DNA of 64,000 nt from Diadema setosum. Its lineage: Eukaryota; Echinodermata; Echinoidea; Diadematoida; Diadematidae. A program made the translations under genes and the position numbers. Position 1 is the stretch's first letter, and the number at the start of each line of letters is the position of its first letter. The stretch lies in contig CM067070.1 of NCBI GenBank assembly GCA_033980235.1, positions 1,692,478 to 1,756,477 of the forward strand, written 5' to 3'. The notes beneath the pieces were generated by a model. That model saw only the letters and a list, made by a program, of their open reading frames with translations, did no database searches and had not been told where the DNA came from. This document shows positions 1 through 64,000 of this stretch, in pieces.

Positions 1-3
1 TTT

Positions 4-430
4 ACAGGTTTCCCGGTAAATTTCATAATGTTATAATTCAAGTTCCTATTTCGAGTATTTTACCCTCGCAGCACTGAATCAGCAATCAAATTCAAAATCC
101 TGTCATTCAAATTCACCAACAGAACAATCAGTTCTTCATTTGCGTCATTAAAATCTAAAAAGCAGCATGCATTTCGGCTGCAATGATCATTCAAATTCAT
201 TCCAAGCTGGCTCTGAAATCTTGTCGGTCATTCAAATTCGCGAAAAGGCTCTAAATGATTGCATTCAATTTAAAAGAATTAAGTCTTGCAGTGAAACTGA
301 TTACTGGGATTTGAATTTGAATAACCGAATATTTCCGCATGCGTGCGCTAGCTGTTTGAATTTGAATGCATAATTATTATTTCTCATGAATATGAATGAC
401 CGAAGTATGAAATTGGCTGGAAAAACCTGT
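4..430. repeat. Possible MITE-like inverted repeat
   Basis: The stretch begins with ACAGGTTT at 4-11 and ends with AAACCTGT at 423-430. Similarity continues inward for roughly 25 bases (AATTTCATA is shared in inverted order). The interior has many TTCAAATTC or GAATTTGAA words in both orientations, giving an irregular fold-back look. No transposase is present. The left flank is only three bases, so a target duplication cannot be tested. It could equally be a local diverged palindrome. Confidence 0.35.
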
Positions 431-607
431 ATTTCGGGCCACCAAAATTATTCTAACCAATAATTATTTAACCCGTTCCATACTAAATTCTTAAATTACC
501 ATAGACTTGATACATAGGCCACCAGGTTCCTGTATGAAATGGGTTAAGAGGCCTGGACGGGCCAAAAAGATTTTTTTTTTTAAAGTTTGTGTCTAGGAAT
601 GTGTTCA

Positions 608-642
<35 letters not shown>

Positions 643-935
643 ATGTGAGTGTGTTTTTGTGTGCTTTTAACACTCTCATTTGTGACGAAGAGATAGCGAA
701 TAATGTTCATGTCCCGCCTAGAAGACCCATGTCAAAATTTAGTGACATCATGTGAAGCTTTGTCAAGATTTCACAGGTAAGATATTCCATGACATTGTCA
801 TGGTCTCCTATGACGGCAAGAAAACTTTTGTCATCAATTAAATAAGTATGCCAGCTGATGAATCGATAAATAGATATATTTCTACATGATTAGCAACGAC
901 TCGTCTAATCTAAAATACAATATAAGGCCCACGAG
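431..935. other. Non-coding stretch with one (TG)n tract
   Basis: No convincing gene. It holds a TG microsatellite (611-642) and AT-rich unique sequence. Short ORFs here translate the microsatellite as Thr-His repeats and are not credible. Confidence 0.6.
611..642. repeat. (TG)n microsatellite
   Basis: About 16 uninterrupted TG dinucleotides, followed by imperfect GT-rich sequence to about 662. Confidence 0.95.
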
Positions 936-1330
936 CAGGGGCGTATCCAGGAATTCCGCAAAAAGGGGCGCCTTTACAAAATCAAAAGGGGGGCACACGC
1001 AAATAATGCTCTCTGAAAAAAACAATCGAGTGAAAATTTTCACTCTTGAAGAATTGGAGTGAATTTTGAGTGAAAGGGTTCATTTTCACTCGTTTTAGAT
1101 TGACGTCAGGGATCACTCCAAAATCTTCGAGTGATCCCTGAGTTCACTCCAAAATGAGTGAAAATTAACGTTTTCACTCGAAATTCACTCCAATTTCACT
1201 CTAAATTCACTCTTTTTTTTGTATTCACTCCTTCAAGAGTGAATATTTTCACTCGATTTTTTTTTTAGAGAGTAGAAATAGCAAAGATTATTGAATATCT
1301 GAATAACAGAGAAGGGGGGCACGATTATAA
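936..1330. mobile_element. hAT-like MITE terminus hosting another MITE
   Basis: The string CAGGGGCGTATCCAGGAATT at 936-955, followed by an A/G-rich stretch, resembles CAGGGGCG-type termini of non-autonomous hAT elements. A related 3-prime-type end (CTGGATCCGCTCCTG) occurs inside the array at about 11551-11567. The stretch is split by the fold-back MITE at 1009-1272: GGGGGGCAC occurs on both sides. The far terminus is not clearly seen, so the right limit is approximate and the hAT assignment is inferred from the terminal motif alone. Confidence 0.4.
1009..1272. mobile_element. Fold-back MITE, GAGTGAAAATTTTCACTC family
   Basis: Starts CTCTCTGAAAAAAACAATCG and ends with the near inverse complement (CGATTTTTTTTTTAGAGAG). 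Inside, words such as GAGTGAAAATTTTCACTC, TTGGAGTGAATTTTGAGTGA and GGGATCACTC are arranged as an almost complete hairpin about a centre near 1125. No coding capacity. A diverged copy lies in the loop of the long-TIR element at about 22995-23218, so this is a dispersed family. Confidence 0.75.
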
Positions 1331-2219
1331 TGTAGACTAGATTGCAACATTTTGAGAACTGCAGTACATAATAAAGAGCAATATTAGTTGTAAAGGCAAA
1401 GATCACTGTTTTGGATTTCCTTTTGAAATCTAATGGATCTGGAAGTAATGCAAATTGAATGCACACAAATTATGGAATGCATTTGTGTGAATAGGCCCAT
1501 TTACCTATAAAATGCTCATGGAAAATCAGTATGCTAGCAGTTCCTATGCTTGACGTAACAAGACTGGTGTGCACGTAGGGCCCTACTCACAGTGGAAAAT
1601 TACAATCTACTGACTTAATTTTTTTTTTTTAATAGATTACTCCACTTGCCTTAATTCATAGTCGCGACCAATGAGTTTTCAGGGGACTGTTGGAACTTGC
1701 ATGTACGTTGGCCGGAGGTTGTAGCCTTGTTGTTGTTGTTGTCGTTAATGTTGTTGTTGTTGTTATTATCATTGTACTTTTATCTTTATTTTATTCTATT
1801 TTTTTACATATATATGTATATGGGTGAGAATTTTGAACGATGTACAATTGCCAATTTTCGTACCTTATGACATTCTTTCCCTTAGAACACGCCAGGATGA
1901 TCTAAGAAACCAGATTTTTTTCATGTCATCTCAAAGATTGGTAAATATCCTTTCAGGAAATATATGGTTTGGTTGACTTTTGCCTGATATTTTTCATTTC
2001 ACATGGACTTAAAGCGTAAAAATACGGTAAAAACGCTATTTTCACAATAATTTTTGTTTTTCAAACTAATGATGTGCATTTTTAATGGTACGTGGCATCT
2101 AATATCTGACCATGTTCTGGATGTGACATATCATGGGTATGTACCACAAAATTATAAGAACTTTATGAGCACGAATAAAACTACAGAGAACAATTAAGAT
2201 ATCAAAGTCCTAAACGGAC
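1273..2219. other. Non-coding AT-rich stretch
   Basis: A (TTG)n-like tract at about 1726-1767 is the only clear structure. I see no coding region with convincing codon use. Confidence 0.6.
1726..1767. repeat. (TTG)n microsatellite, interrupted
   Basis: About 14 TTG/TGT triplets with one interruption (GTCGTTAATG) near 1741-1750. Confidence 0.85.
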
Positions 2220-3654
2220 GAACGTCCGTGATGCTTTTATTTCTATCGCTGCTGCAAATTCTACTTTGTTGTCCCAACCGTAACGTATACGAAAATTTGG
2301 TGTTCCACCTAATGAACATATCCTGCAAAAATTGTACGTCTGCTGGCTGTACATGGGACGTAATATTCTTTTATGCAAAATTATACTCAGTTTTCGTCAC
2401 GGACGTGCCTCCGCTATTTTCTAATAAAGATCGTAGCCCATGAAACGTTATTGGTGATATTGTTCTGAGTCGTAATGAACTAAGATCTAGCAACACAATA
2501 ATATGTTTGTTTTGAGTTTCTGTCCATCCTTTGTCAAATAGGAACCGAAATTATATTTTTAGACGAACCTCCAAGAAAAAAAGAACGTCCGTGATGATTA
2601 AAACGTTTTCGAGTGGGACACCATCTTGCTTTGGTGGCGAAGGTGCATTTTACCTTTGGCTCTCTAGCCGAGGAGCTGCATGCCATTTTTGGAGCGGACT
2701 GAGGTTCGTCCGCAGTTTTTGGACCATGCAATTCATCAAAAACCAAGCAAATAATTAATATTTTCTCTGAAAATTCACCTCCTGATCCCCCTCTGAGCAA
2801 TACATATGTTGTAAGGATGTCAAATTTCTTATAATTTGCATTGACAATACATTTTCAAATTTTTGAAAGAGTTAGGAAGGCTAGGTACTCTCTGCCGATT
2901 AGTTATCCGTCCTGGAACATGACCCTAGTAGTAGAACGAACGTCCGTGATAATTCCAGAGAACGTCCGTGACGTATGCAATCCCTCCGATAGGGATAACT
3001 TGTCCCGAAAGTGTCCTGTATTCTTTAAAACTTTTGGCTCGAATAGCGACAAATAAAGTTTTACAAAGTAGAAAATGAGTTTAGAGCAGTAGTTTCAGAA
3101 TTTTTAAGGCGTTATGTGATCATGATGAACAAACAATTGAAAATTTACTCACAATTTTACGCTTGTTTTCCCTCTAATTATACAAAAAACAGCTAAACAC
3201 TTAAAACAAAGTTATAGGAAAATGGAATTTTGCGTAATCTGTAATTTCTGTGCGTTTAAATTTCTTTCTAATGAGGTTCTGGAGACAATTTGTACTGTTA
3301 CAGGTTCTGAAAGTTTCGCTCACGGAAGTTCTGTCCGAGAAAGGAAATTTCTGACAATTACAAATATATCACTGCACATAAGATTAATGTTAGTTGAAAA
3401 TATTACCAAATCACCGAGCCGCTCATACCCGAAAGTGAATAGCGTTCAGCACTCAATTTACCTGTAATAACAAACGGAAAACGTTTTTTTCACGGATGTT
3501 CGTTGGTTGAATAAGTCAGTGGATTACATGTTAGGAGAAAGAGGATCAGTGCCTCTTTTTAGTGACAGGTGCTCCAAGTGTTTATCTTTTGAGTATGGTA
3601 GCTGCCGTCTCAAACAGAACACATCCAGTTTTGGTCTCCATAACGGATGTTCGG
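2220..3654. other. Cluster of GAACGTCCGTGA-like motifs
   Basis: The 12-mer GAACGTCCGTGA or close variants recur at 2220, 2583, 2938 and 2960 on the + strand. Inverted forms (TCACGGACGT, CACGGAAGTTC, CACGGATGTTCG, AACGGATGTTCGG) lie at 2398, 3321, 3491 and 3642. Spacings are about 355 or about 150-190 bases, except the 2938/2960 pair, which is 22 apart. Outside the motif the segments are not obviously alike. Three more matches lie at 63431, 63452 and 63832. Function unknown: remnants of a dispersed repeat or a protein-binding cluster are both possible. Confidence 0.55.
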
Positions 3655-4788
3655 TGTAGTTGTCATGATATTAAATGCCTTAATTCATTCTTATTTTTCT
3701 CTTCATGACGATTTTCTCTCATTCCCTCAGTAGCCTGAACATGCTGCGACCAAACAGAAAACAAAAACAAAATAAAACAAACCAAAACAAATTCGAAAAG
3801 TGCTATGCAATCACATTCAGGATAATGACGGAAGAAGTCTGTAATGAGCATGTGTTGAATAAGAAACGGAAAAGTTCCAAAAGGACGTGGAAGCAGCTGA
3901 ATGAAAATGACTGAGAAACAGAGAAGGGATCGAGCTCCAACACACAGAGAAAAGAATTGCCAGTGCACTCCCCTTATACCAAATTCCTCTGGAGAAGTTT
4001 TTGTTTGTTTGTTTATGTTTTTTATTCATCGAAATGCCGTCACAAGCGAACAAAAATCATGCAGTATACAATTATTGTCTGATGAAAACACACAAATCCT
4101 CCGTTATCATCACATGGTGTTGTTTTATACTCATCAATGAAAAGCAATATTCATTTGTAATTTTTTCCAAGATTTTTTTTTTCATTTTACATTTAAGAGA
4201 CAGAGAGATCGTCAATTTGTTTGTGCTTTTGTGCTTACTTTGAAAACACATGTTAAAAAAAGTAATGATTAAGAATAGGTTTAAGGTTGCACTTTGATAC
4301 GTTCGCTCTTCCAAAAATTCGTTGCTCCGATGTCCAAAGGTTTGTTATTCCAAAATGGAAAAAAAAATTGTAGTTAATTTAGGAGGTTTGTTATTAGAAA
4401 TATTCTTCGAAAAATAGATATTAAGGATCATTACGTTTCCAGTGACAAATGACACAGAACAATGTTCGTGCGTTTACCTACGATTTAATGGTGGATATCT
4501 TTGTGCATATCAACTTCACAATATCAGCAATTTTCAACTTAAACTTCACATGATACAACCAGGTTATACTCATATCCTTGGCATGACTGTCCTAACTCAT
4601 TTTAAGTACGGAATATAAACTACCACGATTACCCTCAGGGAAGGACCCGGGTAAATTTTTTCCAAATCATCTTTTCATTCTTAAAATTATTTCCTGTAAC
4701 TTTCAGCACCTATACATATGCGCAACATGGAATTACCATCATGTGCGTACCATGATACTCACTGCATCCAACAGTCGAGTACTTCCGG
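3655..4788. other. Non-coding AT-rich stretch
   Basis: Several short overlapping ORFs exist on both strands, but they are low in complexity, overlap one another and carry no recognisable motif. I see nothing supportable here. Confidence 0.6.
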
Positions 4789-5063
4789 CCCCCCCTGGCC
4801 ATTGAGTAATAGAGTCCCTGCATTGAACAGGCGAACAGTATTATTTAGACCAGCGAGTACAGGCTATATCGAATATACATATAACCCCCCCTGGCCATTA
4901 AATGCAATAGAGTTCCCTGCATGAAAAACAGGCGAACAACATCACGACCAGTGAGTACAGGTTATAACGCGTTCGAACCCCCCCTGGCCTTAAAAATGCA
5001 CTAATGTTCCCTGCCTTTAATAAACACAAGCGAACAGAAATACGACCAGCGAGTACAGGTTAT
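4789..5063. repeat. Tandem repeat, three copies of about 95 bp
   Basis: Each copy has a C-run followed by CTGGCC (4795, 4891, 4984), then a conserved GTTCCCTGC-type block, then GGCGAACA, then ACCAGYGAGTACAGG. Periods are 96 and 93 bases. The array lies beyond the 3-prime side of the minus-strand YR element and may be part of its terminal region. Confidence 0.85.
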
Positions 5064-5699
5064 CCGCCATCAGGACTTAACTGCCTGGTAAACCACTTGG
5101 TGCTGTAAAGAAACAATGGCCAATTAGAATAATCAAATCATGTTTCCAAAAGTCAACCTTCCCATGAGGCAATCTACTGTGGTGTGCCACAGATGCAAAT
5201 AATGCGAAGGGGCGAAAAAATGACAATTTTCCGCCACACGGGCATAGCCCGCCGCCACTGAGCATGGGCTTAATTATATATAGTATATTAACGACTTATT
5301 ACAGACTAATATACTGGATATCTGATAACACCTTTTACCCTTTCTGTTGCCTAGCTATCTATGGTATGTGATCTGAATAATTACAACTATCGATTACTTG
5401 GCAAAATCACAAAGGCACCCAAATAACCAGTTGACGACCAATCAAAACAATATGGCTATTATATAATGGCAACCTGTCAAAACGAACTAAATGAATAGCA
5501 AATTTCTTGTTCACTAGAAAAGGGTGAACTCATTAAGTTTTCTACCATCATTGAAGCAATTGCAATGTGCTGCTTACGTCTACCTATTAAACATCAAATG
5601 AAATATGACATGTCAACATACTCGATATACGTTATTTCCTCTATAACCTTTTATACAATTCCAGATGGTAAGCTACAATGTATATGTATACCATGTGCA
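5064..5699. other. Spacer between tandem arrays
   Basis: AT-rich, no gene. Isolated words of the 74-bp repeat (GATTACTTGGCAAAATC near 5391) suggest the next array is an eroded, longer tract. Confidence 0.5.
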
Positions 5700-6210
5700 A
5701 ACTGAATAATGCCATCCAACAGTCAATTCCTTGGCAATAAGAAGCTTAACCGTCTTTGCAGTACCCCGTAGCTATGAGTTTATGCGAATTGACTGACAAT
5801 CAAATACTTGGCAGCGATGGAGTTTAAGAAACTAAGTACCTTACTTCATCTGTGAATTGAATAATGCCAATCAGCGTTAATTACTTGGCAATAATGAAGC
5901 CTAACAAAGCATTTAGGATCACATGTGAATTGCATCATTATCATTATCATTGATTACTTGGCAAATGAAGAATGAAGCTTAATCATATTACATAGTATCA
6001 AATGTAAATTGGAAAAAATAAAAATCGTCAATCACTTGCAATGGCAATAATGGAGCTTCAGTAGCTATGTAAGATATATGTGAACTGAAGAACAATCACA
6101 ATCAGTTACCTGGCCATAGCGGAGCTTGACCACCTATGTTGCATAACATGCTCCTGAATAACAATCACATACATGACCTGGCAATAATGAAGCTTAACCA
6201 ATCAATCATG
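5700..6210. repeat. Degenerate tandem repeat, about 74 bp period, 7 copies
   Basis: The core ACTTGGCAATAATGAAGCTT recurs with substitutions at about 5733, 5806, 5883, 5956, 6040, 6109 and 6178, followed by AACCACCTATG-like sequence and a GAATTGAATAA-type block. Copies are diverged, so the array is old. It lies just 3-prime of the SGNH gene in the minus orientation. Confidence 0.75.
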
Positions 6211-6240
6211 CTGATGAGCAATAAATACAACTACAACACT

Positions 6241-6341
6241 ATATTAAGAGTGAGTTAACACAATAACAGTTCTTACTATTAAGAGCTAGGAGCTAACACA
6301 ATAACACTTACTATTAAGAGAGGGCTAACACAATAACAAGG
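6241..6341. repeat. Short tandem repeat, three copies of about 36 bp
   Basis: The block TATTAAGAG followed by GCTAACACAATAACA (or GTTAACACAATAACA) occurs three times in succession. It is the third distinct tandem array on this side of the YR element. Confidence 0.85.
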
Positions 6342-6566
6342 TGGAGTCAAACTTCATGTCTCTGGGAAACTCTAATAACAAGGCTCTCACCCGTGTATGT
6401 ACCATTCTTTATCAAAACACATACTTTGCGGGGGGATCATGGGACCTGACAGATGAGATCCAAATCCACCTGCACGCTTGTCTGGAACTATAGGATACCA
6501 TGAAATAAACACTGTCAATATTAACATACAAACTATAATAGCCATACTATCACCCCCATACAAAAT
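6342..6566 (-). other. 3-prime region of the SGNH gene
   Basis: Unique sequence between the tandem arrays and the stop of the minus-strand SGNH ORF. No further ORF is supported. Confidence 0.4.
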
Positions 6567-7004
6567 CTAGACAATATTTGCCAAACCCGAAGAAAGACTG
6601 CGCAGGAATAATTCATTACCGTCTGGAGATAAGTGAATTCCGTCCCTGCGAAAGAGCGCTGCGTGCTCATGCCTGATTTCCGGGTGCTCCACGAAATAGC
6701 CTCCCATTCTGCGGCATATAGACCTGGCACACTTGTTCAATGCGAGGCGTGTACGGTCAATCCTTGGCTGGTCGTCATCGCTGTACGGGTAATATTCCCG
6801 GACGTGATCGACGAGCTGACCCAAGCGGAGCCCCCTGCGGCCTCTCCAGGTGACGGACGCTGATAGCCCCAAGTCTAGCTCCCCGGAACACCTTGCATGG
6901 ACGGCTACCCAGTGAATCAAGGAATCCCCCACCAGCAGGATCCTGCGTGGCTGGCAACCTGCAACTGACAACGAAGAGATCTTCCGGCAGCCTATTGTTC
7001 ACAG
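6567..7004 (-). pseudogene. SGNH (GDSL-type) hydrolase of a YR element, internally deleted
   Basis: A minus-strand frame encodes a block I motif VGDSLIHW (Ser about residue 17 of the 134-residue open part) and a C-terminal block V motif DGIHLSPDG (Asp110/His113). These are the nucleophile and Asp-His parts of the SGNH hydrolase family. A WRGRRGLRLGQL segment follows block I. The expected block III (GGND) is absent: the sequence jumps from a DHVREYYPYSDDD region to PRIDRTRLALN, so the middle appears deleted. No in-frame ATG opens the frame before a TGA near 7005; a TTTTTTAG tract there could be a splice acceptor. SGNH hydrolases accompany the recombinase in some YR retroelements (Ngaro-like), as established knowledge. 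With the central block lost, activity is unlikely. Confidence 0.75.
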
Positions 7005-7321
7005 CTAAAAAATTACTCGTAGGGACCTCTTATTCATATTAAATAGTCCAATAAAGCCCATTAACAGGTATATGAATACAATGTACCTGATAATCCTTTA
7101 CTATTGCATGAAAGGCAATTAAAAGCCCCCGATAATCAGTATGACTCAATGAGACCTGCCCCCATTAATGGATCACCGAAATTGGGATATACAATAAGAA
7201 ATTACGTTCGAGATTCCTTATAGTATATAATTTAATAGGCCTACATATATTATTGAAGACAATTACTGCTCATCAAGCTTATACACAGTAATCACTGAAA
7301 TGTGTCGAATACAACAAACTA
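7005..7321 (-). other. Spacer between YR and SGNH segments
   Basis: AT-rich, stop-rich on both strands. The acceptor-like TTTTTTAG (minus strand, about 7010) suggests it may have been an intron or intergenic spacer of the YR element. Confidence 0.4.
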
Positions 7322-8000
7322 TTAACAATGTAAATGGGCATATATATGAATAAAATGACAATTCACACCATAGGTATACATATTCGTACGTACATATCGC
7401 TTATGCACATCAGACGACCAACGACCCATTTTCTTAATTTCCGCAGCAATGCAACCAGCCATTGCTGCAAATATAGCAGCCCCTATCCAGAACGAGTGAG
7501 AGGCGAAACGTGATGCTGGAAGATCCAAAAGGACAAACACTTCCTCAAATTAGCAGTGAACTCCCGCCTGGTCACACTATTTCCGTCAAAACGACAGAAA
7601 AAGGCGCTGCCGAGCTTCGGCCTGACAGCAAAATACGCGAAAACAGCATGAACGGGACATAATAGACTGCTGACAGCTTCAGGAATCAAAATATAACAAC
7701 CCTGACCCTATTGGTCAGTTTTTGAAGCGCGAATGTGCAGCCAAATGTGCCGCCTGGGAGCCATACCATCCACCGTCACGTCTCGCGCTTCCAGACTGAT
7801 GCTGGACGCTGCCTGGAAATAATCTGTAAACTCGCCGATCCGCAAGAACCCGAAAAAGGCCACCAAAAAACAAGCCTTAAATAGAATGGCATCATAAGAG
7901 TTACAAACTATAAAGAAAACCGACAACAGCTTTGTGAGAATGGACATAGTAATTGGACAACGCGTATCAGCCCGAGAATGCCTAATGCGCCGCAGCCGTC
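7322..8000 (-). pseudogene. Tyrosine recombinase catalytic domain, broken
   Basis: The minus strand encodes the catalytic half of a tyrosine recombinase of the type found in DIRS/Ngaro-like elements. Visible are the box I region FFGFLRIGEF with its Arg, the SKTDQ lysine segment, and the C-terminal box HSFWIGAA...MGRWSSD...KRYVR with the Tyr. Three lesions are visible: an in-frame TAG at 7708-7710, a one-base frame change in the T-run near 7527-7530, and a change of the second catalytic Arg of HxxR to Trp (codon TGG at 7487-7489, consistent with a CpG transition). The N-terminal DNA-binding half is missing: this segment starts in a different frame right after the gag-like ORF. An RT/RNase H region should normally lie between them and has been lost. 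It cannot be an active recombinase. A Crypton origin cannot be excluded. Confidence 0.85.
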
Positions 8001-8649
8001 ATGAGCCATAGCTCCATATCAACGACGGCCCAAGAACGCGTAGGCTCCCTCTCCTGCCTCAGGCGAAACTGAACATCATATGCACGCCAGCCGTAGCCGC
8101 CAAACCGAGCCGCGGTACGGACAATGTCCATGTACTTGAACATTTCCGACGCGCGAGCCAAGTGTTTCTCAACAAACACTGATGCATAAACCAAAAAGGC
8201 ACTGGTCCACTGTTCAATCGATGTTATGCGCGGTACATTTCGCTGAGGTTGCAACTGGAAAGTAGACCCCAATAAGACCAAAACCATGGGAGCATTGCTC
8301 TCCGAAACTGTGGTATTCTTGAGCAATGCTCCCATTTCCACATATTCGCTGTTCCAGATTTTCACCTGCAACGCGCGGCTTATAGTTGACCCAAGCGCCT
8401 CCCGAGGCATAGCGCACAATTGCGGAGCGTTACCGGGCCCTTGTTGAGCCATGCCAGGGCCGGCACTCGATTCGACAATGTCCCTATCAATATCACTATC
8501 TGAGGCCACGCAGACTACTGGCCAAGGTTGAGAAGTAGGCCTACACTCACCCAAGATGCCGGGGGTAGCCACGACCGACGGCCCAGGTTCCTCCGTTGCT
8601 GCACTGATAGACAGTCCGGGGATGGGCAGAACCGACGGCCCAGGCGCGC
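7982..8649 (-). pseudogene. gag-like ORF of the YR element, 3-prime part
   Basis: Open minus-strand frame from the array junction to TAG at 7982-7984. After a Pro/Gly/Ser-rich repeat region (PGPSVLPIPG and PGPSVVATPG blocks) comes a conserved-looking domain: QVKIWNSEYVEMGALL, SIEQWTSAFLVYASVF, FKYMDIVR, WRAYDVQFRLRQ and MELWL. I recall this arrangement from ORF1/gag-like proteins of DIRS/Ngaro-type elements in corals, echinoderms and amphioxus. The Cys/His knuckle expected downstream is absent; the frame ends abruptly and the recombinase begins in another frame, so the 3-prime end is a deletion junction. The other half of the ORF is at 53061-53218, 44.4 kb away, and the two halves are in phase. 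Confidence 0.75.
8646..8649. repeat. Left direct repeat (GCGC) flanking the array
   Basis: GCGC here matches GCGC at 53061-53064; depending on where the unit start is set, the repeat is GCGCC (8646-8650/53061-53065). It looks like a 4-5 bp target-site duplication. Confidence 0.6.
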
Positions 8650-8681
8650 CCGCCCAGATTGAGGGGATTGGACGGCACCCA

Positions 8682-8771
8682 CTTTCCTAACACTTTCCTA
8701 ACATTGCTAACGCTTTCCTAACACTTTCCTAACACTTTCCTAACATTCCTAACACTTTCCTAACGTTTCCG
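8682..8771. repeat. 11-bp terminal repeat CTTTCCTAACA (copy 1)
   Basis: About eight imperfect tandem copies of CTTTCCTAACA, reading TGTTAGGAAAG on the minus strand. It starts about 30 bases inside the left end of the unit. The TTAGG core recalls animal telomere repeats, but the period is 11 rather than 6, so this is not a telomere. Confidence 0.9.
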
Positions 8772-8795
8772 AACTTATGCCCCTGTGTCAAAACC

Positions 8796-9097
8796 TTATC
8801 TGCGCATGCGGATACGTCCGTCGCCCGTGAATGGCTGCATCACAGTACTGTATTTGCATATGTAAATTACAGTCTTCGTATCATCGTCGCTCTCTCTCGC
8901 GCAACCAACACGCGCGAGACTCGAAACCTGGGGAGCGAACTCTCGACAATCCTGGCCGCCGAGCGCCGCCCGGCGGCGCGGCGGCGGGTCCCGGCGGTGG
9001 TGGTGGTGCACGGGGAGGCAGGTGGATCGGTCGAACCTCTGTCTGATGTTTCTTGCGAATGCCAGTTCGAGAAAAATTACTTCCTTCTAAGGTAAAG
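8796..9097 (+). promoter_or_regulatory. CpG-rich promoter and candidate first exon (copy 1)
   Basis: A sharp GC- and CpG-rich island in an AT-rich context. It contains TGCGCATGCG (8811-8820), an NRF1-type site, and ATTTGCATATGTAAAT (8852-8867), a near-palindromic octamer/POU site. A GGC-rich block at about 8959-9010 follows. The island ends in AAAG with GTGAGTAAG starting at 9098, a near-consensus 5-prime splice site (an alternative GT is at 9092). Gly/Pro-rich ORFs on both strands here are compositional, so a non-coding 5-prime exon on the + strand is the simplest reading. The start of transcription cannot be fixed from sequence. Confidence 0.6.
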
Positions 9098-11642
9098 GTG
9101 AGTAAGAATCTCATAATACTAATTGAACGTGTGTAGGGAAATACCCGGGTGATAATAGAGCATGTTTCTTTCTCAAGCACGCGTCAACGCTTATTGTCGT
9201 GCTTTGCGTATATACAATGTACAGTGCCAGTGCAGTGGCCAGGCCCGGTTGTCTCTGCATTTCTTAATTTAGTTCCCAAATCGGATATTGTAGAATCTAA
9301 ACCACTCCGTCTTTCATCGAGTTAATCTACTGTGGTTATGTTTACTGAAACTGAAACATGATTTAGTTTTGTCCTCACTACATTTCGAGGTTGATGATGT
9401 AATGTTGCTCTAACGTTACTACCTAACCAAAATTCAAAAGTAAATAATCTGTAGAATCTACTTAAAATAGTCACATTGTCGGTACGGTATCGGTATACGG
9501 TATAGAGGTTCTAACGTTAGATCCACTCGTTGCTTCAATTTTTACGTAACTTAGCATCATTATTGAAAGTTAATTTCATTAAATTCCCCTGCTAAATCTA
9601 ATTTTCATGTATGTTTCTGCTGCTTGTTTTACCACCAGATCTAGAGAAACTGTACAACATTCCACAGACACAGTAACACACACAGCTAGATAGGGCACTG
9701 CACACTTTACAGAGACTAACCCATGCCATGGGCATGCATTTTCCCTATTCTGTTCCCATAACTGGTTCTGTAGCATAGTGGCCTACTTTTTTTTTTTTTC
9801 AGTTGTCCTTGACAATGTTGTATTGGTTGTTTTACATGTAATGGGCATTATTGCAAAATACAATGTAGGTCCCCACTCCGTTCACCTCCAGTCATTTCGT
9901 CAAAGCCGGGGACTTCTTTCTTGTGAGTTGTAGACTTTGCACATACAATTGTATATTATGAACACACACGCAGAACGAGAGGGGACCGACATCACGATTT
10001 GGCCTTTACTTGTCATGTCAGACCAGAAATTTAACAATCTCTGAAAATTTGCTCGTGCAACAGTGGTTTTTAGGGCCTACTAATAGGATGTTCTGGGACC
10101 GTCAGACCAGTGCCAGTGCAGTGTTTGCTGCGTTGTGATGTAAATGCAGCGTGTCTATGGCCAAGGCTTTTATGGCATGCTGTCAGTGTAAAGGGAATTT
10201 TGGAGTAGGTGATGTAAAGCAAATAATGGGTACCTACCAATTTTGGGCATGTGGCAGTAACAACAACGAATTGTTGTCACTACTAATTTGACTTAGGTCA
10301 GGACAAGGGTGACGGGCTGGCTGATTGCCATTTTAGCATTGTGCACAAATTCACACAGTCTAGCCTCAACCAGTTCTCTATGACCGGTATATGACAAGTA
10401 GGGTTACTAATAGACAATTTATATGTCACCGGAGTCTAATATTGTAGATTAAGTGTGGTTGATTGATGAATGTTACATTCTGTCCTTTGTCTCATTATAA
10501 TGACGACAGAGGAGGAGAGCTGGGTCTGGGAGCCTAGCTTTAGAAACTATACCGAACAGATTAAGAACAGTTGTTAAAGGGAAATGTTATCACTAATAAC
10601 AGAAATGCAGCAGAGAGAAGAACATTGGTGAAGAGAATTATGGTTGAGATGAAACAAGGGAAGTGTTAACAGAAATAGGAAGGATGATGAGGTAAAGGAA
10701 GTTATACAGTTAGCCAAGTGGTGATCCCTTACAGTGACAAAATCAAATTGTTGTCACTTCAAATTTGACTTGGGTCAGGTTGAGGATGGTAAGCTGGCTG
10801 ATAGTCATCTGTCACCCAAAGTCTTACAATCTAGCCTCTACTACATGTACATGTAGTTCTCTCTGTATGACAAGTATGTCTACAAGTATGTTTGTCAACA
10901 CAGTTCTTTTCACATACAGTTTAACATCAATGTTCTGTTCTGTGTAAGGTAAACTTCCATTTCAGCATATCTTAAACGGTGATACATTGTACATGTTTCT
11001 TCTTCTCTAGTCTTAATTTTTTTTTGGTTTGGTATCTCGTATGTTGTTCTTTGTTTCTCGTCTAGTCCCTCTCTCTCATGCCATGAATAGTAATTGGATG
11101 ACGGTGATGATAATGATAGCAATAAGTTGTTAAAACTATTATTATTGCATTCATTTAATTGATTGAGGCCAATTTAGGCTATTTATTCAGCAAAATAAAA
11201 CACAAAAACATACAGTATGATAATAGTGGCGTTTACGATGAGAGCCAGGCAACCTTGAAAGCATCTTGTTAATTGTGCTTATACAGTAGGATGCCTACAC
11301 AGGAAAATACTTGGCAACATTACAAATAATTCTGTGTGAAGTCGAGTAGATAAAACAAGACACCATCACATACACTCACACGCACAACACATACACTCCC
11401 ATATAGTAAGACAGGATAGAAAGTATGTTGTCTAGTCAATCAAGGGTAACTGTTAAAAAAAGGAGCACTTCAGTAAGCACTGAAATGTAGAAAGAGTTGT
11501 GCTGTATTTCAAAGCGGTACTTTTACACCCCCCCCCCCCCCTTTATGGAATTCCTGGATCCGCTCCTGATTAACTCAGGACAGTATAAGTATGCTATTAA
11601 AAAGGTCAAACCTTCTACCGTTTTCTCTTCTGTTGTCTATAG
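9098..11642 (+). other. Candidate first intron of the unit gene (copy 1)
   Basis: Non-coding. It has polypyrimidine-AG acceptor-like sites (for example a T-run then CAG at about 9787-9801), a short palindromic ACATGTACATGT near 10841, and near 11521-11567 a C-run with CTTTATGGAATTCCTGGATC, the end of a hAT-like MITE. No recognisable protein. Equivalent stretches are 27156-29701 and 40332-42877. Confidence 0.45.
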
Positions 11643-11892
11643 ACTACTACAGTTCAGCATGCAAAATGACCAAGACTGGGAAGCCGTACAGCTGTTGGGA
11701 CCATATTATGAGATTGTGTGCAAGAGGACAGTATCGGTTTGGTGTAGGCCAATAACCAGGTGGAAAAAAAAGTGGAAGGAGGTGAAAAAGAGGATTGATG
11801 CCTGCCACCTTCATGGTTCCATCTGAAGAAGCAAGCTGTTGGTGTGTTTGGAGCTATGCTGGCCTGCAAACATCAATAGGCCCTACCACGAG
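11643..11892 (+). pseudogene. Candidate internal exon A (copy 1)
   Basis: A pyrimidine-rich tract ending CTATAG precedes it and CGAG/GTGAGT follows, so both splice signals are good. One frame runs the whole exon (DWEAVQLLGPYYEIV, then WKKKWKEVKKRIDACHLHG, then LLVCLELCW) but has a TGA near 11824; the overlapping frame (TGKPYSCWDHIMRLCARGQ) also stops. No domain recognised. The same stop occurs in all three copies, so the damage predates amplification, or the transcript is non-coding. Confidence 0.4.
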
Positions 11893-11940
11893 GTGAGTTT
11901 TTTTTTTTTTTTGTTTTTTTTTTTTTGTTTTGTTTTGATA

Positions 11941-12429
11941 CCTCCGCCAAGGGAGGAGGTTATGTTTTCGTTATGGTTTGTTTGTTTGTTAGTTTGTCCG
12001 TGTGCAACATTAACTCAAAAAGTAGTTAACGGTTTGGATTAAACTTGCAGGAAAGGTTTAGAATGACACAAGTAACAAACGATTAACTTTTGGTAGTGAT
12101 CCGAGAATTTTGGGGGAATTTATGAAGGATTTGTTATATTTTGGCAGGTAGGGTCAATGAACTTGGGAGTTCAGGCTGCACATATTTGAGGTTTACATGT
12201 GCGCACTAAAGTGCGTGCTCTAGTTTCTGCTAGGGCTAGGCTCGCCATGCAGCTGAGGGTTTGTGACGTAACAAAGGCTTCTATATTGGGAAATCGGGCG
12301 ACATTTAGCACACAATGCTACAAGTACCTATGGGTGGAAATCACTGACATCTCTATGGAAGAACAAGATCAGTGGTGGAAATGAGCTGCATGCTTGGCGG
12401 AGGTCTGCGCTCTCCGAGTGCTTTTCTAG
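11941..12429 (+). mobile_element. Helitron-like non-autonomous element, short type (copy 1)
   Basis: Begins CCTCCGCCAAGGGAGGAGGT, a small hairpin. It ends with GGCGGAGGTCTGCGCTCTCC, then GAGTGCTTTTCTAG followed by T. A terminal hairpin shortly before CTAG is the 3-prime signature of Helitron-like elements. The interior has TTTGTTTGTTTGTTAGTTTG and no ORF. Closely similar repeats are common in marine invertebrate genomes (recalled, not searched). It inserted just downstream of exon A. Confidence 0.6.
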
Positions 12430-13110
12430 TTTTGTTTTGCTTTGTTTTTGTTTTTGTTTTGTTTATGTTTTTGTTTTTAGTCCCCTGAGTTGTCAGATTA
12501 AATATTTCCATCCTCATGTTTTGCAAAACATAGCTGTACATGTGATGCAGAGCTCATACAGACTGTTGTAAATGTCCAATACATTCTATATTACGGTAGG
12601 TTCAGAGATTGTTTGCTGGGGAATTTAAAGTGATGCAATATTGGAAAGAAGTGAAGAAAGTCTAATTTCAACTGCAGCCTCTAGATCATATTATGTATGA
12701 TGAAAAAGAATAGAAGTCTGTCTGAAATGTCACTTAAAAAAGTCCAAATAAAACATTGAAATTGGTGAAATACTTTGTGCACACTAAACTGTAACCAATT
12801 TTCAAGTCATTCATCTTAGAAGTCATGCCTTAGACCTAATCTTTTTGTACCAGCAAGTTCTTGTCCAAAATGTGTTATTGCGATTCTACATGATAAACTA
12901 TTTGTATGTTGAAATTACAATTTGACTTTTGGTATGACTTTCAGCCCAGGACTGTAATACTGTATCAGAGGGATGAGAGTGATTGTACCTCGGAGTGGAC
13001 ATGAATTTAGTGTTAGTCTGTCTTTGAATGCTATTTTTTTTTTTCAGTTATGAACTAAGCTCCAAATATGCCTTTGAAATGAAATTCTGACCCTCAGCCT
13101 ACAATTTTAA
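12430..13110. other. Intronic spacer (copy 1)
   Basis: AT-rich, no gene. Contains TTTTG-rich low complexity at 12430-12480, an acceptor-like T-run plus CAG near 13033-13046, and the only clear substitution between copies (C at 12553; T at 30611 and 43787). Equivalents are 30488-31168 and 43664-44344. Confidence 0.55.
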
Positions 13111-14270
13111 GCCTCCGCCACGAAGTGTCGCCGGAGGCATTATGTTTTCAGGTTGTCTGTCCTTCCGTCCGTCCGTCCGTCCTTCTGTCCGTCATGAAAT
13201 TTGTGGACAGCGTAACAAAAAAAAAAAAACAAAAACCTATGAGGCATCCTAATAAGACTTGGTATGTATGTGCATGAGTGAACGAAGTTGTGCCTATTAA
13301 CTTTTGGGTGCTCATGCTCAAGGTCAAAGGTCAAGGTCAAATGGCAAAAAAAAAAAAATCACTATTTTCCCCTTATCTATGCAATGCCTGAAGGTTTTTC
13401 TTTAATCTTGATGCAAACATGTGATACCAAATAAAGATTCTCCAGAGAGTTTGGAATTATGAGGTCAAAGTTTAAAGGTGAGAGGTCAAGTTAAAATGTC
13501 GAAATTTCACCCTTTTTTCTCCATATCTTGGAAATGGTTCATGGCATCGTCATAGAATGTAATTACATGTATGCATGTACTTACTAGCAGTGATCATCTA
13601 GGGAATGTAGGGATCATGGGTCAAAGGTCAGGGGTCAACGATGAAGGTCAACTCAAAATTTCATTTGTTCCCTCATATTTCTGCAATATTTCCAAGATTT
13701 TTCTTGAAACTTGATATATTGCCGAATAGAGATTTTCTAGGAAGTTTCTTGCCCAAAGGTCAAGTGAAAGTGCTAAATTTCACTTCTTCTTTTTTTCCAT
13801 ATCTCGAAAGTGACTCAAGATATCATCATAAAACTTAGTACATATTAATGCATGTTCTACCTGACGGTGATTCTCTCTGAAATTTTAGGGTCATAGGGTC
13901 TAAGGTCCAGGGTCAAAGGCCAAGTAAGAATGCAAAAATTGTAGTATTTAATACATGAATTACACTTTTTCTCCATACTTTGAAAGTTACTAAATGCATA
14001 GACTTATAAAAGTGTCAAAAGTCAAGTAAAGATTCTCAAATCCCCAAATACAATTGTACCTGCATTCTTAGGCAGTGTAGTCATCCATCCAATTAAAGCT
14101 AGTTCAAGGAAAGTGAACATTCAACACATTTGTGACAAACCTGTCATTCTAATATTTTGCCAGTTATGTGAAACTGTAATCACACATTGTCAAGATGTTG
14201 TACTATAGACCTATTAGGAGAATGATGCAGTATGGCAGAGGCATACCAGTCGCCGTAGCGACATTTCTAG
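13111..14270 (+). mobile_element. Helitron-like non-autonomous element, long type with AGGTCA repeats (copy 1)
   Basis: Starts with a GCCTCCGCC...GGAGGC hairpin and GTCCGTCCGTCCGTCC. It ends with the perfect hairpin GTCGCCGTAGCGAC, then ATTTCTAG, matching a Helitron-like 3-prime end. The interior is a degenerate tandem series of about 200-bp blocks, each with CCATATCT..GAAATGG, CATGTACTACCTGACGGTGA-like words and GGTCAAAGGTCA. No ORF. An inverted relative is at 24266-25343 and an interrupted one at 17253-18195. Confidence 0.65.
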
Positions 14271-14631
14271 TTGTTGTTTGTTTGTTTGTTTGTTTGGGGA
14301 AGTGAATTGTGTGCTACAGTATTCAGGTTTGTCCCATGGATTCAATTGGAGCTCTTTTCCTGTTAAATAGATATCAAGAAGTCCTTGTAATTTGCGACAA
14401 AGAATGAACCATCTGATTACATTAAATCAGCACAATAACAACAGTAACATACATAGCTATAAAAAATATTTTACCCATTTGAGAGATTTCTTTCTTCTTC
14501 TTTCCAGTTATCTAGGTCTAATGGTTACAGCAGTCTGTTATTATCCTTCTTTAAATTTGAATTTTTATGGTCATGACAAGTATGTGGAGGTGTATTACAT
14601 TGGAATTTACATTTATTTTTCTCACAAACAG

Positions 14632-15015
14632 CCGACTAAGAAAAGCAGTGAAGGCATTTCACCTGTGACAAGCATCTCATCATCTGCAGCAACAAGGCAT
14701 CCAGCAACTGAGTCAGTGTCAGCATGTGCTCAGCCTCCATTACCTGCTCAACCTCAACAATCTGCTCGGCTTCAACAACCTGCATCTTCCGAGCAACAGT
14801 ATTCAAACTAGGCAGCAAGAGAATGTGGCCTGTGTCACTGAAATATCTTAGTCAAAGACTTTGCAGAGCATCATGACTGTACCATGCACAGGTGTCTTGC
14901 CAGATATGTGGCAGAATGTGTCGTGTCCAAGTAGAAGAGATGCTTATTCAAGATATTGAACAGCACGCAACAACACAATCTTTGCCAGCTCTTCCAAGAC
15001 ATTCAGCAATGTATG
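14632..15015 (+). pseudogene. Candidate internal exon B with Cys/His motifs (copy 1)
   Basis: Preceded by TTTTTCTCACAAACAG and followed by GTATG/GTTAGT. It opens with a Ser/Pro/Gln-rich segment (SPVTSISSSAATRHPATESV, then AQPPLPAQPQQSARLQQPAS), which stops at TAG (about 14809). Another frame then shows ECGLC...DFAEHHDC, and a third shows CQICGRMC...EQHATTQ. These are C-x2-C...H(..)C patterns like a UBZ or C2H2-type zinc finger. The last of these frames exits in the phase (TATG/GA) that joins exon C. Frame changes and stops mean the coding chain is broken, identically in all copies. Zinc-finger identity is tentative. Confidence 0.45.
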
Positions 15016-15371
15016 GTTAGTATCATAATTGATGATTGTCTATTGGCTGATGAATTTTGTAAAAAAGTTAAGTGAAACGTATCAAAATTCCAAATTTCTT
15101 TCCTCCATCGTAAATGAACATGCTTGAAATGCTTGTAGAATTGTGGGACAATATTGACATATGTGTATTTTTTAACAGCTACACAAATTTACCGTAAAAG
15201 TTATGGAAGACAATTGATGCATCATTCATTTTGAACTAAGATCACATGCTCATCATACAAGTGATAAACTGAATTATACTTCTAAGAACTATGTGAATTA
15301 GTGTTGACCAGATTCTTTGAGTGATGCTGTATTCAAATTCATGAACTTCCTCTGTCGAAATGTTTTATTTG

Positions 15372-15890
15372 AATAATTATGCAGTACCCGCTGCATGCTA
15401 TAAGGATTAGGACCACCACTTGCTGTCTGGCGTAAGCTCTGTAGTCTAGTGGAGATGATGCCTGTCAGAAGATCAGGAGGCCGTTGGTTCAAATCCTGCT
15501 TGAGTACATTATGCCCATGATTTCTATTGTTTTGGCTGCTGGCAAAACACTGATCAGTTCAGACCTAGTGCTTATTTACGTCGGTGTAGGGCCATTTGTC
15601 TGTCAGTTGCAATGGAAGCATCTTGACGGAAGAATTTCATTAATTTGAATAATTTAGCAGTATCCGCTGCATGCCATAAGGATCAGAACCACCACTTGCT
15701 GTCAGGCGAAAGCTTGGTGGTCTAGTGGAGATGACGCCTGTCCGAAGATCAGAAGGTCATAGATTCAAATCCTGCTTGAGTACATATGCCCATAATGTCT
15801 TTTTGTCATGGCTACTACTAAAAGACACTGATTAGTTCAGTGCTTATTGAAATCAGTGTAGAGCAATATGTCAATCAACTGCAATGATGC
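15372..15890 (+). mobile_element. tRNA-like SINE, tandem dimer (copy 1)
   Basis: Two related blocks about 285-295 bases apart. Each has an A-box-like TGGTCTAGTGG (TAGTCTAGTGG in the first, about 15439; second about 15718) and a B-box-like GGTTCAAATCC (about 15486) or GATTCAAATCC (about 15770), with the same leader (CCACCACTTGCTGTC) and tail (CTGCTTGAGTACA). The spacing fits an internal RNA polymerase III promoter. No clean cloverleaf with intact acceptor pairing can be drawn, so I call a tRNA-derived SINE rather than tRNA genes. It lies in the intron between exons B and C. Confidence 0.6.
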
Positions 15891-16069
15891 TGAATTGTAA
15901 TGTTGATAAGCAATGATTTCCCAGACATGGCTTTGTACGAATAAGTCTTAGAATAGTGAACAAAATAGATTGTATTTTTTTTTTATACTTGTCAGCTGTG
16001 CATGATACACATGAGATATTGAAATATGTGTATGTGAAAATATTCTGCATTGTTTGTTTTGTCATGCAG

Positions 16070-16188
16070 GAAAGACACGGCCCCCTGCCACAGTATCCCA
16101 GCCCCCTGCGGAAGAATCTGTACCCACTGATGAAGAATCTGTGCCCCCTGCTGAAGAATCTGTACCTCCTGCTGAAGATTTATTTTGA
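16070..16188 (+). pseudogene. Candidate terminal coding exon C, Pro/Glu repeats (copy 1)
   Basis: Acceptor TTTTGTCATGCAG precedes it. The frame in phase with exon B reads four 9-10 residue repeats of the type PPAEESVP (one variant with PTDEESVP) and ends at TGA (16186-16188). The acceptor, the phase match and the period-30 repeat support a genuine former exon. No clear AATAAA follows within the next 150 bases. Low-complexity acidic Pro/Glu tails carry little functional information. Confidence 0.5.
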
Positions 16189-17252
16189 CACCGCAATTTT
16201 TCAAACTTGTGTTTGTATTTGTTAATACTATATAAAAAGTTCAGATAAAAAGTTGCCCATTTAGCATTCATTCAAAAGTTAGAGCTTAAAATCTGATACG
16301 CACACACACACACACAAAAGAAAAAATTGTTGTATATGTAACTAGCATAATGAACATAATTTAGAGAAAACAACCATGTTTTTGGAAAAAATAGCTCTTT
16401 ATTCTTGGAGATTATGCGATAGGGAACATGCCTGGCAATTTTCGCCGCGATAGTTTGATCGATGGCCAAGATCTTAAGGAGGAGCCCAAACAACCCTCTC
16501 CCCCATTTTCCCCATTATCGGGCGACTGGAGGTCAAGATCTGAGGAGGGGGACAAATAAGTTCCAACCCCACACTTGGATTAGGAAGGGTTAAATGTGAG
16601 TTGTGTATCACAGAATATTTGCATTATATATCTTATATGACAGTGACATGTTGTCATGATACCCTCATCATAAAAGATTTTGGGTTGTCTGTTCAAACTT
16701 GTTTTAGCACACTTGCATGAACTAGCAGTAATCTTTCATGATTAATATGATTAACCTGGGAAAATGAAACCTTGAGAAAGTTGACAATGGCTCTTGATAT
16801 CTTTAAAGGTACTAAACTTTTTTAATAATTTCAAGCAATAATATTCATTACCAGCAAAGTCATGGGTTTTTCCATCAGGACAACATCATGCCAACTCAAA
16901 AACACTGTACATGGTCTAGTGTGTGAAAAGGTCACATAATTTCACTCAGAATGTAAGGACTGATATATCCTTAACACTTTAATTTGGTTGGGTTATTTTT
17001 CTGTAATGTATGTTTGCAGATGTCTTCAAGAGAGCAGAGCTCTCCCAGCCCCCCCCCCCCCCTTGCAATTCAGTACATACAAAACTGTAAAGTTGGGTGT
17101 TTTTGTTTTTGTTAAAAAAAAACCCAACAATTTATGCTAATGTATGCATAATGTCACAATTTGCTGAAAAATCACTTTAAAAACTGCACAAAAAGGCATA
17201 TTTTTGGTAAATTTGGTGGATGAAAAAATTGTAATCATTTTTTCTTTTATGA
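16189..17252. other. Non-coding stretch after exon C (copy 1)
   Basis: Contains a short CA tract (about 16301-16316), GC-rich matter at 16440-16600, and a C-run at about 17049-17062. Nothing coding is supported. Equivalents are 34247-35310 and 47423-48486. Confidence 0.55.
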
Positions 17253-18195
17253 TGCCTCCTCCACAAATTGTAACCAGAGACATTGTTTTGGGGTTGTCCA
17301 TCCCTCCTTCCATCAGTCAGTAATCAGTTTTGTGGACAGCATAACTTAAAGGGAACCCAACCCAAAGGGCGATGTGGATTGAGTGATAGCAGCAACATTA
17401 GTAGAACACATCCGTGAAAGTTTGAGGAAAATTGGACAAGCGATGGAAAAGTTTTGAATTTTTAAAGTTTTGGTGTTGGAACCGCTGGATAAGGAGGCTA
17501 GAGGTTATGACGTATGTGTGGACAACAATTCAAAAAATATTAAAGAAATTGCACCAAAATTCACTTTTCTAGCATGATGAAAGAGCACATGACTAACTGC
17601 TTTCAGAAAAACAAGGGAATACTCAATTTACTCAGTCCACAATTCTCTTTGAGGTTGGTTCCCTTTAAGAACCATTTTAGGTATCCAAATGAAACTTGGC
17701 ATAAACAGTGAGTATGAGAGAAGGAAGTTGCGCCTCTCAACTTTTGGTTGCACATGTTCAAGGTCAATGGCCATGGTCAATTTTTAAAAATTTGTCTGTA
17801 TACATATTACCTGATAAAGTTGCATTGGTAAAATTCTGGCCTATGGGATCAGAGGTCAAAGGTCAAATGAAAATGCTAAAATTCTATTTTTCCCATATCT
17901 CAGAAATGGCTCATGGTATCATCATGATATTTAGTGGATATGCATGTACTGCCTGACAGTTATTCTTTGGGATTTGGGCGACATTGGTCAAGGCTGAAAG
18001 GTCAGGTTCAGAGGCTAAAATTCCATTTTATTTGATTACTCTTTTTCTCCATTCCCTGGAGATGAATAACAAGTCTAGGCACAAGAATACACATACCTCA
18101 CTGCCCAATGATTCGTAAAGAAAGATTTTTGCCATGGGGTCAAAGGTCAAGAGAAAACGTTCAAATGTCACATTATGAACTTATTATGAAACTTT
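17253..18195 (+). mobile_element. Helitron-like AGGTCA element, split by a MITE (copy 1)
   Basis: Starts GCCTCCTCCACAAATTGT and has GTCCATCCCTCC, a relative of the GTCCGTCC block at 13111-14270. After interruption at 17346-17668 it resumes with AACTTGGCATAAACAGTGAG and several GGTCAAAGGTCA blocks. The 3-prime hairpin end is not found: another MITE begins at 18196. Equivalents are 35311-36253 and 48487-49429. Confidence 0.55.
17346..17668. mobile_element. TTAA-flanked MITE, AGGGAACC family (copy 1)
   Basis: TTAA then AGGGAACCCAACC at the left, and GGTTGGTTCCCT then TTAA at the right, 323 bp in all. TTAA duplications with AGGG-starting inverted repeats suit Kolobok- or piggyBac-type non-autonomous elements. 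The host Helitron-like sequence is contiguous across it when compared with 13197-13280. Equivalents are 35404-35726 and 48580-48902. Confidence 0.7.
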
Positions 18196-18578
18196 TTAAA
18201 GGGGGTGGCTAGTAACTGATCAGTGGGAATCAGTGAGAATGCTAGGGGGATGATTGTTCCAATCCTGGTGGGATTGATTTTAGAGTATTTCATATATGTG
18301 TGAAAATGATTTGCTTCAGAATGGTCTCATATTCAAGTAATGTGCAGTTCAGTGTTTCCAGGTTAGCATGACTGTGCAGTGAAGGGGTGATCGTTAACGA
18401 TCACCCCGTCACTGCACAGTCATGCTAACCTGGAAACATTACTTGAATATGAGACCATTCTGGAGCAAATGATTTTCACACAATAGATCTATATAATGTA
18501 CTCTAAAATGAATCCCACAAGGCTTGGAACAATTATCCCCAGCATTCCCACTGATTAGTTACTAGCCATCCCCTTTAA
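18196..18578. mobile_element. TTAA-flanked hairpin MITE, AGGGGGTGGC family (copy 1)
   Basis: TTAA then AGGGGGTGGCTAGTAACT at the left and AGTTACTAGCCATCCCCT then TTAA at the right. The whole 383 bp folds back on GTTAAC near 18396, with long perfect stems around the centre (GGGGTGATCGTTAACGATCA and so on). No coding capacity. Confidence 0.85.
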
Positions 18579-18786
18579 GACATATATGTGTCAGTTTCCA
18601 GAATGTTTTATGATTATATCATAAAATTGTTTAGGCTACCAATACTTTGTACGTGTAGTTGCATACTTGTCAGTTGCCTCAGGAAACATGTACAGCATAT
18701 ACAGCTGTATTGCCTACCAAATAACAATGTATATTATATTGAATGATTCTGATGACTTATTATGTTTATTGGTAGAGGAATGATAA

Positions 18787-19215
18787 GGGGGGGGGGGGGC
18801 TCATCCCCTGGCCTAGTTTTGGTTTGTCTTGTTGCATTATTTCATGTGCTCAGTAAAGTAAGGGACCTTTTATGAACATTATGAACTTATTATGAACATT
18901 ATTAAGACATATTATATAACATAAATGTCAGAATGTTAAGAAGGGGGGGGGGGGGGGCTCCTCCCCTGGCCTAGTTTTGGTTTGTCTTGTTGCATTATTT
19001 CATGTGCTCAGTAAAGTAAGGGACCTTTTATGAACATTATGAACTTATTATGAACATTATTAAGACATATTATATAACATAAATGTCAGAATGTTAAGAA
19101 GGGGGGGGGGGGGGGCTCCTCCCCTGGCCTAGTTTTGGTTTGTCTTGTTGCATTATTTCATGTGCTCAGTAAAGTAAGGGACCTTTTATGAACATTATGA
19201 ACATTATTAAGACAT
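18787..19215. repeat. G-run minisatellite, three copies of about 157 bp (copy 1)
   Basis: Each copy starts with a run of about 13-17 G, then CTCCTCCCCTGGCCTAG, TTTGGTTTGTCTTGTTGC and a block of TTATGAACATTATGAAC words. G-runs begin at 18787, 18943 and 19101. The last copy is shorter, missing one TATGAACTTAT word. G-run lengths differ between array units, which may be sequencing noise. Equivalents are about 36845-37272 and 50021-50449. Confidence 0.9.
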
Positions 19216-19912
19216 ATATGTGTCAGTTTCCAGAATGTTTTATGATTATATCATGAAATTGTTTAGGCTACCAATACTTTGTACCTGTGGTTGCATACTT
19301 GCCAGTTGCCTCTAGGAAATATGTCCTGCATATACATCTGTATTGCCAGTGTACCAAATAACAATGCATAATATTATGTTGAATGATTTTGGTGACTTAT
19401 TATGTTAATTGATAGAGGCATTACATACTTGCCCAGCTCATTTTGGAAACACTTCCAGTTAAATATGTATGTGATATTTGCCGCAGGAAATAAGTGACTT
19501 TCTGTGACAGCATATGTAGTGAAAACATGGTGTACTTGACAGTTGCATCTGGAAACACTCCAGGTATTCATTGTCTGTGTGCAAAATGCCATGTAACATC
19601 TTGATGAATCTTGCCAAATTCATTTTAATGAAGATCATAGTTTTGAATAAAGAGAATATGAACCTTTTGGTTCAGATCATGTTAAATGAAGGTATGAATT
19701 TTTTTCCTCTCTTCCATTTTCATTTTATGTGTTTTACGAGTAAGTTCATGTGTATAATTTATGTTCATTGTAAAGTTTTGGTCTCTCCCATACATCAAAA
19801 ACGAGGCATAGACATCACTTTTCTGTGAATGGTGACATCAACAATTTGATGTACTCTTTCCATGAAATCTTTGAAGGTTTTTGTGGCGGTAAAACATTGG
19901 ATGGTAGAAGGC
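19216..19912. other. Unique AT-rich spacer (copy 1)
   Basis: The first part (about 19201-19400) is a diverged duplicate of 18580-18790: both read GACATATATGTGTCAGTTTC and TAGGCTACCAATACTTTGTA. No gene is supported. Equivalents are 37273-37969 and 50450-51146. Confidence 0.5.
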
Positions 19913-20016
19913 TTAAAGGTGCACCGCATATATTTTCAAGATTATGTGTTTGGCCCTGAAAAGGGCCTTCCCAGCCCGAATAAGACCTTTTCTAGAAAGA
20001 AGTGTTGCACCTTTAA
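19913..20016. mobile_element. TTAA-flanked short MITE, AGGTGCA family (copy 1)
   Basis: TTAA AGGTGCACC at the left and TTGCACCT TTAA at the right, with the inner palindrome GGCCCTGAAAAGGGCC; 104 bp. It is the third distinct TTAA family in the unit. Equivalents are 37970-38073 and 51147-51250. Confidence 0.7.
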
Positions 20017-20044
20017 GTTTTATACCACCCAATCTTCCTCCAAT

Positions 20045-21380
20045 TTTCCACAACTTTGAGCTATTACCATCAATCCTCACACAACAGCTACATACTTAAA
20101 CATGCCAGTCAAGTTCAAATATGAATGATGTCTAACTAGGTCAAAGGTCAAAGTGAATGTGTCAGTGAACTAGCCCTGATAAGCACTATACTCATAATAT
20201 TGATGTATACTCTGTAACTTTCTACAGATCTTAGGCTTAGCTCTGACTACCAAACTCATCACAGGTGCATGACCTAAAGATACCAATCAAGTTCAAAATG
20301 TGGTTGTCAAAGTCAAACAAGTTCAAATGTCAGATGGTTGAAAAATTTTTCCTCATAGGCACAGTACTCACAGTATTGAAGTTACATTGGTTGCCAGTAA
20401 GGCAGATGATTGCATTTAAGATTATGTTATTTATAAAGTACTGCATGGTCAAGCACCTGGTTGTCTGTCAGAATTAATATGAATAAAATCATATTCATAT
20501 TCACATAATTTACGAAGTACACAGAAGTTGTAGGTTGTTTCTAAAGCAACCTCACTTAAAACAAAAGTAACTTTTGGGTATTGTGCCTTTAGCTGTGCTG
20601 CTCCATAACTTTGGAATGAATTACCTGAGAAAATGAGGAAGGCCCCATCACTTGCTGTCTTCAAATCTTTGTTGAAGACTTACCCTTTTCAGAAGCATTT
20701 GATTAATTTGTTATTTATTTTTTTGTGTGTGTCTAATCAGTAACAATGTCAGGAGCTCTGTTACATCACAGCACAGTAGAGTATATTTACATAGTAGCTG
20801 CGCTATACAGATTTGTCTAATCATTATTATTATTATCATTATTGTTATTATTGAGGTGTACTCATCAATATTTTTTTTTTTTCAGATTAGAGCAGTGACC
20901 ACCAAACTCACAAATTAGGTAGGCTAAATAAATAAAAAATGCCAATCAAGTTTTATATGAGTGAAGTCCAACAAATTCAGAGGTCAAATTAATGGAATTA
21001 ATGGTCATTGAACTTTACTTAATAAGCACTTGAAACAATATAAGGACACATTGTGGTGTACCCCCGGTACTCTCAATAACTTTCTACATTGAGAGCTATG
21101 ATAGCCACACATTAACACCGCATGCATATCACCTGAAGATTCTGCTCAAGTTTGAATATTGGTAAATATTCTAAGAACTAGGTCAAAGGTCAGATGGTCA
21201 ATGAACTTTCTCTGATTTAGTGTCATATATTGTTCACTCTCAATAACGAATTTCCACAACTTTGAGCTATGTCCGCAAAACTCAAACATGGGAACATCTG
21301 CTAAAGATATATGCCTGTCAAGTACTTGGTTAAATTGAACAATGTAAAAGGTCAGAAGTAAAACTCTAGAACTAATACAC
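20045..21380 (+). repeat. Degenerate tandem repeat, about 170-190 bp period, with AGGTCA words (copy 1)
   Basis: The core AACTTTGAGCTATGACCACC-like block followed by CATACACCTAAAGAT, GCCAGTCAAGTTCAAAT and GGTCAAAGGTCA recurs at about 20050, 20217, 20885, 21080 and 21245. A LINE end (20372-20853) separates the second and third copies. Equivalents are about 38102-39437 and 51279-52615. Confidence 0.6.
20372..20853 (+). mobile_element. CR1/L2-type LINE 3-prime end, fossil (copy 1)
   Basis: The + strand has LKLHWLPVRQMIAFKI, the well-known LHWLPVR..I.FKI motif near the C-terminus of CR1/L2/Rex-type reverse transcriptases. Further on it is broken: a segment equivalent to AP.LWN.LP (around CTCCATAACTTTGGAATG) is out of frame. 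It ends in GCTGCGCTATACAGATTTG plus an (ATT)n tail, typical of such 3-prime ends. No intact ORF. Equivalents are 38429-38910 and 51606-52087. Confidence 0.75.
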
Positions 21381-21601
21381 TTAAAAAAAAAAAAAAACAT
21401 TTTAATAACAGAGTGTAATATTTATGTGGGCGAGGACGATACATGGCTTGGTGTTTGTCTGAATTGTCATGAGTTACGTGTGTGTAGATGTTCATTTGTT
21501 ATCTACAAAAACTTGTTTTTTTGCGTGGAAGATGCAGTAATATAAGGTTAAGATTTAAAAGCTTTGAAGTAGGATCCTGAAATATGTTGCCATTTTTTCT
21601 C

Positions 21602-21606
21602 ACTCT
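21602..21606. repeat. Left target duplication ACTCT of the long-TIR element
   Basis: ACTCT is repeated at 26481-26485. The unoccupied site in copies 2 and 3 has it once (CTCACTCTAGGGTGC). Confidence 0.85.
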
Positions 21607-22701
21607 AGACAGGGCAGAGCCAGGAAAAAACTGCCTTTTTTTCCAGTCAAGGTTTTCTCACTTGATTCTGGTACTTTAGACCATACTTAACAAAATAAGC
21701 TTCTGCGCCATCTTGAAATCTGTCCCGAATCCAAGATGGCCGCCCAAAAACTGCCTTCTGTGGTTAAGATTTGTCTGGGGATGGGTTTTTTTTAAACTCT
21801 ATTTGATGATAAATGGTAAGAGAAATAAGATTCAGTGAATTAGAATTAAAATCAGTTTCTTTTTTATTGCGAAAATCCAACATGGCCGCCAGACGCAGCT
21901 CCCGAAATTAATAAATGTCATAATAACCGGAGGGCCAAACCCTAAAAACTCGCTTACTTAACGAGTGAGTTCCACTCTCTCTACAAACTAAGTAGACCAT
22001 GCTATTTTCAAATTTCTATTGTAACAAACAACATACCACTGGTCTACCTCAAAAATTTGTTGCGAAAGCCTCCAAATCCAAAATGGCGTCCAAGATGGCC
22101 GCCATATTTACTGAATTTGCTATTTGAAAGATAGAATTTGATAGAAACATCAGATTTCAACAAATGTGATGTCATATGAAAGAGAATAAAATTTCCTACA
22201 AGTTGATACCATTTTTGTGGGAGATTGTGATAAATGGATTGAGATTTTAAGGAAAAATACTCATTTTTTGATATTTTTCTGAAAAAAGGAAAATCATAAA
22301 AATGCTTGATTCAGCATAAATCAGAAAAAGACTGAAGGATTGTCTTGAAACGTTTTAAAGAATTTTGCTTAACATATAATCAATATTTGGAGAAAATTAG
22401 GTGCCAGTACCATATGCAGTTCAGGAGTTATAATGTCTCAAACTTGAAAACTCACTATGTAAAAATTTCCACTTTAGCTGTGACAAGACCTTGTTGGTCT
22501 TAAAGAGAGTCTGCACGCGCCAAGACTACAACACGCACCACTGGCACTGACGCTTGTAGCAGTGCCAGTGGTGCGTGTAGTAGTCTTGGTGCATGCAGAC
22601 TTTTTGGACAAACAAGAGTTTGAGCCTGCAAACTAACTTTTCATACCTAGGTGGTAGCTCAGGTGACGCCGATCGTTATCATTTCAAAGTAGATTGTTTT
22701 G
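21607..22701 (+). repeat. Left terminal inverted repeat arm
   Basis: About 1,095 bp, complementary to 25356-26480. It ends near AAAGTAGATTGTT. Confidence 0.85.
22508..22601. repeat. Nested hairpin in the left arm
   Basis: AGTCTGCACGCGCCAAGACT pairs with AGTCTTGGTGCATGCAGACT; the inner stem CACGCACCACTGGCACTG pairs with CAGTGCCAGTGGTGCGTG around a loop of about 10 bases. Stem about 42 bp. Confidence 0.9.
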
Positions 22702-22994
22702 GAGCAGATGAGATGAAGCAAAAAATGTCTTTCAAATAGAGGTAGAAGCTTGAAACAACCATGCTATAGAAAGTTTAAAACAAAATTTGGATCAATCACT
22801 CAAAAACTTCAAGATTGCAGGCCATCAAAGCTGACATAGTTTATTGCGCCAAATTAAATGTATTATTTTAATTTTGGTACAATTTTGTCTGTTGTGCCAT
22901 CTATTTATAGTTTTTATATATTTTGAACATTGTAGTGCTATTTCAAACCGTCATGGGTTTTTATGGAGATATTTTTAAAACCAGTGATATTCTA

Positions 22995-23218
22995 CTCCGA
23001 AAAAGAAAAGAAAAATCGAGTGGAAGTTTCATTTTTGAAGGAGTTAATAACGGAAAACAGTAAGTTTAAAGTAAAATTGGAGTGAATTTTGAGTGAAAAT
23101 TTTCATTTTCTCTCATTTTAGAGTGACCTTAGGGATCACTCGTCATTCTTTGAGTGATCCTTGAGATCACTCTAAAAGGAATGAAAATGAACATTTCCAC
23201 TCTCGAGTGATCCTGATA
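22995..23218. mobile_element. Diverged GAGTGAAAATTTTCACTC-family MITE in the loop
   Basis: Shares ATTGGAGTGAATTTTGAGTG, AGGGATCACTC and TTTGAGTGATCC with the MITE at 1009-1272, but is partly degraded and lacks intact ends. Confidence 0.6.
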
Positions 23219-23351
23219 TCTAAAATGTGAAAGCATCTACCAATGGCATTAGTTCAATTCAATTTTGACACTATAACCCACATGAAATCAGCTTAAAACG
23301 ATGTAAGAAAAATCTATTCACAGTGAATACACTTTCAGCATGCTTATTTGT

Positions 23352-23640
23352 AAATTCAATTCAATTCAATTCAATTCAATTCAATGTTTTATTTCATTTT
23401 CAACAAGAACATATAAACATCACTTCTTCTTTTTTGGTAACAGAAAATCAGGTGCTCAAAACTACGTAGGATGAAAAGAATACAATCCTTGCAATCATTA
23501 CAGATTATCATAAAACTCGAGTGATTTGAAGTAAGTAAACATTGTGGATAATTCGAAAAATGGAGGGACCCACTAAAAAGACAAGTTTTGTAGAATGTGG
23601 GCCCCTCAGAAATGTGAATATACAGCATGAATAATCGTTT
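23352..23640 (-). mobile_element. Probable LINE 3-prime end with (AATTC)n tail, inverted
   Basis: A run of about six AATTC units followed by AATGTTTTATTTCATTTTC, read on the minus strand as sequence ending in a short tandem tail, as in many non-LTR elements. No protein motif is preserved. Confidence 0.35.
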
Positions 23641-24265
23641 TGGACAGTGTTATTAGAATAATATACTGAAAAGTAATTTCGCACAACACATTTAAAAGCA
23701 ACTTTGAGAAATTGCCGCCATGTCGGATTTTTCGGGGGGGGGGGGGGGTGCTCGGATCAGAAGTGCTTTCAAGGACATGTACGGATCAGATATTATTACA
23801 CATATGCCATCATCATTCACGTTTCTACAACAGCAGAGTAACATACAAGTACAAAAGCATATCTTTCATACAGAAGCATTTCTTTTTTAAATGAAAGATC
23901 GGGCCTTACCCAAACACTAAAATGAGCTCCAACCCCCCCCCCCCCCAAAAAAAAAAAAATGAATAAACCCTCAATATGGTTTAAACAAGGACAATATATA
24001 TGATAGACAGCAATACAAGAAATTCTAAAAATATATCAAATTATTAATCAAGATTTGACTCTGACGCAACACACTAAAGGTATCGTTTACCATTGGAAGA
24101 GATATCACATTCGATTTATATGTGCAAGTTAGTTGTATCACAAAATATTCTACCATGTAAAAAAAAAATGTATATATGTAATGAAGCCTAAAACATACGG
24201 AGATATCACCATTTCTTTTCAAGAAACCATAACATTTATAACTGTTGACAGCTTAGTATAAAAAA

Positions 24266-25343
24266 CTAGAAATGTCGCTACGGCGACTGGTATGCCTCCG
24301 CCATAATGCATGGTTCTCCTAATAGGTCTATAGTACAATGTCTTGTCAATGTGTGATGACAGTTTCACACAATTGGCAAAATATTAAAATGACAGGTTTG
24401 CCACAAATCAATGTCTTGACAATGTGTGATGACAGTTTCACACAATTGGCAAAATACTAAAATGACAGGTTTGCCACAAATGTGCTGAATGTTCACTTTC
24501 CTTGAACTAGGTTCAATTTAATGAATGATTAAAACGTCAGAGTGCAGGTATTTGGGGAACTGATGATTTTTACTTGACATTTCACCCTTTTATAAGTTTA
24601 TGCATTGTGTAATTTTCAAGGTATTGAGAAAAATTATAATTTCAGTATCAAATGGTAAAATAGCATTATCTAAACCTGGCCTTTGACCTTTGACCTCACA
24701 GTTCCAAAGAGAATCACTGTCAGGTAGAACATGCATAAATATGTAAGTTTTATGATGATACCTTGAGTTACTTTCGAGATATGGAGGAAAAAGTGCAATT
24801 AAGCACTTTCACTTGACCTTTGACCTTTTGACTTTTGACCTTTTGGCAAAAACTTCCCACAGAATATATATTTGGTAATATATGCATACATCAAGTTAAA
24901 AAAAAAAAAAACCTTCAGGCATTGCATAAATATAAGTAGTGATATTTTGAGGAGTTGACCTTGACCTTTGACCCCCTGACCTTTGACAAATGACCCCCAA
25001 CTTTCCTAGATAATCACTGCCCATCGGTACAAGCATATATAAACCTAAGTTCCATGAAGATACCTTTAACCATTTGCGAGATATGGAGAAAAACATGAAA
25101 TTTCAACCTTTTTTCACCAAATAACCTGTGACCTTTGACCTTTGACCCCATGACCCTAAAATCCAAACAAAGTATTATCCCCCAGGATATACCCTCATAC
25201 CAAGTTTGATGTAAAATCACCACACGGTTCTTGAGATATCGACAAAAACAAAACGGGACGGACGTCCGGACGTGTATACGTACGGACGGATGGACGGACG
25301 AACCGAAAACATAATGCCTCCGGCCACTTCGTTGGTGGAGGCG
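24266..25343 (-). mobile_element. Helitron-like AGGTCA element, long type, inverted in the loop
   Basis: On the minus strand it starts with a GCCTCC...GGAGGC hairpin and GTCCGTCC words and ends GTCGCCGTAGCGAC, ATTTCTAG, as at 13111-14270. On the + strand it shows repeated TGACCTTTGACC blocks. It is a different copy from the one fixed in the unit. Confidence 0.65.
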
Positions 25344-25355
25344 TAAAAAAATATC

Positions 25356-26480
25356 AGAACAATCTACTTTGAAATAATAACGATCAGCGTCACCTGAGCT
25401 ACCACTTGGTATGAAAAGTTAGTTTGCAGGCACAAACTCTTGTTTGTCCAAAAAAGTCTGCGCACACCAAGACTACTACACGCACCACTGGCACTGCTGC
25501 AAGCGTCAGTGCCAGTGGTGCGTGTAGTAGTCTTGGCGCGTGCAGACTCTCTTTACGACCAACAAGGTCTTGTCACAGCTAAAGTGGAAATTTTTACATA
25601 GTGAGTTTTCAAGTTTGAGACATTATAACTCCTGAACCGCAAGTGGTACTGACCCCTAATTTTCTCCAAATATTAATTATATGTTAAGCAAAATTCTTTA
25701 AAACGTTTCAAGATAATCCTTCAGTCTTTTTCTGATTTATGCTGAATCAAGCATTTTCATGATTTTCCTTTTTTTTCAGAAAAGTATCAAAAAATGAGTG
25801 TTTTTTCTTTATATCTCAATTCAGTTATCACAATCGCCCACAAAAATGGTATCAACTTGTAGGAAATTTTATTCTCTTTCATATGACATCACATTTGTTG
25901 AAATCTGATGTTTCTATCAAATTCTATCTTTCAGATAGCAAATTCAGTAAATATGGCGGCCATCTTGGACGCCATTTTGGATTTGGGGCTTTCGCAACAA
26001 ATTTTTTTGTGGTAGACCAGTGGAATGTTGTTTGTTACAATAAAAATGTGAAAATAAGCATGGTGTACTTAGTTTGTAGAGAGAGTGGAACTCACTCGTT
26101 AAGTAAGCGAGTTTTTAGGGTTTGGCCCTCCGGTTATTATGACATTTATTAATTTCGGGAGCTGCGTCTGGCGGCCATGTTGGATTTTCGCAATAAAAAA
26201 GAAACTGATTTTAATTCTAATTCACTGAATCTTATTTCTCTTACCATTTATCATCAAATAGAGTAAAAAAAAACCCATCCCCAGACAAATCTTAACCACA
26301 AAAGGCAGTTTTTAGGTCCTCTGGCGGCCATTTTGGATATTTGGCGGCCATCTTGGATTTGGGACAGATTTCAAGATGGCGCAGAAGCTTATTTTGTTAA
26401 GTATGGTCTAAAGTACCAGAATCAAGTGAGAAAACCTTGACTGGAAAAAAAGGCAGTTTTTGCCTGTCTCTGCCCTGTCT
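25356..26480 (-). repeat. Right terminal inverted repeat arm
   Basis: About 1,125 bp; begins AACAATCTACTTT and ends CTCTGCCCTGTCT. It is slightly longer than the left arm because of indels (for example extra CTCTGGCGGCCATT sequence near 26318). Confidence 0.85.
25455..25548. repeat. Nested hairpin in the right arm
   Basis: Counterpart of the hairpin at 22508-22601; each arm is therefore a palindrome inside a larger palindrome. Confidence 0.9.
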
Positions 26481-26615
26481 ACTCTAGGGTGCAAGTCTAG
26501 TCAGTATTTGTAAGTATCAAGTTGACCTGACTATTATAAAGGTCAAAGGTCCCAAAATTTAATGATTATATACAGAAAACCAAGTATTTTTCAGTATATT
26601 TTGTAGAAATCCGTG

Positions 26616-26679
26616 TTTTTTTTTTCTCCCCCTCCCTTCCCCCTTCTTCCCCTCTTTTCCCCTTCCTTTTTCCTCCTCC
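26616..26679 (+). repeat. Polypyrimidine tract at right end of unit (copy 1)
   Basis: An almost pure C/T tract of about 64 bases (one purine-free run), ending 28 bases before the unit end. On the other strand it is a polypurine tract. Confidence 0.9.
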
Positions 26680-26739
26680 AAGCAGTCCATTATGCCCTGG
26701 TTGTTCCCCGCCCAGATTGAGGGGATTGGACGGCACCCA

Positions 26740-26829
26740 CTTTCCTAACACTTTCCTAACATTGCTAACGCTTTCCTAACACTTTCCTAACACTTTCCTA
26801 ACATTCCTAACACTTTCCTAACGTTTCCG
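26740..26829. repeat. 11-bp terminal repeat (copy 2)
   Basis: Same array as at 8682-8771, with the same imperfections. Confidence 0.9.
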
Positions 26830-26853
26830 AACTTATGCCCCTGTGTCAAAACC

Positions 26854-27155
26854 TTATCTGCGCATGCGGATACGTCCGTCGCCCGTGAATGGCTGCATCA
26901 CAGTACTGTATTTGCATATGTAAATTACAGTCTTCGTATCATCGTCGCTCTCTCTCGCGCAACCAACACGCGCGAGACTCGAAACCTGGGGAGCGAACTC
27001 TCGACAATCCTGGCCGCCGAGCGCCGCCCGGCGGCGCGGCGGCGGGTCCCGGCGGTGGTGGTGGTGCACGGGGAGGCAGGTGGATCGGTCGAACCTCTGT
27101 CTGATGTTTCTTGCGAATGCCAGTTCGAGAAAAATTACTTCCTTCTAAGGTAAAG
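26854..27155 (+). promoter_or_regulatory. CpG-rich promoter and candidate first exon (copy 2)
   Basis: Identical in the visible motifs to the block at 8796-9097: NRF1-type site, octamer palindrome and terminal splice donor. Confidence 0.6.
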
Positions 27156-29701
27156 GTGAGTAAGAATCTCATAATACTAATTGAACGTGTGTAGGGAAAT
27201 ACCCGGGTGATAATAGAGCATGTTTCTTTCTCAAGCACGCGTCAACGCTTATTGTCGTGCTTTGCGTATATACAATGTACAGTGCCAGTGCAGTGGCCAG
27301 GCCCGGTTGTCTCTGCATTTCTTAATTTAGTTCCCAAATCGGATATTGTAGAATCTAAACCACTCCGTCTTTCATCGAGTTAATCTACTGTGGTTATGTT
27401 TACTGAAACTGAAACATGATTTAGTTTTGTCCTCACTACATTTCGAGGTTGATGATGTAATGTTGCTCTAACGTTACTACCTAACCAAAATTCAAAAGTA
27501 AATAATCTGTAGAATCTACTTAAAATAGTCACATTGTCGGTACGGTATCGGTATACGGTATAGAGGTTCTAACGTTAGATCCACTCGTTGCTTCAATTTT
27601 TACGTAACTTAGCATCATTATTGAAAGTTAATTTCATTAAATTCCCCTGCTAAATCTAATTTTCATGTATGTTTCTGCTGCTTGTTTTACCACCAGATCT
27701 AGAGAAACTGTACAACATTCCACAGACACAGTAACACACACAGCTAGATAGGGCACTGCACACTTTACAGAGACTAACCCATGCCATGGGCATGCATTTT
27801 CCCTATTCTGTTCCCATAACTGGTTCTGTAGCATAGTGGCCTACTTTTTTTTTTTTTCAGTTGTCCTTGACAATGTTGTATTGGTTGTTTTACATGTAAT
27901 GGGCATTATTGCAAAATACAATGTAGGTCCCCACTCCGTTCACCTCCAGTCATTTCGTCAAAGCCGGGGACTTCTTTCTTGTGAGTTGTAGACTTTGCAC
28001 ATACAATTGTATATTATGAACACACACGCAGAACGAGAGGGGACCGACATCACGATTTGGCCTTTACTTGTCATGTCAGACCAGAAATTTAACAATCTCT
28101 GAAAATTTGCTCGTGCAACAGTGGTTTTTAGGGCCTACTAATAGGATGTTCTGGGACCGTCAGACCAGTGCCAGTGCAGTGTTTGCTGCGTTGTGATGTA
28201 AATGCAGCGTGTCTATGGCCAAGGCTTTTATGGCATGCTGTCAGTGTAAAGGGAATTTTGGAGTAGGTGATGTAAAGCAAATAATGGGTACCTACCAATT
28301 TTGGGCATGTGGCAGTAACAACAACGAATTGTTGTCACTACTAATTTGACTTAGGTCAGGACAAGGGTGACGGGCTGGCTGATTGCCATTTTAGCATTGT
28401 GCACAAATTCACACAGTCTAGCCTCAACCAGTTCTCTATGACCGGTATATGACAAGTAGGGTTACTAATAGACAATTTATATGTCACCGGAGTCTAATAT
28501 TGTAGATTAAGTGTGGTTGATTGATGAATGTTACATTCTGTCCTTTGTCTCATTATAATGACGACAGAGGAGGAGAGCTGGGTCTGGGAGCCTAGCTTTA
28601 GAAACTATACCGAACAGATTAAGAACAGTTGTTAAAGGGAAATGTTATCACTAATAACAGAAATGCAGCAGAGAGAAGAACATTGGTGAAGAGAATTATG
28701 GTTGAGATGAAACAAGGGAAGTGTTAACAGAAATAGGAAGGATGATGAGGTAAAGGAAGTTATACAGTTAGCCAAGTGGTGATCCCTTACAGTGACAAAA
28801 TCAAATTGTTGTCACTTCAAATTTGACTTGGGTCAGGTTGAGGATGGTAAGCTGGCTGATAGTCATCTGTCACCCAAAGTCTTACAATCTAGCCTCTACT
28901 ACATGTACATGTAGTTCTCTCTGTATGACAAGTATGTCTACAAGTATGTTTGTCAACACAGTTCTTTTCACATACAGTTTAACATCAATGTTCTGTTCTG
29001 TGTAAGGTAAACTTCCATTTCAGCATATCTTAAACGGTGATACATTGTACATGTTTCTTCTTCTCTAGTCTTAATTTTTTTTTGGTTTGGTATCTCGTAT
29101 GTTGTTCTTTGTTTCTCGTCTAGTCCCTCTCTCTCATGCCATGAATAGTAATTGGATGACGGTGATGATAATGATAGCAATAAGTTGTTAAAACTATTAT
29201 TATTGCATTCATTTAATTGATTGAGGCCAATTTAGGCTATTTATTCAGCAAAATAAAACACAAAAACATACAGTATGATAATAGTGGCGTTTACGATGAG
29301 AGCCAGGCAACCTTGAAAGCATCTTGTTAATTGTGCTTATACAGTAGGATGCCTACACAGGAAAATACTTGGCAACATTACAAATAATTCTGTGTGAAGT
29401 CGAGTAGATAAAACAAGACACCATCACATACACTCACACGCACAACACATACACTCCCATATAGTAAGACAGGATAGAAAGTATGTTGTCTAGTCAATCA
29501 AGGGTAACTGTTAAAAAAAGGAGCACTTCAGTAAGCACTGAAATGTAGAAAGAGTTGTGCTGTATTTCAAAGCGGTACTTTTACACCCCCCCCCCCCCCC
29601 TTTATGGAATTCCTGGATCCGCTCCTGATTAACTCAGGACAGTATAAGTATGCTATTAAAAAGGTCAAACCTTCTACCGTTTTCTCTTCTGTTGTCTATA
29701 G

Positions 29702-29951
29702 ACTACTACAGTTCAGCATGCAAAATGACCAAGACTGGGAAGCCGTACAGCTGTTGGGACCATATTATGAGATTGTGTGCAAGAGGACAGTATCGGTTTG
29801 GTGTAGGCCAATAACCAGGTGGAAAAAAAAGTGGAAGGAGGTGAAAAAGAGGATTGATGCCTGCCACCTTCATGGTTCCATCTGAAGAAGCAAGCTGTTG
29901 GTGTGTTTGGAGCTATGCTGGCCTGCAAACATCAATAGGCCCTACCACGAG
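29702..29951 (+). pseudogene. Candidate internal exon A (copy 2)
   Basis: Same splice signals and the same TGA as at 11643-11892. Confidence 0.4.
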
Positions 29952-29998
29952 GTGAGTTTTTTTTTTTTTTGTTTTTTTTTTTTTGTTTTGTTTTGATA

Positions 29999-30487
29999 CC
30001 TCCGCCAAGGGAGGAGGTTATGTTTTCGTTATGGTTTGTTTGTTTGTTAGTTTGTCCGTGTGCAACATTAACTCAAAAAGTAGTTAACGGTTTGGATTAA
30101 ACTTGCAGGAAAGGTTTAGAATGACACAAGTAACAAACGATTAACTTTTGGTAGTGATCCGAGAATTTTGGGGGAATTTATGAAGGATTTGTTATATTTT
30201 GGCAGGTAGGGTCAATGAACTTGGGAGTTCAGGCTGCACATATTTGAGGTTTACATGTGCGCACTAAAGTGCGTGCTCTAGTTTCTGCTAGGGCTAGGCT
30301 CGCCATGCAGCTGAGGGTTTGTGACGTAACAAAGGCTTCTATATTGGGAAATCGGGCGACATTTAGCACACAATGCTACAAGTACCTATGGGTGGAAATC
30401 ACTGACATCTCTATGGAAGAACAAGATCAGTGGTGGAAATGAGCTGCATGCTTGGCGGAGGTCTGCGCTCTCCGAGTGCTTTTCTAG
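29999..30487 (+). mobile_element. Helitron-like element, short type (copy 2)
   Basis: Same element at the same unit position as 11941-12429. Confidence 0.6.
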
Positions 30488-31168
30488 TTTTGTTTTGCTT
30501 TGTTTTTGTTTTTGTTTTGTTTATGTTTTTGTTTTTAGTCCCCTGAGTTGTCAGATTAAATATTTCCATCCTCATGTTTTGCAAAACATAGCTGTACATG
30601 TGATGCAGAGTTCATACAGACTGTTGTAAATGTCCAATACATTCTATATTACGGTAGGTTCAGAGATTGTTTGCTGGGGAATTTAAAGTGATGCAATATT
30701 GGAAAGAAGTGAAGAAAGTCTAATTTCAACTGCAGCCTCTAGATCATATTATGTATGATGAAAAAGAATAGAAGTCTGTCTGAAATGTCACTTAAAAAAG
30801 TCCAAATAAAACATTGAAATTGGTGAAATACTTTGTGCACACTAAACTGTAACCAATTTTCAAGTCATTCATCTTAGAAGTCATGCCTTAGACCTAATCT
30901 TTTTGTACCAGCAAGTTCTTGTCCAAAATGTGTTATTGCGATTCTACATGATAAACTATTTGTATGTTGAAATTACAATTTGACTTTTGGTATGACTTTC
31001 AGCCCAGGACTGTAATACTGTATCAGAGGGATGAGAGTGATTGTACCTCGGAGTGGACATGAATTTAGTGTTAGTCTGTCTTTGAATGCTATTTTTTTTT
31101 TTCAGTTATGAACTAAGCTCCAAATATGCCTTTGAAATGAAATTCTGACCCTCAGCCTACAATTTTAA

Positions 31169-32328
31169 GCCTCCGCCACGAAGTGTCGCCGGAGGCATTA
31201 TGTTTTCAGGTTGTCTGTCCTTCCGTCCGTCCGTCCGTCCTTCTGTCCGTCATGAAATTTGTGGACAGCGTAACAAAAAAAAAAAAACAAAAACCTATGA
31301 GGCATCCTAATAAGACTTGGTATGTATGTGCATGAGTGAACGAAGTTGTGCCTATTAACTTTTGGGTGCTCATGCTCAAGGTCAAAGGTCAAGGTCAAAT
31401 GGCAAAAAAAAAAAAATCACTATTTTCCCCTTATCTATGCAATGCCTGAAGGTTTTTCTTTAATCTTGATGCAAACATGTGATACCAAATAAAGATTCTC
31501 CAGAGAGTTTGGAATTATGAGGTCAAAGTTTAAAGGTGAGAGGTCAAGTTAAAATGTCGAAATTTCACCCTTTTTTCTCCATATCTTGGAAATGGTTCAT
31601 GGCATCGTCATAGAATGTAATTACATGTATGCATGTACTTACTAGCAGTGATCATCTAGGGAATGTAGGGATCATGGGTCAAAGGTCAGGGGTCAACGAT
31701 GAAGGTCAACTCAAAATTTCATTTGTTCCCTCATATTTCTGCAATATTTCCAAGATTTTTCTTGAAACTTGATATATTGCCGAATAGAGATTTTCTAGGA
31801 AGTTTCTTGCCCAAAGGTCAAGTGAAAGTGCTAAATTTCACTTCTTCTTTTTTTCCATATCTCGAAAGTGACTCAAGATATCATCATAAAACTTAGTACA
31901 TATTAATGCATGTTCTACCTGACGGTGATTCTCTCTGAAATTTTAGGGTCATAGGGTCTAAGGTCCAGGGTCAAAGGCCAAGTAAGAATGCAAAAATTGT
32001 AGTATTTAATACATGAATTACACTTTTTCTCCATACTTTGAAAGTTACTAAATGCATAGACTTATAAAAGTGTCAAAAGTCAAGTAAAGATTCTCAAATC
32101 CCCAAATACAATTGTACCTGCATTCTTAGGCAGTGTAGTCATCCATCCAATTAAAGCTAGTTCAAGGAAAGTGAACATTCAACACATTTGTGACAAACCT
32201 GTCATTCTAATATTTTGCCAGTTATGTGAAACTGTAATCACACATTGTCAAGATGTTGTACTATAGACCTATTAGGAGAATGATGCAGTATGGCAGAGGC
32301 ATACCAGTCGCCGTAGCGACATTTCTAG
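31169..32328 (+). mobile_element. Helitron-like element, long type (copy 2)
   Basis: Same element at the same unit position as 13111-14270. Confidence 0.65.
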
Positions 32329-32689
32329 TTGTTGTTTGTTTGTTTGTTTGTTTGGGGAAGTGAATTGTGTGCTACAGTATTCAGGTTTGTCCCATGGATT
32401 CAATTGGAGCTCTTTTCCTGTTAAATAGATATCAAGAAGTCCTTGTAATTTGCGACAAAGAATGAACCATCTGATTACATTAAATCAGCACAATAACAAC
32501 AGTAACATACATAGCTATAAAAAATATTTTACCCATTTGAGAGATTTCTTTCTTCTTCTTTCCAGTTATCTAGGTCTAATGGTTACAGCAGTCTGTTATT
32601 ATCCTTCTTTAAATTTGAATTTTTATGGTCATGACAAGTATGTGGAGGTGTATTACATTGGAATTTACATTTATTTTTCTCACAAACAG

Positions 32690-33073
32690 CCGACTAAGAA
32701 AAGCAGTGAAGGCATTTCACCTGTGACAAGCATCTCATCATCTGCAGCAACAAGGCATCCAGCAACTGAGTCAGTGTCAGCATGTGCTCAGCCTCCATTA
32801 CCTGCTCAACCTCAACAATCTGCTCGGCTTCAACAACCTGCATCTTCCGAGCAACAGTATTCAAACTAGGCAGCAAGAGAATGTGGCCTGTGTCACTGAA
32901 ATATCTTAGTCAAAGACTTTGCAGAGCATCATGACTGTACCATGCACAGGTGTCTTGCCAGATATGTGGCAGAATGTGTCGTGTCCAAGTAGAAGAGATG
33001 CTTATTCAAGATATTGAACAGCACGCAACAACACAATCTTTGCCAGCTCTTCCAAGACATTCAGCAATGTATG
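32690..33073 (+). pseudogene. Candidate exon B (copy 2)
   Basis: Same splice signals, Cys/His motifs and stops as at 14632-15015. Confidence 0.45.
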
Positions 33074-33429
33074 GTTAGTATCATAATTGATGATTGTCTA
33101 TTGGCTGATGAATTTTGTAAAAAAGTTAAGTGAAACGTATCAAAATTCCAAATTTCTTTCCTCCATCGTAAATGAACATGCTTGAAATGCTTGTAGAATT
33201 GTGGGACAATATTGACATATGTGTATTTTTTAACAGCTACACAAATTTACCGTAAAAGTTATGGAAGACAATTGATGCATCATTCATTTTGAACTAAGAT
33301 CACATGCTCATCATACAAGTGATAAACTGAATTATACTTCTAAGAACTATGTGAATTAGTGTTGACCAGATTCTTTGAGTGATGCTGTATTCAAATTCAT
33401 GAACTTCCTCTGTCGAAATGTTTTATTTG

Positions 33430-33948
33430 AATAATTATGCAGTACCCGCTGCATGCTATAAGGATTAGGACCACCACTTGCTGTCTGGCGTAAGCTCTGT
33501 AGTCTAGTGGAGATGATGCCTGTCAGAAGATCAGGAGGCCGTTGGTTCAAATCCTGCTTGAGTACATTATGCCCATGATTTCTATTGTTTTGGCTGCTGG
33601 CAAAACACTGATCAGTTCAGACCTAGTGCTTATTTACGTCGGTGTAGGGCCATTTGTCTGTCAGTTGCAATGGAAGCATCTTGACGGAAGAATTTCATTA
33701 ATTTGAATAATTTAGCAGTATCCGCTGCATGCCATAAGGATCAGAACCACCACTTGCTGTCAGGCGAAAGCTTGGTGGTCTAGTGGAGATGACGCCTGTC
33801 CGAAGATCAGAAGGTCATAGATTCAAATCCTGCTTGAGTACATATGCCCATAATGTCTTTTTGTCATGGCTACTACTAAAAGACACTGATTAGTTCAGTG
33901 CTTATTGAAATCAGTGTAGAGCAATATGTCAATCAACTGCAATGATGC
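33430..33948 (+). mobile_element. tRNA-like SINE dimer (copy 2)
   Basis: Same dimer and box motifs as at 15372-15890. Confidence 0.6.
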
Positions 33949-34127
33949 TGAATTGTAATGTTGATAAGCAATGATTTCCCAGACATGGCTTTGTACGAAT
34001 AAGTCTTAGAATAGTGAACAAAATAGATTGTATTTTTTTTTTATACTTGTCAGCTGTGCATGATACACATGAGATATTGAAATATGTGTATGTGAAAATA
34101 TTCTGCATTGTTTGTTTTGTCATGCAG

Positions 34128-34246
34128 GAAAGACACGGCCCCCTGCCACAGTATCCCAGCCCCCTGCGGAAGAATCTGTACCCACTGATGAAGAATCTGT
34201 GCCCCCTGCTGAAGAATCTGTACCTCCTGCTGAAGATTTATTTTGA
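34128..34246 (+). pseudogene. Candidate terminal exon C (copy 2)
   Basis: Same acceptor, repeats and stop as at 16070-16188. Confidence 0.5.
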
Positions 34247-36253
34247 CACCGCAATTTTTCAAACTTGTGTTTGTATTTGTTAATACTATATAAAAAGTTC
34301 AGATAAAAAGTTGCCCATTTAGCATTCATTCAAAAGTTAGAGCTTAAAATCTGATACGCACACACACACACACAAAAGAAAAAATTGTTGTATATGTAAC
34401 TAGCATAATGAACATAATTTAGAGAAAACAACCATGTTTTTGGAAAAAATAGCTCTTTATTCTTGGAGATTATGCGATAGGGAACATGCCTGGCAATTTT
34501 CGCCGCGATAGTTTGATCGATGGCCAAGATCTTAAGGAGGAGCCCAAACAACCCTCTCCCCCATTTTCCCCATTATCGGGCGACTGGAGGTCAAGATCTG
34601 AGGAGGGGGACAAATAAGTTCCAACCCCACACTTGGATTAGGAAGGGTTAAATGTGAGTTGTGTATCACAGAATATTTGCATTATATATCTTATATGACA
34701 GTGACATGTTGTCATGATACCCTCATCATAAAAGATTTTGGGTTGTCTGTTCAAACTTGTTTTAGCACACTTGCATGAACTAGCAGTAATCTTTCATGAT
34801 TAATATGATTAACCTGGGAAAATGAAACCTTGAGAAAGTTGACAATGGCTCTTGATATCTTTAAAGGTACTAAACTTTTTTAATAATTTCAAGCAATAAT
34901 ATTCATTACCAGCAAAGTCATGGGTTTTTCCATCAGGACAACATCATGCCAACTCAAAAACACTGTACATGGTCTAGTGTGTGAAAAGGTCACATAATTT
35001 CACTCAGAATGTAAGGACTGATATATCCTTAACACTTTAATTTGGTTGGGTTATTTTTCTGTAATGTATGTTTGCAGATGTCTTCAAGAGAGCAGAGCTC
35101 TCCCAGCCCCCCCCCCCCCCTTGCAATTCAGTACATACAAAACTGTAAAGTTGGGTGTTTTTGTTTTTGTTAAAAAAAAACCCAACAATTTATGCTAATG
35201 TATGCATAATGTCACAATTTGCTGAAAAATCACTTTAAAAACTGCACAAAAAGGCATATTTTTGGTAAATTTGGTGGATGAAAAAATTGTAATCATTTTT
35301 TCTTTTATGATGCCTCCTCCACAAATTGTAACCAGAGACATTGTTTTGGGGTTGTCCATCCCTCCTTCCATCAGTCAGTAATCAGTTTTGTGGACAGCAT
35401 AACTTAAAGGGAACCCAACCCAAAGGGCGATGTGGATTGAGTGATAGCAGCAACATTAGTAGAACACATCCGTGAAAGTTTGAGGAAAATTGGACAAGCG
35501 ATGGAAAAGTTTTGAATTTTTAAAGTTTTGGTGTTGGAACCGCTGGATAAGGAGGCTAGAGGTTATGACGTATGTGTGGACAACAATTCAAAAAATATTA
35601 AAGAAATTGCACCAAAATTCACTTTTCTAGCATGATGAAAGAGCACATGACTAACTGCTTTCAGAAAAACAAGGGAATACTCAATTTACTCAGTCCACAA
35701 TTCTCTTTGAGGTTGGTTCCCTTTAAGAACCATTTTAGGTATCCAAATGAAACTTGGCATAAACAGTGAGTATGAGAGAAGGAAGTTGCGCCTCTCAACT
35801 TTTGGTTGCACATGTTCAAGGTCAATGGCCATGGTCAATTTTTAAAAATTTGTCTGTATACATATTACCTGATAAAGTTGCATTGGTAAAATTCTGGCCT
35901 ATGGGATCAGAGGTCAAAGGTCAAATGAAAATGCTAAAATTCTATTTTTCCCATATCTCAGAAATGGCTCATGGTATCATCATGATATTTAGTGGATATG
36001 CATGTACTGCCTGACAGTTATTCTTTGGGATTTGGGCGACATTGGTCAAGGCTGAAAGGTCAGGTTCAGAGGCTAAAATTCCATTTTATTTGATTACTCT
36101 TTTTCTCCATTCCCTGGAGATGAATAACAAGTCTAGGCACAAGAATACACATACCTCACTGCCCAATGATTCGTAAAGAAAGATTTTTGCCATGGGGTCA
36201 AAGGTCAAGAGAAAACGTTCAAATGTCACATTATGAACTTATTATGAAACTTT

Positions 36254-36636
36254 TTAAAGGGGGTGGCTAGTAACTGATCAGTGGGAATCAGTGAGAATGC
36301 TAGGGGGATGATTGTTCCAATCCTGGTGGGATTGATTTTAGAGTATTTCATATATGTGTGAAAATGATTTGCTTCAGAATGGTCTCATATTCAAGTAATG
36401 TGCAGTTCAGTGTTTCCAGGTTAGCATGACTGTGCAGTGAAGGGGTGATCGTTAACGATCACCCCGTCACTGCACAGTCATGCTAACCTGGAAACATTAC
36501 TTGAATATGAGACCATTCTGGAGCAAATGATTTTCACACAATAGATCTATATAATGTACTCTAAAATGAATCCCACAAGGCTTGGAACAATTATCCCCAG
36601 CATTCCCACTGATTAGTTACTAGCCATCCCCTTTAA
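36254..36636. mobile_element. TTAA hairpin MITE (copy 2)
   Basis: Same element as at 18196-18578. Confidence 0.85.
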
Positions 36637-39600
36637 GACATATATGTGTCAGTTTCCAGAATGTTTTATGATTATATCATAAAATTGTTTAGGCTACCAA
36701 TACTTTGTACGTGTAGTTGCATACTTGTCAGTTGCCTCAGGAAACATGTACAGCATATACAGCTGTATTGCCTACCAAATAACAATGTATATTATATTGA
36801 ATGATTCTGATGACTTATTATGTTTATTGGTAGAGGAATGATAAGGGGGGGGGGGGGCTCATCCCCTGGCCTAGTTTTGGTTTGTCTTGTTGCATTATTT
36901 CATGTGCTCAGTAAAGTAAGGGACCTTTTATGAACATTATGAACTTATTATGAACATTATTAAGACATATTATATAACATAAATGTCAGAATGTTAAGAA
37001 GGGGGGGGGGGGGGCTCCTCCCCTGGCCTAGTTTTGGTTTGTCTTGTTGCATTATTTCATGTGCTCAGTAAAGTAAGGGACCTTTTATGAACATTATGAA
37101 CTTATTATGAACATTATTAAGACATATTATATAACATAAATGTCAGAATGTTAAGAAGGGGGGGGGGGGGGGCTCCTCCCCTGGCCTAGTTTTGGTTTGT
37201 CTTGTTGCATTATTTCATGTGCTCAGTAAAGTAAGGGACCTTTTATGAACATTATGAACATTATTAAGACATATATGTGTCAGTTTCCAGAATGTTTTAT
37301 GATTATATCATGAAATTGTTTAGGCTACCAATACTTTGTACCTGTGGTTGCATACTTGCCAGTTGCCTCTAGGAAATATGTCCTGCATATACATCTGTAT
37401 TGCCAGTGTACCAAATAACAATGCATAATATTATGTTGAATGATTTTGGTGACTTATTATGTTAATTGATAGAGGCATTACATACTTGCCCAGCTCATTT
37501 TGGAAACACTTCCAGTTAAATATGTATGTGATATTTGCCGCAGGAAATAAGTGACTTTCTGTGACAGCATATGTAGTGAAAACATGGTGTACTTGACAGT
37601 TGCATCTGGAAACACTCCAGGTATTCATTGTCTGTGTGCAAAATGCCATGTAACATCTTGATGAATCTTGCCAAATTCATTTTAATGAAGATCATAGTTT
37701 TGAATAAAGAGAATATGAACCTTTTGGTTCAGATCATGTTAAATGAAGGTATGAATTTTTTTCCTCTCTTCCATTTTCATTTTATGTGTTTTACGAGTAA
37801 GTTCATGTGTATAATTTATGTTCATTGTAAAGTTTTGGTCTCTCCCATACATCAAAAACGAGGCATAGACATCACTTTTCTGTGAATGGTGACATCAACA
37901 ATTTGATGTACTCTTTCCATGAAATCTTTGAAGGTTTTTGTGGCGGTAAAACATTGGATGGTAGAAGGCTTAAAGGTGCACCGCATATATTTTCAAGATT
38001 ATGTGTTTGGCCCTGAAAAGGGCCTTCCCAGCCCGAATAAGACCTTTTCTAGAAAGAAGTGTTGCACCTTTAAGTTTTATACCACCCAATCTTCCTCCAA
38101 TTTTCCACAACTTTGAGCTATTACCATCAATCCTCACACAACAGCTACATACTTAAACATGCCAGTCAAGTTCAAATATGAATGATGTCTAACTAGGTCA
38201 AAGGTCAAAGTGAATGTGTCAGTGAACTAGCCCTGATAAGCACTATACTCATAATATTGATGTATACTCTGTAACTTTCTACAGATCTTAGGCTTAGCTC
38301 TGACTACCAAACTCATCACAGGTGCATGACCTAAAGATACCAATCAAGTTCAAAATGTGGTTGTCAAAGTCAAACAAGTTCAAATGTCAGATGGTTGAAA
38401 AATTTTTCCTCATAGGCACAGTACTCACAGTATTGAAGTTACATTGGTTGCCAGTAAGGCAGATGATTGCATTTAAGATTATGTTATTTATAAAGTACTG
38501 CATGGTCAAGCACCTGGTTGTCTGTCAGAATTAATATGAATAAAATCATATTCATATTCACATAATTTACGAAGTACACAGAAGTTGTAGGTTGTTTCTA
38601 AAGCAACCTCACTTAAAACAAAAGTAACTTTTGGGTATTGTGCCTTTAGCTGTGCTGCTCCATAACTTTGGAATGAATTACCTGAGAAAATGAGGAAGGC
38701 CCCATCACTTGCTGTCTTCAAATCTTTGTTGAAGACTTACCCTTTTCAGAAGCATTTGATTAATTTGTTATTTATTTTTTTGTGTGTGTCTAATCAGTAA
38801 CAATGTCAGGAGCTCTGTTACATCACAGCACAGTAGAGTATATTTACATAGTAGCTGCGCTATACAGATTTGTCTAATCATTATTATTATTATCATTATT
38901 GTTATTATTGAGGTGTACTCATCAATATTTTTTTTTTTCAGATTAGAGCAGTGACCACCAAACTCACAAATTAGGTAGGCTAAATAAATAAAAAATGCCA
39001 ATCAAGTTTTATATGAGTGAAGTCCAACAAATTCAGAGGTCAAATTAATGGAATTAATGGTCATTGAACTTTACTTAATAAGCACTTGAAACAATATAAG
39101 GACACATTGTGGTGTACCCCCGGTACTCTCAATAACTTTCTACATTGAGAGCTATGATAGCCACACATTAACACCGCATGCATATCACCTGAAGATTCTG
39201 CTCAAGTTTGAATATTGGTAAATATTCTAAGAACTAGGTCAAAGGTCAGATGGTCAATGAACTTTCTCTGATTTAGTGTCATATATTGTTCACTCTCAAT
39301 AACGAATTTCCACAACTTTGAGCTATGTCCGCAAAACTCAAACATGGGAACATCTGCTAAAGATATATGCCTGTCAAGTACTTGGTTAAATTGAACAATG
39401 TAAAAGGTCAGAAGTAAAACTCTAGAACTAATACACTTAAAAAAAAAAAAAAAAACATTTTAATAACAGAGTGTAATATTTATGTGGGCGAGGACGATAC
39501 ATGGCTTGGTGTTTGTCTGAATTGTCATGAGTTACGTGTGTGTAGATGTTCATTTGTTATCTACAAAAACTTGTTTTTTTGCGTGGAAGATGCAGTAATA

Positions 39601-39794
39601 TAAGGTTAAGATTTAAAAGCTTTGAAGTAGGATCCTGAAATATGTTGCCATTTTTTCTCACTCTAGGGTGCAAGTCTAGTCAGTATTTGTAAGTATCAAG
39701 TTGACCTGACTATTATAAAGGTCAAAGGTCCCAAAATTTAATGATTATATACAGAAAACCAAGTATTTTTCAGTATATTTTGTAGAAATCCGTG

Positions 39795-39858
39795 TTTTTT
39801 TTTTCTCCCCCTCCCTTCCCCCTTCTTCCCCTCTTTTCCCCTTCCTTTTTCCTCCTCC
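39795..39858 (+). repeat. Polypyrimidine tract (copy 2)
   Basis: Same tract as at 26616-26679, 25 bases before the unit end. Confidence 0.9.
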
Positions 39859-39915
39859 AAGCAGTCCATTATGCCCTGGTTCCCCGCCCAGATTGAGGGG
39901 ATTGGACGGCACCCA

Positions 39916-40005
39916 CTTTCCTAACACTTTCCTAACATTGCTAACGCTTTCCTAACACTTTCCTAACACTTTCCTAACATTCCTAACACTTTCCTAACGT
40001 TTCCG
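39916..40005. repeat. 11-bp terminal repeat (copy 3)
   Basis: Same array as at 8682-8771, with the same imperfections. Confidence 0.9.
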
Positions 40006-40029
40006 AACTTATGCCCCTGTGTCAAAACC

Positions 40030-40331
40030 TTATCTGCGCATGCGGATACGTCCGTCGCCCGTGAATGGCTGCATCACAGTACTGTATTTGCATATGTAAA
40101 TTACAGTCTTCGTATCATCGTCGCTCTCTCTCGCGCAACCAACACGCGCGAGACTCGAAACCTGGGGAGCGAACTCTCGACAATCCTGGCCGCCGAGCGC
40201 CGCCCGGCGGCGCGGCGGCGGGTCCCGGCGGTGGTGGTGGTGCACGGGGAGGCAGGTGGATCGGTCGAACCTCTGTCTGATGTTTCTTGCGAATGCCAGT
40301 TCGAGAAAAATTACTTCCTTCTAAGGTAAAG
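40030..40331 (+). promoter_or_regulatory. CpG-rich promoter and candidate first exon (copy 3)
   Basis: Identical in the visible motifs to the block at 8796-9097. Confidence 0.6.
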
Positions 40332-42877
40332 GTGAGTAAGAATCTCATAATACTAATTGAACGTGTGTAGGGAAATACCCGGGTGATAATAGAGCATGTT
40401 TCTTTCTCAAGCACGCGTCAACGCTTATTGTCGTGCTTTGCGTATATACAATGTACAGTGCCAGTGCAGTGGCCAGGCCCGGTTGTCTCTGCATTTCTTA
40501 ATTTAGTTCCCAAATCGGATATTGTAGAATCTAAACCACTCCGTCTTTCATCGAGTTAATCTACTGTGGTTATGTTTACTGAAACTGAAACATGATTTAG
40601 TTTTGTCCTCACTACATTTCGAGGTTGATGATGTAATGTTGCTCTAACGTTACTACCTAACCAAAATTCAAAAGTAAATAATCTGTAGAATCTACTTAAA
40701 ATAGTCACATTGTCGGTACGGTATCGGTATACGGTATAGAGGTTCTAACGTTAGATCCACTCGTTGCTTCAATTTTTACGTAACTTAGCATCATTATTGA
40801 AAGTTAATTTCATTAAATTCCCCTGCTAAATCTAATTTTCATGTATGTTTCTGCTGCTTGTTTTACCACCAGATCTAGAGAAACTGTACAACATTCCACA
40901 GACACAGTAACACACACAGCTAGATAGGGCACTGCACACTTTACAGAGACTAACCCATGCCATGGGCATGCATTTTCCCTATTCTGTTCCCATAACTGGT
41001 TCTGTAGCATAGTGGCCTACTTTTTTTTTTTTTCAGTTGTCCTTGACAATGTTGTATTGGTTGTTTTACATGTAATGGGCATTATTGCAAAATACAATGT
41101 AGGTCCCCACTCCGTTCACCTCCAGTCATTTCGTCAAAGCCGGGGACTTCTTTCTTGTGAGTTGTAGACTTTGCACATACAATTGTATATTATGAACACA
41201 CACGCAGAACGAGAGGGGACCGACATCACGATTTGGCCTTTACTTGTCATGTCAGACCAGAAATTTAACAATCTCTGAAAATTTGCTCGTGCAACAGTGG
41301 TTTTTAGGGCCTACTAATAGGATGTTCTGGGACCGTCAGACCAGTGCCAGTGCAGTGTTTGCTGCGTTGTGATGTAAATGCAGCGTGTCTATGGCCAAGG
41401 CTTTTATGGCATGCTGTCAGTGTAAAGGGAATTTTGGAGTAGGTGATGTAAAGCAAATAATGGGTACCTACCAATTTTGGGCATGTGGCAGTAACAACAA
41501 CGAATTGTTGTCACTACTAATTTGACTTAGGTCAGGACAAGGGTGACGGGCTGGCTGATTGCCATTTTAGCATTGTGCACAAATTCACACAGTCTAGCCT
41601 CAACCAGTTCTCTATGACCGGTATATGACAAGTAGGGTTACTAATAGACAATTTATATGTCACCGGAGTCTAATATTGTAGATTAAGTGTGGTTGATTGA
41701 TGAATGTTACATTCTGTCCTTTGTCTCATTATAATGACGACAGAGGAGGAGAGCTGGGTCTGGGAGCCTAGCTTTAGAAACTATACCGAACAGATTAAGA
41801 ACAGTTGTTAAAGGGAAATGTTATCACTAATAACAGAAATGCAGCAGAGAGAAGAACATTGGTGAAGAGAATTATGGTTGAGATGAAACAAGGGAAGTGT
41901 TAACAGAAATAGGAAGGATGATGAGGTAAAGGAAGTTATACAGTTAGCCAAGTGGTGATCCCTTACAGTGACAAAATCAAATTGTTGTCACTTCAAATTT
42001 GACTTGGGTCAGGTTGAGGATGGTAAGCTGGCTGATAGTCATCTGTCACCCAAAGTCTTACAATCTAGCCTCTACTACATGTACATGTAGTTCTCTCTGT
42101 ATGACAAGTATGTCTACAAGTATGTTTGTCAACACAGTTCTTTTCACATACAGTTTAACATCAATGTTCTGTTCTGTGTAAGGTAAACTTCCATTTCAGC
42201 ATATCTTAAACGGTGATACATTGTACATGTTTCTTCTTCTCTAGTCTTAATTTTTTTTTGGTTTGGTATCTCGTATGTTGTTCTTTGTTTCTCGTCTAGT
42301 CCCTCTCTCTCATGCCATGAATAGTAATTGGATGACGGTGATGATAATGATAGCAATAAGTTGTTAAAACTATTATTATTGCATTCATTTAATTGATTGA
42401 GGCCAATTTAGGCTATTTATTCAGCAAAATAAAACACAAAAACATACAGTATGATAATAGTGGCGTTTACGATGAGAGCCAGGCAACCTTGAAAGCATCT
42501 TGTTAATTGTGCTTATACAGTAGGATGCCTACACAGGAAAATACTTGGCAACATTACAAATAATTCTGTGTGAAGTCGAGTAGATAAAACAAGACACCAT
42601 CACATACACTCACACGCACAACACATACACTCCCATATAGTAAGACAGGATAGAAAGTATGTTGTCTAGTCAATCAAGGGTAACTGTTAAAAAAAGGAGC
42701 ACTTCAGTAAGCACTGAAATGTAGAAAGAGTTGTGCTGTATTTCAAAGCGGTACTTTTACACCCCCCCCCCCCCCCTTTATGGAATTCCTGGATCCGCTC
42801 CTGATTAACTCAGGACAGTATAAGTATGCTATTAAAAAGGTCAAACCTTCTACCGTTTTCTCTTCTGTTGTCTATAG

Positions 42878-43127
42878 ACTACTACAGTTCAGCATGCAAA
42901 ATGACCAAGACTGGGAAGCCGTACAGCTGTTGGGACCATATTATGAGATTGTGTGCAAGAGGACAGTATCGGTTTGGTGTAGGCCAATAACCAGGTGGAA
43001 AAAAAAGTGGAAGGAGGTGAAAAAGAGGATTGATGCCTGCCACCTTCATGGTTCCATCTGAAGAAGCAAGCTGTTGGTGTGTTTGGAGCTATGCTGGCCT
43101 GCAAACATCAATAGGCCCTACCACGAG
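42878..43127 (+). pseudogene. Candidate internal exon A (copy 3)
   Basis: Same splice signals and the same TGA as at 11643-11892. Confidence 0.4.
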
Positions 43128-43174
43128 GTGAGTTTTTTTTTTTTTTGTTTTTTTTTTTTTGTTTTGTTTTGATA

Positions 43175-43663
43175 CCTCCGCCAAGGGAGGAGGTTATGTT
43201 TTCGTTATGGTTTGTTTGTTTGTTAGTTTGTCCGTGTGCAACATTAACTCAAAAAGTAGTTAACGGTTTGGATTAAACTTGCAGGAAAGGTTTAGAATGA
43301 CACAAGTAACAAACGATTAACTTTTGGTAGTGATCCGAGAATTTTGGGGGAATTTATGAAGGATTTGTTATATTTTGGCAGGTAGGGTCAATGAACTTGG
43401 GAGTTCAGGCTGCACATATTTGAGGTTTACATGTGCGCACTAAAGTGCGTGCTCTAGTTTCTGCTAGGGCTAGGCTCGCCATGCAGCTGAGGGTTTGTGA
43501 CGTAACAAAGGCTTCTATATTGGGAAATCGGGCGACATTTAGCACACAATGCTACAAGTACCTATGGGTGGAAATCACTGACATCTCTATGGAAGAACAA
43601 GATCAGTGGTGGAAATGAGCTGCATGCTTGGCGGAGGTCTGCGCTCTCCGAGTGCTTTTCTAG
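43175..43663 (+). mobile_element. Helitron-like element, short type (copy 3)
   Basis: Same element at the same unit position as 11941-12429. Confidence 0.6.
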
Positions 43664-44344
43664 TTTTGTTTTGCTTTGTTTTTGTTTTTGTTTTGTTTAT
43701 GTTTTTGTTTTTAGTCCCCTGAGTTGTCAGATTAAATATTTCCATCCTCATGTTTTGCAAAACATAGCTGTACATGTGATGCAGAGTTCATACAGACTGT
43801 TGTAAATGTCCAATACATTCTATATTACGGTAGGTTCAGAGATTGTTTGCTGGGGAATTTAAAGTGATGCAATATTGGAAAGAAGTGAAGAAAGTCTAAT
43901 TTCAACTGCAGCCTCTAGATCATATTATGTATGATGAAAAAGAATAGAAGTCTGTCTGAAATGTCACTTAAAAAAGTCCAAATAAAACATTGAAATTGGT
44001 GAAATACTTTGTGCACACTAAACTGTAACCAATTTTCAAGTCATTCATCTTAGAAGTCATGCCTTAGACCTAATCTTTTTGTACCAGCAAGTTCTTGTCC
44101 AAAATGTGTTATTGCGATTCTACATGATAAACTATTTGTATGTTGAAATTACAATTTGACTTTTGGTATGACTTTCAGCCCAGGACTGTAATACTGTATC
44201 AGAGGGATGAGAGTGATTGTACCTCGGAGTGGACATGAATTTAGTGTTAGTCTGTCTTTGAATGCTATTTTTTTTTTTCAGTTATGAACTAAGCTCCAAA
44301 TATGCCTTTGAAATGAAATTCTGACCCTCAGCCTACAATTTTAA

Positions 44345-45504
44345 GCCTCCGCCACGAAGTGTCGCCGGAGGCATTATGTTTTCAGGTTGTCTGTCCTTCC
44401 GTCCGTCCGTCCGTCCTTCTGTCCGTCATGAAATTTGTGGACAGCGTAACAAAAAAAAAAAAACAAAAACCTATGAGGCATCCTAATAAGACTTGGTATG
44501 TATGTGCATGAGTGAACGAAGTTGTGCCTATTAACTTTTGGGTGCTCATGCTCAAGGTCAAAGGTCAAGGTCAAATGGCAAAAAAAAAAAAATCACTATT
44601 TTCCCCTTATCTATGCAATGCCTGAAGGTTTTTCTTTAATCTTGATGCAAACATGTGATACCAAATAAAGATTCTCCAGAGAGTTTGGAATTATGAGGTC
44701 AAAGTTTAAAGGTGAGAGGTCAAGTTAAAATGTCGAAATTTCACCCTTTTTTCTCCATATCTTGGAAATGGTTCATGGCATCGTCATAGAATGTAATTAC
44801 ATGTATGCATGTACTTACTAGCAGTGATCATCTAGGGAATGTAGGGATCATGGGTCAAAGGTCAGGGGTCAACGATGAAGGTCAACTCAAAATTTCATTT
44901 GTTCCCTCATATTTCTGCAATATTTCCAAGATTTTTCTTGAAACTTGATATATTGCCGAATAGAGATTTTCTAGGAAGTTTCTTGCCCAAAGGTCAAGTG
45001 AAAGTGCTAAATTTCACTTCTTCTTTTTTTCCATATCTCGAAAGTGACTCAAGATATCATCATAAAACTTAGTACATATTAATGCATGTTCTACCTGACG
45101 GTGATTCTCTCTGAAATTTTAGGGTCATAGGGTCTAAGGTCCAGGGTCAAAGGCCAAGTAAGAATGCAAAAATTGTAGTATTTAATACATGAATTACACT
45201 TTTTCTCCATACTTTGAAAGTTACTAAATGCATAGACTTATAAAAGTGTCAAAAGTCAAGTAAAGATTCTCAAATCCCCAAATACAATTGTACCTGCATT
45301 CTTAGGCAGTGTAGTCATCCATCCAATTAAAGCTAGTTCAAGGAAAGTGAACATTCAACACATTTGTGACAAACCTGTCATTCTAATATTTTGCCAGTTA
45401 TGTGAAACTGTAATCACACATTGTCAAGATGTTGTACTATAGACCTATTAGGAGAATGATGCAGTATGGCAGAGGCATACCAGTCGCCGTAGCGACATTT
45501 CTAG
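44345..45504 (+). mobile_element. Helitron-like element, long type (copy 3)
   Basis: Same element at the same unit position as 13111-14270. Confidence 0.65.
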
Positions 45505-45865
45505 TTGTTGTTTGTTTGTTTGTTTGTTTGGGGAAGTGAATTGTGTGCTACAGTATTCAGGTTTGTCCCATGGATTCAATTGGAGCTCTTTTCCTGTTAA
45601 ATAGATATCAAGAAGTCCTTGTAATTTGCGACAAAGAATGAACCATCTGATTACATTAAATCAGCACAATAACAACAGTAACATACATAGCTATAAAAAA
45701 TATTTTACCCATTTGAGAGATTTCTTTCTTCTTCTTTCCAGTTATCTAGGTCTAATGGTTACAGCAGTCTGTTATTATCCTTCTTTAAATTTGAATTTTT
45801 ATGGTCATGACAAGTATGTGGAGGTGTATTACATTGGAATTTACATTTATTTTTCTCACAAACAG

Positions 45866-46249
45866 CCGACTAAGAAAAGCAGTGAAGGCATTTCACCTGT
45901 GACAAGCATCTCATCATCTGCAGCAACAAGGCATCCAGCAACTGAGTCAGTGTCAGCATGTGCTCAGCCTCCATTACCTGCTCAACCTCAACAATCTGCT
46001 CGGCTTCAACAACCTGCATCTTCCGAGCAACAGTATTCAAACTAGGCAGCAAGAGAATGTGGCCTGTGTCACTGAAATATCTTAGTCAAAGACTTTGCAG
46101 AGCATCATGACTGTACCATGCACAGGTGTCTTGCCAGATATGTGGCAGAATGTGTCGTGTCCAAGTAGAAGAGATGCTTATTCAAGATATTGAACAGCAC
46201 GCAACAACACAATCTTTGCCAGCTCTTCCAAGACATTCAGCAATGTATG
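45866..46249 (+). pseudogene. Candidate exon B (copy 3)
   Basis: Same splice signals, Cys/His motifs and stops as at 14632-15015. Confidence 0.45.
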
Positions 46250-46605
46250 GTTAGTATCATAATTGATGATTGTCTATTGGCTGATGAATTTTGTAAAAAA
46301 GTTAAGTGAAACGTATCAAAATTCCAAATTTCTTTCCTCCATCGTAAATGAACATGCTTGAAATGCTTGTAGAATTGTGGGACAATATTGACATATGTGT
46401 ATTTTTTAACAGCTACACAAATTTACCGTAAAAGTTATGGAAGACAATTGATGCATCATTCATTTTGAACTAAGATCACATGCTCATCATACAAGTGATA
46501 AACTGAATTATACTTCTAAGAACTATGTGAATTAGTGTTGACCAGATTCTTTGAGTGATGCTGTATTCAAATTCATGAACTTCCTCTGTCGAAATGTTTT
46601 ATTTG

Positions 46606-47124
46606 AATAATTATGCAGTACCCGCTGCATGCTATAAGGATTAGGACCACCACTTGCTGTCTGGCGTAAGCTCTGTAGTCTAGTGGAGATGATGCCTGTC
46701 AGAAGATCAGGAGGCCGTTGGTTCAAATCCTGCTTGAGTACATTATGCCCATGATTTCTATTGTTTTGGCTGCTGGCAAAACACTGATCAGTTCAGACCT
46801 AGTGCTTATTTACGTCGGTGTAGGGCCATTTGTCTGTCAGTTGCAATGGAAGCATCTTGACGGAAGAATTTCATTAATTTGAATAATTTAGCAGTATCCG
46901 CTGCATGCCATAAGGATCAGAACCACCACTTGCTGTCAGGCGAAAGCTTGGTGGTCTAGTGGAGATGACGCCTGTCCGAAGATCAGAAGGTCATAGATTC
47001 AAATCCTGCTTGAGTACATATGCCCATAATGTCTTTTTGTCATGGCTACTACTAAAAGACACTGATTAGTTCAGTGCTTATTGAAATCAGTGTAGAGCAA
47101 TATGTCAATCAACTGCAATGATGC
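46606..47124 (+). mobile_element. tRNA-like SINE dimer (copy 3)
   Basis: Same dimer and box motifs as at 15372-15890. Confidence 0.6.
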
Positions 47125-47303
47125 TGAATTGTAATGTTGATAAGCAATGATTTCCCAGACATGGCTTTGTACGAATAAGTCTTAGAATAGTGAACAAAAT
47201 AGATTGTATTTTTTTTTTATACTTGTCAGCTGTGCATGATACACATGAGATATTGAAATATGTGTATGTGAAAATATTCTGCATTGTTTGTTTTGTCATG
47301 CAG

Positions 47304-47422
47304 GAAAGACACGGCCCCCTGCCACAGTATCCCAGCCCCCTGCGGAAGAATCTGTACCCACTGATGAAGAATCTGTGCCCCCTGCTGAAGAATCTGTACC
47401 TCCTGCTGAAGATTTATTTTGA
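47304..47422 (+). pseudogene. Candidate terminal exon C (copy 3)
   Basis: Same acceptor, repeats and stop as at 16070-16188. Confidence 0.5.
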
Positions 47423-49429
47423 CACCGCAATTTTTCAAACTTGTGTTTGTATTTGTTAATACTATATAAAAAGTTCAGATAAAAAGTTGCCCATTTAGCA
47501 TTCATTCAAAAGTTAGAGCTTAAAATCTGATACGCACACACACACACACAAAAGAAAAAATTGTTGTATATGTAACTAGCATAATGAACATAATTTAGAG
47601 AAAACAACCATGTTTTTGGAAAAAATAGCTCTTTATTCTTGGAGATTATGCGATAGGGAACATGCCTGGCAATTTTCGCCGCGATAGTTTGATCGATGGC
47701 CAAGATCTTAAGGAGGAGCCCAAACAACCCTCTCCCCCATTTTCCCCATTATCGGGCGACTGGAGGTCAAGATCTGAGGAGGGGGACAAATAAGTTCCAA
47801 CCCCACACTTGGATTAGGAAGGGTTAAATGTGAGTTGTGTATCACAGAATATTTGCATTATATATCTTATATGACAGTGACATGTTGTCATGATACCCTC
47901 ATCATAAAAGATTTTGGGTTGTCTGTTCAAACTTGTTTTAGCACACTTGCATGAACTAGCAGTAATCTTTCATGATTAATATGATTAACCTGGGAAAATG
48001 AAACCTTGAGAAAGTTGACAATGGCTCTTGATATCTTTAAAGGTACTAAACTTTTTTAATAATTTCAAGCAATAATATTCATTACCAGCAAAGTCATGGG
48101 TTTTTCCATCAGGACAACATCATGCCAACTCAAAAACACTGTACATGGTCTAGTGTGTGAAAAGGTCACATAATTTCACTCAGAATGTAAGGACTGATAT
48201 ATCCTTAACACTTTAATTTGGTTGGGTTATTTTTCTGTAATGTATGTTTGCAGATGTCTTCAAGAGAGCAGAGCTCTCCCAGCCCCCCCCCCCCCCTTGC
48301 AATTCAGTACATACAAAACTGTAAAGTTGGGTGTTTTTGTTTTTGTTAAAAAAAAACCCAACAATTTATGCTAATGTATGCATAATGTCACAATTTGCTG
48401 AAAAATCACTTTAAAAACTGCACAAAAAGGCATATTTTTGGTAAATTTGGTGGATGAAAAAATTGTAATCATTTTTTCTTTTATGATGCCTCCTCCACAA
48501 ATTGTAACCAGAGACATTGTTTTGGGGTTGTCCATCCCTCCTTCCATCAGTCAGTAATCAGTTTTGTGGACAGCATAACTTAAAGGGAACCCAACCCAAA
48601 GGGCGATGTGGATTGAGTGATAGCAGCAACATTAGTAGAACACATCCGTGAAAGTTTGAGGAAAATTGGACAAGCGATGGAAAAGTTTTGAATTTTTAAA
48701 GTTTTGGTGTTGGAACCGCTGGATAAGGAGGCTAGAGGTTATGACGTATGTGTGGACAACAATTCAAAAAATATTAAAGAAATTGCACCAAAATTCACTT
48801 TTCTAGCATGATGAAAGAGCACATGACTAACTGCTTTCAGAAAAACAAGGGAATACTCAATTTACTCAGTCCACAATTCTCTTTGAGGTTGGTTCCCTTT
48901 AAGAACCATTTTAGGTATCCAAATGAAACTTGGCATAAACAGTGAGTATGAGAGAAGGAAGTTGCGCCTCTCAACTTTTGGTTGCACATGTTCAAGGTCA
49001 ATGGCCATGGTCAATTTTTAAAAATTTGTCTGTATACATATTACCTGATAAAGTTGCATTGGTAAAATTCTGGCCTATGGGATCAGAGGTCAAAGGTCAA
49101 ATGAAAATGCTAAAATTCTATTTTTCCCATATCTCAGAAATGGCTCATGGTATCATCATGATATTTAGTGGATATGCATGTACTGCCTGACAGTTATTCT
49201 TTGGGATTTGGGCGACATTGGTCAAGGCTGAAAGGTCAGGTTCAGAGGCTAAAATTCCATTTTATTTGATTACTCTTTTTCTCCATTCCCTGGAGATGAA
49301 TAACAAGTCTAGGCACAAGAATACACATACCTCACTGCCCAATGATTCGTAAAGAAAGATTTTTGCCATGGGGTCAAAGGTCAAGAGAAAACGTTCAAAT
49401 GTCACATTATGAACTTATTATGAAACTTT

Positions 49430-49812
49430 TTAAAGGGGGTGGCTAGTAACTGATCAGTGGGAATCAGTGAGAATGCTAGGGGGATGATTGTTCCAATCCT
49501 GGTGGGATTGATTTTAGAGTATTTCATATATGTGTGAAAATGATTTGCTTCAGAATGGTCTCATATTCAAGTAATGTGCAGTTCAGTGTTTCCAGGTTAG
49601 CATGACTGTGCAGTGAAGGGGTGATCGTTAACGATCACCCCGTCACTGCACAGTCATGCTAACCTGGAAACATTACTTGAATATGAGACCATTCTGGAGC
49701 AAATGATTTTCACACAATAGATCTATATAATGTACTCTAAAATGAATCCCACAAGGCTTGGAACAATTATCCCCAGCATTCCCACTGATTAGTTACTAGC
49801 CATCCCCTTTAA
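49430..49812. mobile_element. TTAA hairpin MITE (copy 3)
   Basis: Same element as at 18196-18578. Confidence 0.85.
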
Positions 49813-52800
49813 GACATATATGTGTCAGTTTCCAGAATGTTTTATGATTATATCATAAAATTGTTTAGGCTACCAATACTTTGTACGTGTAGTTGCATAC
49901 TTGTCAGTTGCCTCAGGAAACATGTACAGCATATACAGCTGTATTGCCTACCAAATAACAATGTATATTATATTGAATGATTCTGATGACTTATTATGTT
50001 TATTGGTAGAGGAATGATAAGGGGGGGGGGGGGCTCATCCCCTGGCCTAGTTTTGGTTTGTCTTGTTGCATTATTTCATGTGCTCAGTAAAGTAAGGGAC
50101 CTTTTATGAACATTATGAACTTATTATGAACATTATTAAGACATATTATATAACATAAATGTCAGAATGTTAAGAAGGGGGGGGGGGGGGGCTCCTCCCC
50201 TGGCCTAGTTTTGGTTTGTCTTGTTGCATTATTTCATGTGCTCAGTAAAGTAAGGGACCTTTTATGAACATTATGAACTTATTATGAACATTATTAAGAC
50301 ATATTATATAACATAAATGTCAGAATGTTAAGAAGGGGGGGGGGGGGGGCTCCTCCCCTGGCCTAGTTTTGGTTTGTCTTGTTGCATTATTTCATGTGCT
50401 CAGTAAAGTAAGGGACCTTTTATGAACATTATGAACATTATTAAGACATATATGTGTCAGTTTCCAGAATGTTTTATGATTATATCATGAAATTGTTTAG
50501 GCTACCAATACTTTGTACCTGTGGTTGCATACTTGCCAGTTGCCTCTAGGAAATATGTCCTGCATATACATCTGTATTGCCAGTGTACCAAATAACAATG
50601 CATAATATTATGTTGAATGATTTTGGTGACTTATTATGTTAATTGATAGAGGCATTACATACTTGCCCAGCTCATTTTGGAAACACTTCCAGTTAAATAT
50701 GTATGTGATATTTGCCGCAGGAAATAAGTGACTTTCTGTGACAGCATATGTAGTGAAAACATGGTGTACTTGACAGTTGCATCTGGAAACACTCCAGGTA
50801 TTCATTGTCTGTGTGCAAAATGCCATGTAACATCTTGATGAATCTTGCCAAATTCATTTTAATGAAGATCATAGTTTTGAATAAAGAGAATATGAACCTT
50901 TTGGTTCAGATCATGTTAAATGAAGGTATGAATTTTTTTCCTCTCTTCCATTTTCATTTTATGTGTTTTACGAGTAAGTTCATGTGTATAATTTATGTTC
51001 ATTGTAAAGTTTTGGTCTCTCCCATACATCAAAAACGAGGCATAGACATCACTTTTCTGTGAATGGTGACATCAACAATTTGATGTACTCTTTCCATGAA
51101 ATCTTTGAAGGTTTTTGTGGCGGTAAAACATTGGATGGTAGAAGGCTTAAAGGTGCACCGCATATATTTTCAAGATTATGTGTTTGGCCCTGAAAAGGGC
51201 CTTCCCAGCCCGAATAAGACCTTTTCTAGAAAGAAGTGTTGCACCTTTAAGTTTTATACCACCCAATCTTCCTCCAATTTTCCACAACTTTGAGCTATTA
51301 CCATCAATCCTCACACAACAGCTACATACTTAAACATGCCAGTCAAGTTCAAATATGAATGATGTCTAACTAGGTCAAAGGTCAAAGTGAATGTGTCAGT
51401 GAACTAGCCCTGATAAGCACTATACTCATAATATTGATGTATACTCTGTAACTTTCTACAGATCTTAGGCTTAGCTCTGACTACCAAACTCATCACAGGT
51501 GCATGACCTAAAGATACCAATCAAGTTCAAAATGTGGTTGTCAAAGTCAAACAAGTTCAAATGTCAGATGGTTGAAAAATTTTTCCTCATAGGCACAGTA
51601 CTCACAGTATTGAAGTTACATTGGTTGCCAGTAAGGCAGATGATTGCATTTAAGATTATGTTATTTATAAAGTACTGCATGGTCAAGCACCTGGTTGTCT
51701 GTCAGAATTAATATGAATAAAATCATATTCATATTCACATAATTTACGAAGTACACAGAAGTTGTAGGTTGTTTCTAAAGCAACCTCACTTAAAACAAAA
51801 GTAACTTTTGGGTATTGTGCCTTTAGCTGTGCTGCTCCATAACTTTGGAATGAATTACCTGAGAAAATGAGGAAGGCCCCATCACTTGCTGTCTTCAAAT
51901 CTTTGTTGAAGACTTACCCTTTTCAGAAGCATTTGATTAATTTGTTATTTATTTTTTTGTGTGTGTCTAATCAGTAACAATGTCAGGAGCTCTGTTACAT
52001 CACAGCACAGTAGAGTATATTTACATAGTAGCTGCGCTATACAGATTTGTCTAATCATTATTATTATTATCATTATTGTTATTATTGAGGTGTACTCATC
52101 AATATTTTTTTTTTTCAGATTAGAGCAGTGACCACCAAACTCACAAATTAGGTAGGCTAAATAAATAAAAAATGCCAATCAAGTTTTATATGAGTGAAGT
52201 CCAACAAATTCAGAGGTCAAATTAATGGAATTAATGGTCATTGAACTTTACTTAATAAGCACTTGAAACAATATAAGGACACATTGTGGTGTACCCCCGG
52301 TACTCTCAATAACTTTCTACATTGAGAGCTATGATAGCCACACATTAACACCGCATGCATATCACCTGAAGATTCTGCTCAAGTTTGAATATTGGTAAAT
52401 ATTCTAAGAACTAGGTCAAAGGTCAGATGGTCAATGAACTTTCTCTGATTTAGTGTCATATATTGTTCACTCTCAATAACGAATTTCCACAACTTTGAGC
52501 TATGTCCGCAAAACTCAAACATGGGAACATCTGCTAAAGATATATGCCTGTCAAGTACTTGGTTAAATTGAACAATGTAAAAGGTCAGAAGTAAAACTCT
52601 AGAACTAATACACTTAAAAAAAAAAAAAAAAACATTTTAATAACAGAGTGTAATATTTATGTGGGCGAGGACGATACATGGCTTGGTGTTTGTCTGAATT
52701 GTCATGAGTTACGTGTGTGTAGATGTTCATTTGTTATCTACAAAAACTTGTTTTTTTGCGTGGAAGATGCAGTAATATAAGGTTAAGATTTAAAAGCTTT

Positions 52801-52971
52801 GAAGTAGGATCCTGAAATATGTTGCCATTTTTTCTCACTCTAGGGTGCAAGTCTAGTCAGTATTTGTAAGTATCAAGTTGACCTGACTATTATAAAGGTC
52901 AAAGGTCCCAAAATTTAATGATTATATACAGAAAACCAAGTATTTTTCAGTATATTTTGTAGAAATCCGTG

Positions 52972-53035
52972 TTTTTTTTTTCTCCCCCTCCCTTCCCCCT
53001 TCTTCCCCTCTTTTCCCCTTCCTTTTTCCTCCTCC
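52972..53035 (+). repeat. Polypyrimidine tract (copy 3)
   Basis: Same tract as at 26616-26679. Read on the minus strand it follows the gag-like ORF without a stop and encodes Lys/Gly/Glu-rich sequence. Confidence 0.9.
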
Positions 53036-53060
53036 AAGCAGTCCATTATGCCCTGGTTCC

Positions 53061-53064
53061 GCGC
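53061..53064. repeat. Right direct repeat (GCGC) flanking the array
   Basis: Partner of 8646-8649. Confidence 0.6.
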
Positions 53065-53218
53065 CAGCTGATGCATCGCTGGACGTTCCGGGAATGGGCA
53101 AAACCGACGGCCGAGACGGTCCAGGTGCTGCATCACTTGACAATCCGGGAGTGGGTGCCACCCCTCTTCGAGACCTACGAGGCGTAGCCCCCTTCGTCTT
53201 TTGCCTTGCCTTCGGCAT
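53061..53218 (-). pseudogene. gag-like ORF of the YR element, 5-prime part
   Basis: ATG at 53218-53216 with A at -3 opens a minus-strand frame starting MPKARQKTKG, basic, then Pro/Gly/Ser repeats (PTPGLSSDAAPGPS, PSVLPIPGTSSDA). At 53061 it runs into the array and would continue about 46 codons in Gly/Lys/Glu-rich array sequence to a stop at 52922. Joined across the array it stays in phase with 8649-7982, where the same PGPSVLPIPG repeat type continues. The array therefore lies in a minisatellite-like coding region. Confidence 0.75.
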
Positions 53219-54330
53219 AGTCGACGCTCAGTATCACAATAAACACGTATAGTCGGAAATTCAACGTAATTAAAGTGTTAATGCCTAACGATTTAATAAA
53301 ATTGCGAGAGCTAACAGCGAACACAACCATCCACCATCAAATCGGCAGGCAAAATGTGCATGTGAACGTCAACCGTGGGAATTTGCCTATTCTTCGCTAA
53401 TCTGCATTGCTAAGTATAGGCTACAAATAAATATGCGCGCTCTTTCACACCGCGCTATTAACACATGAGGAACGCGCGGCAACCTCTAAGAAAAATGCCG
53501 GCAATCTCTTGATATAACTAGCTGCCGCTCAGCGGTTAAATCAAAGGAGGTCGCCGCGCACAACCGCTGTCACCGACAACGTAAACCATTTATATCGCAC
53601 TAAAGTACGATAAAATTTATTATTTTTAGGTCCGTTCTTCTAAAAGTGGAATGGGCCTGATATTCGTTTTAGGTGAAAACAGTTATTATGAGGTTTTGAA
53701 ATTGGAGGATTTTAGTTGTTAACTTGTTTCTCCACATTTGGATAAGCGAACATAATTTTTCATGTTCCAATACATAAGCCTTTCGGTTAACCTTCGGAGA
53801 TTCCTATCATTTACCGAATAAAAAAGCTTCATAATTATACGAACTCTATCAATTTTCGTATTGACAAACTGTATGAATAACGAGCCTCCGAAATGACGCG
53901 CTACAAAAGGTTTGTTATAACAAACCGTATTGTATAATATCGAAGTCACAAACATCCATCCAAGTTATATGGACTTATTGTGTCTTGTTATGACGAAACT
54001 TCGCAGTATCGAACCTATTATCATTTCTGACTAATATAAAAACACGAATTCTCCTCGGTAACAGTGTGTAACACAAGGAGCAAACACAGAGGGATTTCTT
54101 CCTAAGGCGCCTTGGCAGATTACACGCTCCAGGAAAACAGCGGCGCTCCCGCTCAGCGGTCTTCTATTGTTTCGCCGCGTTCTTTTAAATCCTCCCATTC
54201 AAAAGCCCGCTGCGCGGCGCTTTTAGCACTTGGCCCGTGCGGCGCTTTTTTCAAGGAGCCGACCATTCACAAAATCTGGGCGTCAGAGTGCGTACGTTTC
54301 GTTTTAGCAATATAGCTCCCTCTCCGTTAG
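53219..54330 (-). promoter_or_regulatory. Upstream region of the YR element
   Basis: Non-coding sequence 5-prime of the gag-like ATG. GC-rich words CCGCTCAGCGGT (about 53526 and 54149) and GCGGCGCTTTT (about 54215 and 54241) each occur twice. No TATA box or terminal repeat could be assigned, and the outer end of the element is not located. Confidence 0.35.
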
Positions 54331-55202
54331 AATATGAATAACACCTCGGAACAGAAAACCTGTTTAATAATCTCATGGTGTCCACCTATTCTACGACTTC
54401 AGTCCACTCTGACAACCGGGAAACTCAACAACTTTATAAAAGCAAAATATACACAAAACATACGCATTCTATCCAACATTTTCGTGACTTTTAGTTACTG
54501 TGTTGTGTCATATACAGGTTTGTACATTCTTCCCCATCATCTTGATCTATGGAGTTGCAAGTTTTTTTTTGTGTGTGTGTTTTGTGTGTGTGTGTGTGTG
54601 TGTGTGCCTTTTTCTCTTTGGAGTGAGTAATTCCAAAAACAAAAATCTCTCCTCTTCTCCTGCAGCCTTGCAGTGAATCTATGTAGACTATGAATAGTGA
54701 AATAAATGTCGTCTTGATCCACATCGTATTTTTCCCACCGTCATGCTTCTACATCAATAATTCTCAAGACTCCAAGCTACAGTATCATGACGCTGAAATT
54801 ATTTCAATCAGTATTTTCCTTTGAATCATACGCGTTTTAAAACACCCAATGTCAAAAAGCAATTTCAAGTCCATACCAGCTGTCGAACTATCATTCGACT
54901 TTGAATATCAACACGGCAGTTTAAACATCCACAGCCACATCACGCACGCATGTATTGATACACACCATAGAACGCGGTTACCTGTCGTTTTCTTTTTATC
55001 GCTCTTTTATACTGTTATATGGCAAAGCGGCTGTACTTTGTGTAAAATTATGTACGAAATCATTACAAAAGTATAAAGATATACTACTGGTGTAGAAAAT
55101 GAACAACAACAACATACATGCATGGGACGTGATGGATGAAGGCGCTAATTTCACCTTGTAAACATTTACACATGGAAACCAGGTTATACTACCGGTATAT
55201 AG

Positions 55203-55233
<31 letters not shown>

Positions 55234-55526
55234 TGTTTTGTTTGTTTTTTTGTTTGTTTGTTTTTGCTGCTGCTGCATGCATGGTATCTCCTAAAATTTG
55301 AATCCGACTCTTTCGGTCAGCTAGCGAACTGATGTATATTGTGTGACTATTAAAGACTGTTAAATTGGATATGTCAAGTATTAAATAATTTATTAATCTC
55401 TTTATTTATTCATTCATTTATTCAATGTACTTATATATTCATTCATTTATTCATTCATTTATCTACTTATTTATTAAACTATTCATTAACATATTCATTT
55501 AGTTAGTCATTCAAACGTTTATCTAG
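54331..55526. other. Microsatellite-bearing non-coding stretch
   Basis: (TG)n at about 54571-54606, (TA)n at about 55201-55231, and TTTATTCATTCA-type repeats at about 55395-55505. A block at 54695-54828 has diverged partners at 61900-61935 (TTGATCCACATYGTATTT) and 56816-56905 (CCGTCATGCTTC, TTTCAATCAGT). Confidence 0.6.
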
Positions 55527-55890
55527 GAAGAAAGAATATATTAGCAGCTGTTTTCATCGAAGTCCTATGTGAACATATTTTGGGCAGTCAGAGACTACAG
55601 CCAAAAGATAGTGATAGAGAAGTCTGCCGCCAAACGATTGGGAAAGCTCGATCCAAGAGTACAAAGGGCTGCTGCAAAATGATCAAAAGGGCTGCGAGAT
55701 TATGACTGAAAAGGCCGCAGCCAAACCCACCTAAGGGCCGCGGGAAGAGCGCCAAGGGGAAGAGAATGTAATGCCAACCAAACGCCTATAGAATTCGGCG
55801 TATACAAAGTTGGTAGTACAGGGAATAGATTTCAGACACCCCGACCTGTCCATAGTGAGATCTCCGATCCCATTGTTATGTCTGGAGAAG
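55527..55890 (-). repeat. Duplicated block A, first copy
   Basis: About 364 bp from AGGAAGAAAGAATAT to GGAGAAGATGG, matching 56906-57272 at roughly 90 percent by eye. On the minus strand both copies keep one frame (FS.HNNGIGDLTMDR.GCLKSI, then YAEFYRRLVGITF) despite indels. The flanking minus-strand sequence of this copy (FALGKIMGDDRFTVPITEV) differs from the other. Confidence 0.75.
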
Positions 55891-56094
55891 ATGGACACTT
55901 CCGTGATGGGCACCGTGAATCGATCATCACCCATTATCTTTCCCAAAGCAAACCTTTGTTGTGATAGCAACGGAGGCTGAAACTGCGTGATTGGTCAGCT
56001 CCGTGGTGCATTTCCAGCAACATGCATGTAGTTCACAACCACTATTTTATTATAGAAGTAAGCTCAATAAATACCCGAAAAAAGTTTCTTCTCC

Positions 56095-56228
56095 TCGGAA
56101 TGACGAATGACAGGTATAAACTCTAGATAGTCCCGAAGATCAAATTTGTTGCAGGTATATTTGATAATCACAGGCCTGCGAAAAGCCGGAAAATATTACG
56201 TCGCTGATGTATTAAAATGTAAAAAAAC

Positions 56229-56259
<31 letters not shown>

Positions 56260-56546
56260 CAAAAAAGAAACAAAACAACAGAACAAACACGCATTCATTG
56301 CATGTGAAGAACACATACACCAAAATGGTCGCGGAAAGAATGACGGGAATAGAATACAAACTTTCCAAAACATCTTTCTTCTTGAGGGACAGGTCTGTGG
56401 ATATGTTGCGTGTGTGTGTTTGTTTGTGTAAGAGCTGACTTGTTTGTCATTTATATTATTAAAAAGTAATTAGTTGAACGTCCATATGCATTGATATTGA
56501 TATGCATACTGCAATCTCAATGTCTCAATCAAGCTGTTTTTGTTAA

Positions 56547-56590
<44 letters not shown>

Positions 56591-56605
56591 CATACATATA
56601 TGTAC

Positions 56606-56648
<43 letters not shown>

Positions 56649-56812
56649 TTACTGGCGGTTTGTCTCTCATTAGGTATGCATTGTAGCCCTGTGTATAGTT
56701 TTGTATGATCTAAGATTCCATGATTATTTTTTTTCTCCTCCATGATCGCTATATGACTTTTTATAATAATAGTATCTCTCGAAATCTTTCCCACTGTCTA
56801 ACTTTTTTATTC
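56095..56812 (-). repeat. Duplicated block B, first copy
   Basis: About 700 bp matching 62296-62972 in the same orientation, with (AAAAC)n at about 56222-56265 and (TA)n/(TG)n at 56545-56646 as the variable parts. On the minus strand there is an acceptor-like tract ending ATACATCAG, then an exon-like frame. Here it has a TAA where the other copy has TCA, so this copy is probably dead. Confidence 0.75.
56545..56646. repeat. (TA)n-(TG)n compound microsatellite
   Basis: About 22 TA units followed, after CATACATATATGTACCA, by about 19 GT units. Confidence 0.95.
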
Positions 56813-56905
56813 CCCGTCATGCTTCGATGTGATAAACTCCCAAGTTTCCAAACGACAGGTGTAATGTCGCGGAAATGTTTTCAATCAGTGTTTTCTTTAA
56901 ATCCA

Positions 56906-57272
56906 GGAAGAAAAAATATTAGCAGCTGTTTTCATTGAAGTTCTGTATGAATTTTGGACAGTCAGAGACTGCAGCCAATAGATAGTGATCGAGAAGGCTA
57001 GAGCCAAACGATTGGGAAAGCTCGATCCAAGAGTACAAAGGGCTGCTGCAAAATGATCAAAAGGGCTGCGAGATTATGACTGAAAAGGCCGCAGCCAAAC
57101 CCACCAAAAGGCCACGGGAAGAGAGCCATGGGGTATAGAATGTAATCCCAACCAAACGCCTATAGAATTCGGCATAATACAAAGTGGGTGGTACAGGTAC
57201 AATAGATTTCAGACACCCCAACCTGTCCATAGTGAGATCTCCGATCCCATTGTTATGTCCGGAGAAGATGGC
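56906..57272 (-). repeat. Duplicated block A, second copy
   Basis: Partner of 55527-55890. It is directly preceded on the + strand by block C (56816-56905) and block B, giving the order B-C-A here. Confidence 0.75.
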
Positions 57273-57758
57273 TGATCTTGGAATTATGAACACAGTCATT
57301 GCATACAACTTGGAAGGAAGGTATTCCTGACATGCTCTCATACAAAGATCCCCTTTCTCTTCATTACCACAAAGTCCAATTGGATGATATTTCCTGTATC
57401 GTGTATAAAGATGGGGGTAATAGTTATAGTTTTGTTCCTTAAAATTGATTTTGGATTGATTCACTACTTTTACACAATTATTGCGGAAGGTCCGATTGTA
57501 TTTCTTTTTCTGGGGGGAGACATACGGTCGAACTTTGTTGACCTCAGGTAAAATGATATTTTGATGGCTATTCTTGAGGGTAACTGACCATCGTCTGATA
57601 GTATCATAACATTTCAGGGAAAAACCACCCTTATCATACCATGAAGACTTCCTAGACTCTGACAGCAGAGCGCCGAAGGTTGCTCTATTTTGTTTATCTT
57701 TTTCGCATGACTCAACGTATTCAATACCACTTCCATATCGAGCTACAGCCTTGTCCAT
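57057..57758 (-). CDS. Uncharacterised 233-codon ORF
   Basis: Longest open frame outside the YR element; ATG at 57758. Residues 1 to about 162 are unique in the window, rich in Lys, Tyr, Asn and Arg with six Cys (KCYDTIRRW, NNCVKVVNQSK, YYPHLYTRYRKYHPIGLCG, GDLCMRACQEYLPS). The rest (from about FSGHNNGIGDLTMDR) is encoded by duplicated block A. No signal peptide or known domain is recognised. It may be a single exon or exons of a minus-strand gene whose other parts are blocks B at 62296 and 56095. Codon use looks less random than in neighbouring ORFs, but a chance ORF cannot be excluded. Confidence 0.4.
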   Translation of the reverse strand: MDKAVARYGSGIEYVESCEKDKQNRATFGALLSESRKSSWYDKGGFSLKCYDTIRRWSVTLKNSHQNIILPEVNKVRPYVSPQKKKYNRTFRNNCVKVVNQSKINFKEQNYNYYPHLYTRYRKYHPIGLCGNEEKGDLCMRACQEYLPSKLYAMTVFIIPRSAIFSGHNNGIGDLTMDRLGCLKSIVPVPPTLYYAEFYRRLVGITFYTPWLSSRGLLVGLAAAFSVIISQPF

Positions 57759-57759
57759 T

Positions 57760-59040
57760 TATAAGCAAATGCCGAATTGCTCTCTATCAATTGATAGGTT
57801 TCATCGGCAGACAACATGGGTGGGTGGGGGGGGGGGGAACAACAATTGAGAAGTGTTCATGGTAGATTTTATAATGGCTATAATCAATAATCAATGTACA
57901 TGTATGAGTCTCATTGGTTCAGTTTTGTCTGTTTTGCTGTAATAAGCAAAAATGCAAGTGCTGCACAGTGTGCGTATTTGCTGAATTTGCTTGGAATAAG
58001 TTCGTCTTCATGTGATTGCGAGCATTTCTCCGCTTCGATTTATTTCTCATGATTATGTGTATTGTATTGTACGGGGATGGTAAAAAAAAAAAGAAGAACT
58101 GTACGCATCCATATCTCCCTATGAGTGAATGAGTGGTGCAGTGCCGACGAGGGTCCTACGCACGCTTTTGGAAATAATTAGAAGCAAGTCGTCCAGTCTC
58201 GTGAGATTTTAGCTTTGTATTTAACAACGGCATGGATTTGAAAGTCCACGAAAAAGACAGGCTGTACCAAGTGGTAGCACAGCAGCCTGCAACTCTGAGA
58301 TTGGCGATGACATGGCGTAATGAGACTTGCATACACCATGCCATACATGAAGCTGCTCCAGTGGAATGCCAAAAAAAAAAAAAAAAACACAAACAAACAA
58401 ACAAACTACGCATTGCACAGACACTGCAGAGAACTCGCTCAAATCAGGGAGGAGTCACCTCTCTGCACCGATGCATATTAAAATGGAGATCATACACATG
58501 CACACATATTCAAGCATAGATTTATATGCGATAACCAGGTGCATGTGCTATATTAGAATATCTTACCCTATAATTTTTAATCTTTCTATTACTTTTTCTG
58601 TGCTCATTCAGGCTTAATGCAAGAATTCAACGTTTAAAAGGAATGACACCTTAATTCATGTTTCCCACTGATAATCGCATTATCAGTACAAGCCACATGT
58701 AATCCACGGACTGATTGTCAGACGACTGAAAGTGCAAGTTTCAATTTGTCTTACAAATGTGAATATTAATAATATTTACATTAGAACCGTTTGTCACTGT
58801 CCATCGCTTCCTTCGCACTTCACAGTGAGACATATAAGCCGAAGTACTTTATTTCTTTTCGTGTCATTGGTCGTACTTGCCTGTATGCATTGAGACAGCA
58901 TGTTTTTGCAAACGACTGAAAGAATTATTGAGGTAATACATTACCTGTAATAATACAGTGAAGTCAATGAATGACGCAATGAATGGTTGTGATCTCTCAA
59001 TGAATACAGTAATTAAGACCACTAGTTCGTTTCCAATTGA
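57760..59040. other. Non-coding stretch
   Basis: G-run near 57822-57837 and A-runs near 58082 and 58370. Short ORFs around 58232-58420 on both strands are mutual shadows with no recognisable motif. Confidence 0.5.
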
Positions 59041-59071
59041 GTATGCTAAAAGTTATCTATGTCACATGCGT

Positions 59072-59099
59072 ATATATATATATATATATATATATATAC
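59072..59099. repeat. (TA)n microsatellite
   Basis: About 14 TA units. Confidence 0.95.
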
Positions 59100-59227
59100 T
59101 TGGTGATTCTATCCTTCTATGAAGAGTGCTCGATATCCTGAAAGGAAGAGCTTTAGACATACTTATACGGATGAACCTGCTGTCAACCGAGTGAACTTGT
59201 TCCAATAGTTCTATATATAAATACACG

Positions 59228-60095
<868 letters not shown>

Positions 60096-60100
60096 CCCCT

Positions 60101-60146
<46 letters not shown>
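60096..60146. repeat. (CT)n microsatellite
   Basis: CCCTCC-rich start, then about 17-19 CT units to TTTCTCG. Confidence 0.95.
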
Positions 60147-60150
<4 letters not shown>

Positions 60151-61110
60151 TCACTGTAATGATGTAATGACGAGTTCTACCAAAAAGTTGGGTGAGTGGT
60201 AATCTCGGTGCTTTCAATACATTGACACGTTTGTACCCAATTGCTTGCCATCCCGTATTGTTCCGTATCGAGACAAAAGGAAGTGATGGATGATCAGGTG
60301 CTGTTGCTGATTTGCAAGGCATGAATCAGCTATTGAATAGGCTGCACGCGTCTTTTGCAAAGTTTAATAGCATACTTAGAAATCAGTAGCAGATAATAAA
60401 CTGAGGCTACGCCTTTCGCAAAGATAGGAGGAAAGGCTTCAAGGAAAAAAATGCCTGTATATGGGACTGTTTCTCTGGGATCAACGACGTGCCCATAATG
60501 AACTACACAACTTCGTCAAGAAAGGAAAAATTACAAAAGCTGGTTGTCAATATAATTATGCTTGGTTTTCAGCTGAATTCCAAACAAATGAAAGATGATA
60601 TGCATAACTTGGGCAGTAACTTCTTATGTGTAAAATATGCGTCATCACAGTTTATTCTTTGAGAACTATGTCACAAAGAAAGTACAATATACCGCGAAGT
60701 CAAGACGAAATAATGTGAATTTGTAGCAAAACTTATCCAAAGTATTTGCGGCGATAGAAAGGATAAAGAAAATCAAAATGAAATGAAGGAATGTCAGGAC
60801 AATACAGAAACTTTATCGAAGGCAAGTAAACATGAAAAAAAATTATACTTCGAAAAGTGTAATGATATATCAAAGAATCACAAGCATTGAACATGTCTTA
60901 ACGATTATCTTGTCAGTTTTACACACCCCAAATTATCACAAAACCTGACAACTTGGGCATACGAGGTTGTATTTGCCCTGAATTGGGAAGGGTTTGTATG
61001 ATAGAAGTGTATTCCACAAGATTCCAACTTTTTTCTTCAAGGTATTCATTCGTTCATTCCTTAATAACTGACATTATATCGACCTCTTTCCAGGAAGAGG
61101 CGATTCTACT
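60147..61110. other. Non-coding stretch
   Basis: AT-rich, no supportable gene. Confidence 0.5.
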
Positions 61111-61112
61111 TC

Positions 61113-61174
<62 letters not shown>
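61113..61174. repeat. (TG)n microsatellite
   Basis: About 30 uninterrupted TG units. Confidence 0.95.
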
Positions 61175-61175
<1 letters not shown>

Positions 61176-62295
61176 CTTTGTAGTTTTCCTAGCTAAGTAA
61201 CATTTTTTTAAGTGAAGTTTCCTCAGTCCTCTGCATTTTCGTGTTCGTGACATCTTTCCCCAATTTTAATAATCCAAACAATGGTCTTCATCAGGATGTT
61301 GATTTTTAACAACCATCATTTTCTATTAAAAATTGATAACTTTTCAATGAATTGTTCGCTTTTTCTCAAGCTCCATAAACTGGTCTGCTTTTCAACATTC
61401 ACGTTAGACACAGAGGGAAAAGTGCATGACGTTGCTGTCGGTAGAGGTGTAGCTGTAGGTTTTTAATATCTACTTTACACTTGCAGTATCATTATCATTA
61501 CCTGTTTTATCATTTATTTTTTTTAGTGGTTCAACTCTATACGGGCAGCTGTCTTTCCAATCCGCTTTTATAGCAAAGAGAGTTAAGAATGACACATGAT
61601 GATAACGGTATGTAAAATAACAAGCATGAAACATTATCTAAACATGAAATTGTCATTCCAAATCAATATTTGATCGTGAAATTCTTTCATTGCTTTTATA
61701 CGAAAAGAATAGCACAATAACATACTTTTTTTCTTCGATTACGCATACAAAATTCATTTTTGTTTCTTTTTTTCGACAGAACAAAACTTTCTCCTTTAAG
61801 AAAATTTAATTCATTGATACGGCGATCATTCATATCTTTCTCGATCTGTGATATCATTAGACTTTGAAAAAAAAAGTTTTAAAGAAATTATCTCCATTTC
61901 AACGGTAAATGTCGTTTTGATCCACATTGTATTTACGATAAAACAGATACTACATTTTCTCTTTCTGTCTGTCTGTGCATTTCTGTCTGTCTCTCCCTAC
62001 GTCCCCCTTCCTGTCTTTAAACCTTTTTATCCCCTATAAAACAATCCCGTATTATACGAACATAACCCTACGGGGAGGGGGTAGTACTACATCACGTACT
62101 CCTCATGTATTAAAACAAAAACACGTCTCGATTTCGTGCAAGAGCACTGGACTTGTAAAATCATCACACGCATCCGTTTGTATTTCGCCACTGACTCCCT
62201 TTGTTGCTCGTATTTTTTTAAAATCTCGTTTGATGTATCAGTATGGGATTAATTACTATAAACAATTATATAGAGGATACATAGAAATTAAACCT
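61175..62295. other. Non-coding stretch
   Basis: CTGTCTGT-type low complexity at about 61964-61996 and a diverged match to 54700-54731 at about 61905-61935. No gene supported. Confidence 0.5.
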
Positions 62296-62559
62296 CCGAA
62301 TGACAGGTATAAACTCTAGGTAGTCCCGAAGATCAAATTCTTCGCAGGTATATTTGATAATCACAGGCCTACGAAATGCCGGAAGATATGACGTTTCTGA
62401 TATATTAAAAAGAAAAAAGACAGAATAAACACGCATGCATTGCATGTGAAGAACACAAACACCAAAATGGTCGCGGAAAGAATGATGGGAGAAGAATACA
62501 AACTTTCCAAAATATCTTTCTTCTAGAGGAACAGATCTGTGGATATGTTGCATGTGTGT

Positions 62560-62562
62560 GTT

Positions 62563-62601
<39 letters not shown>
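62560..62601. repeat. (TG)n microsatellite
   Basis: GT-rich run in block B, longer than in the first copy. Confidence 0.9.
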
Positions 62602-62606
<5 letters not shown>

Positions 62607-62729
62607 GTGTGTGTTTGTGTAAGAGTTGACTTGTTTGTCATTTATACTATTAAAAAGTAATTAGTTGAACGTCCATATGTATTGATATTGATATCATACT
62701 GCTATCTCAATGACATCAAGCTGCATGTT

Positions 62730-62776
62730 AAATATATAATATATATATATACATATATATATGTATATATATATAT

Positions 62777-62812
<36 letters not shown>
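62730..62812. repeat. (TA)n-(TG)n compound microsatellite
   Basis: Counterpart of 56545-56646, with different lengths. Confidence 0.9.
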
Positions 62813-62815
<3 letters not shown>

Positions 62816-62972
62816 ACTGGCGGTTTGTCTCTCATTAGGTATGCATTGTAGCCCCGTGTATAGTTTTGTATGATCTAAGATTCCGTGATTATTTTTTCTC
62901 CTCCATGATCGCTCTATGACTTTTTATAATTAGTATCTCTCGAAATCTTTCCCACTGTCTAAGTTTTTTATT

Positions 62973-64000
62973 ATAAACGTATTCGCTTGCCCTCCCCAGC
63001 TAAACTTCGTATTTCTATAACGGAGCACATTTCTGTTGTTTTTCTATATTAATTCTTTGTCATGATTTTAGCTGTGATCATGTTCGTTCTATAGAAAGCA
63101 AATTTTGCATTGTAGACTTTATATAACAAGTTTAGGACCTGAATATTTACTTCATGATAACGAAATTTTGATAAATATATTCGTTCTCAAGGATGGACTA
63201 CGTCACTGAGATTACACGTACGTTTGTACGTTCATTTACGAGAGATGGAAACATTGTTTTCTTTGATTCCTCAGTATGAGAAGATAAACAAGCTTATATA
63301 ATTGAGAATTGGTAATATCTATTCAGGATTTGGAAGAGGAGTTTGTTCTCGACATGAAATTGCTGTTTGTTGTGAGTAGAATGCGTTTCCGACTCAAGAG
63401 AGCTGCATTGTTCCATATCTTGTTTGTTCCGAACGTCCGTGAGCTACATGCGAACCTCCGTGATGAAAACTATGCTATGTTTGTTGGGTTATAGAGACTG
63501 CCCAGATGAGATACATCTGAAAAAGGTATATTGTTATTTGGGAGTAAGGATTGAAGTATGGGATAGTGAAATAAGAGGTGAAAATATTGAGTTTCTGTAA
63601 AATGCGCGTAAAGTTTAAGAAAGTGTTTAGCGGAAGAGCAATATTTCCACAGAAATGACGAATTTAGTTAAATCATCAGTTGTCTACCATTACGTACAGG
63701 TTAAGAGTACAAGCTTGATATTCTGCAATCACGTACACATGTCCCTTCAGATATTTCGTTAGGATTTTGAACTGAATCAGATCTTTGGAAACTATGTTAA
63801 ATGGTATTCAAATGTATGTGCAGTACTATTCCTCACGGACGTTCGCTGCTCTGGACATGGTAAATTTCAGCGGTGAATAAAAACTTGTTCCTCTGGGAAA
63901 ATCCTAGTATAATTGGGTTCATATTAAAGCTTGAGTTATACTCTTTCAGGTAAGATGAATGATTTGGTGAATTTCCTACTTTTTGAATTTTGCCTTGTTT
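62973..64000. other. Non-coding flank with GAACGTCCGTGA motifs
   Basis: Motif matches at 63431-63442 and 63452-63465 (21 bases apart) and an inverted one at 63832-63846. Otherwise AT-rich with one weak ORF near 63309-63494 that overlaps the motifs. No gene is supported. Confidence 0.5.

Follow-up and report, generated by a model that had tools for sequence, protein, structure and literature searches.

The window, the 64-kb stretch of DNA that was analysed (G000:C12:1692478-1756477 in our contig labels, from an assembly of 886 Mb in 96 contigs), contains three near-identical units, U1, U2 and U3, arranged head to tail with a repeat length of about 13.2 kb. The array is an insertion into another gene. 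We read the unit as a non-autonomous 13.2-kb retroposon mobilised by an enzyme acting in trans and the trimer as a product of template jumping, with a probability of roughly 55 %. Target-primed reverse transcription is suggested by three of its usual marks, namely a 3' end that stays fixed, 5' truncation at scattered points and, at some copies, target duplications; the RNA intermediate, the trans-acting enzyme and the template jumping are what we infer.

Self-comparison of the window yielded offsets of 13,176, 18,058 and 31,234. The alignment units, each including a leading CCCGCC, span 8649-26706 (U1, 18,058 bp), 26707-39882 (U2, 13,176 bp) and 39883-53059 (U3, 13,177 bp). The shared element, CAGATTGAGGGG...CCCTGGTTC, comprises 13,171 bp and lies on the plus strand at 8655..26706 in U1, where it harbours a transposon of 4,874 bp and has the 3' end CTGGTTGTTC, at 26713..39882 in U2 and at 39889..53059 in U3. 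The latter two copies are complete, and the U3 copy (13,171 bp) served as reference for comparisons. An earlier note on this DNA had described three complete units without spacer that differ by a 4.9-kb insertion, one substitution, three bases at a junction and homopolymer lengths. Alignment bore out the three units and all of these differences, but both inner junctions do hold a spacer, the 6-nt sequence CCCGCC, at 26707..26712 (U1/U2) and 39883..39888 (U2/U3). At the single substitution, position 12553, U1 has C where U2 and U3 have T; the matching base is T in copies C19, C6 and C14 elsewhere in the genome, while C16 had no match to the test pattern. Five homopolymer-length differences occur among the units, and an extra GTT at the 3' end of U1 is absent at the U2/U3 junction. 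The insertion in U1 (21607..26480, 4,874 bp) is a DNA transposon whose terminal inverted repeats measure about 700 bp and agree at 92 %. It is bounded by ACTCT, a target duplication of 5 bp; this ordinary transposon presumably landed later. One private substitution across about 39.5 kb means that the array either is young or has been kept uniform, and the mechanism is therefore testable by comparing individuals.

The trimer is confirmed as real at the assembly level, and the count of inner units is that of the assembly, since U2 and U3 are separated by a single homopolymer base, their sole difference. An assembly artefact or a wrong unit count would fit this near-identity, the array being based on the assembly rather than on reads, but is highly unlikely: U1 is set apart by its insertion, the substitution and the GTT, and the window junctions share the form GGTTC-N6-CAGATT with the junctions of another locus, C2. 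An assembly artefact was one of the options in the earlier note; for the unit itself it is unlikely, since other places in the genome hold it with identical ends.

The interrupted gene is gag-like and is read on the minus strand. The first part of its reading frame (MPKARQKTKG...) lies at 53060..53222 and the rest (PGPSVLPIPG..., then IEQWTSAFLVYAS...), a relative of a Strongylocentrotus purpuratus protein, at 7982..8648. The downstream frame (7982-8572) gave 16 protein matches at E ≤ 0.001, the second best being a named S. purpuratus protein with 63 % identity, which makes a sea urchin or a close relative the most likely source of this DNA. Joining the window flanks with one CGCGCC kept produces a single open minus-strand frame, MPKARQKTKG...SVLPIPGTSSDASAGAPGPSVLPIPGLSISAATEEPGPSVVATPG; this join does not fix the exact empty site, since roughly a third of all joins would keep the frame. 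CGCGCC forms a 6-bp direct repeat around the array, with the left copy at 8645-8650 and the right copy at 53060..53065. The left junction (8643..8654) consists of the target copy and CGCC ahead of U1, and its final six bases, CCCGCC, are identical to the inner spacers. This motif precedes all three units and lies outside the shared element, because the copies elsewhere begin at CAGATT (equivalent to 8655, 26713 and 39889). The gene that hosts the element adjoins a tyrosine-recombinase-like stretch, as judged by eye.

Copies elsewhere were located by both ends. The first 28 bases occur 12 times in the assembly (up to 3 mismatches; reversed control 0), namely three times in the window, three times in C2 and once each in C16, C19, C14, C6, C7 and C10. 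The 3' terminal 24-mer AAGCAGTCCATTATGCCCTGGTTC (53036..53059, plus strand) occurs 19 times with up to 3 mismatches, its reversed control 0 times, and all 19 sites were examined. Six of them are 5'-complete: the three window units and C16, C19 and C14, which are complete copies in unrelated flanks, start with CAGATT and end with GGTTC as in the window, and are 98.3 %, 98.1 % and 97.2 % identical to U3 over aligned bases. The ends of other copies, which the earlier note had proposed as a check, thus agree on both sides in C16, C19 and C14, while the others share the 3' end only; its observation that the unit boundary is also the insertion boundary holds. A 1.5-kb unit query was matched over most of its length by C16, C19, C6, C14 (in two pieces) and C7, and the remaining listed matches were short and 72-82 % alike (40 of 139 candidates scored). 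C6 shows 97.8 % identity over its retained part and ends near a palindrome at unit position 9787; C7 matches only positions 1-1765 of the unit. By eye, the C14 copy holds a Ty3/gypsy-like insertion.

Nine further insertions keep the 3' end of the element and begin at differing internal points, at approximately unit positions 12064 (C17), 12333 (C5), 12378 (C2), 12602 (C12b and C12c, which look like copies of one event), 12665 (C2b), 12788 (C13) and 12820 (C7b), down to stubs of 22 bp (C1) and 23 bp (C12d). Two of the 19 sites fall in the rearranged C2 locus, the C23 copy extends upstream beyond the fetched stretch, and the C22 copy is old and patchy. The pattern of a constant 3' end with many 5' truncation points is that of a non-LTR-type retroposon. 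Such retroposons usually, though not universally, carry a poly(A) or simple-repeat 3' tail; here none is present, the 3' ends stopping at GGTTC (GGTTA in C13) with unrelated flank next, and this counts against the retroposon reading. For the array, integration of a multimer and repeated insertion had been suggested before. Both are still live, but with the truncated copies, reverse transcription at the target becomes a better explanation than a DNA circle.

Direct repeats of at least 6 bp within 5 nt of the element ends were present at six of 13 loci (window, C12b, C12d, C17, the C2 mini-element and C1) and at none of 156 mismatched flank pairs. Five of these repeats have 6 bp and one has 16 bp: in C1, 22 bp of the element 3' end stand between two perfect 16-bp copies. 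Edges were taken from alignments, those of C12d and the C2 mini-element being set by hand after the repeats had been seen; without both, the count is 4/11. The test omits C12c as a copy of C12b, as well as those loci of which one edge is unknown or rearranged (C22, C23, C6, C7, C10, C4, C20 and the larger C2 pieces). No target duplication was found at seven of the 13 loci (C16, C19, C14, C7b, C13, C2b and C5), including all complete single copies (0/3 for C16, C19 and C14, with differing 6-mers on the two sides), a further point against a retroposon. The missing duplications do not exclude target-primed reverse transcription, since deletions and blunt joins are also known for non-LTR elements; the review PMC2881922 lists target duplication, deletion or a blunt join as insertion outcomes.

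Both inner window junctions have the form GGTTC-CCCGCC-CAGATT, the one between U1 and U2 with an additional GTT. Locus C2 contains two more GGTTC-N6-CAGATT junctions, with spacer sequences that differ from CCCGCC, and also an inverted 5' end. The spacer is exactly 6 nt long at 4/4 junctions seen, two in the window and two in C2, which is unlikely to be due to chance, although the two window junctions are perhaps not independent. It may represent a target duplication from successive insertions or a property of the template jump. In the first case the same nick site would have been reused twice more, so that the array would still be target-primed and would stem from three events. We regard this sequential insertion as unlikely. 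It is favoured by the exact 6 nt at both window and both C2 junctions, which template jumping does not predict, and by 6 bp being the commonest length of the target duplications (5/6). The right target copy, however, is CGCGCC as against CCCGCC three times, and taking the six bases beside each end as the target puts the interrupted gene out of frame, whereas CGCGCC plus four extra bases preserves the frame. The GTT difference between the inner junctions sits exactly at the element 3' end, where copying would start. For this reason, template jumping was placed first and sequential insertion second.

A single insertion followed by tandem duplication at the DNA level, through break repair or slippage and with unequal exchange supplying the third unit, is quite improbable. 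It would account for the near-identity of U2 and U3 and for the common 5' extension CCCGCC of all three units, which under template jumping requires a shared donor RNA or DNA-level copying. Against it, the edge of the duplication falls exactly on the element 3' end, the GTT difference between the junctions lies exactly there as well, and by our reasoning an exchange via the 6-bp repeats would yield CGCGCCCGCC instead of CCCGCC. Ordinary unequal exchange, already doubted in the earlier note, was rejected as origin of the first duplication, since a pre-existing long repeat is missing and the ends recur unchanged in complete copies at other loci.

The C2 mini-element has 22 nt, in which both element ends are joined (16+6 nt), and lies inside a perfect 6-bp duplication. 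In this it resembles an internally deleted DNA transposon more than a retroposon. For the second C2 structure, whose end is explained by this mini-element and its 6-bp duplication, a snap-back reading was in part given up.

Under target-primed reverse transcription with template jumping, a long, apparently unspliced RNA would begin at or just before CAGATTGAGG and end with ...CCCTGGTTC, carrying no poly(A) tail. It would be copied into DNA at a nicked target by a trans-acting reverse transcriptase. Copying would begin at the fixed 3' end, frequent early stops would generate 5'-truncated copies and stubs, and a short target duplication would be left behind in part of the cases. For the array, the enzyme, on completing the first RNA (U3) at its 5' end, would jump to the 3' ends of a second and a third (U2, U1), and joining to the target after the third template would give the head-to-tail trimer; alternatively, a dimer may have grown to a trimer through ordinary unequal exchange. 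Purified R2 protein performs template jumping, snap-back 5' junctions of R2 were found in cells, and with endonuclease-dead R2 protein in cells head-to-tail tandems were the main 3' junction class, as reported in PMC11371274. The element RNA probably carries unspliced host-type sequence. The existence of a whole family of 13-kb, intron-retaining, protein-free retroposons with near-6-bp duplications, which would lay down about 40 kb of cDNA per event via template jumping, is possible and proposed here only tentatively. If true, reverse transcription at the target can multiply gene-sized unspliced segments, first 13 kb and then 40 kb in an array, and gene-scale duplication could retain introns and promoters without duplication at the DNA level.

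The content of the element was searched in the U3 copy. Its 5' terminal module (39889..40016, plus strand) consists of CAGATTGAGGGGATTGGACGGCACCC followed by TTTCCTAACA-type repeats and is common to the C2, C4, C7, C10 and C20 copies, in part diverged. The first kilobase is CpG-rich (observed/expected 1.21 and 1.07). No Pfam family reached the cut-off in the six frames of U3; the two matches far below it came from minus frames, DUF2670 at E 0.022 and a coat family of plant viruses at E 0.12. Proteins of solved structure gave no match at E ≤ 1 to the three plus frames. Among frames of at least 50 codons (first 25 listed), the longest one that is uninterrupted in each of the four copies compared has 86 codons. 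A 54-codon frame at 47629-47790 had 9 of 11 substitution counts at third positions, a weak signal in view of the many frames scanned and the lack of independence among the copies. With no Pfam family at cut-off, no structure match and short frames, the reading of the unit as a coding gene was rejected, and its former description as gene-like is weakly supported. A recognisable reverse transcriptase is likewise not encoded in U3, which speaks against the retroposon reading. Rfam detected a tRNA-like stretch at 46669-46741 (29.9 bits, cut-off 29). An autonomous partner of such a retroposon would be expected to share its 3' end, CATTATGCCCTGGTTC. By eye, a pyrimidine tract with CAG at its end stands just ahead of the last 18 bases.

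A DNA element moved by a recombinase or transposase would use circular intermediates, with the spacers as crossover or coupling sequences and the arrays built by repeated integration; we take it to be comparable to Crypton or Tn916. A variable 6-nt spacer between fixed ends, the unlike 6-mers beside the complete single copies and the recombinase-like stretch seen by eye next to the host gene would suit such an element. It is nonetheless very improbable: 5'-truncated copies and stubs of 22-23 bp with target duplications are unexpected, U3 has no recombinase domain in six frames (Pfam), and no inverted repeat of at least 9 bp links its first and last 500 bp. On account of the truncated copies, the Crypton/Tn916 reading was set aside. 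Cryptons resemble the element in having no terminal inverted repeats, short edge repeats and a proposed circular intermediate (PMC3212892), but differ from it in encoding a tyrosine recombinase, none being detected in U3 by Pfam, and in that the copies here are 5'-truncated.

Several further classes were considered. Between the terminal 500-bp stretches of U3 there are neither direct nor inverted matches of at least 9 bp, and a TIR (DDE) transposon was rejected for lack of such an inverted match; a weak, imperfect resemblance of the ends, AGGGnAT..TGGAC, was seen by eye only. A ribozyme-bearing retroelement was dismissed, as no hammerhead or HDV family was among the nine Rfam matches up to E = 10 in window positions 39600-53200. 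Helitrons begin with TC, end with CTRR and a hairpin, and insert between A and T without target duplication; the ends CAGATT and GGTTC, the flanks other than A/T and the weak end folds ruled out this class. The unit is SINE-like in being non-coding, but tens of times longer. SVA-type retroposons are, like the unit, composite, non-coding and moved in trans; unlike it, they measure a few kilobases and end in poly(A). Non-LTR retrotransposons have the fixed 3' end and the 5' truncation in common with the unit. R2-type elements add template jumping with tandem and snap-back products (PMC11371274) and the outcomes duplication, deletion or blunt joining (PMC2881922), but they encode a reverse transcriptase and an endonuclease; U3 has no such domain, and its length is 13.2 kb. 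Among the listed matches from the open-licence literature, titles and abstract openings described no comparable 13-kb element. The mechanism belongs to a known class, from whose other members the element is set apart by its length, its fixed ends, the trimer and the near-6-bp duplications.

Penelope-like elements of a bdelloid rotifer offer a likeness: PMC3846280 describes an intron-bearing host gene moved in trans and present in low copy number, with only part of the copies flanked by target duplications, and with 5' truncation, partial tandems and inverted ends in head-to-head arrangement. The target duplications there have 8-10 bp versus mostly 6 bp here. Penelope-like reverse transcriptases are joined to a GIY-YIG endonuclease, of which nothing reached the Pfam cut-off in the six frames of U3. 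The unit differs from the Penelope-moved gene also in its 13.2 kb, repeated mobility and fixed ends. Pseudo-LTRs surround the Penelope-like copies, whereas the unit has no direct or inverted end match of this kind; neighbouring copies in direct and inverted orientation do occur in the window array and at C2.

The gag-like gene interrupted by the array lies, with its downstream stretch, on the minus strand (window 6600-8648 and 53060-53222) and is followed by a tyrosine-recombinase-like stretch recognized by eye (HSFWIGAA...GRWSSDVHKRYVRTY; window about 7400-7500, minus strand). A GDSL hydrolase match after the gene was weak, its E value of 0.34 falling below the cut-off. The target of the array seems to have been an element of the DIRS/Ngaro or Crypton type.

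Ends of the inserted element were found in a rearranged cluster on contig C2 (G000:C2:44492771-44493911; 8771-9911 in L034, the stretch fetched around this locus). Two GGTTC-N6-CAGATT junctions, as between units, occur there together with one 5' end in inverted orientation. A C2 mini-element of 22 nt consists of both element ends joined and is flanked by a perfect 6-bp duplication. Copies of the 5' module, diverged and 50-136 bp long, were located at G000:C10:26082239, C4:3076435, C4:15420904 and C20:6798743; the remainder of the unit was absent beside all four within the stretches fetched. About 400 bp downstream of the C20 copy lies ATTATGCCCTGGTTC. By eye, ubiquitin-like reading frames lie a few kilobases past the C10 copy.

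Within the array, each of the three units (U1 to U3) carries a tandem repeat of 2.7 copies, 98-99% alike, with a period of 157-158 bp (18787-19209, 36845-37266 and 50021-50443, respectively). A near-perfect hairpin is present at 49589-49670 in U3 and at the equivalent places in U1 and U2; its match to mir-2567 reached 36.8 bits, below the family cut-off of 79. The element copy on contig C6 breaks off near the equivalent of this palindrome. Of the flanks, the right one contains a diverged direct repeat (55629-55882 versus about 57003-57260, spacing about 1,374-1,377 bp), and a tandem repeat with a period of about 98 bp occupies window 4789-5063.
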